Shown here: positions 1-64,000 of the stretch, in pieces
How positions within the stretch are numbered: the stretch's first letter is position 1
How the letters are laid out: every line of letters begins with the position of its first letter
NCBI GenBank assembly: GCA_025452255.1
Contig: CP104974.1
Coordinates: 1,737,001-1,801,000, forward strand
DNA: 64,000 nt
Direction: 5' to 3'
Origin: Devosia sp. A8/3-2
GTDB taxonomy: Bacteria > Pseudomonadota > Alphaproteobacteria > Rhizobiales > Devosiaceae
Notes under the pieces: generated by a model
Told to the model about the DNA's origin: nothing
Database searches by the model: none
Seen by the model: the letters and a program-made list of their open reading frames with translations, nothing else
Translations under genes and position numbers: made by a program

Positions 1-695
1 AACGCTTCGCCCACCGCCTTGGTGAAATCGAAATCGGCCGCCCAATCGCCCGAATTGAGCTGGTCGTAGAAAATGCCGCCAATGCCGCGATGTTCATTGC
101 GGTGGGGCAGGAAGAAATAGTCGTCGCACCAGTCCTTGTAGCGCTGGTAATCGACGCCCGGCCGATCCGCACAGGCGGCCCGCATGGCGGCGTGAAAATC
201 GAGATTGTCGCGGTCGTCCTGGACCCGCCGGCGATCCAGCACCGGGGTCAAATCGGCCCCGCCGCCGAACCATTGCTTGCCGGTGACGATCATGCGCGTG
301 TTCATATGCACCGCCGGAACATGGGGGTTCCGGGGATGCACGATCAGTGAAATGCCCGAGCTCCAGAACTGGGCGCCCGCTTCGGTGCCCGGCATTTGCT
401 TGGCGAAATCGGCCGAGAATTCGCCATGTACGGTTGAGATATGCACGCCTGCCTTTTCGAAGACGCGGCCATGCAGCATGGACATTTCTCCGCCTCCGCC
501 AGCGGCGCGATCCCAGAGGGTGCGCTCGAATGTGCCGGGCGGCAGGTGGCTATTGGGGCCGCTTACATCGGCCTCCAGCTGTTCAAAGGCGGCGCAAATC
601 CGGTCGCGCAAGGCGCAGAACCGAGCGGCGGCTGTGGCTTTCTTGTCGTCGATATCGGGCGGAAGAGTCATGGTGGAAGTGGAATGAACTCTCAT
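1..695 (-). CDS. hemF: Oxygen-dependent coproporphyrinogen-III oxidase (3' part beyond window)
   Basis: Oxidative decarboxylation of coproporphyrinogen III to protoporphyrinogen IX in haem synthesis, cytosolic. About 231 codons are visible of a family length near 300; the C-terminus runs off the left edge. Seen: [15 protein letters not shown] near residue 120, [10 protein letters not shown] soon after, and [19 protein letters not shown] near the left edge, all HemF signatures. The start at 695 overlaps the trmL stop as ATGA, which suggests translational coupling; an in-frame ATG at 671 is the alternative. No indel is seen in this part. Confidence 0.93.
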
Positions 696-1162
696 TTGAG
701 CCCTGTAAACCCATCGGTCTGTCTTTTTGCTTCCCCAGGGATCAGCGTTGCGGCCAGCGCTACATTGATCGAGCGCAAGCCATCGCGCATCGGAATGCGC
801 ACGCGCAGGTCCACGACATCGGCCACCGCGTCGGGCACCCCGGCGCTTTCGCGGCCCACCATCAAGATGTCATTGGCTTCGTATTGCGCGGCATAGGCCG
901 AAGCTGTCGCCTTGGTGGAGAGCAATACTAGCCGCCGGCCCTCAGACTGGCGCCACGCCTCGAATGCGGTAAAGCCCGTGTGTTCGCGCACGATGGCATG
1001 GTCGACATAGTCGAGTCCGGCCCGGGCCAGCGATTTGGCCGAGAAGGGGAAGCCGGTGGGGTGGATGATGTGGATCGTGGTACCCAGACACGCGCCGAGC
1101 CGGATCAGCGTGCCGGTATTGTTGGCGATATCGGGCTGATAGAGGGCAAGTTCTACAGGCAT
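692..1162 (-). CDS. trmL: tRNA (cytidine(34)-2'-O)-methyltransferase TrmL
   Basis: SpoU/SPOUT-class methyltransferase that 2'-O-methylates the wobble base of tRNA-Leu isoacceptors. The product is 156 aa, the usual size for TrmL/YibK. Seen: [11 protein letters not shown] near the N-terminus, GRESAGVPD near residue 100 and RSINVALAA near residue 133, which form the knotted SAM site. The start at 1162 is chosen because a GAGGAG ribosome site lies 5-10 bases upstream; 21 further codons upstream look non-coding. It overlaps hemF by four bases and is probably co-transcribed with it. Reading frame intact. Confidence 0.93.
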
Positions 1163-1415
1163 GGGCTCCTCGGGCAGGGCGGTATCGGGGCCCTGGATTT
1201 GGCACTTTAAGGTCTGCTGCGGCAATCGGGTTGGGAATAGTGTCGCACTTGTTCCATGTCATTGCCGGGCGCACTGGACAAGTTCCTGTGACAGTGCAAA
1301 AAGAACCCCGGACTGACGGGCCGCTTGAGGGTGGACGGCGGCTGATTCCGCTTATGCGTGAGAGGCCCTGCCGCTACCGGCCGCGTCAGGCGTGTATTGT
1401 ACGGGGATCGTGACC

Positions 1416-1940
1416 TTGGCTACGCAAGCAGAACATTCAACGACGCGGCGGGACTTCCTGTATGTCGCAACCGGTGCCGTTGGTGCCGTGGGCGCGGCGG
1501 CAGTGGTCTGGCCGCTGATCAACCAGCTCAACCCCGATGCGTCGACGCTGGCGCTGGCCAGTATCGAGTTCAATCTCGCCAATATTCCAGAAGGCCAGTC
1601 GGTGACGATCACCGGCGCGGCCTGCCGGTTTTCGTGCGGCATCGCACCCGAGGCCGAGATCGACGAGGCCAAGGCGGTTCCGCTGGCCGACCTCAAGGAT
1701 CCCGAGACCGACGAGCAGCGCACCAAGCCCGGCCATGAAGAATGGCTGATCATGATCGCCAATTGCACCCATCTCGGTTGCGTGCCGATCGGGCAGTCGG
1801 GCGATTTCGATGGCTGGTTCTGCCCCTGCCATGGTTCGCACTACGATAGCGCCGGCCGCATCCGCCACGGCCCGGCACCCAAGAATCTTGTGGTGCCGCC
1901 TTATGAATTCATCAGCGATACGCTGGTCCAGATCGGTTAG
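1416..1940 (+). CDS. petA: Ubiquinol-cytochrome c reductase iron-sulfur (Rieske) subunit
   Basis: Rieske subunit of the bc1 complex: one N-terminal membrane helix (about residues 18-38, preceded by twin arginines) and a periplasmic 2Fe-2S domain. The cluster ligands are visible as CTHLGC (from about residue 117) and CPCHGSHYD (from about 136). A TTG start at 1416 fits GGGGA upstream; GTG at 1410 is possible. Odd: about 12 residues after GQSVTIT make no sense in this frame, while the other frame reads RGLPVFVRHRT, the expected Rieske sequence. Two compensating indels, a T lost near 1611 and a C gained near 1648, explain this. First gene of petABC. Confidence 0.93.
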   Translation: MATQAEHSTTRRDFLYVATGAVGAVGAAAVVWPLINQLNPDASTLALASIEFNLANIPEGQSVTITGAACRFSCGIAPEAEIDEAKAVPLADLKDPETDEQRTKPGHEEWLIMIANCTHLGCVPIGQSGDFDGWFCPCHGSHYDSAGRIRHGPAPKNLVVPPYEFISDTLVQIG

Positions 1941-1954
1941 TGGGGGCTTTTCCG

Positions 1955-3207
1955 ATGTCAGAACATTCGACTTACGTTCCAGGAAATGCCGCCGAAAAGT
2001 GGCTCGACGAGCGCCTGCCCGTCGTCAGGTTTGCCAAAGAGCACCTGATGGATTTCCCCACGCCGAAGAACCTCAATTACTGGTGGACCTTCGGGGCTAT
2101 TCTGGTGATGTGCCTTGGCGTGCAGATCGTCACCGGCATTATCCTGGCCATGCATTATACGCCCAATGTGGCGCTGGCCTTTGACTCGGTCGAGCATATC
2201 CGCCGTGACGTCAATGGCGGCCGCATCATCCAGAGCCGTCCACTCGGTGGGCGCTTCGATGTTCTTCGTGGCCCTCTATATTCACATTTTCCGCGGCATG
2301 TTCTTCGGTTCCTACAAGGCGCCGCGCGAAATCCTGTGGATCCCGGGCGTCGTCATCTTCATCCTGACCATGGCCACGGCCTTCATGGGCTATGTGCTGC
2401 CACAGGGCCAGATGAGCTTCTGGGGCGCCACGGTCATCACCAATATCTTCTCGGCAATCCCGGTGGTTGGCGAGAGCCTGCTGCAGCTGCTGCGCGGTGG
2501 TTTTGCTGTGGGTAACCCGACGCTCAACCGCTTCTTCTCGCTGCATTACCTGCTGCCGTTCATCATTGCGGCGGTCGTGGTGCTGCATATCTGGGCGCTG
2601 CACGTGCCGGGCAACAACAACCCGATCGGCGTCGAGGTCAAGGACCAGCGCGATACCGTGCCCTTCCATCCGTATTATACGATGAAGGACGCGTTCGCGA
2701 TGGTGCTGTTCATGATCCCGTTCGCGTGGTTCGTGTTCTTCGCCCCCGATATCTCGGGTCACCCCGATAACTACATCATGGCCAACAGCCAGGTGACCCC
2801 GACCCATATCGTGCCCGAATGGTATCTGCTGCCCTTCTACACCATCCTGCGCGCCATCGACTTCAACGTGCTGTTCATCAACTCCCAGCTTGGCGGCGTG
2901 ATCGCCATGGGCCTGTCGATGCTGGCGCTGCTGGTCGTGCCGTGGCTGGATACCAGCAAGGTTCGTTCGGGCACATTCCGCCCGATGTTCAAGTGGTTCT
3001 ACGCCCTGTTCGTGCTCGATTTCATCGCCACGGCGTATCTCGGTGCGCAGGAGGCGGCCGAGCCTTATACGACGCTGGCCAAGGTCTGCACCGGCTACTA
3101 TTTCCTCCACTTCTTCGTCATCCTGCCCGTGTTGTCGCGCATCAGAAATCGCCAAACCGCTGCCGACCAGCATTTCCGAGAGCGTTCTCGGCAAGGCACA
3201 TTCGTGA
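1955..3207 (+). CDS. petB: Cytochrome b of the bc1 complex (two frame-breaking indels)
   Basis: Membrane subunit carrying haems bL and bH and the quinone sites. The N-terminus MSEHSTY, with the helix [19 protein letters not shown], reads in one frame to about 2237. An extra C moves the rest ([29 protein letters not shown], the PEWY Qo motif) into the next frame. Near 3144 a second extra base (ATCGAAA read as ATCAGAAA) hides the true C-terminus [20 protein letters not shown], which ends at TGA 3205-3207. Spacing to petA is 14 bases with a G-rich ribosome site. The apparent continuous reading into petC results from these indels and is not a cytochrome b/c1 fusion. Confidence 0.92.
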
Positions 3208-3224
3208 AAGGCGGGGCGGGTTCA

Positions 3225-4071
3225 ATGTTGACGTTCAAGACCATCATCGCTGCTGTCGCCATTGCCGTTGGCATGGCCGCAGCGCCGGCTTTCGCTGCCG
3301 AAGGCACTGCGCCGCCGGTGCACAAGGAAAGCTGGAGCTTTGCCGGAATTTTCGGCACCTATGACCAGAACCAGCTGCAGCGCGGCTTCCAGGTGTTCCA
3401 CGAAGTCTGCGCGAACTGCCACAGCGCAAGGCTGTTGGCGTTCCGCAATCTGTCTGAAGAAGGCGGGCCGGGCTTCACCGAAGGCCGAGTCAAGGCGCTG
3501 GCGCTCGAATATGAAGTGGCCGATCCGACTGCCGAAGGTGGTGTTCGTCCGGCCGTTGCGGCCGACCGCTGGCCCTCGCCTTTCGCGACCGATCAGGACG
3601 CACGCGACGCCAATGGCGGCGTCGTGCCGCCCGATTTCTCGGTGCTGGCCAAGGCCCGCGGCATCAAGGACGCGTTCCCACGGTGGATCACCAATTACTT
3701 CACCGGCTATTCCGAAGGCGGCCCGGATTATATCCATGCGCTGCTGAACGGCTATCACGACGAAGCGCCCGAAGGGTTCAGAGCTGCCCGAGGGCAAGTT
3801 CTATAACGACTACTTCCCCGGCCATGCCATCGGCATGGGCCCGCCGCTGCAGGACGAGCTGGTGGCCTATGAAGCTGCCGAAGGCCGGGAGCCGGTGCCG
3901 ATGACTGTCGAGCAATATTCGCACGACGTCGCCGCCTTCATGATGTGGCTGGCCGAGCCGGGCCCGGTCTCCCGCAAGGAGACGGGTTTCAAGGTGCTGC
4001 TGTTCCTCGTGGCCTTTGCCGGCCTGATGTATGCCACCAAGCGCAAGCTGTGGCAGGGCATCGAGCACTAA
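3225..4071 (+). CDS. petC: Cytochrome c1 (one frame-breaking indel)
   Basis: Periplasmic haem c subunit of the bc1 complex, anchored by a C-terminal helix. It has a signal peptide (about residues 1-24, ending AAAPAFA), haem-binding CANCH near residue 64, and an axial-Met region [10 protein letters not shown]. The C-terminal membrane segment [18 protein letters not shown] precedes the stop. Near 3781 TTCGAG appears as TTCAGAG, so the end ([20 protein letters not shown] onward) is in a different frame from the start. It follows petB by 17 bases, and a strong terminator lies 24 bases after the stop. Confidence 0.92.
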
Positions 4072-4094
4072 GCTCATCTCTATACAACTTCATC

Positions 4095-4125
4095 AAAGGG
4101 CTCCCATTGGGGCCCTTTGTTTTTG
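4095..4125 (+). terminator. Rho-independent terminator of petABC
   Basis: AAAGGGC / GCCCTTT stem with a short loop followed by a T-rich tract, 24 bases after the petC stop. Confidence 0.85.
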
Positions 4126-4215
4126 TCGTGGTCACATTGGCCTTAGGCCCCTTGCCAAGAGCGCGCCGGGCCGCAATATGGTAATAACAGCCAAATCAAT
4201 CGCGAGGCCGCCGAC

Positions 4216-4410
4216 ATGTCCGCAGTTCGCATCGCCGTGACCGTTGTCAGCGCCGCTATCACCGTCAGCCGCCACCCCATGGTGCGCGCCGGTGTGCTTG
4301 CGGTTGTCAACAATCCCAAGGCGCGCGAAACGGCCATCGGGGTCACCCGCACCGCCGCCTATAATGCGGGCGTGATTGCGCGCCACATTGTGGGCCGCCG
4401 CGCTCCCTGA
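4216..4410 (+). CDS. Small hypothetical protein, 64 aa
   Basis: Short open frame between the petABC terminator and apt, preceded by GCGAGG 11 bases before the ATG. The product is hydrophobic in its first third (VRIAVTVVSAAITVSRHP) and basic at the C-terminus, and could be a small membrane or DNA/RNA-associated protein. I do not recognise a family. It lies 36 bases upstream of apt on the same strand, so co-transcription is possible. Codon use matches its neighbours. Confidence 0.55.
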   Translation: MSAVRIAVTVVSAAITVSRHPMVRAGVLAVVNNPKARETAIGVTRTAAYNAGVIARHIVGRRAP

Positions 4411-4446
4411 TTTTTCCAAAACCAGTATCCAATTTGCAGGATTGCG

Positions 4447-4980
4447 ATGACGCTCGACCTCAAGGCCCTTGTGCGCACGATTCCGGACTATCCCAAGAAG
4501 GGCATCCTGTTTCGCGACATCACTACGCTGATCGAGCATCCCGAGGGTTTCAAGGCCAGCATTGAGCAGATTGCCGAGGCGCATCGCCATCTGGGCGTCA
4601 CCCATGTGGCCGGTATCGAAGCGCGCGGCTTCATCTTCGGGGCCGGAGTGGCGATCGCCACGGGCGTCGGCTTCATTCCCGTGCGCAAGAAGGGCAAGCT
4701 GCCCGGCGAGACTATCGGGCAGAATTACGCGCTCGAATATGGCGTCGACACGATCGAGATCCATGCCGATGTGCTGGATGCCGGCGACACGGTGCTGCTG
4801 GTTGATGACCTGATCGCCACGGGCGGCACGGCAATCGCAGCGGTAGGCCTGCTCCGCCGCACCGGCGCGACCATAGCCAATGCGGCCTTCGTTATCGATC
4901 TGCCGGATCTCGGTGGTGCAGCAAAGCTCGAGGCCGAAGGCGTGGAAGTGTCAACGCTGATGGCGTTTCAGGGGCATTAA
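4447..4980 (+). CDS. apt: Adenine phosphoribosyltransferase
   Basis: Purine salvage enzyme: adenine + PRPP to AMP + PPi, cytosolic. The product is 177 aa, typical of the family. Seen: the N-terminal IPDYPKKGILFRDITTL, a flexible-loop region RKKGKLPGETI near residue 80, and the PRPP-binding motif VLLVDDLIATGGTA near residue 118. Reading frame intact, with no sign of the indels affecting neighbours. It starts 36 bases after the small upstream frame. Confidence 0.96.
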   Translation: MTLDLKALVRTIPDYPKKGILFRDITTLIEHPEGFKASIEQIAEAHRHLGVTHVAGIEARGFIFGAGVAIATGVGFIPVRKKGKLPGETIGQNYALEYGVDTIEIHADVLDAGDTVLLVDDLIATGGTAIAAVGLLRRTGATIANAAFVIDLPDLGGAAKLEAEGVEVSTLMAFQGH

Positions 4981-5083
4981 GTCCTCGCCCGCGCTGATCC
5001 TCGGCAACCCCACAATGACACTGTAGTTGGGGAGCATTGATAGTCCCTCGGGCCATGGGTGCCACGCGGTCGTGCCTCCGCCC

Positions 5084-5482
5084 CTACCAGCTGTTCCGCC
5101 CATCCATCTTCTCGATAACCACGCTCGACAGATCCGGGCCATCCACCAGCCGCAGATTGACCGCATAGGTCCGTGCGGTGGGGAAGCTGTTGGGATCGCC
5201 ATTCTTGGGCGTACCGTCGCTATTGTACATTGAGGCCCAGTCGGGGGAATCGCCCCGAGTCTGGATGCCGCAATTGCTGCAGAAATGGTGCATGTTCATG
5301 CCACTGGCCGAATAGGTCTTCTCGGCCGTAGCCGAGAGCAACTTCAGCTCACCCTCGCTGAAATAGCCCCAGACCGCGCCGGTCTTGCCGCAGAAGCTGC
5401 AATTGCACTCCTTGGCGGAGGTGGGCAGATGGGGCAGTTCGATCCTAGTCTGGCCGCAATGGCAGGTGGCGATGAGGGACAT
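5084..5482 (-). CDS. GFA family protein (glutathione-dependent formaldehyde-activating-like)
   Basis: 132 aa zinc-binding protein of the GFA/CENP-V fold. Zinc ligands are visible: CHCGQTR near residue 7, CNCSFCGKTGA near residue 28, and FCSNCGIQTRGD near residue 70. Family members bind glutathione adducts, but the substrate is generally unproven. The start at 5482 is chosen so the protein begins MSLIATCHCG; 13 codons upstream are also open. It stands alone between apt and the VOC gene, convergent to apt. Reading frame intact. Confidence 0.88.
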   Translation of the reverse strand: MSLIATCHCGQTRIELPHLPTSAKECNCSFCGKTGAVWGYFSEGELKLLSATAEKTYSASGMNMHHFCSNCGIQTRGDSPDWASMYNSDGTPKNGDPNSFPTARTYAVNLRLVDGPDLSSVVIEKMDGRNSW

Positions 5483-5547
5483 GATGTGGCTCCAAGCTCT
5501 GATAGACGCCAGCATGGCCATGGGCGTGACAGGCCGTGTCAGCAGCG

Positions 5548-5939
5548 TTATGCCGCCATGGCCCGGCGTTGGTCGACGAGGCAGAACTGATTGCCCTCGG
5601 GGTCGCGCATCACGGTATAGGTGGGCAACACCCGCACAATTTCGGCTCCTGCGGCCTTGAGCCGTTCCACCTCGCCGCCGCGATCGCCCACCGCAATGTC
5701 GAAATGCACGCGATTATTGTCATAGCGCCGGCCTTCCACATTCTGGAAGCAGATGCTGGGCCCCGGGCCATCGACCATCACGGTGGGGTCGGTTTCCGGC
5801 GTCAGGCCCAGCGCGGCCAGCCGGGCGATCTCGGCCTCGTCATAGTCCCGCACGGCATAGCCGTCGAGCATCTCGGCCCAGAACTGGGCCAGTTTGGCCG
5901 GCTTGTCGCAGTCGAATACGATTTCTGGATGGCACCCAT
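5548..5939 (-). CDS. VOC-family (glyoxalase-like) protein, one indel near the start
   Basis: Vicinal-oxygen-chelate fold protein of about 130 aa. Seen: IVFDCDKPAKLAQFWAEMLDGY at the N-terminus and HFDIAVGD, then MRDPEGNQFCLV near the C-terminus, the usual VOC beta-strand with metal-ligand Glu/His positions. The ATG at 5939 has AGGAG 7-8 bases upstream but is out of frame with the body. One lost C near 5931 (ATCCCAGAA read as ATCCAGAA) restores MGAIPEIVFD. Substrate unknown; such proteins range from lactoylglutathione lyase-like to antibiotic-binding. Confidence 0.8.
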
Positions 5940-6001
5940 GCCTTGACTCCTGTGGTCGTTTCTTTTTCGTTAAACCGGAATTAAGGCAAGACTGGGCAAA
6001 C

Positions 6002-6035
6002 GAAAAGCCCGGCGCAACGGGATGCACCGGGCCTC
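6002..6035 (-). terminator. Terminator downstream of the terC gene
   Basis: On the minus strand, GCCCGGTGC and GCGCCGGGC pair around an 8-base loop and are followed by TTTTCG, 36 bases after the terC stop. Confidence 0.75.
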
Positions 6036-6070
6036 GTGAAGCGTATTCGTCAGCGCTGGAGCGTTACGGC

Positions 6071-7085
6071 TCAGAGCTGACCGGTCTCGGGCCGCTCCTC
6101 GGCGCTCACGTCAGGCTCGTTGCGCGTCTTGTAGAGCGAGAAGATAATCCCGCCCGCCAGAATGCTGATGGTGACCAGCAGCGAGAGCAGCGTATCGATA
6201 TGGATATGCAGCGGCACGAGGAAGATCTTGATGCCGACCAGCACCGGGATAATCGCGAGCGACACCTGCAGATAGCGGAAGCGGTTCATCGTGGCGGCCG
6301 GGGCGAAGTAGAGCGAGCGCAGGCCCAGAATAGCGAAGATATTGGACGTGTAGACGATGAACGTGTCCTGCGTCACCGCGAACACGGCGGGCACGGAGTC
6401 GACGGCAAAGACCAGATCGACGACTTCCACCATGATCAGCGCCACGGCCAGCGGGGTCAGCCGAGTGACGATCTTGCCGGTCTTGGGATCGGGCTGCTTG
6501 ACCGTAAAGTTGCGGCCATGCAGCTGCTTGGTCACCTGGAAGCGCTTCGAGATAAACTGGAAAACCTTGTTTTCTTCCGGGTTAGGCTCTTCGTCCTTGT
6601 GGGTGAACATGCGGATGCCGGTGAACACCGGGAAGGCGCCAAAGCCGAACAGGATCCAGTCAGAATTCGTTGACCAGAGCGGCGCCCGGGCCAATCAGGA
6701 TGGCGCGGAACAGGATGACGCCCAGAATGCCCCAGAACAGCACGCGGTGCTGGTAGATGCGGGGAATGGCCAGGAAGCCGAAAATCGTGGCGATGACGAA
6801 CATATTGTCCATCGCCGGGCTCTGTTCGAGCAGGTAGCCGGTGTAGAATTCAAGACCGGCCTCGGCCCCGCGCTGCCACCACACCCAGCCACCAAAGGCC
6901 ACGGCAATCAGCACATAGAAGCCATAAAGCGTCAGGCTCTCCTTGGCGCCGATCTCGTGCTCGTCCTTGTGCAGGACGCCGAGGTCGAAGACCAGCAGAG
7001 CGATCACGAGCGTTATGAACGCGATCCAGAAATAAAGGGGAGTACCTAGAAAATCACCCGAAAGGGCGGCAAGAAGCGATTCCAT
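6071..7085 (-). CDS. TerC family integral membrane protein (one indel)
   Basis: Polytopic membrane protein of the TerC/Alx family, implicated in metal (Mn) export and tellurite resistance. About 337 aa. Seen: EQSPAMDNMFVIATIF near residue 90 and VEVVDLVFAVDSVPAVFAVTQD later, the paired acidic TerC motifs, plus several hydrophobic helices. Near 6664 an extra base (GAATTCGACTGG read with TTCTGAC) creates a false TGA and splits the gene; VNEF then continues DWILFGFGAF. Start at 7085 with GGAGATGG upstream; an in-frame ATG at 7127 is an alternative. Confidence 0.9.
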
Positions 7086-7487
7086 CGCCGGACCATCTCC
7101 ATGAGAAAATTGGAGCAGCTCCGACATCGCGAGAGCATCATCACTCTCGCCAGAGGGGCCCGGCGCCGCACCCTAATTATGCGCAGGCAGCGGACGGAAT
7201 TCAAGCCCCTGTCTGTTTGAGGGTGATTTTGGCGCCTCGATCTAGCCCGCCGTCATGCCACCTGCGGTGAGAATGACATGGTGGGTTGGGCGGTAGGCGT
7301 GGAGACTAAACCAGCACTGCTCTCCCTCGGGCTTGACCCGAGGGCCACTCGTCGCTTGTGCCGGGTGAGGGAGGCCCTCGGGTCGAGCCCGAGGGAGAAC
7401 GGTGGGGTGGGGGATTGGGCGTTCCGTAGAACTGGATCCCGGCCCGCGCCGGGAATGACACCGAGGGTGAGCTACGAGAAGGGGGCC
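7086..7487. other. Intergenic region without a gene
   Basis: About 400 bases between terC and the small secreted-protein gene. It holds the palindromic repeat at 7322-7397 and, just after it, a GGATCCCGGCCCGCGCCGGGAATGAC-like tail (7432-7460) typical of intergenic repeats in rhizobia. The first 150 bases should hold the terC promoter. No coding frame here has support. Confidence 0.7.
7322..7397. repeat. Intergenic palindromic (REP-like) element
   Basis: Two 25-base arms (7322-7346 and 7373-7397) are inverted copies with one mismatch. Each arm is itself nearly self-complementary around CTTGA/TCGAG. The 26-base spacer has no feature. Confidence 0.85.
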
Positions 7488-7865
7488 TTACTGCGGCGTA
7501 CACAGCATGACGATGGCGTCGCTGGTTTCGAGCTGCATGGCCACGCCATGATTGGAGTCGGGGATGACACGGCCGGCCTGTACATTGCGCGCGGCGCGCA
7601 GAGGGCCATCGCTGAAGCCAACTCCGTCCTGATAGCCCATGATCGCCCCTGTACCCGAGGATGGGTCACCAAAAGTGGTCGAGGCGAAGCCATAGACCGA
7701 GCCATAAATGGTCAGGATGCCGGCGCGGGTGGCATTGGTATCCCGGCATGACCAATTGCCCTGAACCTGCTGGGCAAAGCTGGGCGTGGCAGCAAGGGCG
7801 AGAAGACTTGCGATGAGGGCGATTCTGAAGCATGGCCGGCAGAGTGCCGGGGCACGCTGTCGCAT
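7488..7865 (-). CDS. Small exported hypothetical protein
   Basis: 125 aa with a clear signal peptide (hydrophobic FRIALIASLLALAATPSFA, cleavage after about residue 31). The mature part is rich in Gly/Ser/Thr with two cysteines (NWSCRD and MLCTPQ) that could form a disulfide. Function not recognised. The ATG directly abuts the TGA of the upstream MaoC gene, so it is probably the third gene of that operon. Reading frame intact. Confidence 0.75.
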   Translation of the reverse strand: MRQRAPALCRPCFRIALIASLLALAATPSFAQQVQGNWSCRDTNATRAGILTIYGSVYGFASTTFGDPSSGTGAIMGYQDGVGFSDGPLRAARNVQAGRVIPDSNHGVAMQLETSDAIVMLCTPQ

Positions 7866-8423
7866 TCAAGAGCGCTGCTTGAGCAATCCGCCGATCAACG
7901 GCAATCTGGTGAGCGCGAGCAACACTCGCTGGCCGGCCGGCGCGCGATAGTCGCGCAATTTGGAAAAACCGACCACTTCGGCCGTATAGACCAGCTCGCC
8001 CCGCTGATTGGTGGCGGTGATGCGGTTGAACAACAGACCCCAGCCGAGAATCGAGTTGGAAGCGCGTTTGTCGGTGACGACCAGCTCATAGGTCACCGTA
8101 TCGCCCGGCCGCACCGGCACCTTGAAGTCCATGGAATTGACGCCCGGCGAGGGCCCGGAAATGCCCGGCTCTTCGCCCAGTCCGCGCAGGCGTTCTTCCT
8201 CCGCCTCAAGCGCATCGACCATGCGGCGATGGCCGACGCTGACCGTGTGCCAGCCGCTTGCCACCAGTCCGCCGAAATGGCTGTACTTGGCCGCTTCGGG
8301 GTCGAGATGGAAATATTGCGGATCATAGAGCGCGGCAAAGCGCATGATCTCATCGGCCGTGAAGGTATGGCTGCCGAGCGGAAAAACCTCGTCCAGCGCG
8401 ATATTTTCGAACCAGCGGGTCAT
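7866..8423 (-). CDS. MaoC family dehydratase (hot-dog fold)
   Basis: 185 aa hot-dog enzyme related to (R)-enoyl-CoA hydratases. Seen: FAALYDPQYFHLDPEAA near residue 30, the MaoC hydratase motif with catalytic Asp and His, then HFGGLVASGWHT. It overlaps the upstream MaoC gene by four bases (ATGA). Paired MaoC genes often form a heterodimeric or two-copy hydratase acting on acyl-CoA. Reading frame intact. The CoA substrate cannot be told from sequence. Confidence 0.88.
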   Translation of the reverse strand: MTRWFENIALDEVFPLGSHTFTADEIMRFAALYDPQYFHLDPEAAKYSHFGGLVASGWHTVSVGHRRMVDALEAEEERLRGLGEEPGISGPSPGVNSMDFKVPVRPGDTVTYELVVTDKRASNSILGWGLLFNRITATNQRGELVYTAEVVGFSKLRDYRAPAGQRVLLALTRLPLIGGLLKQRS

Positions 8424-8897
8424 GCCATGACTTCCGCATCGCGCGTCTCGACCAGATTGGCCAGCCGCATGGTCAACACCGGCTTGCCCTGCTGGTTGCG
8501 CACGTCAAAATCGAGCGTGACAATGCCCCATTGCGGATGGCTGGCAGAGCGGCGCAATTCGGCAATCTTGACCGTGCCGCCAATTGTGTCATCGACCATG
8601 ACCGGATTTTTCCATTTGAGATTGGTGAAACCCAGCCCGCCGGCCGAGGCGATCTGGCTCAGAAAGCTGTCGACCAGCATGCGCAGGCTCAGCGCCCCGG
8701 TCTGCCAGCCGCTCGACGCCAACCCGCCGAGCAAAGACGCCTTGGCGGCCTTTTCGTCGAGGTGAAAGGGCAGGGGATCAAACTCGCGCGAAAGCGGTGA
8801 TCATCTCATGAGTCACCTTGGTATGGCCCAGATCGATGCTTTCGCCCACGGCAAGATCCTCGAAATGGCGGCGATCGCGGGTTACAGGATTGGTCAT
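8420..8897 (-). CDS. MaoC family dehydratase (first of pair, one indel)
   Basis: About 159 aa. The N-terminus MTNPVTRDRRHFEDLAVGES starts at 8897, with AGGGAAG upstream. The hydratase motif should read FAREFDPLPFHLDEKAA, but near 8790 the frame breaks and a false TGA appears; a lost GC in a GCGCGC run (or one gained base) explains it. The rest, LGGLASSGWQTGALSLRML onward, is intact and ends overlapping the next MaoC gene. Role as for its neighbour: hydration/dehydration of an acyl-CoA thioester. Confidence 0.85.
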
Positions 8898-8960
8898 CGA
8901 ACTTCCCTATACGTCAACGCCTTTTGCACCCTTTTCCAGACTGGGGCAAGCGCTGGCCCC

Positions 8961-9832
8961 TCAGATGCCGGTCGGCAAGCGGCGGCTGGCGCGGTAGTCG
9001 AGCGGGGTCATGCCGCGCAGCCGGCGAAAGGATTTCGCCGTGTAATTGGCGTCACTGAAGCCGGTCAGCGCGGCGATGGCGCCGATTGTCATGTCGGTGG
9101 CGACCAGCAGGCGCTCGATCCGCTCGATGCGCCGCTCCTGCACGAAAGTGGAGGGCGCCAGCCCGGTGGCCGCGGTGAACTGGCGGACAAAGTGGCTCCG
9201 GCTCATCTCGGCCAAGGTGGCGAGCCGGTCGACATTGAGCGCGCGGTTGAGATTAGTGTCGATATAGGCGACCACCCGCGCAATGGCGGGCGGCAGGGTG
9301 AAGTCGGGCGCCGCGTCAGTGCCGAAGACCCCGTCATGCAGGGCGGCCATGGCGCCATAGGCGGCGCTGGACGCCTCGCCCGGCGAAATGCCCGGTTTGT
9401 CGATCAGCGTGTGGCAGGCCAGCGCCAAGCGGTCGATAATGCTGGGCGGCAGGGTGACGACGGGTCCGGCAGCATCGATGATCTCGCGGGCGAGGCGTAG
9501 CGCTTCGCGCCCGTTCAACACCATCCAGAAATATTCCCAATGCCCGCCCCGCTCCAGCCAGTAGCGATGGGCATGGGGCAGGCTGAGCACCATGGTTTGC
9601 CCCGGCACCAGCCGGTGCCGCACGCCGGCGAAATCGAGCCGGCCTTCCCCCACAATGGTGTGCTGGATGACGAGAAAGGGCAGCTGCCGCGCTGCAATCC
9701 GTCCCGGGAATAGACTTCGTTGAGCCGCTGCTCATAGCCGGCGCTGATCGCCATGCAGTGCAGCGGCACCGCACCTTTGGGGAGCGTTAATAGGCGGACC
9801 TTGTGGCCGTAGTCGATGAGCTGGCTGAGCAC
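8961..9832 (-). CDS. AraC family transcriptional regulator (one indel)
   Basis: N-terminal cupin-like sensor (LLTLPKGAVPLHCMAISAG; LPHAHRYWLERGGHWEYFWMVLNG) and a C-terminal double helix-turn-helix (LNVDRLATLAEMSRSHFVRQF; MTIGAIAALTGFSDANYTAKSFRRLRG). Near 9690 a lost C (GGCCAG read as GGCAG) breaks the frame. A GTG at 9832 is my best start; an ATG at 9904 is also open. It is divergent from the GH4 gene across about 105 bases and probably controls it in response to a galactoside. Confidence 0.82.
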
Positions 9833-9937
9833 AAAATTACCCGTAATGGCACAAGCTTTCTCTAGCACCAATGCGGCGTTCAACGCTAGCAATGTGCTAA
9901 CCAATTCGCAGTGTGTGCTGCGTCCCGGAGGACCCTC

Positions 9938-11392
9938 ATGTCATTCAAAGTTACCGTCATCGGCGCCGGCTCGGTCGGCTTCACCAAGACGCTGATCTCT
10001 GACCTGCTCAAGGTACCCGAATTCGCCGATTGCGAATTCGCGCTGACCGATATCAACCCGCACAATCTGGATATGGTCCACCAGATCATCGCCAAGATCG
10101 TGGCGGTCAACAATCTGCCGGCCAAGGTGACGGCCACCACTGATCGCCGCGCCGCCATCACCGGTGCCCGCTACATCATGAGCTGCGTCCGCGTCGGTGG
10201 GCTCGAGGCCTTCGCTTCCGACATTTCGGTGCCGCTCAAATATGGCGTCGACCAATGCGTTGGTGACACGCTCTGCGCCGGCGGCATTCTCTATGGCCAG
10301 CGCAACATCCCGGTGATCCTCGAATTCTGCAAGGATATCAAGGAAGTAGCCGAGCCCGGCGCGGTGTTCCTCAACTATGCCAACCCCATGGCGATGAATA
10401 CCGGGCGGCCAATGCCTATGGCGGCGTACAGACCATTGGCCTGTGCCACGGTGTGCAGCATGGCGCGCATCAGATCGCCCGAGTGCTCGGCGTGGCCGAT
10501 AGCGAGCTCGACTATGTCTGCTCGGGCATCAACCACCAAACTCGGTATATCGATATTCGCGCCAAGGGCCGCAAGATCGAGAAAGACGAACTGATTGCCG
10601 CTTTCGAGGCGCACCCGGTTTATTCCAAGCAGGAGAAGGTGCGGATCGACGTGCTGAAGCGCTTCGGCGTCTATTCCACCGAGTCCAATGGGCATCTGAG
10701 CGAATACCTGCCCCGGTATCGCAAGCGCCCGGAGGAAATCTCCAAGTGGATCGACATGAGCGATTGGATCCATGGCGAAACCGGCGGTTATCTGCGCTAT
10801 TCGACCGAGCGCCGGAACTGGTTCGAGACCGATTTCCCGATGTTCCTCGAACAGGCCGCCAAGCCGCTCGATCAACACAAGCGCACGTCCGAACACGCTT
10901 CCTATATCATCGAGGCGATGGAAACCGGCCGCGTCTATCGTGGGCATTTCAATGTGCGCAACAATGGCATCGTCACCAATCTGCCCGATGATGCGATCAT
11001 CGAAAGCCCTGGTTTCGTTGACCGTTTCTGGCCTCAACATGGTCGAAGGCATCACCCTGCCACTGGCTTGCGCCGCCACCTGCTCGGCCTCCATCTCGGT
11101 GCAGCGCATGAGCGTAGAAGCCGCCATGACCGGCGATATCGATATGCTCAAGCTCGCCGTGCTGCACGATCCGCTGGTTGGCGCCATCTGCACCCCGGAC
11201 GAAGTCTGGCAGATGGTGGATGAACTGGTGGTCACCCGAGCGCAATGGCTGCCGCAATATAAGGACGCCGTCCCCGCCGCCAAGGAGCGCCTCGCCAAGG
11301 GCACCGTCAAAACCAAGGATTGGGAAGGCGCCGCCCGCAAGAAAGTCCGCACCGTGGAAGAACTGCGCGAGGTCGTGGGCGGGCACCACTAA
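9938..11392 (+). CDS. Glycoside hydrolase family 4, probable alpha-galactosidase (two indels)
   Basis: NAD+- and metal-dependent glycosidase of GH4, cytosolic. Seen: the Rossmann motif VTVIGAGSVGFTKTLISDLL at residues 4-23, NYANPMAMNT near residue 155, GLCHGVQHGAHQIA with the metal-ligand Cys/His, and FNVRNNGIVTNLP later. A lost T near 10401 (ACCTGGGC read as ACCGGGC) and a gained T near 11029 (TTCGGC read as TTCTGGC) break it into three frames. The start at 9938 has GGAGG upstream. It is more distant from E. coli MelA than the second GH4 gene, so a different alpha-glycoside is possible. Confidence 0.87.
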
Positions 11393-11418
11393 ACTTCAGA
11401 CCATCGACATCTCTCCCG

Positions 11419-11446
11419 AAACGGGCGCTCCACGAGCGCCCGTTTT
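11419..11446 (+). terminator. Terminator after the GH4 gene
   Basis: GGGCGCTC-CAC-GAGCGCCC stem followed by GTTTTGC, 27 bases after the stop of the GH4 gene. Confidence 0.85.
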
Positions 11447-11527
11447 GCTGTTTCAGGGTGAGCACAAAGTTACCCTTTGGCGGCGGAGTGATGGCACGGC
11501 GCTAACGTTTTGAGGCGCCAAACCAAA

Positions 11528-11560
11528 CGGCCCCAGCGCAGAACGCCGGGGCCGCTTTTT
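11528..11560 (+). terminator. Second hairpin between the convergent GH4 genes
   Basis: CGGCCCC and GGGGCCG arms with extra inner pairs, followed by CTTTTT. It lies between the convergent GH4 gene and melA and may insulate both. Confidence 0.7.
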
Positions 11561-11582
11561 GGAAGCAGGGGAGGTCGAAGCG

Positions 11583-12951
11583 TCAGGCGACGCGCTGCTT
11601 CCGGGAGCCGCGGGCCCATTCAGGCAGCATGGTGCCATGGGCTTCGAGGAGATCGTCGACCGGGTTCCAGATCTGGTCGAGATCGAGTTCGGCGGCGGTG
11701 TGAGGGTCCATCATCGCGGCGTGATAGATGTGGTCGCGGTTCTCGGTCATCAGCGCCTGAACGGTCAGTTCCTGCACATTGATATTGGTGCGGATCAGCG
11801 CGGTCAGCTGGGGCGGCAGGTCGCCGATAAAGGTCGGCTGCAGGCCGTTGCTATCGACCGTGCACGGCACTTCCACGGCGGCATTGTTGGGCAGCGACGT
11901 GATGACGCCATTGTTGCGCACATTGCCGTAGATCACCGAAGGTTCGCCCGTCCACACCGAATTGACGATGGAGGAGGCGTATTCCTTGGACTGCTGAACC
12001 TCGATGCGATCCGCGTTCCGATAATCCTCGGACGTCTTCTTCCACTTGGCGATCTGCTCGACGCAACGCTTGGGGTATTCATCGAGCGGAATGCCGAACT
12101 TCTCGATGATATCCTCGTGGCCTTCCTTGATGAAATAGGGCGTGTATTCGGCAAAGTGCTCGGAGCTTTCGGTGACGAAATAGCCCAGACGCGTCATCAT
12201 CTCGTAGCGCACCTTATTGGGGCAGCGCGGGTTCCGAGTCGGCTTGGGGGCACGGCCTTCGGCATAGGCTTTGAACAGGTCGGGATAGAGATCCTTGTAC
12301 GAGCCGTCGGGCTGGCGATGCTCGAATTTGAGATAGAAGGCCATGTGGTTGATGCCGGCCGAGCGGTAGCGGATTTCCTCGTAGGGAATCTCCAGATCGT
12401 GCGCCAGTTCCATGGCCGTGCCCTGCACCGAGTGGCAGAGGCCGACCTGCTTGATGGTCGGATACTTTTCCGAAATGGCCCACGTGTTGATGGCCATCGG
12501 GTTGACATATTGCAGCATGATCGCGTCAGGCGCGACCTGCAGCATGTCCTCACAGATGCTCCACAGATGCGGCACGGTGCGCAGGCCGCGCATGATGCCG
12601 CCAACGCCAAGCGTATCGGCAATGGTCTGGCGCAGATTGTACTTCTTGGGCACATCGAAATCGATGACCGTGGAGGGCTCATAGCCGCCGATCTGGAAGC
12701 AGACGACGACGAAATTGGTGCCGTCCAGTGGCTTGGCGCTGGTTGGCATAGGTCTCGACCTTGGCCGGGACGCCGAGCGTCGAAATCAGCTTTTTGGCGA
12801 TGACTTCGCTTTCTTCCAGCCGCGTGGGATTGATATCCATCAGGCGGATGGTGGCGCCTGCAAGCGCAGGGCGCTGCAGGATATCGCCGACAATGTTCTT
12901 CATGAACACAGCCGAACCGGCGCCGATAAAGGTGATTTTGGGATTTGCCAT
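11583..12951 (-). CDS. melA: Alpha-galactosidase MelA, GH4 (one indel)
   Basis: NAD+/Mn2+-dependent alpha-galactosidase that splits melibiose and raffinose-type sugars in the cytosol. Close to E. coli MelA along its length: FIGAGSAVFMKNIVGDIL, the QIGGYEPSTVIDF region, QTIADTLGVGGIMR, VNPMAINTWA, GLCHSVQGTA (metal Cys/His), GINHMAFYL, VTESSEHFAEYTP and IYGNVRNNG. About 455 aa. Near 12735 an extra A (GCCCTGG read as GCCACTGG) splits the first 70 residues from the rest. It starts 15 bases after the ABC ATPase gene, so it is the last gene of the SBP-permease-ATPase-melA operon. Confidence 0.94.
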
Positions 12952-12966
12952 AGGAATGCTCCAGCG

Positions 12967-14636
12967 TTAGGCGGCTATTTCGAATGCGGCGCGGACCAGC
13001 CGAGCCGTATATTCGGTTTGAGGATTGGTGAGGACATCGGCGACCGGGCCCTGTTCGACAATTTTGCCGTGTTGCATGACCATGACGCGGTGGCAGAGGG
13101 CGCGCACGACCTTGAGGTCGTGGCTGATGAAGAGATAGGACAGGCCCTTTTCATCCTGCAGCTTGCGCAGCAGATCGATGATCTGGGCCTGCACGGACAG
13201 ATCGAGTGCCGAGGTGGGCTCGTCGAGCAGGATAAATTCGGGCTCCAGCGCCACGGCGCGGGCTATAGCGATACGCTGGCGCTGGCCGCCGGAAAATTCG
13301 TGCGGGAAGCGGTTGAGAATGCCATCGGGCATGCCGGCATCCTTAAGCGCCCGGCGGACGCGATCGAGCCGCTCGCGGCCATTGGCCCCGATATTGTTGA
13401 CGATCAGGCCTTCCTCGATGATCTGGCGGATCGACATGCGGGGATTGAGGCTGGCGAAGGGGTCCCGGAAGACGATCTGCATGCGGCTGCGCAGGGGACG
13501 CATGGCGGCACGGTCCTTGTCGTGGATCGGCTGGCCGTCGAAGAAGATTTCCCCGCCCTGATTGTTGATCAGCCGGATCAGCGCCTGCCCGAACGTGGTC
13601 TTGCCCGAGCCTGACTCGCCCACAATGCCGAGGGTTTCGTGGCGGAGCAGCTTGATATCGAGATTGTCGACGGCCTTGAGCTCGAAGAAATCGGGCTTGA
13701 AGAAGCCGCCGCGCTTGAGGGTGAAGGCGACCTTGACGCTCTTGCCTTCCAGCACAGTGTCATGCTCGCCGACCAGCGGATTGGCCGTGCCCTTGGGCTC
13801 GGAATTGAGCAGATGCTTGGTATAGGCGTGCTGGGGATTGGCGAACAGCGCTTCGGTCGCGTTGTGCTCCTGCACGCGGCCATTCTGCATCACATAGACA
13901 TAGTCCGAGAACTGGCGGACCACGGTCAGATCATGGGTGATCAGGATCACCGCCATGCCGTATTTGTCCTTGAGGTCCTTGATCAGATTGAGAATCTGGG
14001 CCTGCACGGTCACGTCGAGCGCGGTGGTGGGCTCATCGGCAATCAGCACATCGGGGCGATTGGCGAGCGCCATGGCGATCATGACGCGCTGGCGCTGGCC
14101 GCCCGAGAGCTGGTGCGGATATTGGCGCAGCCGGGCGCCGGGATCGGGAATCTGCACTTCCTCGAGCAGCTTTTCGGCGCGCTCCATGGCCTCCTTGCGG
14201 GAGATTCTGATTGTGTAGGTGCAGAATTTCGCAGATCTGCTGGCCGATCGTGTAGACCGGGTTCAGCGAGCTCATCGGCTCCTGAAAGATCATGGCGATA
14301 TCATTGCCGCGCAGCTTGCGCATGTCGCGCTCGCTGGTGGCGACGACGTCCTTGCCCGATAGCGTGATGCGCGAATTGGGCAGGATGGTCGCCCGCTTGG
14401 TCAGCAGCTTCATCAGGGTGCGGGCGGTGACGGATTTTCCCGAGCCGGATTCTCCGACAAGCGCGATGGTTTCTGCCCTTGTGTAGCTGGAACGAGACGT
14501 CGTGCACCGCGTTGACCACGCCGCCCTCGACCTTGAAATTGACTCCGATATTGCGGGCATCAAGGATCAGTTCGCGGCCATGGCTGCCTAGGTCGTGGCG
14601 GGTGTCGGAAACAGGTTTGCTGTTGGTGTTGGTCAT
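12967..14636 (-). CDS. Fused dual-ATPase ABC transporter protein (OppD-OppF type, two indels)
   Basis: Single polypeptide of about 555 aa with two ABC domains. First domain: Walker A GESGSGKSVT, signature LSGGQRQRV, Walker B VLIADEPTT. Second domain: GESGSGKTTF, FSGGQRQRI, FILLDEPTS. It energises uptake through the permeases encoded upstream. Two gained bases break the first domain: near 14476 (GGCGAA read as GGCAGAA) and near 14210 (ATCGAA read as ATCAGAA). ATG at 14636 follows the oppC-like stop by 11 bases. Context implies alpha-galactosides, not peptides, as cargo. Confidence 0.9.
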
Positions 14637-14647
14637 TGGCCTGTTCC

Positions 14648-15849
14648 TCAATACGGATCGATAGCGTCGCGCAGGCCATCGCCCAATGCGTTGAACGCAA
14701 AGACGGTGATCAGCACGAAGATGACGGGCGAGAGGATCCGGGGATAGGAGCCGATGACCGAGAAAGAGCCGGTATCCTGCAGCATCAGGCCCCGGGAGAT
14801 CAGCGGGGGCTTCACCGCAAAGCCCGGGAAGCCGAGGAAGCTTTCGAGCAGCACCACCGAGGGGACCGACAGCGTCACCGCCACGATGATGTGGCTCATG
14901 ACGTTGGGCAGGATATGGCGGGTGATGATGCGCCCATCGGACGAACCCACCGCAATGGCGGCGCGGACATATTCGATGCGGGCCAGCGACAGGGTCTTGG
15001 AGCGCACTTCCCGGCTCAGTTGCGCCCAGCCCAGCACCGCCATGACGCCGATGACGAAGGCGATGAAGACATTGGAAGGGGCGGTGATGGGGATCAGCGA
15101 GGTCAGCGCCAGATAGAGCGGAAGCTGGGGGAAGGCGAGGACGAATTCGACGAATTTCTGCGTCCAGCGATCGAAGCGCCCACCCAGATAGCCCGAGGTG
15201 ATGCCTACCAGCGTGCCGACCACGGTGGTCAGCAGCGTCACCACCGGGGCAATGGTGAGCGAGATGCGGGAGCCGACAATGCCGCGTGAGAGGATGTCGC
15301 GGCCGAACTTGTCGGTGCCCAGCAGGTGGAAGGTCTTGGCCGGATCGGTGGGGCCGAAGAAATGGATATTGGCCGGGATCACCCAGAGGATGTGGTAGGC
15401 GTAACCCGGCACGAAAAAGCCCAGTTCGGTCGGGTTGTCATAATCCGGGCCGACAATGGGCTGGAAGGTGATGGGGTCCAGTTCCTCGCCTTCGCTGATC
15501 GGATAGACCACAGGAAGCGGCGTGAAACTGCCATCGGCATGGAAGAAGCTGATCGTGTCGGGCGGGGCAAAGCCGATATTGGTCTGCTTGGGGTCGTGCG
15601 GAGCGAAGAAATCGGCAAAGACCGCGACGAGTAGCAGCAGCACGACCGAGATCATGCCGATCATGCCCATGATCGAGCGGCGGAAGCGGCGCCAGACCGA
15701 GCTCGAATAGCTTTCGCTATTGGCATAGCGCGGGTTTATGGCGCCGGCGGAGGTGACATCGGCCTGTGACTCGGTGGCAGCTGTAGGCATGGCGGCGCCG
15801 GCATCGGGGGCAGGGGGATGGATTGATCGATGATATCGTGGGCCATCAT
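14648..15849 (-). CDS. ABC transporter permease, OppC/DppC type (one indel near N-terminus)
   Basis: Inner-membrane permease of about 400 aa with six predicted helices. The first is VVLLLLVAVFADFFAPHDP; the large periplasmic insert is typical of OppC. The EAA-type coupling loop reads EYVRAAIAVGSSDGRIITRHILPN. The ATG at 15849 overlaps the upstream permease stop (ATGA) and has GGGAG upstream. A lost C in a C-run near 15810 puts MMAHDIIDQSIPLP out of frame with the body. An internal ATG at 15790 would avoid the shift but lacks a ribosome site. Confidence 0.88.
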
Positions 15850-16850
15850 GCGTCTCCCAGCCGGATACGGGGATCAAGCACGGCCAGCATCATGTCCGAA
15901 ATGATATTGCCGATGATCAGGGTCGTAGCGAGCACCAGCATGAAGGTGGCGGTGACCCAGACGTCGCCGACCGCCATGGAGCCGGTAATGGCGGGGCCGA
16001 CAGTGGCGAGGCCGAAGACGATGGCAACTTCGATTTCGCCGGTCAGCATATAGGGCAGCACCACGCCCTGATAGGCGACGAGCGGGTGCAGGGCATTGGG
16101 CACGGCATGCTTCATGATCACTGCGCCGTGGCTGAGGCCTTTGGCGCGGGCGGTTTCTACATATTGGGCGTTGAGCACGTCGAGCAGATTGGCCCGCATC
16201 ACGCGCATATTATAGGCGAGCCCGCCAAAGGTGGCGATGGCGATGACCGGCCAGACATGCTTGACCAGATCAACGAACTTGTCCCAGCTCCGGGGGCGCC
16301 GCCGTAGCAGGGCGAAAAGAAATTGCCCACATCCTGCACGCCCATGCGGAAGACCAGGAAATACATGATGACGATGGCGAGGAGGAACCGCGGGATGGTC
16401 ATGCCGAGGAACGAGACGAAACCGAACAGGGTATCGACCCGGGAATATTGGCGGGTGGCGGCCACGATGCCCATGGTGATGCCGATGGCCGAGGCCAGGA
16501 TATGGCAGGTCAGTGCGAGCAGGATGGTGGCAGGCAGGCGCTCGGCGACGACGGCGCCAACGGGCTTGTTGAAATAGAGCGAGTGGCCGAAATCGAAGCG
16601 GGTGATGATGCCCCAGATCCAGTTGACATATTGCACGGGCAGGGGATCGAACAGGCCATTGGCAGCGCGATAGGCATCGGCCTGAGCCTTGGCCGCCTCG
16701 AAGGAAGCGCCGCCCTGATTGATGGCCATGGACTGGATATAGTCGCCATAGTCGCCCGGAGGCGCCTCGGATGATGGCGAAGGTGACAAGGCTCAATACG
16801 AGCAGAATGGGTATCGCCGACAGGATGCGCGATATGAGGAAACGGATCAT
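15846..16850 (-). CDS. ABC transporter permease, OppB/DppB type (two indels)
   Basis: Inner-membrane permease of about 334 aa. N-terminal helix MIRFLISRILSAIPILLVLSLVTFAI is typical of OppB. Later segments include TILLALTCHILASAIGITMG and the coupling loop YVETARAKGLSHGAVIMKHAVPN. Two shifts: a gained C near 16770 (ATCGAGG read as ATCCGAGG) and a lost T near 16293 (CCCTGGAG read as CCCCGGAG), which restore the peptides EAPPGDYGDYIQ and PWSWDKFVDL. Between them lies 475 bases in another frame. Second gene of the operon. Confidence 0.88.
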   Translation of the reverse strand: MIRFLISRILSAIPILLVLSLVTFAIIRGASGRLWRLYPVHGHQSGRRFLRGGQGSGRCLSRCQWPVRSPARAICQLDLGHHHPLRFRPLALFQQARWRRRRRAPACHHPARTDLPYPGLGHRHHHGHRGRHPPIFPGRYPVRFRLVPRHDHPAVPPRHRHHVFPGLPHGRAGCGQFLFALLRRRPRSWDKFVDLVKHVWPVIAIATFGGLAYNMRVMRANLLDVLNAQYVETARAKGLSHGAVIMKHAVPNALHPLVAYQGVVLPYMLTGEIEVAIVFGLATVGPAITGSMAVGDVWVTATFMLVLATTLIIGNIISDMMLAVLDPRIRLGDA

Positions 16851-16914
16851 CTGGAGCGGCTCATTTTTAGTCTGTGGGTGACGAGGGGCCGGGGCCCCTC
16901 GCCGGGAGAAGAGC

Positions 16915-19012
16915 TTAGTTGCTCTTGATCGGACCGTTACCGACGCCGGGGGCACCCGGCAGGGTATCGGGGAACAGTTCGTTGGACGATTGCTGCTCGG
17001 CCGGAACATAGAGGCGTTCACGGATCAGGCTGTCTTCGGCCCAGTTGAACTGCAGGATCGGGGTGCCCGGAGGCACGTTGACGAAACGCTTGTTGATGAT
17101 CAGCGCACCCGGATATTGGGTGAGACCGATACCAAAGAGGTTCTCGGTGTAGAGACGCTGGTAGGTCTTCATCAGCTCGATGCGCTCGGTCGGATCTGCC
17201 GTGGCGACGAAGCTGTTGACCGTGTCCACCATCTCCTGCTCGAAGGGCATCAGATCCTGCGTGCCATCGGGGCCGGCGCGGTGGCCAAAGCTGATCTGCG
17301 GGCCGGTCGGGGCCGAGTTCTGAGTGTTCTGCACCACGGTGATCAGGTCGGCGCCGTTTCTGAGGACCTGCCAGTCAAACTTGCCGGCCCGGTAGTTGGC
17401 ATCGCGCTGATTGGCAGCCCGGAATTGGGCGATGACGCGCAGGCCAAGCCGTTCCATCTGGGCGATCACGCCTTCGGCCGAGCTCTTGTCGGTCTGGTAG
17501 TCGGTCGTCGCCAGCAGGGTGATTTCGACATCGGCACCGCCCAGAATATCGGCGGGGAAGTTGACGAAGCCATTGCCGTCGGTATCGACCGGAGCCGACC
17601 TTTTCCAGCAGCGCCTTGGCGTCGTCCAGCGAGTACGGATAATAGACCGTGGAGTCATTGTCGTAATAGCTGGTCGGCGGCATCAGGCCGCCTGCATAAG
17701 GCGTGGTGAACGGCCCCTTGACGAGGGCTTCTGCCCAGCGCCTGACGATCAAGCGCGTAGCTGATGGCCTTGCGGAAATCGAGATTGCGATTGAGTTCAC
17801 GCACGGCCCGGCCGCGAGCGTCGGGCTCTGCCCCAGCCATTGCCGGACAGGTTCGGATAGAGCGAATAGGAGATGGTGCGGGCGCCGAAAGCGAGACGCG
17901 CGGGCGCGGATTCTTCGGCCGAACGGCGGAGGGCTTCAACGAAGCTTTCCGGCTGTTCGAGATTGGACAGATCGCCCGAACCGGCCACGGCCTGCACGTC
18001 GCGGTCTGCCCATGTGGACAGGCGATATTGCAGTTCGTTGAGATAGGGGAGCTGGTTGCCGTTCTCGTCGACCTTCCAGTAATAGGGATTGCGGCGCATT
18101 ACGATGATGTCGTTGGCGCGGTATTCTACCGGCGCCCGTGCACCCATGACCGGGACGTTGAGATATTCGGGCGGGAAGGCGTTCTTGAACTGATCATAGG
18201 TCGCGCCATCCTTGTATTTGGGATGCTCGGCCTTGAGGATATGGCTCGGGCCGGGGCAGAAATTGCCGTAAGCCATGGCATAGAGATATTGGGTTGGCTT
18301 GACGTCCTTGAAGGTCCACTTGACCGTATAGGCGTCAACTTGCTCTAGCGTGGTGCCTACGCCGAAGGTTTCGGGCGAAGCGCCGTTGAGCGGGGTCACC
18401 CGGTCATCGAGCAGCACATCGTTCCAGTAGAACATGATGTCTTCGGCGTCGAAGGGGTCGCCGTCGGACCATTTGGCGCCTTCTGATCAGGTGCATGGTC
18501 AGCTGATGGCCATCTTCGGACCATTCCCAGCTTTTAGCGAGATTCGGCAGTGGCTCGAGTTCTTCGGCCTTGACACGGAACAGCGGGCCGGTGCGCGTCA
18601 GGCATTCGGACAGGCCGATATCGATGCCGCCCCAACCCCGGGTCTGGCCGGCGCTGTAGTTCCAGCCTTCCGGACGCCCGCCGATGACATGGCGCATCAC
18701 ATCGCCATAGGTGCCGATGCCGTCGGGCATGTTGGCGGTCTTATAAACCATGGGTTCCTTGGGCAGGCGTTCGGCGACCGGCGGCAGCTTGCCGGCATCC
18801 ACGAACGCCTTGACGTAGTCGGGCTCGTGATATTCGGGCAGCGCCTTGAATTCGAGAATGTCCTTGATCCCCACAAAGGTGGGAACCTGCTGGGCGTCGA
18901 ATTTAGGTGGTTCGGGCGGGGTGGTGGGGGCCACTGTCTGGGCTTGCGCCGCAAGAAGGGAAATACCCAGCATCAAGCCTGCCCCGCCAAGGGCAATAGC
19001 GTGTTTTCTCAT
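16915..19012 (-). CDS. ABC transporter substrate-binding protein, probable alpha-galactoside binder (four indels)
   Basis: Periplasmic solute-binding protein of the peptide/opine family (SBP_bac_5), about 698 aa, long for the family but like rhizobial alpha-galactoside binder AgpA. Signal peptide ends near LLAAQAQT. Seen: YGDVMRHVIGGRPEGWNYSAGQ, NLAKSWEWSEDGHQLTMHL, YRANDIIVMRRNPYYWKVD. Four gained bases break it: near 18484, 17832 and 17748 (all CGA read as CAGA) and near 17605. ATG at 19012 has GAGGAATT upstream. First gene of the operon, divergent from the MelR-like regulator. Confidence 0.9.
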
Positions 19013-19046
19013 AATTCCTCCCATGGCAACGGCTGGCTTGAGCCGG

Positions 19047-19070
19047 GGGCCGAATATTCCATTCGGGCCC
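19047..19070. promoter_or_regulatory. Candidate operator in the divergent SBP/AraC promoter region
   Basis: Imperfect palindrome: GGGCCGAAT and ATTCGGGCC around ATTCC, 35-58 bases upstream of the SBP start and about 100 bases upstream of the AraC gene. A plausible binding site for the adjacent regulator, by position only. Confidence 0.4.
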
Positions 19071-19172
19071 GTCTTCCGTGCAATGGCTTGAATGGTACGC
19101 CTTGCCATGGCCGAAGCAATCCGGAATGATAGAGACTTCTTCCGGGTTTCTAAGATTTGGATTGTCGTCCAC

Positions 19173-20102
19173 ATGGATGAACTCAACGCCGCCGGAGACC
19201 CGGTCCGGCTTCCCCGGCAACGCGCCCCGCGCCCCACGCCGCGGCCAGACCGCAGCTTTTATGCCTCGGGCAAGGCCTTTGGCCGCTTCGGCATGCGCGC
19301 CTTTACGCCCCAACTGATGTCGGCGTCCCACAGCCATGGCCATATCGAGTTCAATTGGCTCACCCATGGGGCGATGGACTACCTGTTCGACGGGCGTGCC
19401 GTTACCGTGGGGGCCAATCGGCTGGTGGCGTTCTGGGCCGGCATTCCGCATCAAACCGTGGGGCTGACCGGTGACGCGATTGCCGGAAAACAGCACAATA
19501 TCTACCTGCCGATGGATTCGTTCCTGCATATGCCCCAATTGGGGCGGCTGACCGAAACCCTGATGGGTGGCGGCGTGATCCAGCTGGCGCCCGACGCCAT
19601 CGGGCTCGACACGCTGGAGCGCTGGCATGGCGATTATCGCAGCGGCAATTCCCTGCGCACCGATATTGTGCGGCTCGAAATCGGCACCATGTTCCGGCGG
19701 GCCGCCATTACCGGCTGGGACCTGCTGCTCTCACCCCGGATCGAGCCAGCCGGCAGCCGCACCTGCACCGGCTCGCCCGTGCGCTATGTGGTGCGCATGG
19801 TGCGCCATATCGTGGAGAACATCACCGAGCCGCTGACCGCCGAAAGCATTGCCGATGTGGTGGGTCTGCACCCCAATTACGCAACCAATCTCTTCACCAA
19901 GGTGATGAGCATTTCCGTGCAGAAATTCGTGGTGCGGATGCGGTTGATCCAGGCGCGCTCCCTGCTGTTCGACGGGAATTTGTCGATCGCCAATATCGCG
20001 TTTCAATCGGGCTTTGTCAGCCAGACCCAGTTTTATGAGCACTTCCGCAATGCCTATGGGATGACGCCGAGCCAGATGCGCAAGGATACGATTGAAGGGT
20101 AG
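19173..20102 (+). CDS. AraC family regulator, MelR-like
   Basis: About 309 aa. The N-terminal effector domain includes HSHGHIEFNWLTHGAMDYLFDGRAVTV and LVAFWAGIPHQTV, resembling E. coli MelR, the melibiose-responsive activator. The C-terminal HTH pair reads LTAESIADVVGLHPNYATNLFTKVM and LSIANIAFQSGFVSQTQFYEHFRNAYGMTPSQMR. Start at 19173 (MDELNAAG). It is transcribed divergently from the SBP operon with about 160 bases between and is the likely activator of that operon. Reading frame intact. Confidence 0.88.
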   Translation: MDELNAAGDPVRLPRQRAPRPTPRPDRSFYASGKAFGRFGMRAFTPQLMSASHSHGHIEFNWLTHGAMDYLFDGRAVTVGANRLVAFWAGIPHQTVGLTGDAIAGKQHNIYLPMDSFLHMPQLGRLTETLMGGGVIQLAPDAIGLDTLERWHGDYRSGNSLRTDIVRLEIGTMFRRAAITGWDLLLSPRIEPAGSRTCTGSPVRYVVRMVRHIVENITEPLTAESIADVVGLHPNYATNLFTKVMSISVQKFVVRMRLIQARSLLFDGNLSIANIAFQSGFVSQTQFYEHFRNAYGMTPSQMRKDTIEG

Positions 20103-20162
20103 GGCGTTTCGCCGGTCAGCCGAAAATGCCGCCCGGCCCTGAGGCGTCGCGGTTATACGGTA

Positions 20163-20216
20163 ACGGGCGGCCTTTGACTCGACCGTTGTACAAAGTGGGA
20201 GCCAAAGGCCGCCCGT
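20163..20216. repeat. Inverted repeat with 18-base arms
   Basis: Arms 20163-20180 and 20199-20216 are complementary at 17 of 18 positions around an 18-base loop containing a smaller GTTGTACAAAG palindrome. It could terminate the AraC gene or be a dispersed element. Confidence 0.75.
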
Positions 20217-20539
20217 CACGATCCGCTTTTGCGCAAGGTCCGGTTCAGGCGGTACCATTCTTGCAGGTCCGGCTGCCGAGTTTCCAACCCCACTGGACAG
20301 GCGCCCCCATCCCACGGTCTCCCCACCCGGCCCTGCGTCGGGGCCGCGTAACTGGCGGGAATGGGGTCATAGTGGCATGGGGTTTGGTGGCGGGGATAAG
20401 TTTTTGCAATGGCCGGATGCGCCCCACCCCAGCGCATCCGATGGGCGGTTTTCGCACACATCCCGACCGGAGTCGGAATGACCCGGTGGGTGTGGGAGCG
20501 TCGTGCCATTCGAGCGTAGCTCTCATGGCATTGAGGTCT

Positions 20540-20564
20540 AAAATCGCTCCACCGGAGCGATTTT
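20540..20564. terminator. Perfect hairpin 3' of ychF
   Basis: AAAATCGCTCC-ACC-GGAGCGATTTT, an 11-base perfect stem whose A/T-rich ends give a U-run on either strand. It lies 19 bases beyond the ychF stop. Confidence 0.75.
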
Positions 20565-20582
20565 ACCGCGGAGCGGTCGACC

Positions 20583-21683
20583 TCAAGTATTAAACTTGAA
20601 CAGCATCACGTCGCCGTCCTTGACGACGTATTCCTTGCCTTCGTCGCGGGCCTTGCCAGCTTCCTTGGCGGGGACTTCTGCCGCCCGGGGTGACGAAGTC
20701 GTCATAGGCGATGGTCTGGGCGCGGATGAAGCCGCGTTCGAAATCGGAGTGGATGACGCCGGCTGCCGCGGGGGCCTTGTCGCCCTTGTGGATGGTCCGA
20801 GCGCGGGTTTCCTTGGGGCCGACGGTGAAATAGGTCTGCAGGCCCAGCAAGGCATAGGCCTCGCGGATCAGCCGGTTGAGGCCGGCCTCGTGCAGGCCCG
20901 TGGATTCGAGATATTCGGCCTGCTCGGCATCGGGGAGCTGGGCCAGCTGGCTTTCGATCTCAGCCGAGATGACGACGACGCCCGCATCGTGCTGATGGGC
21001 ATAGTCTTCAACCAGCTTGCTCATGGCATTGCCGTTTTCGGCCGAGCCTTCATCGACATTGCAGACATAGAGCGCGGGCTTGGAGGTCAGCAGCTGGAGT
21101 TCTCGGAAGGCTTTTTCTTCCTCGGCATCGCGCTTGACAGAAACGGGCGGATTTGCCGTCGCGCAGCAAGACCAAAGCGCGGTCGATCAGCTCGAGCGTG
21201 AGCTTGGCGTCCTTGTCATTCTGCTTGGCTTTCTTTTCGACGCCATTGCGGCGCTTTTCGAGGCTTTCAAGATCGGCCAGCATCAGCTCGGTCTCGACCA
21301 CTTCGGCATCGGCAGAGCGGGTCGACCTTGTTGGCGACGTGGATGATGTTGTTGTCTTCAAAGCAGCGCAGCACATAGGCGATAGCGTCGCATTCGCGGA
21401 TATTGGCGAGGAACTGGTTGCCCGGGCCTTCGCCACGGCTGGCGCCTTTGACGAGGCCGGCGATGTCCACAAAGCTCATGCGGGCGGGCAGCACGTTGAT
21501 CGACTTGCCGATGGCGGCGAGTTTATCGAGACGAACGTCCGGCACCGACACCTCGCCCACATTGGGCTCGATGGTGCAGAAGGGGAAGTTCGCGGCACGG
21601 GCGGCAGCGGTGCGGGTGAGCGCGTTGAAAAGGGTCGACTTGCCGACATTGGGCAGGCCGACGATGCCCATCTTGAAACCCAT
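20583..21683 (-). CDS. ychF: Redox-regulated ATPase/GTP-binding protein YchF (three indels)
   Basis: OBG-family P-loop ATPase (TRAFAC), ribosome-associated, conserved in all bacteria. Seen: [18 protein letters not shown] at residues 6-23 (Walker A), [22 protein letters not shown] (G3), then VANKVDP. C-terminal TGS-like region: [38 protein letters not shown], ending [11 protein letters not shown]. Three gained bases: near 21315 (CTCGCC read CTCTGCC), 21130 (TTCGTC read TTCTGTC) and 20684 (GGCGAA read GGCAGAA). That a highly conserved single-copy gene is broken three times argues for sequence error. Confidence 0.94.
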
Positions 21684-21759
21684 GGGGAACTCCGGAAATT
21701 GTTGGCTTCCACATGGTTCGGATGGGCTGAGATGTCAATGCGAACCTACCGCGAGGCGC

Positions 21760-22278
21760 CTATGCGGTGCGCTTGTTGCCCCGCCATTGCAGCGCGATCG
21801 ACACGAGCAGCAGCACGACAATGGCTGCCGAGATCAGGGCATTGTAGCCCGCCAGCGAAATGCCGAGGAACCGGAACTGCACCACATCGCAACCGATGAC
21901 ATGGGCGTCATTGAGATTGTTCAGGGAGTTGAAGTCCATCGGGCCACCGACACCGGTACAGGCGGTGGGCCCCGGCCAGAAGCCCCATTCGACACCGGCA
22001 TGGAAGCCGCCCATGAACGTGCCCCGGGCGAAAATGGCAGCGACAATGGCCATAGCGACATACCATACCGTCAGCGGCAGCTTGTTCCGGGCGAGCAGCA
22101 CCAGCAGCAGGAGCGGCAGGCCCCAGTAATAGGCCGGGCGCTGTTCAAGGCAGAGTTCGCAGGGCACGAGCCCGCCGATCAGCTGGCTGCCCCGGGCGCC
22201 AGCAATGGCGGCGAGGCCAAGCACGAAGGCGATGGCGGCGGTAATTTTGTCGAGCGGCCGAGAGGTAGGGGCGGGCAT
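21760..22278 (-). CDS. dsbB: Disulfide bond formation protein B
   Basis: Inner-membrane oxidoreductase that re-oxidises the periplasmic thiol oxidase DsbA with quinone. 172 aa with four hydrophobic segments. Both active cysteine pairs are visible: PCELCLEQRPAYYWG near residue 39 (CxxC) and TACTGVGGP plus VIGCDVVQF in the second periplasmic loop. The start at 22278 (MPAPTSRP) is preferred; 27 codons upstream are open but overlap the DUF72 gene. Reading frame intact. Confidence 0.88.
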   Translation of the reverse strand: MPAPTSRPLDKITAAIAFVLGLAAIAGARGSQLIGGLVPCELCLEQRPAYYWGLPLLLLVLLARNKLPLTVWYVAMAIVAAIFARGTFMGGFHAGVEWGFWPGPTACTGVGGPMDFNSLNNLNDAHVIGCDVVQFRFLGISLAGYNALISAAIVVLLLVSIALQWRGNKRTA

Positions 22279-22355
22279 GGGACGTTCCGTGTGACGCTGT
22301 GCTCGCGTCGATAAAACCGAATTGGGGCGAATTCCAGCGGGGAACGGCGATGTGA

Positions 22356-23181
22356 TCAATCGCCGGGCAGGGTGATGCCCAGAGCCCGGCGCAGCGCGAT
22401 GGCATTGGCGGGCGCGTGCAGCTTATCCTCGTGGACGAAATAGGCGAAGACATCCTTGCCGGCCTTGTTCCGGGCGCCGATCGTCTTGGCCCAGTCGGCA
22501 ATGTCGTCGGGCTCGTAACCCGTTGCGCCGGGGCGGGCGGGGCCCTGCAGACGGCAATAGGCGAAATCGGCGGTCAAGTCGCGGGCGGGGTTCTCGACGG
22601 TGTCGGCGATGACCTGCGCCACATTGTGGCTGGCGAGCAGGTCGCGGACTTCGGGCGTGTCAGAAACTGGCATTGCGCAGCTCGATGGCGTGGCGAATGG
22701 TGGTGACGCCAGCGGTGTCGAGGAATGGTGGGGTCTTGAGCCGGGCGTCGGCCTCACCGGCAAGGGCAGTGTATTGCTCGGGCGTCTTGGGCAATAGTTC
22801 GAGAAAGACGCCAAGCACGTCCGGCTTGTAGCTCAGATTGGGCGGCAGCTGCCAGATGAAGGGGCCGAGCTTTTCGCCCGGGGCAAGGGGGCCGGAAGCG
22901 AAGAAATTGGCCAATTCGGCCCGGCAATCCTTGAGCCGCTTGATGTGAGTGACCAGTTGCGGACCCTTGATCGAGAACACGAAGCCCTCGCGTGCCTCGC
23001 TGGCCCATTTGGTGAAGCTGGCGGGCTTTTGCGTGGCACGGAAGGTGGCATTGATCTCGATGGTGCCCGAGCGAGAACTGGCATAGGCCAGCTCCTTTTT
23101 CTGGACCAGCCCTTCGGGAAAGAAAGTGCCGCGCCATGGCTCGTAAACCCAGCCTGCCGTGCCCGTTCTGATCGTCGCCAT
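22356..23181 (-). CDS. DUF72 domain protein (one indel)
   Basis: About 275 aa TIM-barrel-like protein of the DUF72/YecE family, function unknown. Seen: GTAGWVYEPWRGTFFPEGLVQKKELAYASS at the N-terminus (the family GTSGW motif), EINATFRATQKPASFTKWA, FSIKGPQLVTHIKRLKD, LGPFIWQLPPNL, and late YFVHEDKLHAPANA. Near 22663 an extra T (TTCGAC read as TTCTGAC) gives a false stop after ELRNASF; the protein continues DTPEVRDLLASHNVA. Start at 23181; a GTG at 23196 is also possible. Confidence 0.88.
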
Positions 23182-23349
23182 GCCAAAAGGTCTCACTACA
23201 AGCTAAAAAGCCCAATGACTTCAGAGCCGCCGGGCTATTGGTTTTCTATCATAAGGGCCGATGCCTGCGCTGACTATCTGTTACAAACAAAAAGGTCGAA
23301 GCCTTCGAACAGTTTCGCACCGGGAGGCGGCACGGTGCGTGCATGAGGT

Positions 23350-23694
23350 CTAACCATGGATGTCCCTGCTATCTCGGGGAGCCTCGTCCCGGCTGGACTT
23401 TCCATAGTCGCGGGTGACTTGCGCGATGCGCAGGCGGTAGTCGGAGAAAATATCATGGCGTCCCGCTGCCTGCGTCCGGCGATGCTGAGGCAGGTTCCGC
23501 CACCGGGCAATGGCTGCTTCGTCGCGCCAAAACGAGAGCGAGAGCACCTTGTTCGGGTTCGTCAGGCTCTGAAATCGCTCAATGGCGATAAACCCGTCAA
23601 TCCCAGCGAGCAGAGGGCGGAGTTCGGCAGCGAGGTCGAGGTAATTCGCCCGGTGTTCTGGCGCGGCTTCTGCCTCGAAGATGACGGCGATCAT
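23350..23694 (-). CDS. Antibiotic biosynthesis monooxygenase (ABM) domain protein
   Basis: 114 aa dimeric alpha-beta barrel protein. Seen: MIAVIFEAEAAPEHRANYLDLAAEL with the usual ABM beta-strand then helix, FIAIERFQSL, VLSLSFWRDEAAIARWRNLPQHR (the family FWRDE/W signature), and HDIFSDYRLRIAQV. Members include haem-degrading and quinol-oxidising enzymes; no haem ligand can be assigned here. It overlaps the upstream NIPSNAP gene by four bases (ATGA), so both are one operon. Reading frame intact. Confidence 0.82.
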   Translation of the reverse strand: MIAVIFEAEAAPEHRANYLDLAAELRPLLAGIDGFIAIERFQSLTNPNKVLSLSFWRDEAAIARWRNLPQHRRTQAAGRHDIFSDYRLRIAQVTRDYGKSSRDEAPRDSRDIHG

Positions 23695-24011
23695 GGCGTG
23701 CCGTGCGGCGTCGACGCCAGTTTGACGAACAAGCGGTTCTCATGACGAATGAAACCCTCACGGCGGGCGAATGCATAATTTTCCCGCCCGATTGGGTCCT
23801 GCGCCGGGCGAGCGCGATAGGCCTCATAGTCTGCCAGCGAGGCGACGGAGTAGATCCCATAGGCCGTTGTCGCCGAGCCCTCGTGCGGCGCAAAATAGCC
23901 GATCAGATCGGCTCCGCAGCGTGGTGCACACTGGCCCCAGTTCTGGGCATATTGCTCGAAGAGTTCGCGGCGATTGGGATCGATATCGTAAGTGATGATG
24001 CAGGTGATCAT
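23691..24011 (-). CDS. NIPSNAP family protein
   Basis: 106 aa dimeric alpha-beta barrel protein: MITCIITYDIDPNRRELFEQYAQNWGQ, then DLIGYFAPHEGSATTAYGIYSVASLADYEAYRARPAQDPIG. This order is characteristic of bacterial NIPSNAP proteins, whose function is unknown. It is divergent from the ArsR-type regulator (70 bases apart), which may control it together with the ABM gene. Reading frame intact. Confidence 0.82.
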   Translation of the reverse strand: MITCIITYDIDPNRRELFEQYAQNWGQCAPRCGADLIGYFAPHEGSATTAYGIYSVASLADYEAYRARPAQDPIGRENYAFARREGFIRHENRLFVKLASTPHGTP

Positions 24012-24081
24012 GGCTAGCCTCTCGTATATCTGGCCACCTTAATCACTTGGCTGACGACAATGGTTCGGTTATGGTCGAACC

Positions 24082-24749
24082 ATGAAAGAAGGTCCAGACA
24101 TCGCTCGCATTGCCGCCCTTGTCGCCGATCCTGCTCGGAGCAACATGCTGCTGGGCTTGATGGATGGCCGCGCCCTGACGGCGACCGAGCTGTCGGCGCT
24201 GGCCGGCGTCACCAAGCAGACTGCCAGCAGCCATCTGGCAAAGCTGGTGGACGGGGGCGTGCTGGCTCTGGAGGCGCAGGGACGTCACCGTTATTTTCGG
24301 CTTGCCGGTCCGCATGTGGCGGCCCTGATCGAAGCGCTGATGGTGTTTTCGGGCGACGTCGTGCCGCTGCCGCGCACTGGCCCCGGGGATCTGGCGCTGC
24401 GCCGGGCTCGCGTCTGCTACGATCATCTAGCCGGGGAGATGGGCGTTATGCTGTTTGACCGGATGAGCCAGGACGGCTGGTTGAGCCGCGATGGGAGCGC
24501 GATCACGGAACACGGCTGGTTCCACTGGCCGAGATTGGCGCCGCTGCGGAGAGCTTGCCGAAAAGCAACCGCCCACTCTGCCGCACCTGTCTGGACTGGA
24601 GCATGCGGCGCCACCACCTGGCAGGTTCTGTTGGCAAGCTGGTCCTTAATCAGCTGTTTTCGCTGGGCTGGGCGCGACGTCTGCCGTCGTCCCGCATTGT
24701 CAGCTTCACCCCGGAAGGTGATCGGCGCTTTCGACTCTGGCTGGCTTAG
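24082..24749 (+). CDS. ArsR-type winged-helix regulator (one indel)
   Basis: About 223 aa. The N-terminal winged helix is IARIAALVADPARSNMLLGLMDGRALTATELSALAGVTKQTASSHLAKLVDGGVLALEAQGRHRYFRL, a canonical ArsR HTH without the metal-binding Cys box. The C-terminal part carries two cysteines (LCRTCLDWS). A lost base near 24526 shifts the last 70 residues (LAEIGAAAESLPKSNR to FRLWLA). It is divergent from the NIPSNAP-ABM pair and probably represses it. Confidence 0.83.
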
Positions 24750-24777
24750 CGGCATCGCAGCGTAGTGGTCGATATGC

Positions 24778-24808
24778 GACTACACCCCGCCGGAGCGGGG
24801 TGTAGTGC
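24778..24808. terminator. Bidirectional hairpin between the ArsR and RND genes
   Basis: ACTACACCCCGC and GCGGGGTGTAGT form a 12-base perfect stem around CGGA between the convergent genes. Confidence 0.75.
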
Positions 24809-24833
24809 TGTTCGACGCTGTGGAGGTGCAGCG

Positions 24834-27800
24834 TCAGACGTCGGCCTGCACGGGATGCAACCGGGTTTCGTGGCCGTCCGGGGCGCGCGGCAGGAAGCGG
24901 GCGACAAAGCGCGAGAAAGCATCGACATAGGTCAGCATGACCGGCACGACGACCAGCGTCAGCAGTGTCGAGCTGATGAGCCCGCCGATTACCGCGTGAG
25001 CCATGGGCGCGCTTTGATCGCTCCCCTCGTGGATGGCGAGGGCCAGCGGCATCATGCCAAAGATCATGGCCGGGGTGGTCATGACGATAGGACGGAAGCG
25101 GGTGCCGCCGGCCTCGATCAAGGCATCGACTAGGCTCGCGCCATCGCGGCGGTGCTGATTGGCATTGTCCACGAGCAGGATGGCGTTCTTGACCACCAGA
25201 CCCATCAGCATGACGAAGCCAATCATGGAATACATGTTCAGCGTCGAGCCGCCCACCAGCAGGCCCAGCATCACCCCGACCAGCGATAGCGGCAGCGCCA
25301 TCATGATCGCCAGTGGCTGCAGGAAGCTGCCGAACTGGCTGGCCAGAACCAGATAGATGAAGATCACCGCCAGCAGGAGTGCCGAAACCATGCTGCCGAT
25401 CGTATCGGTCAGCATCTCGCCATCACCGCCCCGGGCGACACTGACGCCGGCGGGCAGATCGAGCGCGGCGACGGCGGCGTCGATCTGGGTCGTGATCTCG
25501 CCCAATACGCCGCCCTCGATATTGGCGCTGATGGTGACTCGGCGAGTGAGATTTTCGCGATGGATCTCGCTGGGGCCGAAGGTCGGCTGAACTCGGGCGA
25601 TCTGGTCGAGCCGGATGGCGACGGGGTTGTCGGTCTGGCTTTGGGCAATGGGCAGGTCGGCAATGGCGTCGACGCTGTGGCGCAGCGCTTCGGGCAGGCG
25701 CACGACGACATCGAGTTGGTCGCCTGCCGCATTGGTCCATTCCGAAGCGGTCTCGCCACCCAGCATGGCGCGCAGGGCCGAGCCGGTGGCTTGCAGCCCG
25801 ACGCCCAGATCGCTTGCGGCCTGCCGGTCCATGACGATGTCTAGCATGGGTTGGGCCTGCTGCAGGCTCAGTTCGATATCGACGACGCCGGGAATGGCCG
25901 ACATGGCCTCGTTTAGCTGTGCTGCGGCCGAAGCCGGGCCCTCAAGGTTTGCCCCTTGCAGTTTGATCTCGATGGGACTGTCGCCGCCGCCAAGGCTGCC
26001 ACCGGCGGTTACCACGAAGCTGGCGCCGGGAATGGAGCGCAGCGCATCGTGGATCGGCGCCGTCATTTCGAGGGACGAACTGGTGCGTTGGCCGGGATCG
26101 ACCGGGGTGACGGCGATGCCGGCGCGATTTTCGCCGGAGGCGGTGCCGGCATTGACGCTGGTATAGGTGCTTTCGACCTCGGGCATCACCGCGAGCAGAG
26201 CCTCGACCTGATGCGCCTTGATGGCGGTGTAATCGGTGGAGGAACCAGCGGGGGTTTCAAGGTCGATCTGGATCTGGCTGTTATCGGCCGAGGGCATGAA
26301 TTCCACGCCGACCATGGGATAGAGCAGGAAGCTGCTGCCGAAGGACATCAATGCCACCAGCATGGTGATGATCCGGTGCCGGAGCGACCAGCCCAGCACG
26401 CCGCGGTAGGCATGGGCGAGCTTTTCAAAGCCGGCGTCGAACAGGCCGATAAGCCGACCGATGGGGCCGCGCTTGGCATCGGGCTGGGAGTCCGGGTCGT
26501 ACCAGACGCTTGAGAGCATCGGATCGAGCGTAAAGCTGACAAAGAGCGAAATCAGCACGGCAACCGAAACGGTGACGCCGAACTGCATGAAGAAGCGGCC
26601 GACAATCCCGTCCATGAAGGCGAGCGGCAGGAACACCGCAACGATGGACAGCGTGGTGGCGAGCACCGCCAACCCGATCTCCTTGGTGCCATCGAGCGCT
26701 GCTCGGATATGGGACTTTCCCATGTGCAGGTGACGGGTGATGTTTTCGCGCACCACGATGGCGTCATCGATCAGGATGCCGACCGACAGGGTCAGCGCCA
26801 GCATGGTCATCATGTTGAGCGTGAAGCCGAGCAGGCTGACCACCGTCAGGGTGCCGACAATCGAAATCGGCAAGGTGAGCCCGGTGATGATGGTCGAGCG
26901 CCGGGAATTGAGGAACAGGAAGACGATTACCACGGCAAGTGCCGCGCCTTCGATCAGGGTGGCCTGCACGGTCTCGAAATTCTGCTCGATTGGCTCGGCC
27001 GAGTTTTGCAGTACGTCGATGACCACGTCTTCGGGCAGGCGACCATTGTCATTCAGCGCGGCGACGGCCGCCTCAACGGCATGGGCGATGGCGACCGTGT
27101 TGCCGCCTTCGATCTTGACCACGTCGATGGCCAAGGCCTGTTCGCCATCTCGGAATGCCGGGCCCTTGGTGTCCGACGGGCCCAAGGTGATGGTCGCAAC
27201 GTCGGCAACGCTAATGGTCTCGCCGCCTCTACTGGCTACAATGATATCACGAAAGCCTTCGACCGAATCCACATCGGCGTTGATCTGGACGGTCTGCACC
27301 AGCAGGCCTTCAACGATCGAACCGGTGGGCAAGGTCTGGTTGTCCTGCTGGAGGGCGGAGATGACGTCGCCAATGCCGATGCCGAAGGCATTGAGCAGAT
27401 CCGGATCGACGGCAATATTGACTCGGTTGTTGAGGCCGCCGACCACGGTGGCGCTGCCTACCCCCGAAATAGCAGTCAGGGCAGGGGGTGACGATATCGT
27501 CAGCCAGCCTTGTCAGCTCCGTTACCGAGCGGGTGGGGCTGCGGAGCGCCGGGGGACAGCATGGGGCTGGCAATAGGATCGTAGCGCAGCACCTGGGTCG
27601 TATCGGCAGCGTCCGGCAATTGGTCGGCAATCGCGGCGAGCCGGTCGCGCACATCCTGCGCGGCGACGGCCGCGTCGGTTTCGAGGGTGAACTCCAGTAC
27701 CACCGTGGAATGGCCTGCGCTCGAGGTGGAGGTGACCGCTTCGATGCCGCTCAGGGTATTGACGGCCTCCTCGATGGGGCGGGTGATCTCGGTCTCGACC

Positions 27801-27973
27801 GCTTCCGGAGACGCGCCGGTATAGGGCGTGAGCACGGCCACGATGGGAAAGTCGACATCGGGATATTGCTCGATGGGCAGGCTGCGATAGGCCGAGATGC
27901 CGAAGACCAGGATCGCCACCATGATCATGGTGGCAAAGACCGGATGCCGGACGCTGATCGATGTCAAAAACAT
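24834..27973 (-). CDS. RND efflux pump inner-membrane permease (two indels)
   Basis: About 1045 aa AcrB/MexB-type proton-driven multidrug pump. N-terminus [43 protein letters not shown] is typical. Two large periplasmic loops and 12 helices are recognisable; the TM4 motif [20 protein letters not shown] carries the proton-relay Asp pair. C-terminal helices include [22 protein letters not shown]. Two gained bases lie near 27540 and 27485, within 60 bases of each other, and disturb the peptide [28 protein letters not shown]. It starts three bases after the adaptor gene; drug range unknown. Confidence 0.92.
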
Positions 27974-27976
27974 GGT

Positions 27977-29150
27977 TCAGTTCCCCGCGATTATGACGGC
28001 AGCGCCGTCGGAAAGGCCGGACAGCGTGGTGCCGACGATCACCTCGCCGGCAGCCAGCCCCGACCGCGCCTCGACCAGCGTCGTCGCCGGCCACTCGCTG
28101 CCGATTTCGATGGGCCGCTCCTGCACCACGCCATCGACGACCGCCAGCACGTAGCTGGCCTCGTTGCGGGTCTGGATGGCAGTGGCGGGCACGGCAATCA
28201 CGTCCTCATCCTGCCGCACCACGATACTGCCGGTGACGAACATGCCGCCTCGCAAGAGGCCATCGGGATTGTCGAGGGTGAGATAGACCTTGATCGAGCG
28301 CGTGCCGGCTTCGGCAACCGGGTTGACGCGGTCGACAATGCCGGTGAAGGCCTCGGCCGGCATGCCACTGGACCGCCAGCCGCACTGGCTGGCCGGCGCG
28401 GATACGGGCGGTGTCCTTGAGCGGGACCACGACTTCGACCCTCACCGTGGACAAGTCGACAATGGTCAACATGGTGGTGCACGGGCTGACGATCTGGCTC
28501 GGCTCGATGGCGCGGGTGGCGACGACGCCTGAAAATGGCGCTGTCACCCGGGCGCGCAGAAGATTGGCTTCGGCCGGGGCCACTCGGCTCTGCTGGGTGG
28601 CGATCGCCGCCGCCAGCTGATCGACCTCGGCCTGCGCTGCATCGAGTGTTGTCTGGGCGGCCAGTCCCTTGTTGAACAAGAGCGCGGTGCGCTCCAGCGT
28701 TGTTTGGGCGGCGCGCAGCTGGACCCTGCTTGACGTCATTGTGCTGCGCTGCTGTTCCAGTTGCAGCTGCAGGTCGGTCGTGCCGACCTCGACCAGCAAT
28801 TGGCCGGCTTCGACATGGTCGCCCGGGCGCACCGCCACCGTTTCGGCCAACCCGCCGACCTGTGCGGCGATGGCGGCTTCTCGGGCCGGATGTATGGTGC
28901 CCGTCAGCTTGACAAGGTCCTCGATGCGCTGTGGCTGCACTGTTACAATTTCCGAGGGGTGCAGGTGCATCACGCGAGGCGTTGCCGGTGCGGTGCTGGT
29001 TGCGGCAACCGGCGCCGGCGGCAATTGATTGGCCAGCAGCACGGTGGCACCGCCGGCCATCAGGATGAGGGTAAGCGGCCAGAACCATCTTCGGCTGCGG
29101 CGGGCGGGAGTTGGGGTAGCGGTATTGGCGAGTTGATCGGACGGGTTCAT
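27977..29150 (-). CDS. RND efflux periplasmic adaptor (membrane fusion protein, one indel)
   Basis: About 390 aa. N-terminal anchor RRWFWPLTLILMAGGATVLLANQ, lipoyl half-motif GGLAETVAVRPGDHVEAGQLLVEVGTTD, alpha-hairpin of QLEQQRSTMTSSRVQLRAAQTTL and KGLAAQTTLDAAQAEVDQLAAAI, then lipoyl half ARVTAPFSGVVATRAIEPSQIV. Near 28375 an extra C (GTCAGTGG read as GTCCAGTGG) shifts the C-terminal barrel MPAEAFTGIVDRVNPVAEAGTRS. It is the first gene of the pump operon and divergent from the two-component system. No outer membrane channel gene is adjacent. Confidence 0.9.
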
Positions 29151-29291
29151 GGTGCCTCACGTGGTTGAGGGGGCCGAGCACCGGCCTGTGAACCCATTCA
29201 ATGATCGTTGTGGGTTGCGCGAACGTTGCGCCGCGCAATGCAGCCGCAATGTCTGTCGCTAGACTGCCGAAAAGCCGAATAGGAATGGTGC

Positions 29292-29960
29292 ATGCGCATT
29301 TTGCTGGTTGAAGACGAGATGAATATGGCTGCGGCCCTGACTGCCGCGCTCAGCCGCCACGACATCGTGGTGGATCATGCGCGCACGCTCGAGATTGCGG
29401 AGGAGGCCTGCCGCAGCGGCGTGCATGACGCCGTGCTGCTCGACCGCAAATTGCCGGATGGTGATGGTCTGTCGTTGATACCCGTATTGCGGCGGGAGCA
29501 TGCTGGCCTGCCCATCATTGTACTGTCGGCACTTGGGTCGCTCGATCATCGCGTCGCCGGGCTCGATCACGGCGCCGATGATTACCTCAGCCAAACCGTT
29601 TTCCACCGACGAGCTGTTGGCCCGATTGCGCGCGGTGATGCGCCGCCCGGCCCAAATCGGGGAGAGCACGGTCAATGTGGGCCTGTTGCGGTTCAATCTC
29701 ACCGCCCGCCACGCTGAAGTAGCAGACGAGCCGCTGGACCTGACACGGCGCGAATTGCTGGCACTGGAGATTCTGGTCCGACGCTCGGGCAGGACCGTGC
29801 CCGCGGCGCGCTGGAAGAGGCCGTCTATGGTTATGACGATGAGATCGCGTCCAACACGCTTGACGCTCACATCTCGCGGTTGCGGCGCAAGCTGAGCGGA
29901 GCAGGGGTGGAAATCCATGCCATTCGAGGACTGGGATATCTGCTGCGAGCTGCATCATGA
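29292..29960 (+). CDS. OmpR-family response regulator (two indels)
   Basis: About 222 aa. Receiver domain: MRILLVEDEMNMAAAL with the acidic pair, phospho-acceptor Asp in DAVLLDRKLPDGDGLSL, conserved Lys in LAKPFSTDELLARLRAVMRR. C-terminal winged helix: EPLDLTRRELLALEILVRRSGRTV and ASNTLDAHISRLRRKLSGAGVEIHAIRGLGYLLR. Near 29590 CTCGCC appears as CTCAGCC, and near 29802 one C is missing. The TGA overlaps the kinase ATG. Divergent from the RND operon over 141 bases, which is its probable target. Confidence 0.9.
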
Positions 29961-31316
29961 AGCCGTGGAACTATCCGTCGTTGCGCGTCCGGCTGACTCG
30001 GCGCATGGTTGCGATGCAGGCCCCGGTGTTGATCGCCTTTACCAGCGTGGTCGCGATTCCGATTGTTGAGCTGATCCGCAAGGAGCAGGGGCTCGACGAC
30101 GGCGTTATCGAGCACATTGCTGAATCGATTCAGCGCAATGCCGCCGGCGGGTTGGAGCTTGCGCTCGACGACGACATGATTGAGAAGTCCGCCGAATATC
30201 CCCAGTTCTGGTTCTATGCCACCGACATCGATGGCAATTCGGCGGAGATGGGGAGCATTCCAGAGGATATTAAAGACCTTCTGGATGACCTTCCCCGCAT
30301 AAATTCCGCCAATATTGCCGATATCGGCCGGTCCGAGGCGCCAAATGCCATCGTGCGCCGTGAGGAAAGCGATGCCGGCACGCTCTGGATCATTACCGGA
30401 GGCGGCCCTGAGATTGGGTTCAAGGTGCTCTTCGCAACTTTTGGGGACGCGCTGTTTCTCGGCCTGCTCTTCTTGTTGACGCTGGTTTCCTTCTCCGGTC
30501 ATTCCCATGGTCGTAACACGCCAATTGCGGGGCGTGGCCCATGTGGCCGCCGAAGCGGACACGATCGACGTCGACCAGCGTGGTATTCGCCTGTCCTCGG
30601 CGCATGTGCCCGAGGAACTCCACTCCCCGGTGTCGGCGGTCAATGCCGCCTTGCAGCGCCTCGACGACGGCATGGAGCGGCGACAGCGCTTTCTCGCCGA
30701 TGCGGCCCATGAATTGCGCACGCCCATCGCCATATTGCAGACCCGTATCGAACTCCTGCACGATGACAGCGAGCGCAGCCGGCTTATGCTGGACGTGGCG
30801 CGCTCGGCCAATCTGGCCAACCAATTGCTTGACCTGCAACGGCTTGACGCGGACCTCACGGTTTTTCAGCCGGTAAACCCGGTCAGTCTGGCCGCCCAAG
30901 TCACCGCTGATATGGCACCCCCGGCGATCGCGGCTGGGGACGAGATTTCCTTTGATGCCGAGGTGGAAAATGTCACCGTGGCCGGCGACGCCGCGTCGCT
31001 CTCGCGGGCCATCGTCAATCTTATCCAGAACGCGGTCATCCATGGTGGCAGCAAAACCGCGATCCGGGTCGGGGTGGGACGCGATGGCTCATTGCGCGTT
31101 GCCGACACCGGACTCGGCATTGCGGAAGAACACCGCCATTCGATCTTTGAACCCTTCAACCGCGTGGTGCCGCTCGATCAAGGGGCAGGGCTCGGGCTCA
31201 ACTCGGTCCGGGACATCATCACCCGCCACCACGGCCAGATCACCGTGGGAGACGCCCCGGGAGGCGGCGCGCTGTTCGAGATATCCCTCCCTGTTGCCGG
31301 TCATGGAGCGTTGTGA
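29957..31316 (+). CDS. Sensor histidine kinase, EnvZ/QseC type (one indel)
   Basis: About 453 aa. First helix APVLIAFTSVVAIPIVELI, periplasmic domain to about residue 150, second helix LFLGLLFLLTLVSF, short linker, HisKA with FLADAAHELRTPIAILQTRIELL (phospho-His), and HATPase with NLIQNAVIHGG (N box), VADTGLGIAEEH (G1) and GAGLGLNSVRDI (G2). A gained base near 30503 shifts everything after the second helix (VIPMVVTRQLRGV). Partner of the overlapping response regulator; the signal it senses is unknown. Confidence 0.9.
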
Positions 31317-31361
31317 GCCTGAAGGCGGTAAAGCGCAGCTGCGCCTCACCGTCAGCCAATG

Positions 31362-31943
31362 CTATGAAACTCCACGCTTGCGCAAACGCTTGCCGATGAG
31401 CAGCGACAACGCCGAAACCGAGAAGTAGATGGCGCCAAATGCGGCGTATCCGGCGACGACAGGCAGGACCGCCGGCACGGGCTGTTGCGCTCGGACGACG
31501 AAAAACGCGCCAGCAAGCGCTGATTGACCGCCGCTCAGGATCATTGCCCATTGCGCGCCTGAAGATTTCCAGCGGCGGATTGCTGTGCCCAGTTGCAGCA
31601 AGCCCGACAGGATGGCCCAAACGCCAAATACCGTCAGAGCAGCGTTTAATCCAATCTGCAGGGCGATAAACACCGCCAGTGTCGTGGTCAGGCTGACGAG
31701 AACGTTGAATGCCTGCGTAGGATTATGGGCCAATCCTCCGTTGCGAGCGGCGTCGACATAGTTGGCCGCTGCGTCCCAGAGTGGGTAAATTACCAGCAGA
31801 ATGGCGCCAAGAGCTGCATTGCTCTGGCCAAGCGTGAGGGCGGAGATCACCCGTGTGGCAGAGAATGCCGCGCGGGAAATGTAGTATGTGCAAAGCCAGC
31901 GTTCCTGAATTGCTCGGGTAGAGTTTTCATCGATTGTGGTCAT
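31362..31943 (-). CDS. Membrane protein, DUF308/HdeD-like
   Basis: 193 aa with about six hydrophobic segments (for example LGAILLVIYPLWDAAANYVDAARN, LAVFIALQIGLNAALTVFGVWAILSGLLQLG, VLPVVAGYAAFGAIYFSVSALSLLIG). The repeated WAILSGLLQL-type helices and length resemble DUF308 proteins; function unknown. An operator-like sequence (31949-31967) just upstream of the start resembles the operator of the next gene, a TetR regulator, so it is probably the repressed target. Reading frame intact. Confidence 0.75.
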   Translation of the reverse strand: MTTIDENSTRAIQERWLCTYYISRAAFSATRVISALTLGQSNAALGAILLVIYPLWDAAANYVDAARNGGLAHNPTQAFNVLVSLTTTLAVFIALQIGLNAALTVFGVWAILSGLLQLGTAIRRWKSSGAQWAMILSGGQSALAGAFFVVRAQQPVPAVLPVVAGYAAFGAIYFSVSALSLLIGKRLRKRGVS

Positions 31944-31948
31944 GTTAT

Positions 31949-31967
31949 CTATCTACTAGTTGGAAGG
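31949..31967. promoter_or_regulatory. Candidate TetR operator copy before the DUF308-like gene
   Basis: CTATCTACTAGTTGGAAG matches 13 of 18 bases of the perfect palindrome upstream of the adjacent tetR-type gene and sits just before this start codon. Confidence 0.55.
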
Positions 31968-32006
31968 TTGAAGGGGTAGGCAAGTGCAAGAAAGGGTAGG
32001 GTTAGC

Positions 32007-32585
32007 TTAGTTGGAGAGGCGGGCCCGCACTGAAGCGGTGATCATGCCAAACAGTTTTGGATTGCCATGGACCCGTGCGGATAACATCCCGCCGTGTACC
32101 GCAGCCATAAAGGCCTCTGCTTCGGTCCTTGGTGCGCTTTGAAGCTGAAAGATGCCCGACTTGGCGCCACGTTCAAATGCGGATGTCAGCCATTCCGACA
32201 AAGTCTCGAAGTGAAGGCGTACTTCGGCTGCGACTTCGGCGGGTAGCGCTGGCAACTCGCTGGCCAAAAGGGCGCATATGCAAAATGGAGCGCTTGCATC
32301 AATAATGCACTTTTCCCAATAGCCGATATAATTCGAAAGCTGCTCGCCCGGGTCCTTGGCCGTTCGTTCAAGTTCGGCAAATCCGGCTCGCGCATCCTCG
32401 TGGTAGCGGAAGACCAGCGTGCGCACCAGATCGACCTTGCTTGGAAAGTGATGGTGGATGCTGGCTTTGCGAATGCCCACGACCTCGGCAATGTCCGCAT
32501 AGCTGAACCCGTTATATCCCCCTGCAAGGATCAGGGGGCGGGCAGCGGCAAGGATGTCGTCGGCGGTCGAGGAAAGATTGGTCAT
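32007..32585 (-). CDS. TetR/AcrR family transcriptional regulator
   Basis: 192 aa. N-terminal HTH: ADDILAAARPLILAGGYNGFSYADIAEVVGIRKASIHHHFPSKVDLVRTLVFRYHEDAR, a textbook TetR DNA-binding domain with the HHHFPSK recognition helix. The C-terminal ligand pocket is variable. It lies 63 bases upstream of the DUF308-like gene on the same strand, with a palindromic operator just before its own start, indicating autorepression. Reading frame intact. Confidence 0.9.
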   Translation of the reverse strand: MTNLSSTADDILAAARPLILAGGYNGFSYADIAEVVGIRKASIHHHFPSKVDLVRTLVFRYHEDARAGFAELERTAKDPGEQLSNYIGYWEKCIIDASAPFCICALLASELPALPAEVAAEVRLHFETLSEWLTSAFERGAKSGIFQLQSAPRTEAEAFMAAVHGGMLSARVHGNPKLFGMITASVRARLSN

Positions 32586-32593
32586 GAGCTTGT

Positions 32594-32611
32594 CTACCTA
32601 CTGATAGGTAG
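32594..32611. promoter_or_regulatory. TetR operator (autoregulatory)
   Basis: Perfect inverted repeat CTACCTA-CTGA-TAGGTAG, 8 bases upstream of the tetR-type start codon. Confidence 0.7.
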
Positions 32612-32855
32612 AATGTCAAGCAGCCCAATATTCGATAAGTCGAGAATGTTCTGAGCGCAACGCTCTGCGCGTGCTGGCAAGCCGCCGCAGCCGGGTTGCA
32701 GGCATTCTGTAATGCAGCCCAGACAAGCATATCTTGCTCCATTTACTGCCAATAATGATTAGAAATTGCACAAGAACGGGAGTTGCAAGATTCAGATTGC
32801 GCGCCTAGGCTCGGGTGGGCTCACTCGCCCGGTGGGCATTTGCGAGGAGAAGAAT

Positions 32856-34443
32856 ATGTCTGGTATCGAGACCGGCATGAGCCGGCGGCAACTGCTGACG
32901 ATGATCGGCACCGCGGCAGGTAGCGTTGTGATGTACAACGCGATGACCACATTGGGTTTCGCTCAGGCATCCACGTATACGGGTCCGATCAAGCTGGAGG
33001 GCGACCCCAAAGGCGCCTCCGTCTTGATCCTGGGGGCCGGCCTCGGCGGGAATGACGGCTGCCCCGGAGCTGCGGGATGCCGGCTATAAGGTACAGGTGC
33101 TTGAATATCGGGAGAAGGCCGGCGGGCGTTGCTGGACCTTGCGCGGCGGCGACACATACGTTGAGCTCGGCGGCGCGGTGCAAGAGGTCAAATTCGCCGA
33201 GGGCAATTATATAAATCCCGGTCCCCGGCGCATCCCCCATCACCATTATGGGGTTCTGGACTATTGCAAGCGCCTCGGCGTCAAGCTCGAGCCGTTCATG
33301 CAAGTGAACCACAACGCCTATCTGCATCACACGGAGGCCTTCGACGGCAAGCCTCAACGCTTCCACGAAATTGCCGCCGACTATCGTGGCCATGTCGCCG
33401 AGCTTCTCGCCAAGGTGGTCAATCAGGACGCGCTGGACGAGACTGTCTCGGAAGAAGACGCTGCGCTTTTGCTGGAATCTCTGAAGACCTATGGGGTTCT
33501 GGACGAAAACTATGCCTATGTAAAAAGCGACGACGCCTCCGAATATCGCGGCTGGGAGAAGGAGCCGGGTGGCGGCGTCGATGGCGCGCCGATTCCGTCC
33601 GAGCCCATTGGGCTGAGCGAAATATTGCAGTCGCGCCTGTGGGCAAATCTCATCACCGGGGATTCCATCGACCACCGTGGCACGATCTTCCAGCCTGTTG
33701 GTGGCATGGACATGATTGCCCGGGGTTTTGAAAAGGTGATCGGCGACCTGATCACCTATAATGCCAAGGTCACCAAAATCGAGCAGAGCGACAGCGGTGT
33801 CACCGTCACCTATGTCGACAGCAATGGCGGGGAGGGCGAGCAGACAGCGAGCGCGGATTATTGCATCTGCACCATCCCCTTCTCAATTCTTGGCCAGATC
33901 GAGCACAATTTCTCCAGCGAGATGAGCTCGATTATCGACTCCATGCATTATGCCGGATCGGTCAAGTTCGGCCTCGGAATTCAAGCGCCGCTTCTGGGAG
34001 CAGGATGAGAGAATTTATGGCGGCATAACCTATACCAACCTGCCGATCTCGCAGATTTCATACCCCTCCACCGACTATTTCAGCGATGGACCGGGCGTGC
34101 TGCTGGGGGGCTATAGTTGGGGCGCAACGGCATACCAGTTCAACGCATTGCCCCCGAAGAGCGGGTGGCCAAGGCAGTCGAATACGGCGCACAAATTCAC
34201 CCGCAATATACCCAGGAGTTCTCCAGCGGCGTTGCGGTCACCCGGCACCGTGTTCCATGGGTTCTGGGTTGCTATGGCATCTGGGCCGACAAGGAAGCGC
34301 AATATGCCACCGCCGCCGCCATGGATGGCCGCACGCTGATGGCCGGAGAGCACATCTCCTATCTACCCGCCCGGCAGGAAGGCGCCATTCTCTCCGCTTT
34401 GGATGCCGTCACGCGTCTGCACCAGCACGTCGTCAGTGCCTGA
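32856..34443 (+). CDS. Tat-exported flavin monoamine oxidase/dehydrogenase (three indels)
   Basis: About 529 aa FAD amine oxidase. N-terminus MSRRQLLTMIGTAAGSVVMYNAMTTLGFAQA (from about residue 8) is a twin-arginine signal, so the enzyme is periplasmic. Rossmann motif ILGAGLGGMTAAPELRDAGYKVQVLEYREKAGGR; C-terminal FAD site AGEHISYLPARQEGAILSALDAV. Shifts: gained A near 33050, gained G near 33977 (CTCGAATTC read as CTCGGAATTC), lost C near 34155. ATG at 32856 has GAGGAGAAG upstream. Followed by a cytochrome c and an exported RidA, which suggests electrons go to the cytochrome and not O2. The amine substrate is unknown. Confidence 0.9.
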
Positions 34444-34467
34444 TAGCGATCAGGAAAGGATCTCATC

Positions 34468-34863
34468 ATGAAATTTCTCAAGATCGTCGTCGCTCTGGCC
34501 CCGGTATCCTTGCCCGCAGCGGCAGTGGCTCAATCAGACGCTGAGATGATGTTCGCCAATCCCAGCAAGCTGACGCAGACGGATGGCAAGGATATCTACG
34601 ATGCCATCTGTGCCGGCTGCCATATGCCGGAAGGTCAAGGTGCTGTGGGCGCCGGCAAATACCCTGCGCTGGCGAATAACGAGTCCATTGAGGCTGCGGC
34701 CTATCCGATTTACGTGATTATCCACGGCCAGAAGGCAATGCCGCCCTTGGGCGGCGTACTCAGTGATGAGCAGATTGCTGCGGTCGTCGAGTACATCCGG
34801 ACCAATTTCGGGAACAATTATACCGAAGAAGTGACCGTCCAGGAGGTCACAGACTCCCGCTGA
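34468..34863 (+). CDS. Class I c-type cytochrome, exported
   Basis: 131 aa with a signal peptide (VVALAPVSLPAAAVAQ, about residues 6-22). Haem motif CAGCHMPEGQG near residue 48, candidate axial Met in GQKAMPPLGGVLSDEQIAAVVEYIR, the usual class I C-terminal helix. It starts 24 bases after the amine oxidase stop with GGAAAGGA upstream. Probable electron acceptor of the amine oxidase, analogous to the cytochrome partner described for nicotine oxidoreductase NicA2. Reading frame intact. Confidence 0.88.
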   Translation: MKFLKIVVALAPVSLPAAAVAQSDAEMMFANPSKLTQTDGKDIYDAICAGCHMPEGQGAVGAGKYPALANNESIEAAAYPIYVIIHGQKAMPPLGGVLSDEQIAAVVEYIRTNFGNNYTEEVTVQEVTDSR

Positions 34864-34922
34864 CACATCCTTGGCGGCCGGCTAGCCGACCGCCCCTCGC
34901 CACGTTTTATTGGAGTATCAAC

Positions 34923-35411
34923 TTGATCAAGCAATTTGCCCTTGCCTTCGTCGCCAGTGCGGCCCTGTCCCTTCCTGCGCTTTCGCAGGAGGTGATCCGC
35001 CACTCCAATCCGGGTTCGACCTTTCCGATAGCGCGGGCCGTCGAAGTTCCTGCCGGCAAGACCATCGTGTACCTAAGCGGAGCGGTTCCTGCGGTAATCG
35101 ATGAGAAGGCCGACCGCGCTACGACCGCAGCCTATGGAGACATGGAAACCCAGACGGTCAGCGTGCTGAGGTCCATCGAGAAAACCCTGACGGATCTCGA
35201 TCTCACACTGGGCGACGTGGTCAAGATGCAGGCCTTCCTGGTCGCGCCAGATGGTGAGCAGCTCGATTTCGAAGGATTTATGAGCGGCTATACCCAATTT
35301 TTCGGCACGACGGAGCAGCCGAATTTGCCATCTCGTTCCGTAATGACCGTTGCTGGACTCGTCAGCCCGGGTTGGCTGGTCGAAATCGAAGTCACGGCGG
35401 TACGCCCGTGA
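34923..35411 (+). CDS. RidA family protein with signal peptide
   Basis: 162 aa YjgF/YER057c/UK114 fold. Cytosolic RidA hydrolyses reactive enamines/imines; this copy has an N-terminal signal (FALAFVASAALSLPALSQ), placing it in the periplasm. Seen: GKTIVYLSGAVPAVIDE, VLRSIEKTLTDLDLTLGDVVKMQAFLV (the RidA helix) and PNLPSRSVMTVAGLVSPGWLVEIEVTAV, with the family catalytic-site Arg in PSRS. TTG start at 34923 with TTGGAG 8 bases upstream. Third gene of the amine-oxidation operon; likely clears imines released by the oxidase. Reading frame intact. Confidence 0.87.
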   Translation: MIKQFALAFVASAALSLPALSQEVIRHSNPGSTFPIARAVEVPAGKTIVYLSGAVPAVIDEKADRATTAAYGDMETQTVSVLRSIEKTLTDLDLTLGDVVKMQAFLVAPDGEQLDFEGFMSGYTQFFGTTEQPNLPSRSVMTVAGLVSPGWLVEIEVTAVRP

Positions 35412-35655
35412 AATAGGTATCGTGGCGAAAGCCGAAAGAGCTGGTAACGCTATGCGGCTCGCGACATAACGCGGGCCGAGTTTGACGCCAGAGCGCCTCT
35501 TTCACCGACAGTGCCGCCCAAAACGGTCCCGGAGCAAAAGCCTTCTTGCGAAAGCAATTGCCCCGGGATTTTGTTGCCGCATTTGTGCAGGCTGGTGCCC
35601 CGGGCTGGATAACCTCTGGCACGCCTACTGATGATTGTTTGTAGTCCTCGGCAGA

Positions 35656-36339
35656 CTAGAACTTGTAGTTGATGCCGGCGCGGACGACGCTGAAGCGTTG
35701 GGTGGCGTCGATGCTGCCGCCGGGCAAGCCGCTATAGGTCTGGGTGCCCAGATCGACATAGAGATATTCGGCTTTGACGGTGATGTTCTCGGTGGCGGCG
35801 GCTTCAAGGCCCACGCCAGCGGCCCAGCCCAGTGGTTCTTGCTCTGGCTGGTAACTACGTCGCTAGGATCGGTCACGCTCGCCGTGCCGCGGCCCCGTGC
35901 AACGCCCAGAGTTGCGTAGGGCATGACTCGGCCGAATACCATGCCGGCGCGGCCGCGCAGCGTGCCGTAGGCGTCGATGCCGACTTTGGAGGTGCCGATT
36001 CCAGCGAGGTCTTCTTCATGGCCGATGCTGGTCCAGTTGAGGTCGGCTTCACCGCCCAGCACGAAGCCGCCCATATCCATATTGTAGCCGACCCGGCCGC
36101 CCGGGTTCCAGCCACCGTAATTCTCGTCGGTTTCCACGCCGCCACCGGTGGGCTTGCGGGTCAGCTCGCCCCAGCCATAGCCGGCATTCACGCCGAGCGT
36201 AAAAGCCGCTCCAGTCGTCGCGGGCGAATAGAAGGAGCCGCCGCCGCCACTATTGCCGCCATTCCAGCCAAGATCGGCGGCGAATGCCGGAGTGGTGACT
36301 AGCAGTGCGGTGGCAAGCGCAAGGGCCTCGGCGATTCAT
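35656..36339 (-). CDS. Outer membrane beta-barrel protein, Omp25/31-like (several indels)
   Basis: About 228 aa small porin-like barrel. Signal peptide ALALATALLVTTPAFA, then DDWSGFYAGVNAGYGWGELTRKP, the usual rhizobial Omp25-type start, GFVLGGEADLNWTSIG, GRVMPYATLGVARG, and a C-terminus of AGINYKF ending in Phe. Shifts: gained C near 36330, two compensating indels near 36226 and 36206 that hide DDWSGFYA, and a lost G near 35833 before GWAAGVGLEAAATENITVKAEYLYVDLG. ATG at 36339 with GAGGA upstream. Confidence 0.86.
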
Positions 36340-36565
36340 GGTCGTCCTCGTCGGTCGGAAAATATGGGTATTGGTTTTCCGTAAAATGCGACGGAATAAA
36401 TTAACGCTGCGGTAAGGAACGTGGTTAACGTGGCCCGGCAGGGTGCTGGCAGTGTTCACTTTTTCGCGGGAGCAGGGCAGGCGCGAAGTGCCCGGGCAAA
36501 AAATGCAGTGCCGGCAGCGACGCTGTTGCGGAGCAGGGCGAGCTGCGCTAGAGAGCATGAATTGT

Positions 36566-36648
36566 GCCCCTCTGGCGGAATGGTAGACGCAGAGGACTCA
36601 AAATCCTCCGCCGCAAGGCGTGCCGGTTCGAGTCCGGCGGGGGCACCA
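36566..36648 (+). tRNA. tRNA-Leu (CAA)
   Basis: Class II tRNA with a long variable arm. Anticodon loop CTCAAAA gives anticodon CAA (codon UUG). T-arm GCCGG-TTCGAGT-CCGGC is intact and CCA is encoded. The 3' acceptor strand has only GGGGGC (six bases) against a seven-base 5' strand, so one G is probably missing from the run at 36639-36643. Confidence 0.93.
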
Positions 36649-36697
36649 ATCATTCCAGATTTGAGTTTGTCCTGCGCGCTGATCGGCGCGCGTGGCT

Positions 36698-37570
36698 CTA
36701 TGCGCCGTGTTGCTGCACGAAGCGGCTCATCAGGTTGGCGCAGAGGTCGGAATGGGTTTGGAGCAGCAGGTGGGGGCCGTCCGGGATATGCGCTTCAAGC
36801 CCGGGTAGGTCCTCGAGCCATGAGCGCGTTTCTTCGAGCTCGAAATAGGGATCGTGCCGGCCCCAGAGCAGCAAGGCCGGCGGCTGGCGGTTTTTGAGAT
36901 AAGCGGCGATCTGGTCAGAAACGGGCGACATGGTGCTGGTAGTCGCGGACCAAAGCGCGTTGCAGCTCGAGCCCGCCGGGAAGCGACATCACGCGCCAGT
37001 CTTCTTCCCAATCCTTGGGGTTCATGCGGGCGGCAATGTCGTCGGGCATGCCGCCGACATATTGGGCGCGTTCCCTCCGACGTGAGGTGGGCGTAGGCGG
37101 CCGCAGTGTTTTCGGCATCGGGCCTTTGCCAAAAAGCCCGCAGCTGCGCCCATGTCGGACCCATCCCGGTTTCATGGGCATTGGCATTCTGAATGATCAG
37201 GCCCAGCACTTGATCGGGCCGGCGCATGGCAATGTGCAGGCCCACGGGCGCGCCGTAATCATGCAGGTAAATGAACGTCTTGGTGACGCCAAGGTGATCC
37301 AATAGGCCTTCGATCAGATCAGCGAAACGCTCGAACGTGGCGGGTTCTGATAACATCGGACGCGCCATAGCCCGGCAAGTCGGGAGCGACGACGCGGCAC
37401 GATGCGGCAAGGGTCGGGATAATGGGTTTGAACATGCGCGAGGAATTGGGCATGCCGTGCAGGAGCAGGAGTCCCGGCGCATTGGTATCGCCAGCGAGCG
37501 TTACGTGAAGCGAGACTCCGTCTATGGCGATGTCCTGCTCGGTGAATTTTGGTGTGCCGCTGTCTGGCAT
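36698..37570 (-). CDS. Alpha/beta-fold hydrolase, Asp-nucleophile type (three indels)
   Basis: About 290 aa, similar to haloalkane dehalogenases/epoxide hydrolases. Seen: LLLLHGMPNSSRMFKPIIPTLA (oxyanion HGxP), VVAPDLPGYGASD, FIYLHDYGAPVGLHIAMRRPDQV (nucleophile Asp in HDYGAPV), LLLWGRHDPYF (acid Asp), and IPDGPHLLLQTH (His). Shifts: gained A near 37347 (ATCGAA read as ATCAGAA), gained G near 37075, gained T near 36921 (TTCGAC read as TTCTGAC). Start at 37570. Substrate cannot be assigned. Confidence 0.88.
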
Positions 37571-37597
37571 GGCTGCCGTCCCTTGCGATCGGTCCCT

Positions 37598-38212
37598 TCA
37601 GAATGGGCCTTGCAGATGATCGAGCCCACGCCGCTCGCGGTCGGCATCACGGTTGAAGCCGGGGGCGGAAGGGTCGAAATATTGCCAACCCTCGGCCTCG
37701 TAGCGGGCGCGGCGTTCGGCGATGTCGACCTGCTGGGCCTTGGTGAAAATGTCCTCGACCACCCCCGTCTGGCTTTCGTCGATGCGTACTGAGAGAACGC
37801 TACCGCCGCGACGCACGCCTTCGGCAAAGACATGGGCATCCTGTTCGTGCACGCCCGAGCTGGTGAAGGCGCCGATGAGGCCACCGGTGGCGCCGCCCAG
37901 CGCAGCGCCGGCAACGGCTCCGATGGCGGTGGACACCAGCCAGCCGGCGGCAATAACGGGGCCAATGCCGGGTATAGCCAAGGCGCCGAGGCCGGCGAGC
38001 AGGCCGCCCGCGCCACCGATGAGGGCGCCGATGCCGGCACCAGCGCCGGCGCCGTCGGCGGCTTTGTCATCGGCCGTGTCCTCGCCCACCTCGTCATCAA
38101 GGGTCGAGACGACGAGGGAGATATCGTCTTCGGGAATGCCGGCTGCTTCCGGGCCCCGCACCGCCTGAGCCGCCGGGGTATAGTCGTCGAAAAGGGCGGT
38201 CATGGTCTTCAT
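37598..38212 (-). CDS. General stress protein-like, glycine-rich membrane-spanning region
   Basis: 204 aa. The first 45 residues (TALFDDYTPAAQAVRGPEAAGIPEDDISLVVS) match the YflT/general-stress domain that pairs a helix with an acidic strand. Then follows a Gly/Ala-rich hydrophobic middle (IGALIGGAGGLLAGLGALAIPGIGPVIAAG, GAVAGAALGGATGGLIGAF) typical of glycine-zipper proteins, and a polar C-terminus with SGVHEQDAHVFAEGVRRGGSVLSVR. Physiological role unproven; such genes are often induced by general stress. Reading frame intact. Confidence 0.8.
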   Translation of the reverse strand: MKTMTALFDDYTPAAQAVRGPEAAGIPEDDISLVVSTLDDEVGEDTADDKAADGAGAGAGIGALIGGAGGLLAGLGALAIPGIGPVIAAGWLVSTAIGAVAGAALGGATGGLIGAFTSSGVHEQDAHVFAEGVRRGGSVLSVRIDESQTGVVEDIFTKAQQVDIAERRARYEAEGWQYFDPSAPGFNRDADRERRGLDHLQGPF

Positions 38213-38283
38213 GGCGCGTCTCCAATCCAGCTGTGTGTGGACGTGAAACGAGCAGAACGGCGCGAGCGTTCCCGAACGATGGC

Positions 38284-38706
38284 TTAGTCGGGCTTGATGG
38301 CCTTGGCATAGAGCCGCACCATGCTGAGCGGCATGCCGGGGCGCTGGAAATAGACGCGGGCGCGCAAGTCGGCCTTGCGCCCGCTGCGAAAGAGCTTGGC
38401 GCCCAGTGCCTTCTCGGCGGCCGCCTCGGGCGAGTTCACGCCATCGACCTCATGCTCCAGCGGCTCGGAGTCCCCCGATGCAAGATCGACTACGCGATAG
38501 CTTAAAGGCATATCCAATTCCCCTGTCGGGGTATCCTTAGCATGGGCCTTGGTGGCGGGCTGCACGGAATTGGTGAACTCAATTTCGAGCGCGACCTCAA
38601 TGGCTTCCTCGATCAACAGGCCAATGGCAGGGGTCTGCTGGTCCTTGGGCAGTGTGAACAGAGCCTGTTCCAACTGGTCACGGACCAGCCGCGCTTCTTT
38701 CGGCAT
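38284..38706 (-). CDS. Hypothetical protein, 140 aa
   Basis: Soluble, acidic-to-neutral protein with no signal peptide. The N-terminal part (DQLEQALFTLPKDQQTPAIGLLIEEAIEVALEIE) looks alpha-helical; the C-terminal part (LSYRVVDLASGDSEPLEHEVDGVNSPEAAAEKALG and RARVYFQRPGMPLSMVRLYA) looks like an alpha/beta domain. I do not recognise the family. Start at 38706; ten more codons to 38736 are open. It lies upstream of the stress-protein gene on the same strand. Reading frame intact. Confidence 0.65.
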   Translation of the reverse strand: MPKEARLVRDQLEQALFTLPKDQQTPAIGLLIEEAIEVALEIEFTNSVQPATKAHAKDTPTGELDMPLSYRVVDLASGDSEPLEHEVDGVNSPEAAAEKALGAKLFRSGRKADLRARVYFQRPGMPLSMVRLYAKAIKPD

Positions 38707-38975
38707 GGGTGCTCTCGCATCATTGGTTGAGACCAATCGAAACCCGCCACATTCGCTGGCGCGGACCTTTGGTTCGGCTCTTCTGAGCTGAATATCGATT
38801 GACCGCCACCATTCCAGTCAAAAAACGGCCATCAGATGACGGGATTTGCGGGCTTTTTATTCAAAGTTTCGGCGTCGATGAAGGTCAGCGCGTCACGGAT
38901 GCTGGTGGCCCAGAAGCGGAGTGAGGTTTGGCTTGAGATCAAGGTGCCGTAAACGCGAGCCAGGAGCCTGCCTTT

Positions 38976-39575
38976 TCATGTCCCGACCAATGAGTCCCAT
39001 GCCGTAAGCGCGCCGGTGACGATGCGATCGAGATCGGCCTGCTGGGCCCCATCGCGGGCTTCGATGGCGAGGCCATTGATGACCGTGGCGTAGAATGTAG
39101 CAATGGCCTGCGGGTCGGCTCCTGCCGGCACGTCGCCATCGGCAATGCCGCGCGCCAAGCGGGCGGCCAGATGATCGCGCGTGGCCTGCCGGCGGCGCGT
39201 CAGGTGGGCGCGTATCTCGGCGTTTTGCGGCGTTCCCACAGTGGCCGCGAGCACGATAAAACAGCCGGGCGGCGTATCGGGATTGAGCTGGGATTCGGCG
39301 TTGCGTCGCAGCGTTTCGGCAAAGGCAATCCGGGCGGTGGGCGCGTCATTCAAGGCGCCCGGAGAAAAGCAGCCATAGCGGTCTTCGTAGAGCTGGAGGG
39401 CTTCGAGGAACAGGTTCTCTTTGTTGCCGAAGGCGGCGTAGAGGCTGGGCTTGCCGATATCGAGCGCTTCGGAGAGGTCGCCAACCGAGGTGCCCTCATA
39501 GCCGCGCTCCCAAAACAGCAGCATGGCATCATGCAAGGCTTTGGTTCGATCAAACTCGCGCGGGCGTCCTGCCAA
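38976..39575 (-). CDS. TetR/AcrR family regulator
   Basis: About 199 aa. HTH: TKALHDAMLLFWERGYEGTSVGDLSEALDIGKPSLYAAFGNKENLFLEALQLYEDR. The C-terminal half matches the AcrR-type TetR_C domain (GCFIVLAATVGTPQNAEIRAHL). Reading is open to 39635, but the operator at 39599-39610 would then be inside the gene; a TTG at 39575 giving MAGRPREFDRTKAL is the family-like start. Divergent from the SDR gene, its likely target. Reading frame intact. Confidence 0.82.
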   Translation of the reverse strand: MAGRPREFDRTKALHDAMLLFWERGYEGTSVGDLSEALDIGKPSLYAAFGNKENLFLEALQLYEDRYGCFSPGALNDAPTARIAFAETLRRNAESQLNPDTPPGCFIVLAATVGTPQNAEIRAHLTRRRQATRDHLAARLARGIADGDVPAGADPQAIATFYATVINGLAIEARDGAQQADLDRIVTGALTAWDSLVGT

Positions 39576-39598
39576 AACCGGGTGTCCAAATGATTTTC

Positions 39599-39665
39599 TA
39601 CCGATCAGTATAAAACCGTTGACCAGCCATAACAAGCCGGTCTAGCTATTGTGTACCGATCGTTA
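39599..39665. promoter_or_regulatory. Two TetR operator sites in the tetR-SDR divergent promoter
   Basis: TACCGATCAGTA (39599-39610) and TACCGATCGTTA (39654-39665) both approximate the palindrome TACCGATCGGTA, one near each start codon. Confidence 0.65.
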
Positions 39666-39681
39666 GAAAATGGAGACGAAC

Positions 39682-40429
39682 ATGCCGTCCAAACCCGAAC
39701 TTCTCGACCGAGTGGCCCTTGTAACCGGGGGCAGCCGCGGCATTGGCGCCGCGATTGCCATTGCCACGGCGAAAGCCGGCGCCGATGTGGCATTCACCTT
39801 TGCCAGCAATGGCGAACGGGCCGAGGCGGTCAGCCGGCAGATCACCCAGCTTGGCCGCAAGGCGCTGGCATTCCGAGCCGATTCAGCCGATGCGGATGCG
39901 GTCGTGGCCGCCGTTGAACGCACGGTGAGCCATTTCGGCAAGCTCGATGTGCTGGTCAACAATGCCGGGGTCGGTGATGGCGGACCGTTCGGGGATGTCT
40001 CGCAGGCTGATTTCGACCGGCTGTTCGCCATTCACGCCGAGGCGCCGTTTTTCGCGGCGCAGGCGGCGGCGCGGCATATGCCCAATGGCGGCCGGATCAT
40101 CTCGATCGGAAGCAATCTGTCGACCCGCGTCCCCAATGCAGGCCCGGCGCTCTACGTCTCCAGCAAATCGGCGCTGATCGGCATGACGCGGGCACTGGCG
40201 CGTGAGCTGGGGCCGCAAGGGATTACCGTCAACACCGTCGATCCCGGCTCGACCGATACCGATATGAACCCCGCCAATGGGGCTCATGCCGCCGGCCAAC
40301 TGGCGCATAACGCATTGGGCCGGTTCGGTGCGCCGGACGATGTCGCAGCGGCGGTCCTGCACTGGCGGGGCCGGGGGGCGCAGCATTACCGGCAGCTCGA
40401 TTCTGGTCGATAGCGGCTTTAACGCCTAG
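39682..40429 (+). CDS. Short-chain dehydrogenase/reductase (one indel at C-terminus)
   Basis: About 248 aa NAD(P)-dependent oxidoreductase. Seen: cofactor motif ALVTGGSRGIGAAIA at about residues 12-26, LDVLVNNAGVGDGG, catalytic Ser in IISIGSNL, YxxxK as YVSSKSALIG, and PGSTDTDM. Near 40364 CACGGCGG appears as CACTGGCGG; removing the T gives the family-like end ITGSSILVDSGFNA, ending at TAG 40427-40429. ATG at 39682 follows GGAG; ATG 39670 lacks one. Probably repressed by the divergent TetR protein. Substrate unknown. Confidence 0.88.
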
Positions 40430-40457
40430 GCTCAGCCTGAGTGAATGTCGATCGGTC

Positions 40458-41230
40458 CTAAGACGGAAAGCGATGTTCCAGCCATTCGACCGCGAAAGCG
40501 ACAATGGCTGGGGCATCGACCAGCACCGACGGGGCGTGACCGATCAGCCCGCGCCGGCCCCGGCCGGTAGCCGAGAAGTCCTCGACCACGTCCTTGAAAT
40601 AGTTATCGGCCGGGCCTTCGACCACCGGATCGGAAGTGTCGAACTCCTCAAAGTCGCGCCATATGGTCCGTCCACCGAGATCGGCGACTGATAGCGGCGC
40701 ACGCGCTTGCCGGGAATGTCGGCGAGATGCTCGGCATGGTGCAGCAGCGTCATGGCATCGAGCGGCGCGCCGATCAGCATGGTCTTGCCGCCCGCCTCGA
40801 CCAGCTTGCCCAAGGGCGATTGCGGGCCATAGCCATAATCGAGCGCGTGATCGGCGGTGAACCAGTCGGCCTTGCCACCCGGGGCGGCAAAGGAGGCGCC
40901 GGGGTTGGCGCTGCGGCGGGCGCCGGGCGTGGTGCGCAGCAATTCGGGAAATGCGCCATTGTCGCGCGTGGCGCGAGACCGTTCGGGATCGAACGGGGGC
41001 ACATCGACGCGCAAAGCCGGATCCGGCAGGTCGCGGTCATCATAGTTCCAGTCGCAATAGCCCGAGATTGTGCCGGCGGGCCCGACTGCGTCGGTGAGTG
41101 CTGCGATCAGGGCATCGGGCCCGCCGAGCATGGGGCCGACCGACCGCAGGCCGGCATGCACCAGAACCGCATCACCGGGCTCGATGCCAAATGCAGAGAT
41201 TTGGCCTGCCAATCTGGACCGCGTCCACAT
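40458..41230 (-). CDS. AAC(3)-family aminoglycoside N-acetyltransferase-like (one indel)
   Basis: About 258 aa of the AAC(3) antibiotic acetyltransferase family, using acetyl-CoA. Seen: VLVHAGLRSVGPMLGGPDALIAALTDAVGPAGT (family VHSSLRSIG-like motif), NGAFPELLRTTPGARRSANPGASFAA (catalytic-region RS-HP-like), GGKTMLIGAPLDAMTLLHHAEHLA. Near 40680 a lost C shifts the end, which then reads GRTIWRDFEEFDTSDPVVEG and stops at 40458. Chromosomal members often have unknown natural substrates, so resistance should not be assumed. It starts 7 bases after the HxlR stop. Confidence 0.85.
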
Positions 41231-41236
41231 GCCCGG

Positions 41237-41652
41237 TCAGTCGCGGGCGTAGGCGGCCTTGCGGGGTTCGGCCGGGGCGGTTGTAGTCTCGCGGGCATCG
41301 TAGATGGCGCGGGCTTCCATGATCGTGCCGTGATGCTCGGCCGACCAATCCCAGAGGCCGCTGATCGGCACTGGAGTGTCTTGCCTAGCTCGGTCAGGCT
41401 ATATTCCACGCGTGGCGGCACTTCGGGATAGATGGTGCGGGTGACCAGCCCGTCGCGCTCGAGATTGCGCAGGGTGAGGGTCAGCATGCGCTGGGAGACG
41501 CCATTGATCATGCGCTTGAGCTCATTGAAGCGCAGCGTGCCATTCTGGCCGAGAATGCCCACGACCATGACGCTCCACTTGTCGCCGATGCGGTTGAGCA
41601 CGTCGGACATGGCCGAGCAATTGGCGGATTTGGATGTGTCGGTGAGAGACAT
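41237..41652 (-). CDS. HxlR family regulator (one indel)
   Basis: About 138 aa winged helix. MSDVLNRIGDKWSVMVVGILGQNGTLRFNELKRMINGVSQRMLTLTLRNLERDGLVTRTIYPEVPPRVEYSLTELGKTL is the classical HxlR domain. A lost G near 41374 (CCAGGTG read as CCAGTG) shifts the C-terminus, which otherwise reads PISGLWDWSAEHHGTIMEARAIYDARE and ends at 41237. Start at 41652. Forms an operon with the AAC(3)-like gene. Confidence 0.87.
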
Positions 41653-41677
41653 GTGCGTACCTTAGGCTTGGATAACT

Positions 41678-41714
41678 TAGGCACAAATATAAACACGGTT
41701 ACTGCTTGTGCCTA
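41678..41714. promoter_or_regulatory. Inverted repeat upstream of hxlR-type gene
   Basis: TAGGCACAA (41678-41686) and TTGTGCCTA (41706-41714) are perfect inverted copies with a 19-base AT-rich spacer resembling a promoter. Candidate HxlR operator. Confidence 0.6.
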
Positions 41715-41929
41715 GGGGTAACCGTTCATGCTGGCCCGACCGGTGTCCCTGAGGCTTCGGAGCAGGGTGGTTTCTCGTGTCCGCGCCGCCACAAAGTTGA
41801 ACGCTTGTGCTGCCAGAGGGGGACAGGAGCGGTCAAAAGCCTGTCACCGGGGGCTTGGCCGCATTGAGATAAGGGGAGGGCGCTGGTAAGAGGAAGCGCC
41901 TTCCCGACAGATATCGGAGACTTTGTCAC

Positions 41930-43096
41930 TTGCCGTTTGCCCGCCGTCTCGGCCTTTTCGCCTTTGCCTGCCTTGTCAGCCTTGCTGCCGCCCTTGGGGC
42001 CGCGCGGGCCAATCCGATGCTGCTGGTCGATATGGACAATCTCGACGTGCTCTATGCGCAGGACGCCGGGCAACCGTGGCACCCGGCATCACTGACCAAG
42101 ATGATGACGGCCTATGTGGTGTTCGAGGAAATCGCCAAGGGAACGGTGACGCTCGACACCCCGGTGATCCTGTCGGCCAAGGCGCTGAAGCAGGCGCCGT
42201 CGCGCTCGGGCCTGCCGGTGGGCAGCGCCATGACGCTCAAGGACGCGCTTTATGTGATGATCGTCAAATCGGCCAACGACACAGCCATGGCGATTGCAGA
42301 GACGGTTGGCGGCAGCGAGGCCGGATTTGTCGCCAAGATGAACGACGTGGCGGCCCGGATGGGGCTGACCGCCAGCCATTTCACCAATCCCAATGGCCTG
42401 CATGATCCGGGGCAATATATGTCGGCGCGGGACTGGCCTTGCTGGCGCTCTATATCCGCCAGAGTTTTCCGCAATATCTGCCGATGTTCGGCACCGAAGC
42501 GGTGCAGGTGGGCAAGGCGCGGCTGGAATCGCAGAACGAGCTATTGACCAAATTCTCCGGCACGACGGGCATGAAGACCGGATTTGTCTGCGCGTCCGGC
42601 CTCAACATGGTGGCGACGGTTGAACGCAACGGGCGCCGGTTGCTGGCCATCGTGCTGGGCGGTTCGTCGGCGCGCGAGCGCAATGAGCGCGCGGCCGAAC
42701 TGGTGCTCAATGGCCTGTCCGGCAGCATGCAGTCAGAACGGCCAGACGGTGCTCAATCTGGCCAATAATCCCGGCGCGGCGCCGGTCGACATGCGCGCCA
42801 ATATCTGTGGCAAGGGTTCGCAGGATTATGCGAAGGCGCAGGAAGCGGCGTTTCCCATGGGGCTCAAGGGCCAGCCGAGCTATCTGACCGATACGGTGGT
42901 GCCCAATACCTATGTGGCGACCGATCTGGGGCGGATGGCCGTGGGTGTGGTGCTGCCGCGGCCGCGGCCGGCACATCTGCCGATTTTTACCGTGCCGACG
43001 ACCACCGAGGCAGCGCTCGATGGCGGGCTGCGACCGGGGGTGCCGGTAGCGGCGGGCGGGAATATTCCGGTTCAGCGGACGCGGCCGGTTTTTTGA
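41930..43096 (+). CDS. D-alanyl-D-alanine carboxypeptidase, S11 family (two indels)
   Basis: About 389 aa penicillin-binding protein 5-like enzyme that trims peptidoglycan stem peptides in the periplasm. Signal peptide FAFACLVSLAAALGAARA. Catalytic motifs: HPASLTKMMTAY (SxxK), VKSANDTAMAIAE (SxN), GTTGMKTGFVCASG (KTG). Shifts: lost C near 42434 (ACCTGGCC read as ACTGGCC) and gained A near 42734 (TCGAAC read as TCAGAAC). After the catalytic domain a Sel-like tail with PNTYVATDLGRMAVGVVLPRPRP continues. TTG start at 41930 is uncertain. Confidence 0.88.
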
Positions 43097-43327
43097 TCAG
43101 CCTTTGAGGATAGAAAACCGCAGCACCTCGCCCTCGGTGGTGAGGGTGCAAGCGTGCCCGTTCTGGCGGCAATAAAGCGGGATGTCCACCTTGGCCATCG
43201 GGTCGGTGGCGAGCACGGTCAGCGCCGCGCCGGAGAGCAGGCTATCGAGCCGTTTCTCCATGCGCAGCACTGGAAGGGGGCATTTGAGACCCCGTGCGTC
43301 GATAAGCTCTGGCTCAGTCGCCAACAA
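43097..43327 (-). CDS. TusA family sulfurtransferase
   Basis: 76 aa sulfur-carrier protein. The active-site signature LIDARGLKCPLPVLRMEK at residues 8-25 carries the conserved Cys in the CPxP motif. The rest, ALTVLATDPMAKVDIPLYCRQNGHACTL, fits the SirA/TusA fold. It may serve tRNA 2-thiolation or other sulfur transfer. Its start overlaps the CAP lipoprotein gene by 14 bases; it abuts the D,D-carboxypeptidase stop on the other strand. Reading frame intact. Confidence 0.88.
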   Translation of the reverse strand: MLATEPELIDARGLKCPLPVLRMEKRLDSLLSGAALTVLATDPMAKVDIPLYCRQNGHACTLTTEGEVLRFSILKG

Positions 43328-43808
43328 CCGAGACCCAATAGACGCCGTAGCTAGAGGCGGGATTGAACGCCATGGCGACGCCGGCCTTGCCGCCGGCAGA
43401 GGTCAGGCCCGCTGCGTCGGCCGGATTGTTGCGCCAACCCGAGAAGGTTTCGGCAAAGGTGGCGTAACCGGCGCTGAGCTTCATGACGCGCAGGCCCTGT
43501 GGGGTCTTGGGCGGGGTGCCAGTCTGGGCATATTGATTGGCGAGAGCACGGGCGGTGCCGTCAAGGCCGGTATCGGGCGTCAACGGTGCAATGCCATTGG
43601 TGGCGCGATAGGCGTTGACGATGCTGAGGGCCCGGGCGCGGTCGAGGCTGGCGCCCGGCTGGTCCATGCGGGCGCTGAGGCCGGGGTGCAGTGCGGCGCT
43701 GGAGCCGCCACCACCGCCGCCACCCATGCTGCATCCGGCAAGCGCGGCGGCTGTCAGCAGGGCGAAGGCGGCAGCTGCCACGGGTCGGGTAAGGCGCAAA
43801 ACGGGCAT
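43314..43808 (-). CDS. CAP-domain lipoprotein
   Basis: 164 aa. Lipoprotein signal with lipobox LAGC near residue 26, then a Gly-rich linker. The CAP/SCP fold is seen in SIVNAYRATNGIAPLTPDTGLDGTARALANQYAQTG and late FAETFSGWRNNPADAAGLTSAGGKAGVAMAFNPASSYGVYWVSVVG (the family GxAxAxN...YWVQxFG-like end). Exported, membrane-anchored; function unknown. The expected first His of the CAP site (usually S..HS..M) is not obvious. Reading frame intact. Confidence 0.82.
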   Translation of the reverse strand: MPVLRLTRPVAAAAFALLTAAALAGCSMGGGGGGGSSAALHPGLSARMDQPGASLDRARALSIVNAYRATNGIAPLTPDTGLDGTARALANQYAQTGTPPKTPQGLRVMKLSAGYATFAETFSGWRNNPADAAGLTSAGGKAGVAMAFNPASSYGVYWVSVVGD

Positions 43809-43999
43809 TGGGTTTCCTTTGTTCGGCAGGGCGATTGCGGCGGATTAAACGGTCGCAGATGGCCAAATGATGGTCCTGTCTGGCACTATTGCACTGCCAT
43901 TGCCTTAACGCGGGGTGAATCAGGACAAACGACGCCCTTGCGGCAAAGCTGGTTTGGCCGCAAAACCAGCAGCCTGACCGACGCATAAGGGAGACGGCG

Positions 44000-45373
44000 G
44001 TGAACCTGCGATATCAGATCCCGGCGCTGGCGATCATTCCGCTCATCGTGGCGATTTCTGCGATTACGGTTTTGATCACCCGGCAGTCCACGCGGCTGGC
44101 CCAGACCAGTATCGATACGTTCGAAAGCAATCTGCTGGAAGCAAAGCAGACCGAATTGCTGAATCTCACCAATCTGGCGATTTCAGCGATCGACGATATC
44201 TACCAGGCGGCAGGGCCGGATGACGAGGCCGCCAAGGAGCAGGTGCGCGCCATTCTCACCGCGCTCGATTATGGGCAGGACGGCTATTTCTTCGTCTATG
44301 ATTATGACGGCAACAATGTCGTGCATCCGCGCCAGACCTATCGTCCGGGCCAGAACTGGCTCGATCTGGTGGACCCCGACGGCGACCACGTCATCGCCAA
44401 CCTGATCCAGCGGGCCAAGGAGGGTGGGGGGCTGCACCAGTATAAATGGGAAAAGCCTTCGGCCGGGGTGATGGCGGACAAGCTGTCATTCGCGGTGGGG
44501 CTGGATAAATGGCGCTGGATGCTGGGGACGGGGGTGTATCTGGACGATGTCTTCGCCCAGACCGCCGCGGCCAAGGCCGAATTGCAGGGCCAGTATCGGG
44601 CAGACATTTTTCATCGTCGCATTGATTGCCGTGCCGGCGGTGCTGATCGTTTTTGCCACCTGCATGCTGCTCAATGCGCGCGAGCGGCGCATGGCGGATA
44701 GCAAGCTCAAGCAATTGACGCAGCGCATCGTGGATACGCAGGAAGAGGAGCGCTCGCGGCTGGCGCAGGAGCTGCATGACGGGATTTCGCAGAACCTGAT
44801 CGGGGTGCGCTATGCGATCGACTGGCGCGGCGCAAGGCCAGCAATGACAGTGCCGATGCCATCGGCGCCATCGAGCGGGGTGCCGAGGCGCTGAACGGGG
44901 CCATCAAGGAAGTGCGGCGTCTGTCGCATGATCTGCGGCCGCGCGTGCTGGACGATCTGGGGCTGAGTTCGGCGCTCGAAGCGCTGTGCCACAATTTTTC
45001 CGAGCGGACGGGGATTGCGACGCACCTTGAATATGCCGCCTTCAAGGCGCGGCCCAAGGCCGAGGCCAGCACGGCGCTGTATCGGGTGGCCCGGGAGGCG
45101 CTCAACAATGTCGAGCGGCATGCCGGCGCCAGCAGCGTTTCGATCACCCTGCTCAGTCCCAAGGGACGGGTGCAGATGATCATCGAGGATGACGGCAAGG
45201 GCTTTGCCGGACAGAGCGGGATGGGCGGGCTGGGGCTGCGCAACATGCAGGAGCGGATGGCCCATTTCGGCGGGCTGCTGCTGATCCAGACGTCACCCGC
45301 CGGCACGAGGCTGCAGGCCAGCCTGCCCAAGACGGCGAGCTTGCCGCCAGCGCCGCTGAGCGAGGTGGCATGA
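44000..45373 (+). CDS. Cache-domain sensor histidine kinase, NarX/DegS-type (two indels)
   Basis: About 458 aa. N-terminal helix LAIIPLIVAISAITVLIT, extracytoplasmic single Cache domain (YGQDGYFFVYDYDGNNVVHP...GLDKWRWMLGTGVYLDDV, about residues 95-185), second helix FFIVALIAVPAVLIVFATCML, then HisKA_3 with RLAQELHDGISQNLIGVRYAID and HATPase with EALNNVERHAGAS and GMGGLGLRNMQERM. Shifts: gained G near 44597, lost C near 44831 (ACCTGGCG read as ACTGGCG). GTG start after AGGGAGACGG. It likely senses the solute carried by the TRAP system downstream. Confidence 0.9.
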
Positions 45374-46002
45374 GCGAAAAACCGATCACGGTGCTGCTGG
45401 TCGATAACCATCCGCTGGTGCTGGATGGGCTCAAGGCGATCCCGGAAACCTTCGAGCATATCGATGTGGTGGGTGTGGCCGGGTTGGCGCTGGCGGGGCT
45501 GGAAATCGCCCGGGCGACGCGGCCGCAGGTGGCGCTGATGGATATCAACATGCCCCATGTCAATGGCATCGAGGCGCTGGAATTGTTCCACGAGCAGGTG
45601 CCGGAAACGCGGGTGCTGATGCTCTCCATGCATGATAGCCGGGAATATATCTCGACCTCGGTGATGCACGGCGCCTCGGGCTATGTGCTCAAGGATGTGT
45701 CGACCGAGGAGATCGTTGAAGCCATCGAGACGGTGGCGGCTGGCGGCACCTATTTCTCGGCGGGGGTTTCCGATGTGCTGCTGGAGCGCCGGGTCAATGC
45801 GGAGGCATCCCAGCCACTGACGGCGCGGGAATATTCGGTGCTGTTGCTGATCGCAGCGGGGCAAAGCAACAAGCAGGTGGCCGAGGCGCTGTCGATCTCG
45901 GCGGCAACCGTGGAAACCCACCGCAAGAAGATCAAGAAAAAGCTTGGTGTCAGTTCCACGGCGGGACTGACGCGTTATGCCATCGAGAACGGGCTAGTCT
46001 GA
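45370..46002 (+). CDS. NarL/FixJ-family response regulator
   Basis: 210 aa. Receiver: TVLLVDNHPLVLDGLKAI, phospho-acceptor Asp in PQVALMDINMPHVNGIEAL, Lys in GYVLKDVSTEEIVEAIE. LuxR-type HTH: QPLTAREYSVLLLIAAGQSNKQVAEALSISAATVETHRKKIKKKLGVSSTAGLTRYAI. Its ATG overlaps the kinase TGA, so the two are one unit. The TRAP transporter genes begin 148 bases downstream on the same strand and are the probable target. Reading frame intact. Confidence 0.93.
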   Translation: MSEKPITVLLVDNHPLVLDGLKAIPETFEHIDVVGVAGLALAGLEIARATRPQVALMDINMPHVNGIEALELFHEQVPETRVLMLSMHDSREYISTSVMHGASGYVLKDVSTEEIVEAIETVAAGGTYFSAGVSDVLLERRVNAEASQPLTAREYSVLLLIAAGQSNKQVAEALSISAATVETHRKKIKKKLGVSSTAGLTRYAIENGLV

Positions 46003-46149
46003 TAAACGCCGGCTCTGGGGCGCTATACCCAATAGTGGGTAGATCGCTGCATTTGGGCCATTTGGCTATATTGTTCGTGCCCGCCGTGCACACTAGCAGT
46101 AGGCTGAAATTGCCGTCCGCCAACGTGCGGAATCCTCGGGAGGAAATCC

Positions 46150-46698
46150 ATGGCTGGTCTGTTGGCGTTGTCGCGCGTGATCGACGCGCTCAATACCGTT
46201 ATCGGCAAGGCGGTGTCCCGGCTATTGCTGGCCGCGGTGCTGATCAGCGCGATCAATGCGACGACGCGCAAGCTGTTCAATCTCAGCTCAAATGCCCGGC
46301 TGGAGGCGCAGTGGTATCTGTTCTCCGCCGTGTTCCTGATCGTGGCGGGCTATACGCTGCTCAATAGCGAACACGTCAAGGTCGACCTGATCTATGGGCA
46401 ATTGCCGCGCAAGGCACAGCTATGGATCGAGATTCTGGGGACGATCTTCTTCCTGTTCCCGTTCTGCCTGATCACCATTTACCTGTCCCGGCCCATCGTG
46501 GCGGCCAAGTTCGCCAGCGGCGAGGTGTCCAATAATACCGGCGGGCTCGCGCTGTGGCCTGTCTGGGCCATGGTTCCTGCCGGCTTCGGGTTGCTGTTCC
46601 TGCAAGGCGTGTCCGAGCTGATCAAGCGCATCGCCATCCTGCGCGGGCAGATCCCCGACCCGGTATCGCTTGCCGATGCCGAAGCTGCAGCACTCTAG
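46150..46698 (+). CDS. TRAP transporter small permease (DctQ)
   Basis: 182 aa with four helices (LLLAAVLISAINATTRKLF, WYLFSAVFLIVAGYTLLN, LWIEILGTIFFLFPFCLITIYLS, LWPVWAMVPAGFGLLFLQGVSELI). The EAQWYLFSAVFLIVAGYTLLNSEHVKVDL pattern is the DctQ signature. It pairs with the large permease and periplasmic protein to import a carboxylate-type solute using the sodium gradient. GGAGGAAATCC precedes the start. Reading frame intact. Confidence 0.9.
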   Translation: MAGLLALSRVIDALNTVIGKAVSRLLLAAVLISAINATTRKLFNLSSNARLEAQWYLFSAVFLIVAGYTLLNSEHVKVDLIYGQLPRKAQLWIEILGTIFFLFPFCLITIYLSRPIVAAKFASGEVSNNTGGLALWPVWAMVPAGFGLLFLQGVSELIKRIAILRGQIPDPVSLADAEAAAL

Positions 46699-46713
46699 GC
46701 CGGGATAATCATC

Positions 46714-48352
46714 ATGTTTGCCTTCTTCGTGGAAAATCTCGCGCCCATCATGTTCCTGTCGCTGATCGTCGTGCTGTTGCTCGGCTATCCAGTGGCGTTC
46801 GCGCTGGCCTTTGTCGGCTTTGCCTTCGGTTTTGTCGGCATCGAAATGGGGTTGTTGCCGATCAATCTGTTCGGCGCCATCCCCGACCGCATTTTCGGGC
46901 AGATGTCCAACGAGACATTGCTGGCCATTCCGTTCTTTACCTTCATGGGGTTGATTCTGGAGCGAAGCGGCATGGCCGAAGACCTGCTCTGATACGATCG
47001 GGCAATTGTTCAGGCCGGTGCGCGGCGGCTCGGCTTTCGCGGTGATCTTTGTGGGCGCGATCTCGGCGGCAACCACGGGCGTCGTGGCGGCTTCGGTGAT
47101 TTCGATGGGCCTGATCTCGCTGCCGATCATGATGCGCTATGGCTATGACCGCAAAGTCGCAGCCGGCACGATCGCGGCTTCGGGCACGCTGGCGCAGATC
47201 ATTCCGCCCAGCCCGGTGCTGATCATCCTTGCCGATCAGCTCGGCCGCTCGGTGGGCGACATGTATAAGGGCGCGCTGGTGCCCGGCCTGCTGCTGGTGG
47301 CGGCTTACGCCGCCTATATCATCGTCATGTCGATGATCTATCCCAAGAGCGTGCCGGCGCTGCCGCCCGAGGCGCACAGCTGCGCGGCTGGAAGCTGCTG
47401 GCCCGGGTGATCACCTCGCTGGTGCCGCCACTGGTGCTGATTTTCCTCGTGCTCGGCACCATCTTTATCGGCTTTGCCACGCCCACCGAAGGCGGCGCCA
47501 TGGGCGCGGTGGGGGCGCTGGTGCTGGCCGCGCTCAATCGCCGGCTCAACCTGCCCATGGTCAAGTCAGCGCTCTATTCGACAGCCAAGCTGTCATCGTT
47601 CGTGATCTTCATCCTGCTCGGCGCACGGGTGTTCTCGCTGACCTTTTATGGCGTCAACGGGCACGTCTGGGTCGAGCATTTGATGACCTCGATCCCCGGT
47701 GGTGTGATCGGCTTTCTGATCATCGCCAACCTCCCGGTCTTTTTCCTCGCCTTCTTCCTCGATTATTTCTGAGCTGGCCTTCATCATCATCCCGCTGCTG
47801 GCGCCGGTGGCCGAGGCGCTGGGGATCGACCTGATCTGGTTCGGCGTGATGCTGGCGATCAATATGCAGACCTCGTTCATGCATCCGCCGTTCGGCTTCT
47901 CACTGTTTTACCTGCGATCAGTGGCGCCATCGCGCGCCTATAAGGACAGGGTGACCGGGGCGACGATCCCGCCGGTGACGTCGGGACAGATCTATATGGG
48001 GGCTTTACCATTCCCGGGTATCCAGCTGGTCATGGTGCTGCTGGTGATGTTCTTCCCGCAACTGGTGACGCATTACAAATCCACGGCCGCCGCGGTGGAC
48101 CCGGCCAGCATAAGGCTCAATGTGCCGATGCCCGGCGCCGGCGGAGAAAACCCCTTCGGCACGCCGGCGGCGCCCTTCGGTGGCCCGACCGCGCCCAGCT
48201 TCGGGGCTCCAGCCCCCAGTTTTGGGGCGCCGGCCACTCCGGCTGCCCCCGCCGCCCCCGCTGTCCCCAGCTTTGGCGCGCCCGCGTCAGACGCGGCTCC
48301 GGCCGCACCCAGTTTTGGTGCCGATCCTGCTCCGGCGGCTCCGGCACCCTGA
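46714..48352 (+). CDS. TRAP transporter large permease (DctM) with unusual Pro/Ala/Gly tail (three indels)
   Basis: About 545 aa, longer than usual (about 430-470). The membrane part is typical: MFAFFVENLAPIMFLSLIVVLLLGYPVAFALA, NETLLAIPFFTFMGLILERSGMAEDLL, TGVVAASVISMGLISLPIMMRYGYD, IIPPSPVLIILADQLG. Shifts: gained T near 46991 (CTCGAT read CTCTGAT), one indel near 47378, gained T near 47771 (TTCGAG read TTCTGAG). After about residue 470 comes a low-complexity tail built of PSFGAPA-type repeats to the stop. Codon use in the tail matches the window. Confidence 0.9.
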
Positions 48353-48382
48353 TCGCCTGAAAACACCTGAGGAGGACTGAAC

Positions 48383-49501
48383 GTGACCACTGATCTGAAA
48401 CGACGTAATTTTCTGGGCAAGGGCGCTGCTGCCGGCGTCGCCGCTGCTGCCAGCACCGTGCTCGCCACCCCGGCGATCGCCCGGGAGCTGCCGACGCTGC
48501 GCTGGCGCCTGACCTCGGGCTTCCCGAACAATCTCGACACGATTTATGGCGGCGCCGTGGTCATGGCCGAGGCCCTCTCCAAGATCACCGATGGCAAGTT
48601 CCAGATCCAGGTGTTCCGGGCGGGCGAACTGGTGCCCGGTCCGCAGGCCATCGATGCGGTGCAGGCCAATACGGTCGAAATCGCTCATACCTGCGGCTAT
48701 TACTTCACCGGCAAGAACCCAACCTTCGCCATTGGCTCGACCATTCCGTTCGGGCTGAATGCCTGCCAGCAGAATGCCCGGCTCTACCATGGCGGCGGCA
48801 ACGAGCTCTACAACACCTTCCTTGAGGAATATGGCGTTGTTGGCATTCCGGGCGGCGCGACCGGGGCGCAGATGGGCGGCTGGTTCCGCAAGGAAATCAA
48901 TAGCTCGGCTGATCTCTCCGGCATCAAGATGCGTATCGTGGGCGTCGCCGGTGAAGTCATGTCGCGCCCGGGCGTGGTGCCCCAGCAGCTGCCGGGCGGC
49001 GATATCTATCCGGCGCTGGAACGCGGCACGATCGACGCGGCCGAATGGGTCGGACCCTATGATGACGAACGCCCGGGCTTCTACCAGATCGCGCCCTATT
49101 ACTACTATCCGGCCTATTGGGAAGGCGGGCTGACCATCCACTTCTATATCAACAAGGCGCAATACGAAGCGCTGCCCGAGACCTATAAGGTTGCGCTGGA
49201 CACCGCCTGCAAGGCGGCCAATATCAACATGCAGGCGCTGTACGACGTCAAGAACACTGCGGCAATCCGCTCGCTGGTGGGCAAGGGCGTGCAATTGCGT
49301 CCGCTGCCGCATGATGTGCTCGACGCCGCCTACAAGGCGACATTCGAGCTATACGAAGAATATAGCGCCAACAACCCGCAATGGGCGGCGATCTACCTGA
49401 GCTGGAAGAAGTTCCACGACGAGAGCTTCGAATGGTTCCACGTCGCCGAATATACCTATGACAGCTACATGTACTCGGCCCGAGCCGCTGCCGGGCAATA
49501 A
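48383..49501 (+). CDS. TRAP transporter substrate-binding protein (DctP)
   Basis: 372 aa periplasmic solute receptor. Twin-arginine signal RRNFLGKGAAAGVAAAASTVLATPAIA. Seen: LRWRLTSGFPNNLDTIYGGAVVMAEALSKITDGKFQIQVF, GPQAIDAVQANTVEIAHTCGYYFTGKNPTFAIG, and the family helix region IVGVAGEVMSRPGVVPQQLPGGDIYPALERGTIDAAEWVGPYDD with the ligand-site Arg and W-P residues. It resembles the 2-oxoacid/mannitol-chloroaromatic TRAP receptor group, so a keto- or hydroxyacid is likely. GTG start after GGAGGA. Reading frame intact. Confidence 0.93.
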   Translation: MTTDLKRRNFLGKGAAAGVAAAASTVLATPAIARELPTLRWRLTSGFPNNLDTIYGGAVVMAEALSKITDGKFQIQVFRAGELVPGPQAIDAVQANTVEIAHTCGYYFTGKNPTFAIGSTIPFGLNACQQNARLYHGGGNELYNTFLEEYGVVGIPGGATGAQMGGWFRKEINSSADLSGIKMRIVGVAGEVMSRPGVVPQQLPGGDIYPALERGTIDAAEWVGPYDDERPGFYQIAPYYYYPAYWEGGLTIHFYINKAQYEALPETYKVALDTACKAANINMQALYDVKNTAAIRSLVGKGVQLRPLPHDVLDAAYKATFELYEEYSANNPQWAAIYLSWKKFHDESFEWFHVAEYTYDSYMYSARAAAGQ

Positions 49502-49510
49502 TTGCAGGTG

Positions 49511-49540
49511 GCGCGGCGGGCTAGCTCCGCCGCGCTCTTT
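49511..49540 (+). terminator. Terminator of the TRAP operon
   Basis: GCGCGGCGG and CCGCCGCGC arms around GCTAGCT followed by TCTTTCT, 9 bases after the dctP stop. Confidence 0.8.
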
Positions 49541-49782
49541 CTAGAGTTCGCCAGTATGACCTGTAACGCGTACTGACCAAGTCCGGCCTAGCTGATGAGA
49601 CCGCCCTTAAGTGCGGCTCAGTCCTTCCTCTGAAATCCCGATATTGATGGCTAATGCAGCGAGGGGCGCTCGTCCACTAGCATGGCCTTGTTCGCCGCTT
49701 TCATCTTCCATACTAGTCTTGACCTATCTCGAGAATTTGATATATCAGATTTCAATTTCACGTATGGAGGGAGGAGCCTCGA

Positions 49783-51069
49783 ATGCCTGAATTGACGAGA
49801 CGGAATTTTCTTGCGGCGAGTTCGGCATTGACGCTGGCGGGCCTGATTGGCGGGGGCGCTGCTTTTGCCCGTGAGAGCCGGTTGCGGCTGAGCTGGTGGG
49901 GCAATAATGACCGGGCCGAAAGAACCAACAAGGTCATCGACCTGTTCAAGGCGGCCAATGCCGGCGTGGAAATCGAAGGCCAGACCCTGCCGGGCGGGGG
50001 CGACTATTGGACCCGGCTCGCCACACAGACTGCGGGCGGCAATCCGCCCGACGTGATCCAGATGGATTACCGCTATATCTTTGAATATGCCGGCCGCGGC
50101 GTGCTGTTGCCGCTCGATGATCTGATGACCTCGACGGTCAATCTGTCCAACTGGCCGGAAGAGCGCATCGAGGTTGGCCGGGTCGATGGCAAGGTTTATG
50201 GCGTCAGCCTTGGCGCCAATACCGGCGCGGTTATTCTCAACCTCACGGCTCGGGAAGAAGCTGATATCGAGCCGCCAACAATTGGCACGACACGGGAGCA
50301 GTTTGCCGATCTGTGCGCACAGTTCAGCGCCAAGACTACGCGCACGGCGTTTTTCGGCACGCAGGACGCCAGCGGCCACGAGACCTCGTTCGAGACCTAT
50401 CTGCGCCAGCGCGGCAAGGCGCTGTATGCGGCCGATGGCAATCTTGGGTTCGACGAAACCGATGCCAAGGCCCGGCTTGACCTCTGGGTCGAGATGCGCA
50501 AATCCGGTGCTTGCGTGCCGGCGGAGGTGCAGGCCCTGTCGCAGGGCAATGTCGATACCAGCGTCGTCACCGTTGGCAAGGCGGCGACGGGCATTGCCCA
50601 GTCCAACCAATTGGTCAGCTACCAGAAAGCGAATACCGACAAGCTGGGCATGACCAGCATTCCGGTGATCGAAGGGGGCCAGCTCGGGCAATATCTCAAG
50701 CCCTCAATGTATTTCAGCTTGAGTTCGCAGACCAAAGACCCGGAGCTGGCGGGGAAGTTCCTCGACTTCTTCATCAACAATCCCGAGGCCATGCAGGTTC
50801 TGGGTGTCGAGCGCAGTGCGCCTGAGGCGCCGGAAACGCGGCAGGCCATTCTGCCGTCCCCGGATGAATCCTCGCAGGCGGCGCTGACTTATCTCGACAG
50901 CATCGCTTCGGTGATCGGCACATTGCCACCGGCTCCGCCGCAAGGCGCTGGCGAGGGTACTACGGTGCTGATGAGCGTGGCTGAGGAAGTGGCGTTCGAA
51001 GCCAAATCGACCGAGCAGGGCGCAGCCGATCTGGTTGCCGGCATGGCGCAAGCCGTCGGTCGTGGCTAA
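49783..51069 (+). CDS. ABC transporter sugar-binding protein, Tat-exported
   Basis: 428 aa extracellular solute-binding protein family 1. Twin-arginine signal TRRNFLAASSALTLAGLIGGGAAFA. Seen: LRLSWWGNNDRAERTNKVIDLFKAANAGVEIEGQTLPGGGDYWTRLATQTAGGNPPDVIQMDYRYI, the family strand-helix start, and YMSL-like KPSMYFSLSSQTKDPELAGKFLDFFINNPEAMQVLG. No permease or ATPase gene is adjacent; the following genes are an oxidoreductase and a GntR regulator, so its membrane partners must be encoded elsewhere. Reading frame intact. Confidence 0.9.
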   Translation: MPELTRRNFLAASSALTLAGLIGGGAAFARESRLRLSWWGNNDRAERTNKVIDLFKAANAGVEIEGQTLPGGGDYWTRLATQTAGGNPPDVIQMDYRYIFEYAGRGVLLPLDDLMTSTVNLSNWPEERIEVGRVDGKVYGVSLGANTGAVILNLTAREEADIEPPTIGTTREQFADLCAQFSAKTTRTAFFGTQDASGHETSFETYLRQRGKALYAADGNLGFDETDAKARLDLWVEMRKSGACVPAEVQALSQGNVDTSVVTVGKAATGIAQSNQLVSYQKANTDKLGMTSIPVIEGGQLGQYLKPSMYFSLSSQTKDPELAGKFLDFFINNPEAMQVLGVERSAPEAPETRQAILPSPDESSQAALTYLDSIASVIGTLPPAPPQGAGEGTTVLMSVAEEVAFEAKSTEQGAADLVAGMAQAVGRG

Positions 51070-51126
51070 AAGCCATTGGTGTGCCCGGCTCACGGGCTAG
51101 GCACACCAAGACAATTGGAATTTGAT

Positions 51127-52200
51127 ATGACAGCCAAGCTCAAGGTCGGCATCGTCGGATGCGGCGCGGGTCGCACTCATCTGGTCGAGGGCTATGTGCC
51201 CAATGCCGAATTGTTCGATGTGGTCACGCTGTGCGACCTCAATACCGAGCGGCTTGCCGCGGTAGGCGATGAATTCGGCATTGCGGGGCGGACGACCTCG
51301 TTCGAGGCGCTGCTGGCTATGCCCGAGCTTGATGTCATCGATATCTGCACGCCACCGGGCCTGCATCTGGAACAGAGTTTGGCGACGCTGGCCGCGGGCA
51401 AGCACGTGGTGTGTGAAAAGCCGCTGGTGGGCTCGCTGGCCGAGATCGATGTGATCATGGCGGCCGAAGCCCGTTCGGCGGGCCGGCTGATGCCGGTGTT
51501 TCAATATCGCTATGGCAATGGGGTGGCCAAGGCCAAGGCGGTGATCGATGCGGGGTTGGCGGGCAAGGCCTATGCCGGGACAGTCGAGACCTTTTGGCGG
51601 CGCGGGCCCGATTATTATGCTGTGCCGTGGCGGGGCAAATGGAAGACCGAACTGGGCGGGGTGCTGATGGCCCATGCCATCCATCCGCATGACATGATGA
51701 CCTATCTGATGGGGCCGGTGGATCGGGTGTTTGGCCGGGTCGATACCCGCGTCAACGCCATTGAGGTCGAGGATTGCCTATCGGCCTCGCTGCGCATGCA
51801 GAATGGTGCGCTGGTGTCGCTAACGGCGACTTTGGGTTCGGCGGACCAGCTGACCCGCATCCGTCTGGCATTCGAGAATTTGACCATTGAAAGTGATCAC
51901 GCGCCGTATCGGCCGGGCGAGGCGGATTGGCAGATCATTGCCAAGACGCCGCAGATTGCCGAGCGGATCGACGCTGTGCTGGCCGATTGGCAATTCGTGC
52001 CCTCGCGCCACACCACTCAATTGCGGCTGTTCCATCAGGCGATCACCACCGGGGGTCCCTTGCCGGTAACGACTGCCGATGCAAGGCAGGCGCTCGAGTT
52101 GGTGACGGCGATTTATCATTCCTCGGAAACCGGTACCGATATTGTGCTGCCGCTGGATGAGGGCCATCCCAAATACAAGGGCTGGGCGCCGGCGCCATAG
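51127..52200 (+). CDS. Gfo/Idh/MocA family oxidoreductase
   Basis: 357 aa NAD(P)-dependent sugar or inositol dehydrogenase. Seen: LKVGIVGCGAGRTHLVEGY (Rossmann), DVIDICTPPGLHLEQSLATLAAGKHVVCEKPL (family EKP motif with catalytic Lys), FQYRYGNGVAKAK, GGVLMAHAIHPHDMMTYLMG (His motif), then GALVSLTATLGSADQ. Located 57 bases after the sugar-binding protein gene, so it probably acts on the imported sugar. Substrate not assignable. Reading frame intact. Confidence 0.9.
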   Translation: MTAKLKVGIVGCGAGRTHLVEGYVPNAELFDVVTLCDLNTERLAAVGDEFGIAGRTTSFEALLAMPELDVIDICTPPGLHLEQSLATLAAGKHVVCEKPLVGSLAEIDVIMAAEARSAGRLMPVFQYRYGNGVAKAKAVIDAGLAGKAYAGTVETFWRRGPDYYAVPWRGKWKTELGGVLMAHAIHPHDMMTYLMGPVDRVFGRVDTRVNAIEVEDCLSASLRMQNGALVSLTATLGSADQLTRIRLAFENLTIESDHAPYRPGEADWQIIAKTPQIAERIDAVLADWQFVPSRHTTQLRLFHQAITTGGPLPVTTADARQALELVTAIYHSSETGTDIVLPLDEGHPKYKGWAPAP

Positions 52201-52256
52201 GGCCTGCCACGGCAGCGGAAACTTGCTATACCCAAGCTTGGTGTGGAGAAATTGTT

Positions 52257-52966
52257 ATGCAGGATCACGGTGGGGCGCGGCTGGAACGGCTTGATCCAAA
52301 GCTCAGCCTGACCCTGCGCGATCATGTGCACAAGGCGCTGCGCATGGCTATCTTGTCCGGCCGGTTTGCGCCGCAGGAAAAGCTCAATGAGCGGCAATTG
52401 GCCGAGGAGCTGGGCGTCAGCACCACCCCGCTCAAGGAAGCGCTGCGGCAATTGGAGACAGAAGGGCTGATCTCGACGCTGCCGCGGCGGGGCATCGTAG
52501 TGCTCTATAGCCGGACCCGGGCGGAAGAGATGATCCTGGCGCGGGCGGCGCTCGAATCGATGATTGCCCATCTGGCGGCGCGGCGGATCGACCGAGCGGC
52601 CGGCGCCGGGCTGCACGCGACGATCGCGGCAATGACCGAGGCCAGCGCTGCGGGGATGCCGGCAGGCTGATCGAGCTCAATGAAGTGTTCCACGAACAGA
52701 TCCACACCGCCTCGCAATGCGTCTATCTCGCCCGATTGATCGAGCGGCAGCGCTTTTATGACGAAGGCACGCGCCGCATCATTCACTCGGACCCGGACGA
52801 ACGCGCCTGCGCGCTGGCCGAACACAAGCTGATTGCCGAGACGATAGCGGCGGGACAGGTGGAGGCCGCCGAACGCGCCATGCGCGACCACGTCGTGCGC
52901 TCAGGCGAGCATTATCTCGGGCTGGTGTTTAGCGGTCGCGCCAGCGCTGTGGTGGCGGCAGACTGA
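52257..52966 (+). CDS. GntR family regulator, FadR subgroup (one indel)
   Basis: About 237 aa. N-terminal winged helix LTLRDHVHKALRMAILSGRFAPQEKLNERQLAEELGVSTTPLKEALRQLETEGLISTLPRRGIVV; C-terminal FCD ligand domain with ALESMIAHLAARRID, EVFHEQIHTASQCVYL, and SDPDERACALAEHKLIAETIAAGQVEAAERAMRDHV (metal-ligand His/Asp positions). A lost base near 52652 splits the two domains (AGDAGRLIELNEVFHEQ). Follows the oxidoreductase by 56 bases and may control this small sugar cluster. Confidence 0.87.
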
Positions 52967-52969
52967 AAC

Positions 52970-53047
52970 TGGTGACCCCGGCGGGATTCTGAACCCACGA
53001 CCCCGGGATTAGGAATCCTGTGCTCTATCCAGCTGAGCTACGGGACC
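52970..53047 (-). tRNA. tRNA-Arg (CCT), T-loop carries one extra base
   Basis: Acceptor GGTCCCG pairs with CGGGGTC, D-arm GCTC/GAGC, anticodon loop TTCCTAA gives CCT (codon AGG), CCA encoded. The T-arm should read GTGGG-TTCGAAT-CCCGC but shows TTCAGAAT, an extra A in the near-universal TTCGA loop at about 52990. The same change breaks many protein genes here. Confidence 0.92.
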
Positions 53048-53162
53048 AGCCACGCGCAACTTAGACAAAGAGGATAAACGAATAAAGTCATTTCGCTGCA
53101 TCTTTCCAAGGTGCGGCATGCATAGAGCTGTCTTGCGGACGTCTCGCGTTTGAGGCAAACCC

Positions 53163-53181
53163 GGGGGCAGCTTTTGCCCCC
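53163..53181 (+). promoter_or_regulatory. Hairpin directly before the argJ ribosome site
   Basis: GGGGGCA-GCTTT-TGCCCCC, a perfect 7-base stem, ends one base before AAGAGGA and 16 bases before the ATG. It could influence translation or mRNA stability, or be a terminator for an upstream read-through. Confidence 0.5.
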
Positions 53182-53196
53182 AAGAGGACAGCCCAG

Positions 53197-54426
53197 ATGG
53201 CCCATCCCGTTTCCCCGCTCGCTCCCAAATCCTATCCGGACCTGCCCGCGATTGCCGGGGTGCGTTTCACGACGGCGGAAGCCGGGATCAAGTACAAGAA
53301 CCGCACCGATGTGCTGCTGATGGCGTTTGACGCCGGCACCACGGCAGCCGGCGTGCTGACGCGCTCGAAATGTTCGTCCGCAGCGGTGGATTGGTGCAAG
53401 GCCAATCTGCCCGGCGGGGTGGCCGGGGCTTGGTGGTCAATTCGGGCAATGCCAATGCCTTTACCGGCACCAAGGGGCAAAAAGCGTCGAGCTGACGGCC
53501 GATTATGCCGCCAAGGCACTGGGCTGCGCGCCCTCCGAGGTTTTTCTGGCGTCCACCGGGGTGATCGGGGAGCCGCTTGATGCGTCCAAGTTTGCCGGTG
53601 TGCTGGATGATATGGCGGGGCGGGCGGGCGCCGGGTCGTGGATGGAGCCGGCCAAGGCGATCATGACGACCGATACGTTCCCCAAGCTGTCCGGCGCAAT
53701 TTTCGAAATCGACGGGGTCGAGGTCAAGATCAATGGCATTGCCAAGGGCAGCGGCATGATCGCGCCTGACATGGCGACCATGCTGAGCTTTGTGGTTACC
53801 GATATGCCGATTGCGGCGCCGGTGCTGCAGGCGCTGCTGGCGCGGCATGTGCAGACCAGCTTTAACGCCATTACGGTGGATAGCGACACCTCCACGTCGG
53901 ATACGCTGCTGGCTTTTGCCACCGGCAAGGCTGACGCCGAGGCGATCGCCAGCATTGATGATCCGCGCGCGGAGACTTTTGGCGCTGCGCTGGCCGATGT
54001 GCTGTTCGATCTGGCGATCCGGTGGTGCGGGACGGGGAGGGGGCGACCAAGCAGGTCTCCATCCATGTTGAGGGCGCAACCTCAGATCAGAGCGCGTTCC
54101 GCATTGCCAAGTCGATTGCCGATTCACCGCTGGTCAAGACCGCCATTGCCGGCGAGGACGCCAATTGGGGGCGCGTGGTGATGGCGGTGGGCAAGGCGGG
54201 CGAGCCGGCCGATCGCGACAAGCTGGCCATTCGCTTTGGCGATCTGCTGGTGGCCAAGGATGGCGAGCGGGCGGCTGTGTATGACGAGGCCGCGACCAGT
54301 GCCTATATGAAGGGCGAGGATCTCGAGCTGACCGTCAGCCCGGGGCTGGGTGAGGGCAAGGCCAGCGTTTATACCTGCGACCTGACGCATGGCTATATCA
54401 CCATCAATGGCGATTATCGGAGCTGA
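53197..54426 (+). CDS. argJ: Bifunctional glutamate N-acetyltransferase/N-acetylglutamate synthase (three indels)
   Basis: About 410 aa arginine-biosynthesis enzyme that recycles the acetyl group between ornithine and glutamate; autocleaved into two chains. Seen: [42 protein letters not shown], cleavage site [11 protein letters not shown] with the nucleophilic Thr, [35 protein letters not shown], and [20 protein letters not shown]. Shifts: lost C near 53427, lost A in an A-run near 53482, and lost A near 54022 (CCAGG read as CCGG). Start at 53197 after AAGAGGA. Confidence 0.94.
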
Positions 54427-54427
54427 T

Positions 54428-55174
54428 ATGACCTTGCCCGATATTGCCACCTTCGAGCGGGCCGGGCTTGCGGCTCGGCCGGGGATCGAAGTCGAATGGG
54501 ACGGCGCTCGGGTACGCCGCGCCGCTGGCGGCTATACCAAGCGCGCCAATTCGCTGCAGTGCTTTGATGTGAGCGACGGCGGCAATGCCGAGGCGCGGCT
54601 GGACGGGGCAGTGGAGTGGTTCACCACCCGCGGACTGCCACCGGTCGTTCGCACGACACCGCTGGCGAGCGCGGCGCTCAATGCGGCTCTGGACGCCGGG
54701 GGCTGGGCGACGATCGATCACAGCCATCTCTATGCCATGCCGCTGGGTGAAAATGAGCCTGATCCTGAGGGACGGCTATTTGAGCTGCTCGATCCGGAGT
54801 TTCTCTCGGCCCAGCAAGGGCTGCGGGGCTACAGCGATGAGAATGTGGCGCGCCTGCGGGCGCTGCTGGTGGTCATGGCCGTGCCCGCGACGGGCGTGGT
54901 GGTCTATCGCGATGGCGAAGCGGCGGCCACTGGGCTAATGGCGGTGGGCGAGGGCATTGTCGTCACCGGCAATGTGATTACCGACACGACGCGGCGGCGG
55001 CAGGGGTTGGCTGCGGCCATGATGCGCACCGGGCTGGCCCGGGCGAAGGAGCAGGGCGCCACGGTCGCGGCGCTCAATGTGGAGGCGGGCAATGTCGCCG
55101 CCAAGGCGCTCTATGGGTCGCTCGGCTACACGTACCAGTATGACTACACCTACCGGGTTCCAGGGCGCGTATGA
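54428..55174 (+). CDS. GNAT family N-acetyltransferase
   Basis: 248 aa. C-terminal GNAT domain: VVYRDGEAAATGLMAVGEGIVVTGNVITDTTRRRQGLAAAMMRTGLARAKEQGATVAALNVEAGNVAAKALYGSLGYTYQYDY, with the acetyl-CoA P-loop RRRQGLA and the N-x-AAKALYxSLGY end. The N-terminal half (residues 1-130) resembles the two-domain GNATs found next to argJ/mutT in rhizobia. ATG at 54428, one base after the argJ stop, and its own stop overlaps mutT (ATGA), so all three are one operon. Substrate unknown. Reading frame intact. Confidence 0.88.
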   Translation: MTLPDIATFERAGLAARPGIEVEWDGARVRRAAGGYTKRANSLQCFDVSDGGNAEARLDGAVEWFTTRGLPPVVRTTPLASAALNAALDAGGWATIDHSHLYAMPLGENEPDPEGRLFELLDPEFLSAQQGLRGYSDENVARLRALLVVMAVPATGVVVYRDGEAAATGLMAVGEGIVVTGNVITDTTRRRQGLAAAMMRTGLARAKEQGATVAALNVEAGNVAAKALYGSLGYTYQYDYTYRVPGRV

Positions 55175-55574
55175 GCGAGCACATCCTTCTCGTCGTCGCC
55201 TGCGCGCTGGTGGACGCCGACCGTCGTGTGCTGATTGCGCAGCGGCCTGAGGGTAAATCCATGGCAGGACTATGGGAATTTCCCGGTGGCAAGGTGGAGC
55301 AGGGGAGAGCCCCGAGGCGGCGCTGATCCGCGAGCTGGAGGAAGAGCTGGGTATCTCGACCAAGACGGCGTGCCTCGCCCCCATATCTTTCGCCAGTCAT
55401 TCTTACGAGACTTTTCACCTGTTAATGCCACTTTATGTCTGCCGGAAATGGCAGGGACAGCCGCAGGCCAAGGAACATTCCGCCCTCAAATGGGTGCGCC
55501 CCCGGGCCCTGCGTGACTACCCGATGCCGCCGGCCGATGAACCACTGATCGCGGCGCTCTGCGATCTGTTGTAG
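55171..55574 (+). CDS. mutT: 8-oxo-dGTP diphosphatase MutT (one indel)
   Basis: About 134 aa Nudix hydrolase that cleanses oxidised nucleotides. Seen: ALVDADRRVLIAQRPEGKSMAGLWEFPGGKVEQGE and the Nudix box with ALIRELEEELGI (RExxEExG). Near 55305 a G is missing from a run (GGGGGAG read as GGGGAG), separating the start from the Nudix box. C-terminal LPL/W region HSALKWVRPRALRDYPMPPADEPLIAAL matches MutT. Overlaps the GNAT stop. Confidence 0.9.
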
Positions 55575-55594
55575 TCAGATGTTCGGGGGCAGGC

Positions 55595-55789
55595 ATGACG
55601 AAGGCGTTGTTGCATTTTCTCCGGGACGAGACCGGCGCCACAGCGATTGAATACGGCCTGCTCGCCGGGCTCATTGTGGTCGCGCTGATGATTTCCTTTG
55701 CCCTGCTGGGCGACAGCCTCACGGCCTTGTTCGGCGCCGGGGCGGGCAGCGCGGCAGCGATTATCGGCGAGGCTGCCAACAGCATTTGA
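55595..55789 (+). CDS. Flp-type IVb pilin
   Basis: 64 aa. FLRDETGATAIEYGLLAGLIVVALMISFALLGDSLTALFG has the class IVb prepilin pattern: a short leader, Glu at +5 of the processed form in GATAIEYGLLAGL, and one hydrophobic helix. It is 20 bases after mutT. No cpa/tad assembly genes are near, so it would depend on a distant tad locus or be an orphan copy. Reading frame intact. Confidence 0.88.
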   Translation: MTKALLHFLRDETGATAIEYGLLAGLIVVALMISFALLGDSLTALFGAGAGSAAAIIGEAANSI

Positions 55790-55889
55790 CGCTACCGCCC
55801 AAGAGGCGGGTGCCCGAGCCCATCCTGCGCCCGAGCGGATTGAGGGGTCACATGGCGGCGAGCTAGACCTCTTGGTCCGCGCCCGAGCT

Positions 55890-57370
55890 CTATTGCAGCA
55901 CGACGACCTTGTATTTCTGTCCCGGCTGGACTGGATCGCCTGGGTAGAGATCGTTGATGATATAGAACAGTTCCGCGCCGCGGCTGAGGCCGGCCATTTG
56001 GCGGGCCGAGCTATCGGCGGTGTCGCCGGACTTGGCGGTAACGACGCGAATGGCGACCTTGCGGATGGCATTGAGGTCGCTGCTTTCGGCGCGGCGGAAG
56101 CTGGTGAGCGTGGCTTCGGCACCGGCCGAGAAGCGGGCGCTGTCGGCCTTGGCAGCAAAGATGAAGCGGTAGACCCGGCCATCGAGCCGCATGACCGAGA
56201 CGCGGAAGAACCATTGGTCGGTCTGGGCGACGCCTGAGGCCATCTCGATGCCGTTGACGGTTCGGGTGGTGACGCTGTCAGTCTTGAGACCTGCAATCCA
56301 GCCTGATTTGAGATAGTCCGCGAGGCCGATATTGGCCTGCACATCGGCGCTGTCGAAACGCACGGCCTCGCCATCACCAGCCACGCCCACGACGGCGCTC
56401 TGCGAATTCTGCAGCGTATAGCCATCGGGCACGGTGAAGGTGAACTTGCTGGCCGAATGAATGAATTTGCGGCCGACGATCGAGCCTCGGGCGGGGCTGT
56501 CGCCGAAGGTGAGGCCGGTAATGGAATCGAGATAGCCGGCGCGATCGGTTTCCCCGACTCGGGCCCGGCCGAACATGGTGCGGGCGGTGTCGAGCGCCTT
56601 CTGGATGCGGGCGGGCGTCGAGGGATGGGAGGACAAGAACCCGGCATTATTGCCGTTCTGGCCAGCCGAGAAGGTGGCGAAGCGGCTCATGACGCCCGAG
56701 AAGCGCAGCGGCCTGCGGATCGTAGCCGGCCTTGCCCGCGAACTTGATGCCTTCGTGGTCGGCTTCCAGTTCCTGCTGCTGGCCGAAAGAGGCCATGGAT
56801 TGGCGTGTGCGGTTGGCGGTGGCGTCGGTCGAGGTGTCCCCGCCCAAAACGCCGGTGATGACGCGGTCAACGATGGCGGTGGTCCGGGTGCGATCGGTGC
56901 GCGCGGGCATGGCGCAGGGTGACGTGGGCGATTTCGTGCGCCAGCACGGCGGCCAATCTGCTGGTATCGGAGGCGAGCGCGAGGATGCCGCGCGTTACAT
57001 AGATATAGCCGCCGGGCAGAGCAAAGGCGTTGACTTCGGATGTATCGAGAATGGTGACCTGAAACTGGGCATTGGGCTGGTCAGCAGCGGCGAGCAGGCG
57101 CCCGACAATGCGCGCCACCATGATTTCGGCCGCGCGATCGGAATAGACCCCGCCATAGGCGGCAATAATGCAGGGGTGTTCACGGCGGCCGATGACCACG
57201 TCTTCGGGATCGGTGCCCTCGGGAACCACGGTCGGCGCCGGCATGTCACCAGTTTGGCTGACCGCGATCTGGGAGCCGGTAAAGCTGGTGCAGGCCGACA
57301 GAGCCAGCAGCGATACCGCCAGCAAGCCATTGCGCAAACCCTTGTTGATGATGTGCTTGGTGCCCGTCAT
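55890..57370 (-). CDS. M48 family metalloprotease, BepA-like lipoprotein (two indels)
   Basis: About 494 aa. Lipobox LSAC near residue 26. Catalytic HExxH as AAVLAHEIAHVTLRHARA near residue 140, third ligand Glu in QQQELEADHEGIKFAGKAGYDP. Two further C-terminal regions (GRKFIHSASKFTFTVPDGYTLQNS and FYIINDLYPGDPVQPGQKYKVVVLQ, a LysM-like end) are typical of the exported Zn-protease family. Shifts near 56915 and 56700, both explained by a lost GC in GCGCGC-type runs. ATG at 57370 overlaps the nuclease stop. Confidence 0.88.
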
Positions 57371-58204
57371 CGTGCTGCCAGAACCTCGATCTGTTCGGGA
57401 TGAGTAACTTCGATGCGTGGGCCATCCTGATCGTCCACCCAGCCTCTGATGCGAACCAGCGCCCCTTCTAGGGCTGATGGATCAATGCCGTCTGCTGCAA
57501 AAGCCTGAGCGCAGACGCTTCGATCACCGCGGTGAAATCTTCTTTCCAGAACCGGCCAAAGTTCAAGTAGACCCGCCCGCCGGATTGATCGGCAAGCAGG
57601 ACACGTCCCTCGACAAGTTCGTAATGGCCCTGCCGATCCAGAAGATCAGCCGGCCGATCCGCCGCACGAGTGCTGTAATAGGGATCGGCCCAGATGCCAA
57701 GCCCGGCCAAACGCGCACGCCCCTCTGCCGCGAAGAGCAGATCGAGGCATTTGCGGTTATCGGGGAAAGAATAGACGCGGGCCGAGCCCTGCGCGACCAT
57801 ATATTGCTGCGCCCAGATCTCGCCGTCGGGACCATCGATGAAGACATGGGCGAGCGCCCGCTCGTAGCGGTCGATCTCTTCCCCGCCATAGCCCAGACGC
57901 ACGGGCTTGTTGAGGGCAATGCTTTCAAGCGCGGTTTTGGCCTCTGGCGCCAGCGGCCGGTCTCAAAACCATCGCGGCCCAGCGGCAATTTGGGGGCTTG
58001 CGTGCCGATCATGCGCACGACCATGCCATTGTCGAGCACGACGGTGTCGCCATCGGTGACCCGGGTCACAATGCCGCCTGGAACCATGCGCAAATCCTCG
58101 CATGCAAGTGCTGCCGCCGAAACAGACGACAGCGCCGCTATAGCGGCGAGGCTGGCGAGACTAGTCTTAAGCAAATCGGACCCCGGCAGGATTTCGTTCA
58201 CCAT
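57367..58204 (-). CDS. Thermonuclease (SNase-like) family protein, exported (two indels)
   Basis: About 280 aa. Signal peptide TSLASLAAIAALSSVSAAALA. SNase fold: GIVTRVTDGDTVVLDNGMVVRMIGTQAPKLP (DGD motif), NKPVRLGYGGEEIDRYERALAHVF (catalytic Arg/Glu region), AQQYMVAQGSARVYSFPDNRKCLDLLFAAEGRARLAGLGIW. An extra C-terminal domain, SGGRVYLNFGRFWKEDFTAVIEASALRLL...RGWVDDQDGPRIEVTHPEQIEVL, looks OB-like. Shifts: lost C near 57960 and lost base near 57492. The stop overlaps the M48 start (ATGA). Confidence 0.85.
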
Positions 58205-58300
58205 GCACCTAAATAGGCCAAAAAATCATTACCGCTTGATAACTTTAGCGGCGGTGTGGCCGAAAGGTCGCGCAGTTGTGACATTGGCATGGGGCCGGTT

Positions 58301-59000
58301 CTATTCACCCTTGAACAGTTTTTTGAGCATGGCGGCCATGGGGCCGGATTCTGGGAAGGGCTGCCTGTGGCTTGGCCGGGCGCGCTCGGCGGATATGGCT
58401 TTGGGCTTTGGGCGCTGCCTTGGCCGGGGCCGGTTCAGCGGCGGTGGCCAGCGCCAGCTTGTTCATGAAGCCGTTGTCGTCGCCCTTGAGCACGAGCCCG
58501 ATATGCTTGCCGATGGCGTCGAGCAGGGGATCGAGCCAGACTTGGTCGGCCTTGGCAAAATCGCCCAGCACGTGGTGGGTGACGAATTCCTTGCCGGGAT
58601 GGCCGATGCCGAGGCGGATGCGCTTGTAGTCGAGCCCGATCTGGGGATCGATTGACCGCAGGCCATTATGGCCACCATTGCCGCCGCCGACCTTGACCCG
58701 CACCTTGGCTGGGGCGAGGTCGAGTTCGTCATAGAGCACGATGATGTCGGCAGGGGCGATCTTATAGAATTGGGCGACCTGCTGCACGCTATCGCCGGAG
58801 CGGTTCATGAAGGTCTGCGGCTTGAGCAGCATGACCTTTTCGCCATCGATACTGGCTTCGGACAGGAGAGCGGAGTGCTTGGTCTTCCAGGGGCCGGCAT
58901 TGTGCTCGCGCGCGACCGCATCAATGGCCATAAAGCCAATATTGTGCCGGTTGCCGGAATATTGGTTGCCCGGATTGCCCGTGCCCACGAGCAGCTTCAT
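58301..59000 (-). CDS. pth: Peptidyl-tRNA hydrolase (one indel at C-terminus)
   Basis: About 233 aa essential enzyme that frees tRNA from drop-off peptidyl-tRNA. Seen: LLVGTGNPGNQYSGNRHNIGFMAID (catalytic His), LLKPQTFMNRSGDSVQQVAQFYKI, IIVLYDELDLAPAKVRVKVGGGNGGHNGLRSI (catalytic Asp), RIRLGIGHPG. Ala/Pro/Lys-rich tail typical of rhizobia. Near 58357 CCCGAATCC is read as CCCAGAATCC; the true end is GPMAAMLKKLFKGE at 58301. It follows the L25 gene with 71 bases between. Confidence 0.94.
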
Positions 59001-59071
59001 CGAAAGCTCCGAAAATGGATGAGGCGACCCGAAGGCCGCCCCAATAGTCTAGCGCGAAAACGAAAGGACGA

Positions 59072-59703
59072 TTACTCGGCCTTTGGTTCGCCTTCGTCTG
59101 CGTCCGCTTCGGTCTCGCCGCCTTCAGACGACTTGAGAGCCGACGGAGCGACGATGGTGGCGATCGTCACGTCTTCTTCGTGGCTGTGGTCGGTAGCACC
59201 GGCCGGCAGCTTGACGTTGGAGATGTGGATGGTGTCGCCGATATCCAGACCCGTCAGATCGACGGTGACTTCTTCGGGGATATTGGCCGCATCGACGGTC
59301 AGATCGAGCGTGTGGTGCACGATATTGAGCGTACCACCGCGCTTCAGGCCGTGGCTGGCTTCTTCATTGATGAAGTTGACATGCACCTGAACGTTGAGCT
59401 TGGAACCCTTGCCAACGCGCAGAAAATCCACGTGCAGGGCAAAGTCCTTGACCGGATCAAGCTGGTAATCGCGCGGGATCACCGAATGCTTGGTGCCATC
59501 GACGTCCAACTCGAGGACGTGGCTGAGGAAGCCACCGGCATAGATGGACTTCATCGCATCCTTGTAGGCGATGGAGATGGTGACGGGGGCTTCTTGTCAC
59601 CGTAGATAACAGCGGGAACGAGTCCCTGACGACGCAGCTCACGAGCGGCCCCCTTGCCCACTCCCTCACGCGCCTGTGCCTTGAGCACTCTAGTCTCAGC
59701 CAT
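59072..59703 (-). CDS. rplY: 50S ribosomal protein L25/general stress protein Ctc (one indel)
   Basis: About 210 aa, the long CTC-type L25 with a C-terminal TL5 domain; binds 5S rRNA. N-terminus [38 protein letters not shown] is classical. Near 59590 one base is missing ([27 protein letters not shown] then resumes). Later [37 protein letters not shown] and [29 protein letters not shown] segments match the TL5 domain; the acidic tail ends [12 protein letters not shown]. Upstream of pth, as in most Alphaproteobacteria. Confidence 0.93.
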
Positions 59704-59832
59704 GGAAATATCCATTCTGGTTGGTGCATGCCGCCACTACAACGACATACGCGCCCGTCCTCCGGGGGTGACGAGCGCTTCATGGGGCGGGCTATAGCTC
59801 AAAGGGGCACCGGGGGCAAGGGACTGGTGCAG

Positions 59833-61076
59833 TTACCCGTCGTTAAGTGCCGCGCGTTGGCCGCTCAGGTATTGGCGCACGGCTTCGTCTGTCGATAGAC
59901 CGATGGCCGTGGTGAGAGCCTTGTGTGCTTCGTCCTTGTGGCCGGCGCGGGCGGCGAAGTGGCTGCGGGCGGCCCAATAGGGTTGGTAATCGGCCATGCG
60001 TTTGTCGGCGGCGATGGTGTCGAGGCTGGTGAGGGCGGCCTCGGGCCCGTCGCGTTCGGCAAGGGCGGCAGCGCGGTTGAGGATGACGACGGGCGAGTCG
60101 GTCAATTGCAGCAGCACGTCGTAAAGCGCGATAATGGTGGGCCAATTGGCTCGGCCGGTGACGCGGCGGGCGATGTGGGCGGATTGGATGGCCGCTTCGA
60201 TCTGATAGCGGCCGGTGGGGCTGCCTCGATTGGCGGCGCGCAGCAGGGCTTCGGCGGCCATGACCTGCGGTTCGTCCCAGAGCGCGATGTCCTGTTGCTC
60301 GAGCGGCACATAGAGGCCCTTGGTATCGCGGCGGGCCGGGCGACGGGCTTCGGCATAGAGCATCAGAGCGAGCATGCCCTTGGCCTCTGGCTCTTCGGGC
60401 AAAAGCGAAACGACCAACCGGCCGAGCCAGATGGCTTCATCGGCGAGGCGGTCGGCGGCAGTGTCGCCGATTTCGGTCCAGCCCTTGGCATAGGCGGCAT
60501 AGATGGCTTCGAGCACGGCATCGAGCCGGCCGGGCAGGTCTTCGCGCTCGGGAATGGCGAAGGGAATGCCGGCGTCCTTGATGCGGGTTTTGGTGCGTAC
60601 CAGCCGCTGGCCCATCGTGGCCGGTGGAATGAGGAAGGCGGCGGCGATGTCCATGGCGGTGAGGCCCAGAATGGTTTGCAGGATCATCGGGGCGCGCATG
60701 CCGGCTTCGATAGCCGGGTGGGCACAGGCGAACATCAGCGCGAGGCGCCGGTCGGGGATGGCCTCTGGATTAGTCGCGGCATCTTCGAGTTCTTCGGCCA
60801 TGAGCTGGATATGAACCTCCCCGGCGGTGCGTGTGTAGCGGCGACGGGCGACGTCGGTCTGGCGGCGGCGGGCTACGGTCAGCAGCCGAGCGTCGGGATT
60901 ATCCGGCACGCCGTCCTCCGGCCAGATTTGAGGGCGCTGGCGAAAGCCTCGGCCAGCGCATCCTCGGCACCCGCGACATCGCGGGTGCGAGCAGCGAGAA
61001 AGGCAACGAGGCGGCCATAGCTGTCGCGCGCCACACGTTCGGCGGCACGACGCGCCTCGTTTCCCTCCTTGGTCAT
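59833..61076 (-). CDS. ECF42-like RNA polymerase sigma factor with TPR-like C-terminus (one indel)
   Basis: About 414 aa, roughly twice a standard ECF sigma factor. N-terminal sigma-2 region: RDSYGRLVAFLAARTRDVAGAEDALAEAFASALKIWPEDGVPDNPDARLLTVARRR. Sigma-4 region: LQTILGLTAMDIAAAFLIPPATMGQRLVRTKTRIK. The long C-terminal helical domain (YAEARRPARRD, LYDVLLQLTDSPVVILNRAAALAERDGPEAAL) matches the DUF6596/TPR extension of the ECF42 group, usually next to DGPF/YCII proteins as here. A lost A near 60928 shifts the first 50 residues. ATG at 61076. No anti-sigma factor gene is visible. Confidence 0.88.
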
Positions 61077-61080
61077 CGGC

Positions 61081-61539
61081 TCAGGCTGCCCATTGGCCAG
61101 CGATCTGCCGGGTGGCGGCATTGAGACGGTTCCACAGGTTGATAGCGCCGATCTGGATGATGAGGGCGGCGAGCGCCTTTTCATCGAAATGCCGCGCTGC
61201 TTCGTTCCAGACCTCGTCAGAGACCGCGTCGGAGCGGTCGGCTATGCGCGTGACGGCTTCGGCCGGGGCAAGCGCAGCGCGTTCGGTCGGCGTGAACCAT
61301 GGTGTTTCGCGCCGAGCCGAAACGGCAAAGAGGCGCTGGTCGCTCTCGCCGGCCTTTTTGAGTTCATGTGCATGCATATCGACGCAAACGCTGCATCCGT
61401 TGATCTGGCTGGCGCGCAGATGCACGAGCTTGCGCAACATATAGGGCACATCGTCGCTGGAGCTGGCTTTGTCGAGGGCGTAGAGAGCCTTCATAGCCTC
61501 AGGCAGCATCAGGGCAGGGTTGTTCATCCGGGCTTGCAC
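61081..61539 (-). CDS. Carboxymuconolactone decarboxylase/AhpD-like protein
   Basis: About 152 aa alkylhydroperoxidase-like fold. The redox motif is seen as LVHLRASQINGCSVCVDMHAHELKKAGESDQRL, with CxxC and the downstream His; then WNEAARHFDEKALAALIIQIGAINLWNRLNAATR, the family C-terminus. GTG at 61539 with GGAG 8 bases upstream is preferred; ATG at 61527 is the alternative. It lies between a YCII protein gene and the sigma factor gene, 4 bases before the latter, so it is co-transcribed. Reading frame intact. Confidence 0.88.
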   Translation of the reverse strand: MQARMNNPALMLPEAMKALYALDKASSSDDVPYMLRKLVHLRASQINGCSVCVDMHAHELKKAGESDQRLFAVSARRETPWFTPTERAALAPAEAVTRIADRSDAVSDEVWNEAARHFDEKALAALIIQIGAINLWNRLNAATRQIAGQWAA

Positions 61540-61553
61540 GATCTCGTCTCCCC

Positions 61554-61913
61554 TCAAGCCTTGGCGCCGGTCTGGACTCGGATCGGGCGCACCTCGATGA
61601 CGCCAAACTTGGCACTGGGGCAGCGGGCAGCCCAAGCGATGGCCTGATCGAGATCGGGCACATCGATGGTGAAATAGCCGGCGAACTGCTCTTTGGTGTC
61701 CGAATAGGGACCATCGAGCACGTCGGTCTTGCCATCGCGGATGCGGACGCTTGTCGCCGCCGAGGTCGGCTGCAGCCGTTCGCCGGGGCTGCCGCCGGCC
61801 TTCACCAGAGCCTCGGTGAAGGCGGCATAATCGGCTGCCGGGGCTTGCCACGCCTCGGGCGCCGCTTTGGCGAGCTCGGCTTCGTTCTGGTGGATCAGCA
61901 GCATGTAGCGCAT
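61554..61913 (-). CDS. YCII/DGPF-domain protein
   Basis: 119 aa. MRYMLLIHQNEAELAKAAPEAWQAPAADYAAFTEALVKAGG is the YCII start, GKTDVLDGPYSDTKEQFAGYFTIDVPDLDQAIAWAARCPSAKFGVIEVRPI holds the DGPF-type motif (here DGPYSDTKEQFAGY) that marks proteins linked to ECF41/ECF42 sigma factors. Biochemical function unknown; the YCII fold relates to muconolactone isomerase-like barrels. Start at 61913 (MRYML). Reading frame intact. Confidence 0.88.
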   Translation of the reverse strand: MRYMLLIHQNEAELAKAAPEAWQAPAADYAAFTEALVKAGGSPGERLQPTSAATSVRIRDGKTDVLDGPYSDTKEQFAGYFTIDVPDLDQAIAWAARCPSAKFGVIEVRPIRVQTGAKA

Positions 61914-62014
61914 GGAATTGTTCCTCGTTGAGTGTCTGGGCACCATGCCCCGACGCTACAATGTCGGGGCAGTTACCGCTATTTCGACTCCGGGCGAAAT
62001 TATTCCGATGTTTT

Positions 62015-62365
62015 TCATAAGCCGCGGGCGAATGGGCGAATTTCGATCGAGCCCCGGTGGCGGCGGGGCATTGGGCGGCCAGTTCCACGGCGCGGTTTAT
62101 GTCAGGCGCCTTGATGATGTAATAGCCGCCGAATTGTTCGCGGGTATCGGCATAAGGGCCGTCATGCACCTTGAGTTCGCCCGTATCGAGCTTGATGGTC
62201 TTGGCGTCCGGTGGTGGGGGAGAGACCGGCGGTGGCGACGAAAGCACCGGCCTTTTCCAATGATTCCTGATAGGCCTGCAGCTTGCCCATGAACCCAGCC
62301 ATCTGCTCGGGCGGAATGGCGGCGCCGGCTTTCTCGTCGGCATAGAGCATCAGCAAATACTTCAT
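62015..62365 (-). CDS. YCII/DGPF-domain protein, first of the sigma operon (two indels)
   Basis: About 117 aa. MKYLLMLYADEKAGAAIPPEQMAGFMGKLQAYQESLEKAGAFVATAGLSP then DAKTIKLDTGELKVHDGPYADTREQFGGYYIIKAPDINRAVELAAQCPAA, with the same DGPYxDTREQF signature as its neighbour. Shifts: one gained A near 62213 and one lost G near 62050; the true end is IEIRPFARGL at 62015. ATG at 62365 with AAGGAGACGC upstream. Paralogue of the following gene (tandem duplication or ancient pair). Confidence 0.85.
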
Positions 62366-62597
62366 CGCGCGTCTCCTTGCTGCGGGCAACATAGCCCGTC
62401 ATGGCTATGTCGCGCGAGGGCGGGAGATTTCGACAGGGATGCGGAAAATAGTGGCACGCAGACGTCAAACTCGTGGTGTCATCCCTGCGAAAGCGGAAAC
62501 CCCTGTCTCGGCTCAGCAGAAAGCAAACAGAGGTTCCCGCTTTCATGGGAATGACACTGTGAGAGTAGCGGCATTGTGAGACTAAAGAGCTGCGCTG
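62366..62597. other. Intergenic region: sigma-operon promoter and a palindromic repeat
   Basis: About 230 bases between the sigma operon (reading left) and prs (also reading left, ending at 62598). It holds the inverted repeat at 62476-62557. The operon promoter must lie within 62366-62475; I see no clear sigma-70 hexamers. Confidence 0.6.
62476..62557. repeat. Intergenic inverted repeat, GTGTCATCCC...GGGAATGACAC type
   Basis: Arms GTGTCATCCC-GCGAAAGCGG (from 62476) and CCGCTTTC-ATGGGAATGACAC (to 62557) pair over most of 25 bases with few mismatches; the loop is about 30 bases. It resembles dispersed palindromes common between alphaproteobacterial genes and might act as the prs terminator. 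Confidence 0.75.
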
Positions 62598-63529
62598 CTA
62601 ATCCAGCAGGCTCGACACCGATTGTTCGCTGGCGGTGCGGGCGATGGCTTCACCGATCAGGGGGCGATGGTGAGGCGGCGGATATTGGCGGCTTTCTTGA
62701 TCAGGTCCGTCTCTTCGATCGAGTCGGTGATCACCAATTCCTTGAGCTTGGAGGTGGCGATGCGCTCGGCGGCGCCGTTGGAGAGCACGCCATGGGTGAT
62801 ATAGGCCGACACTTCCTTGGCGCCGGCCTTGAGCAGGGCCTCGGCAGCGTTGACCGAGGTGCCGCCGGAGTCGACGATATCGTCGATCAGGATACAGGCT
62901 CGGCCGGAGACGTCGCCGATGATGTTCATGACTTCGGACACGCCGGCGCGGGGGCGGCGCTTGTCGACGATGGCCAGATCGGCTCCGATGCGCTGGGCGA
63001 TGGCGCGAGCGCGGGCTACCCTGCCAACGTCGGGCGACACGATCATGACATTGCCCGAGCCATAGTTCTCCTGAATGTCGTGGACCATGACCGGCGCGCC
63101 ATAGAGATTGTCGGTGGGAATATCGAAGAAGCCCTGAATCTGGGCGGCGTGCAGATCGAGCGTGATGACGCGGTTGACGCCGGCCTCGGTGATGAGATTG
63201 GCGACAAGCTTGGCTGAAATCGGGGTACGGGAAGCCGATTTACGATCCTGTCGCGCATAGCCGAAATAGGGTAGCACGGCGGTGATGCGGCGGGCCGAGG
63301 AGCGGCGCAGCGCATCGGTGAGGATCAGCAGCTCCATCAGATTGTCATTGGCCGGAAAGCTGGTCGACTGCAGGATGAACACATCCTCGCCGCGCACATT
63401 CTCATGCACTTCGACATAGATCTCGTTGTCCGCGAAGCGCTTGACCGTGCAATCGGTGAGGGGAAGTTCGAGATAGCTGGCGACGGCTTGAGCGAGGGCG
63501 CGATTGGAGTTGCCGGTCACCAGCTTCAT
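62598..63529 (-). CDS. prs: Ribose-phosphate pyrophosphokinase (one indel at C-terminus)
   Basis: About 310 aa PRPP synthase. Seen: [109 protein letters not shown], and the PRPP loop [20 protein letters not shown]. Near 62660 one C is missing from a C-run, giving a false stop after LTIAP; the real end [20 protein letters not shown] stops at 62598. Feeds apt and nucleotide synthesis. ATG at 63529. Confidence 0.95.
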
Positions 63530-63645
63530 AGGTGCGATCCTGTCTCAACAGCGCCCGTAAAGCGGGCGTTTCCAGTTTCGCGGGCAGCTTTAGCGAGTCC
63601 CAACCAGACTCGCAACGCAACAAATGGATGAGAGGTAAATAAGAT

Positions 63646-64000
63646 TCACGTCAGAGCGATGACGGCGATCTGGCGGCCGGTCGTGGTGCCGTGATGGGTG
63701 GCGTAGCGGTGGGAGAAATAGCGCTCGGGATTGCCATAGGTGCAAAGGCCGACGCGATCGATTTTGGTGATGCCGGACGAGGCGATCTGGTCGGCCACGA
63801 AGGCGGGCAGGTTGAAGTGTTCGCGGCCGCCCGGCGGGGTGGTGAAATAGTCCTTGCCGCCGGGGTGGAGGGCGAGGAAATCGGCCATGAATTGGGGGCC
63901 GACTTCGTAATTGGGGGCCGTGACGGTCGGGCCGATGGCGGCGATGATGCGGGCGGGAGTGGCGCCTAGCGCGACCATAGCGGCGATTGTATTGCCGATA
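63646..64000 (-). CDS. pgeF: Peptidoglycan editing factor PgeF (5' part beyond window)
   Basis: C-terminal about 118 codons of the YfiH/laccase-domain family; the start lies beyond the right edge. Seen: NTIAAMVALGATPARIIAAIGPTVTAPNYEVGPQF (family GPSI/GPCI-like motif, here GPTV), FNLPAFVADQIASSGI, and VGLCTYGNPERYFSHRYATHHGTTTGRQIAVIAL with the conserved Cys-Thr and His. The enzyme removes misincorporated L-Ser from UDP-MurNAc peptides. Visible part intact. Confidence 0.9.
   Translation of the reverse strand, partial: IGNTIAAMVALGATPARIIAAIGPTVTAPNYEVGPQFMADFLALHPGGKDYFTTPPGGREHFNLPAFVADQIASSGITKIDRVGLCTYGNPERYFSHRYATHHGTTTGRQIAVIALT

Follow-up and report, generated by a model that had tools for sequence, protein, structure and literature searches.

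One-base gains between the C and the G of CG dinucleotides that precede an A and a purine (CGAA or CGAG, together CGAR, read as C[A]GAA or C[A]GAG) recur throughout a 64,000-base stretch of a Devosia genome (the window, G000:C1:1737001-1801000). These gains are very probably consensus errors of a long-read assembly left uncorrected by accurate reads, and the platform, as we infer it, was most likely Oxford Nanopore. The living cell probably has intact versions of the affected genes. This reading is founded on a sharp local rule, the lack of any sign of purifying selection against the gains, altered tRNAs, a split conserved gene, and the errors at CCWGG sites and in homopolymers that accompany the gains.

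The source genome (G000) consists of 4,552,693 bases in 2 contigs, with a completeness of 84.01, and was compared with a genome of the same genus (G006, here the relative; 2 contigs, completeness 99). Their identity is 88% across a 3.8 kb probe and 90.3% across a long alignment. An AcrB-like protein of the source genome is up to 90% identical to a D. naphthalenivorans protein. For the comparison, 864 kb of the source genome (the window, its surroundings and beyond) were aligned to 800 kb of the relative, and overlapping alignments were discarded together with those of 800 columns or fewer or of 82% identity or lower. The aligned total is 639,387 bases, of which 586,678 lie outside the window. 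Gaps were accepted as clean when at least 10 of the 12 bases on either side were matching and ungapped, a strict flank filter that reduced the one-base gains from 649 to 373 and the one-base losses from 703 to 412; the resulting density of clean one-base indels is 1.23 per kb. Genes are open frames of at least 100 codons in the relative, and the coding share of the aligned bases is 0.911.

The original prediction listed 22 sites of gain in the window, and 21 of these display a net gain of one base against the relative within 20 bases, the exception being 40364. The predicted context, CGAA or CGAG on either strand, is found by reading at 20 of the 21 confirmed sites; the gain at 29590 is C[A]GC. 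Some of the predicted coordinates are displaced by 5 to 16 bases (17748 corresponds to 17732, 21130 to 21139 and 20684 to 20679). The sites at 3144, 14210, 17832, 29590 and 58357 fail the strict flank filter and are the weaker ones (5 of 21), and the relative has no plain CG at the gap for 3144, 6664, 29590 and 58357. Three gains were absent from the earlier list: the one at 6073, and those at 44586 and 49506, where the context is C[A]GG. The features are given below, the gains and losses as placed by alignment to the relative.

3143, plus strand: one-base gain, C[A]GAA, weak flanks
3780, plus strand: one-base gain, C[A]GAG
6073, plus strand: one-base gain, C[A]GAG, additional to the earlier list
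6661..6662, plus strand: one-base gain, C[A]GAA, placement moved by an adjoining mismatch
11029, minus strand: one-base gain, C[A]GAA
14208, minus strand: one-base gain, C[A]GAA, weak flanks
14474, minus strand: one-base gain, C[A]GAA
17732, minus strand: one-base gain, C[A]GAA
17829, minus strand: one-base gain, C[A]GAG, weak flanks
18484, minus strand: one-base gain, C[A]GAA
20679, minus strand: one-base gain, C[A]GAA
21139, plus strand: one-base gain, C[A]GAA
21314, plus strand: one-base gain, C[A]GAG
22662, plus strand: one-base gain, C[A]GAA
29589, plus strand: one-base gain, C[A]GC, non-CGAR, weak flanks
36917, plus strand: one-base gain, C[A]GAA
37348, minus strand: one-base gain, C[A]GAA
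40362..40374, no strand: site 40364, two one-base losses within CCWGG sites of the relative, no gain
42735, plus strand: one-base gain, C[A]GAA
44586, plus strand: one-base gain, C[A]GG in ATTGC[A]GG
46990, minus strand: one-base gain, C[A]GAG
47770, minus strand: one-base gain, C[A]GAA
49506, plus strand: one-base gain, C[A]GG in ATTGC[A]GG
52970..53047, minus strand: tRNA-Arg(CCT), T loop of 8 nt with the gain at 52990, loop of 7 nt in the relative
58352, minus strand: probable one-base gain, C[A]GAA, aligner gap a few bases off

In total, the window (1..64000) contains 62 clean one-base indels against the relative. Of these, 18 are C[A]G gains, 16 of them C[A]GA. CCWGG sites account for 10 losses and 6 gains, homopolymers for 8 losses and a single gain, and the remaining classes for 12 losses and 7 gains.

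The CGAR rule was derived from the window and tested on the aligned bases outside it. Over all 639,387 aligned bases, 160 of the 373 clean gains separate a C from a G. In 129 of these the G is that of a GA, and all 129 are at CGAA or CGAG. Outside the window, 113 gains at CGAR compare with 13,979 unaffected CGAR strand-sites, against 29 gains and 115,487 strand-sites for every other CG (odds ratio 32, p ~ 4e-81). The wider tally proposed in the original prediction therefore reveals an enrichment far above chance across the aligned bases beyond the window.

The rule is graded. The rate of gain in CGAA is 63/1,833 after T, 31/1,761 after G, 7/1,008 after A and 8/2,336 after C, and TCGAG has 10 gains in 2,644 sites. 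The predicted preference for T, G or C before CGAR is thus correct for the counts but not for the rates, in which A is no lower than C. Downstream bases also exert an influence: a C four bases past the G favours the gain (62 of 129, against 29.3 expected), and so does a C at +8 (85, against 57.7 expected). Among six-letter contexts with at least two gains CGAATC ranks first (17/98; CGAAAC 20/390, CGAACC 13/355), and TCGAATC (7/26) has one of the highest rates for contexts with more than 20 sites. Position-pair analysis of the gain sites detected no strict (bipartite) motif. The strands are also unequal, with 82 gains on the minus strand and 47 on the plus strand for 7,350 and 7,860 opportunities, respectively (p 0.0007). 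This outcome of the strand-bias test suggested earlier is unlike a strand-symmetric error, and one possibility is that the consensus step handles the two strands unequally. Hairpin formation by T-arm-like stems at the site was considered as a cause and rejected, as the complementarity of the arms gives no consistent stem and displays small excesses at a few offsets (0.38 vs 0.25, 0.41 vs 0.31 and 0.32 vs 0.23).

Two further classes of indel, which the original prediction had missed, accompany the CGAR gains. Losses affect 116 of 2,353 CCWGG sites, compared with 15 of 2,237 CCSGG, 7 of 969 GGWCC and 2 of 3,430 GCWGC sites; gains affect 44 of 2,353 CCWGG and 2 of 2,237 CCSGG sites, the CCWGG gain count being 66, 46 or 44 depending on the definition. 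The second class involves homopolymers of at least three bases, where 128 of the 412 losses shorten the run (AAAAA, 33/605). Concentration of indels at CCWGG where a Dcm-like gene is present and shortening of homopolymers are both marks of nanopore error. In the accessible part of a benchmark on K. pneumoniae, about 70% of the errors left in the nanopore consensus by default models lie at Dcm sites, and most of the remainder in homopolymers (PMC6591954).

A gene for a Dcm-like C5 methylase is present on contig 2 of the source genome as two open pieces that match NCBIfam NF007772 (DNA cytosine methylase) and TIGR00675 (dcm). Both pieces are partial and score below the cut-off of NF007772, whereas that of TIGR00675 is exceeded by the first piece only. 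A Vsr gene (TIGR00632, above cut-off) adjoins it, and the predicted Dcm-like enzyme would presumably methylate CCWGG. There is also a CcrM-type methylase gene, which matches NF050803 with an E of 3e-129 over its open part and falls below the whole-protein cut-off, and one further N6/N4 methylase gene, the four relatives searched giving one match each. Matches to PF02384 are found on contig 2. A link to a modified base, as proposed originally, is supported for the CCWGG class by the predicted Dcm-like gene and is only suggested for CGAR, where there is an excess at CGAATC and no strict motif.

A base modification at the CGAR sites that the basecaller mishandles would be a special case of assembly error, in which the assembly is wrong and the chemical mark is real; we regard it as possible but rather unlikely. 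The high rate at CGAATC, which contains the GANTC motif, compared with CGAAAC and CGAACC, is in its favour, as are the CcrM-type and additional N6/N4 methylase genes and the influence of the bases at +4 and +8. Against it, the remaining CGANTC contexts have no gains (CGACTC 0/124, CGATTC 0/182 and CGAGTC 0/194; 0/500 together), GANTC is absent from the site in 112 of the 129 gains, and the sites share no strict motif. Two other modification systems were also sought: DndC, of the phosphorothioation pathway, has no TIGR03183 match in either of 2 genomes, and for 7-deazaguanine DNA, which would call for a second TGT-like gene (DpdA), a PF01702 search, which a divergent DpdA could escape, returns a single TGT locus, in four pieces. 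Moreover, in the accessible part of a further report, methylated motifs, GANTC among those named, are mostly free of errors (PMC12392509). Methylation of GANTC may raise the CGAR error rate, and is neither sufficient nor required for it. A more specific version, in which a modification that the basecaller does not cover recognises C-G-A-purine with partial occupancy, so that the inserted A is its footprint and methylation of GANTC beside a C one part of the pattern, appears improbable.

Selection purges true frame-breaking indels from genes. The C[A]GA gains are not depleted there, as all but 4 of the 129 (125) fall within frames that are open in the relative (coding share, 0.911), and the CCWGG indels behave in the same way (losses 106/116, gains 41/46); the other C[A]G gains (25/31) are too few to judge. 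By contrast, homopolymer losses (84/128) and gains (25/37) and other losses (136/168) and gains (100/130) are depleted in genes, as expected if these classes are mixed with true indels, and the homopolymer losses are therefore partly true indels. At least one clean one-base indel is present in 332 of the 521 fully aligned genes, which fits the completeness of 84 for the source genome. Among the genes hit is the conserved tgt, whose single locus is broken into four pieces.

The tRNAs are altered as well. The sample contains 33 distinct sequences of the source genome (30 fetched out of 44 tRNA matches, together with the tRNAs of the aligned 864 kb), and five have an enlarged T loop, all consistent with C[A]GAA on one strand. 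The extra base is an A in Arg-CCT, Pro-CGG and Thr-TGT, as labelled by script, and a T in Val-TAC and Gly-CCC, judged by eye to be the opposite-strand reading of the same error. The Arg and Thr counterparts in the fetched stretch of the relative have normal T loops, and the gain predicted in tRNA-Arg at 52990 is confirmed by the 8-nt and 7-nt loops of the two genomes. A T-arm pattern with the extra base, which probes one T arm only and differs slightly for the phylum, matches 8 of 385 genomes of the class, 3 of 75 of the genus and 6 of 398 of the phylum; the backward control matches 5, 2 and 5, so that hits elsewhere resemble chance. Within a predicted tRNA the pattern occurs in the source genome only, and this search found no second genome with the error.

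The absence of depletion in genes, the altered tgt and five tRNAs, and the CCWGG and homopolymer indels alongside bear out the systematic consensus error proposed at the outset, and the first two also speak against genuine gene decay, in which the indels would be confined to dispensable genes or depleted in genes. Real mutation in a wider sense, by mass pseudogene formation or a mutator with an insertion bias specific to CGAR, could draw on the sharp context, on a strand bias that could reflect a replication-linked process, and on the positive GC skew along the window (64 kb only). It is nevertheless very hard to reconcile with 332 of 521 genes hit without depletion, tgt in four pieces, five enlarged T loops and the co-occurrence of unrelated CCWGG and homopolymer indels, and is rejected as highly improbable. 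Also rejected, and less credible still, are real gains tolerated through programmed frameshifting or RNA editing, for which only the shared local sequence speaks, since 70 of the gains are on the strand of the gene and 55 on the opposite one, and since tRNAs, which have no reading frame, also have them.

Equally far-fetched, and likewise rejected, is a loss of these bases in the relative, with the window correct. An alignment of two genomes cannot by itself assign the side of the change, but the genes are open in the relative, its completeness is 99 against 84, and its Arg and Thr T loops are normal. A third-genome control used seven named loci and a 78% cut, and the stretch of the window covered has no strict C[A]GA site, so that its counts favour neither side. 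Four window alignments (all within 24776-31299) and four of the relative (about 2 kb) passed, and three and four, respectively, were below 78%. Summed over 25,941 bases, the window has 26 gains and 12 losses; the relative has a single gain and 3 losses over 8,245. Neither genome has a C[A]GA gain or a CCWGG loss in these alignments.

In the consensus-error reading, the DNA of the cell would be without the extra bases and its genes open. At a few per cent of the C-G-A-purine sites, the pore signal of most reads would be called as C-A-G-A-purine, and the consensus would then retain the majority call. Cytosine methylation (5mC) in CCWGG by the Dcm-like enzyme, and perhaps adenine methylation (m6A) in GANTC by CcrM, may make failures more frequent at the motif concerned. 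The CGAR class is most simply explained by a weakness of basecaller and consensus in this context, to which methylation may contribute. The graded rule, with only 63 of 1,833 TCGAA strand-sites affected, and the inequality of the strands count against the consensus-error reading.

Errors of related kinds are known. As far as the accessible parts of these sources go, the CCWGG indels, with a Dcm-like gene, and the homopolymer errors resemble those reported for Dcm sites, while the CGAR gains form a separate class in another context and without a strict motif (PMC6591954). Modification-mediated nanopore errors share the short context, the variation between lineages and the restriction to part of the sites, but the parts of those reports at hand stress mismatches or two-base ambiguities, whereas here a base is gained (PMC10687267, PMC11610573). 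Also related are the gene-fragmenting, non-homopolymer insertions described with Kastor, which are tied to 4-mers and vary between runs; the k-mers named in the accessible text are CCCA, TCCA and ACCA, compared with CGAA and CGAG here (PMC12007338). Among the papers listed by a limited search of the literature on nanopore consensus insertion errors, none contains CGAA, and no CGAA insertion is named in the accessible part of PMC8486125. The phenomenon is very probably an artefact of an already described kind, with one context class that is perhaps undescribed.

The source genome is, by its description, a GTDB species representative despite the one-base indels, probably artificial for the most part, in 332 of 521 fully aligned genes. 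Conclusions from it on gene content, the number of pseudogenes, the tRNA set or completeness would mislead. The CGAR class, in turn, is a specific error usable for the training of polishers, and the CCWGG class predicts a functional Dcm-like enzyme in this Devosia.

One-base gains of an A inside CGAA or CGAG, C[A]GAR, are richer on the minus strand, with 82 sites against 47 on the plus strand over the whole aligned stretch of the Devosia genome. One-base gains also recur in a small second context, ATTGC[A]GG, of which the first 464 kb hold five examples. It occurs elsewhere in the genome and, within the window, at two positions:

44586, ATTGC[A]GG gain
49506, ATTGC[A]GG gain

The window also carries a pump locus:

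24834-29238, minus strand, frame for an RND-type pump of the AcrB family, together with a HlyD-type partner

In a profile search the pump frame covers only positions 177-1019 of the 1021 in the profile, so the start of this frame is either absent or out of frame.

Two methylase loci lie elsewhere in the genome, L163 on contig 2 (G000:C2:147933-151316; coordinates within the locus) and L176 on contig 1:

L163 1001-1944, minus strand, Dcm-like C5 methylase, open piece
L163 54-809, minus strand, Dcm-like C5 methylase, other open piece
L176 (G000:C1:3457354-3458172), second N6/N4-type DNA methylase gene

The two open pieces in L163 are in different frames and adjoin a Vsr mismatch endonuclease gene; the Dcm-like gene is itself interrupted in the consensus sequence. 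N6/N4-type methylase matches number one in each of the four relatives searched, L176 being an additional one in this genome, and its neighbour reads as a helicase-like frame.

GANTC, the CcrM-type site, is scarce, its 1,125 occurrences in 864 kb (G000:C1:1617001-2481000) representing slightly more than one third of a rough base-composition estimate. Such scarcity is frequent among CcrM-bearing bacteria.
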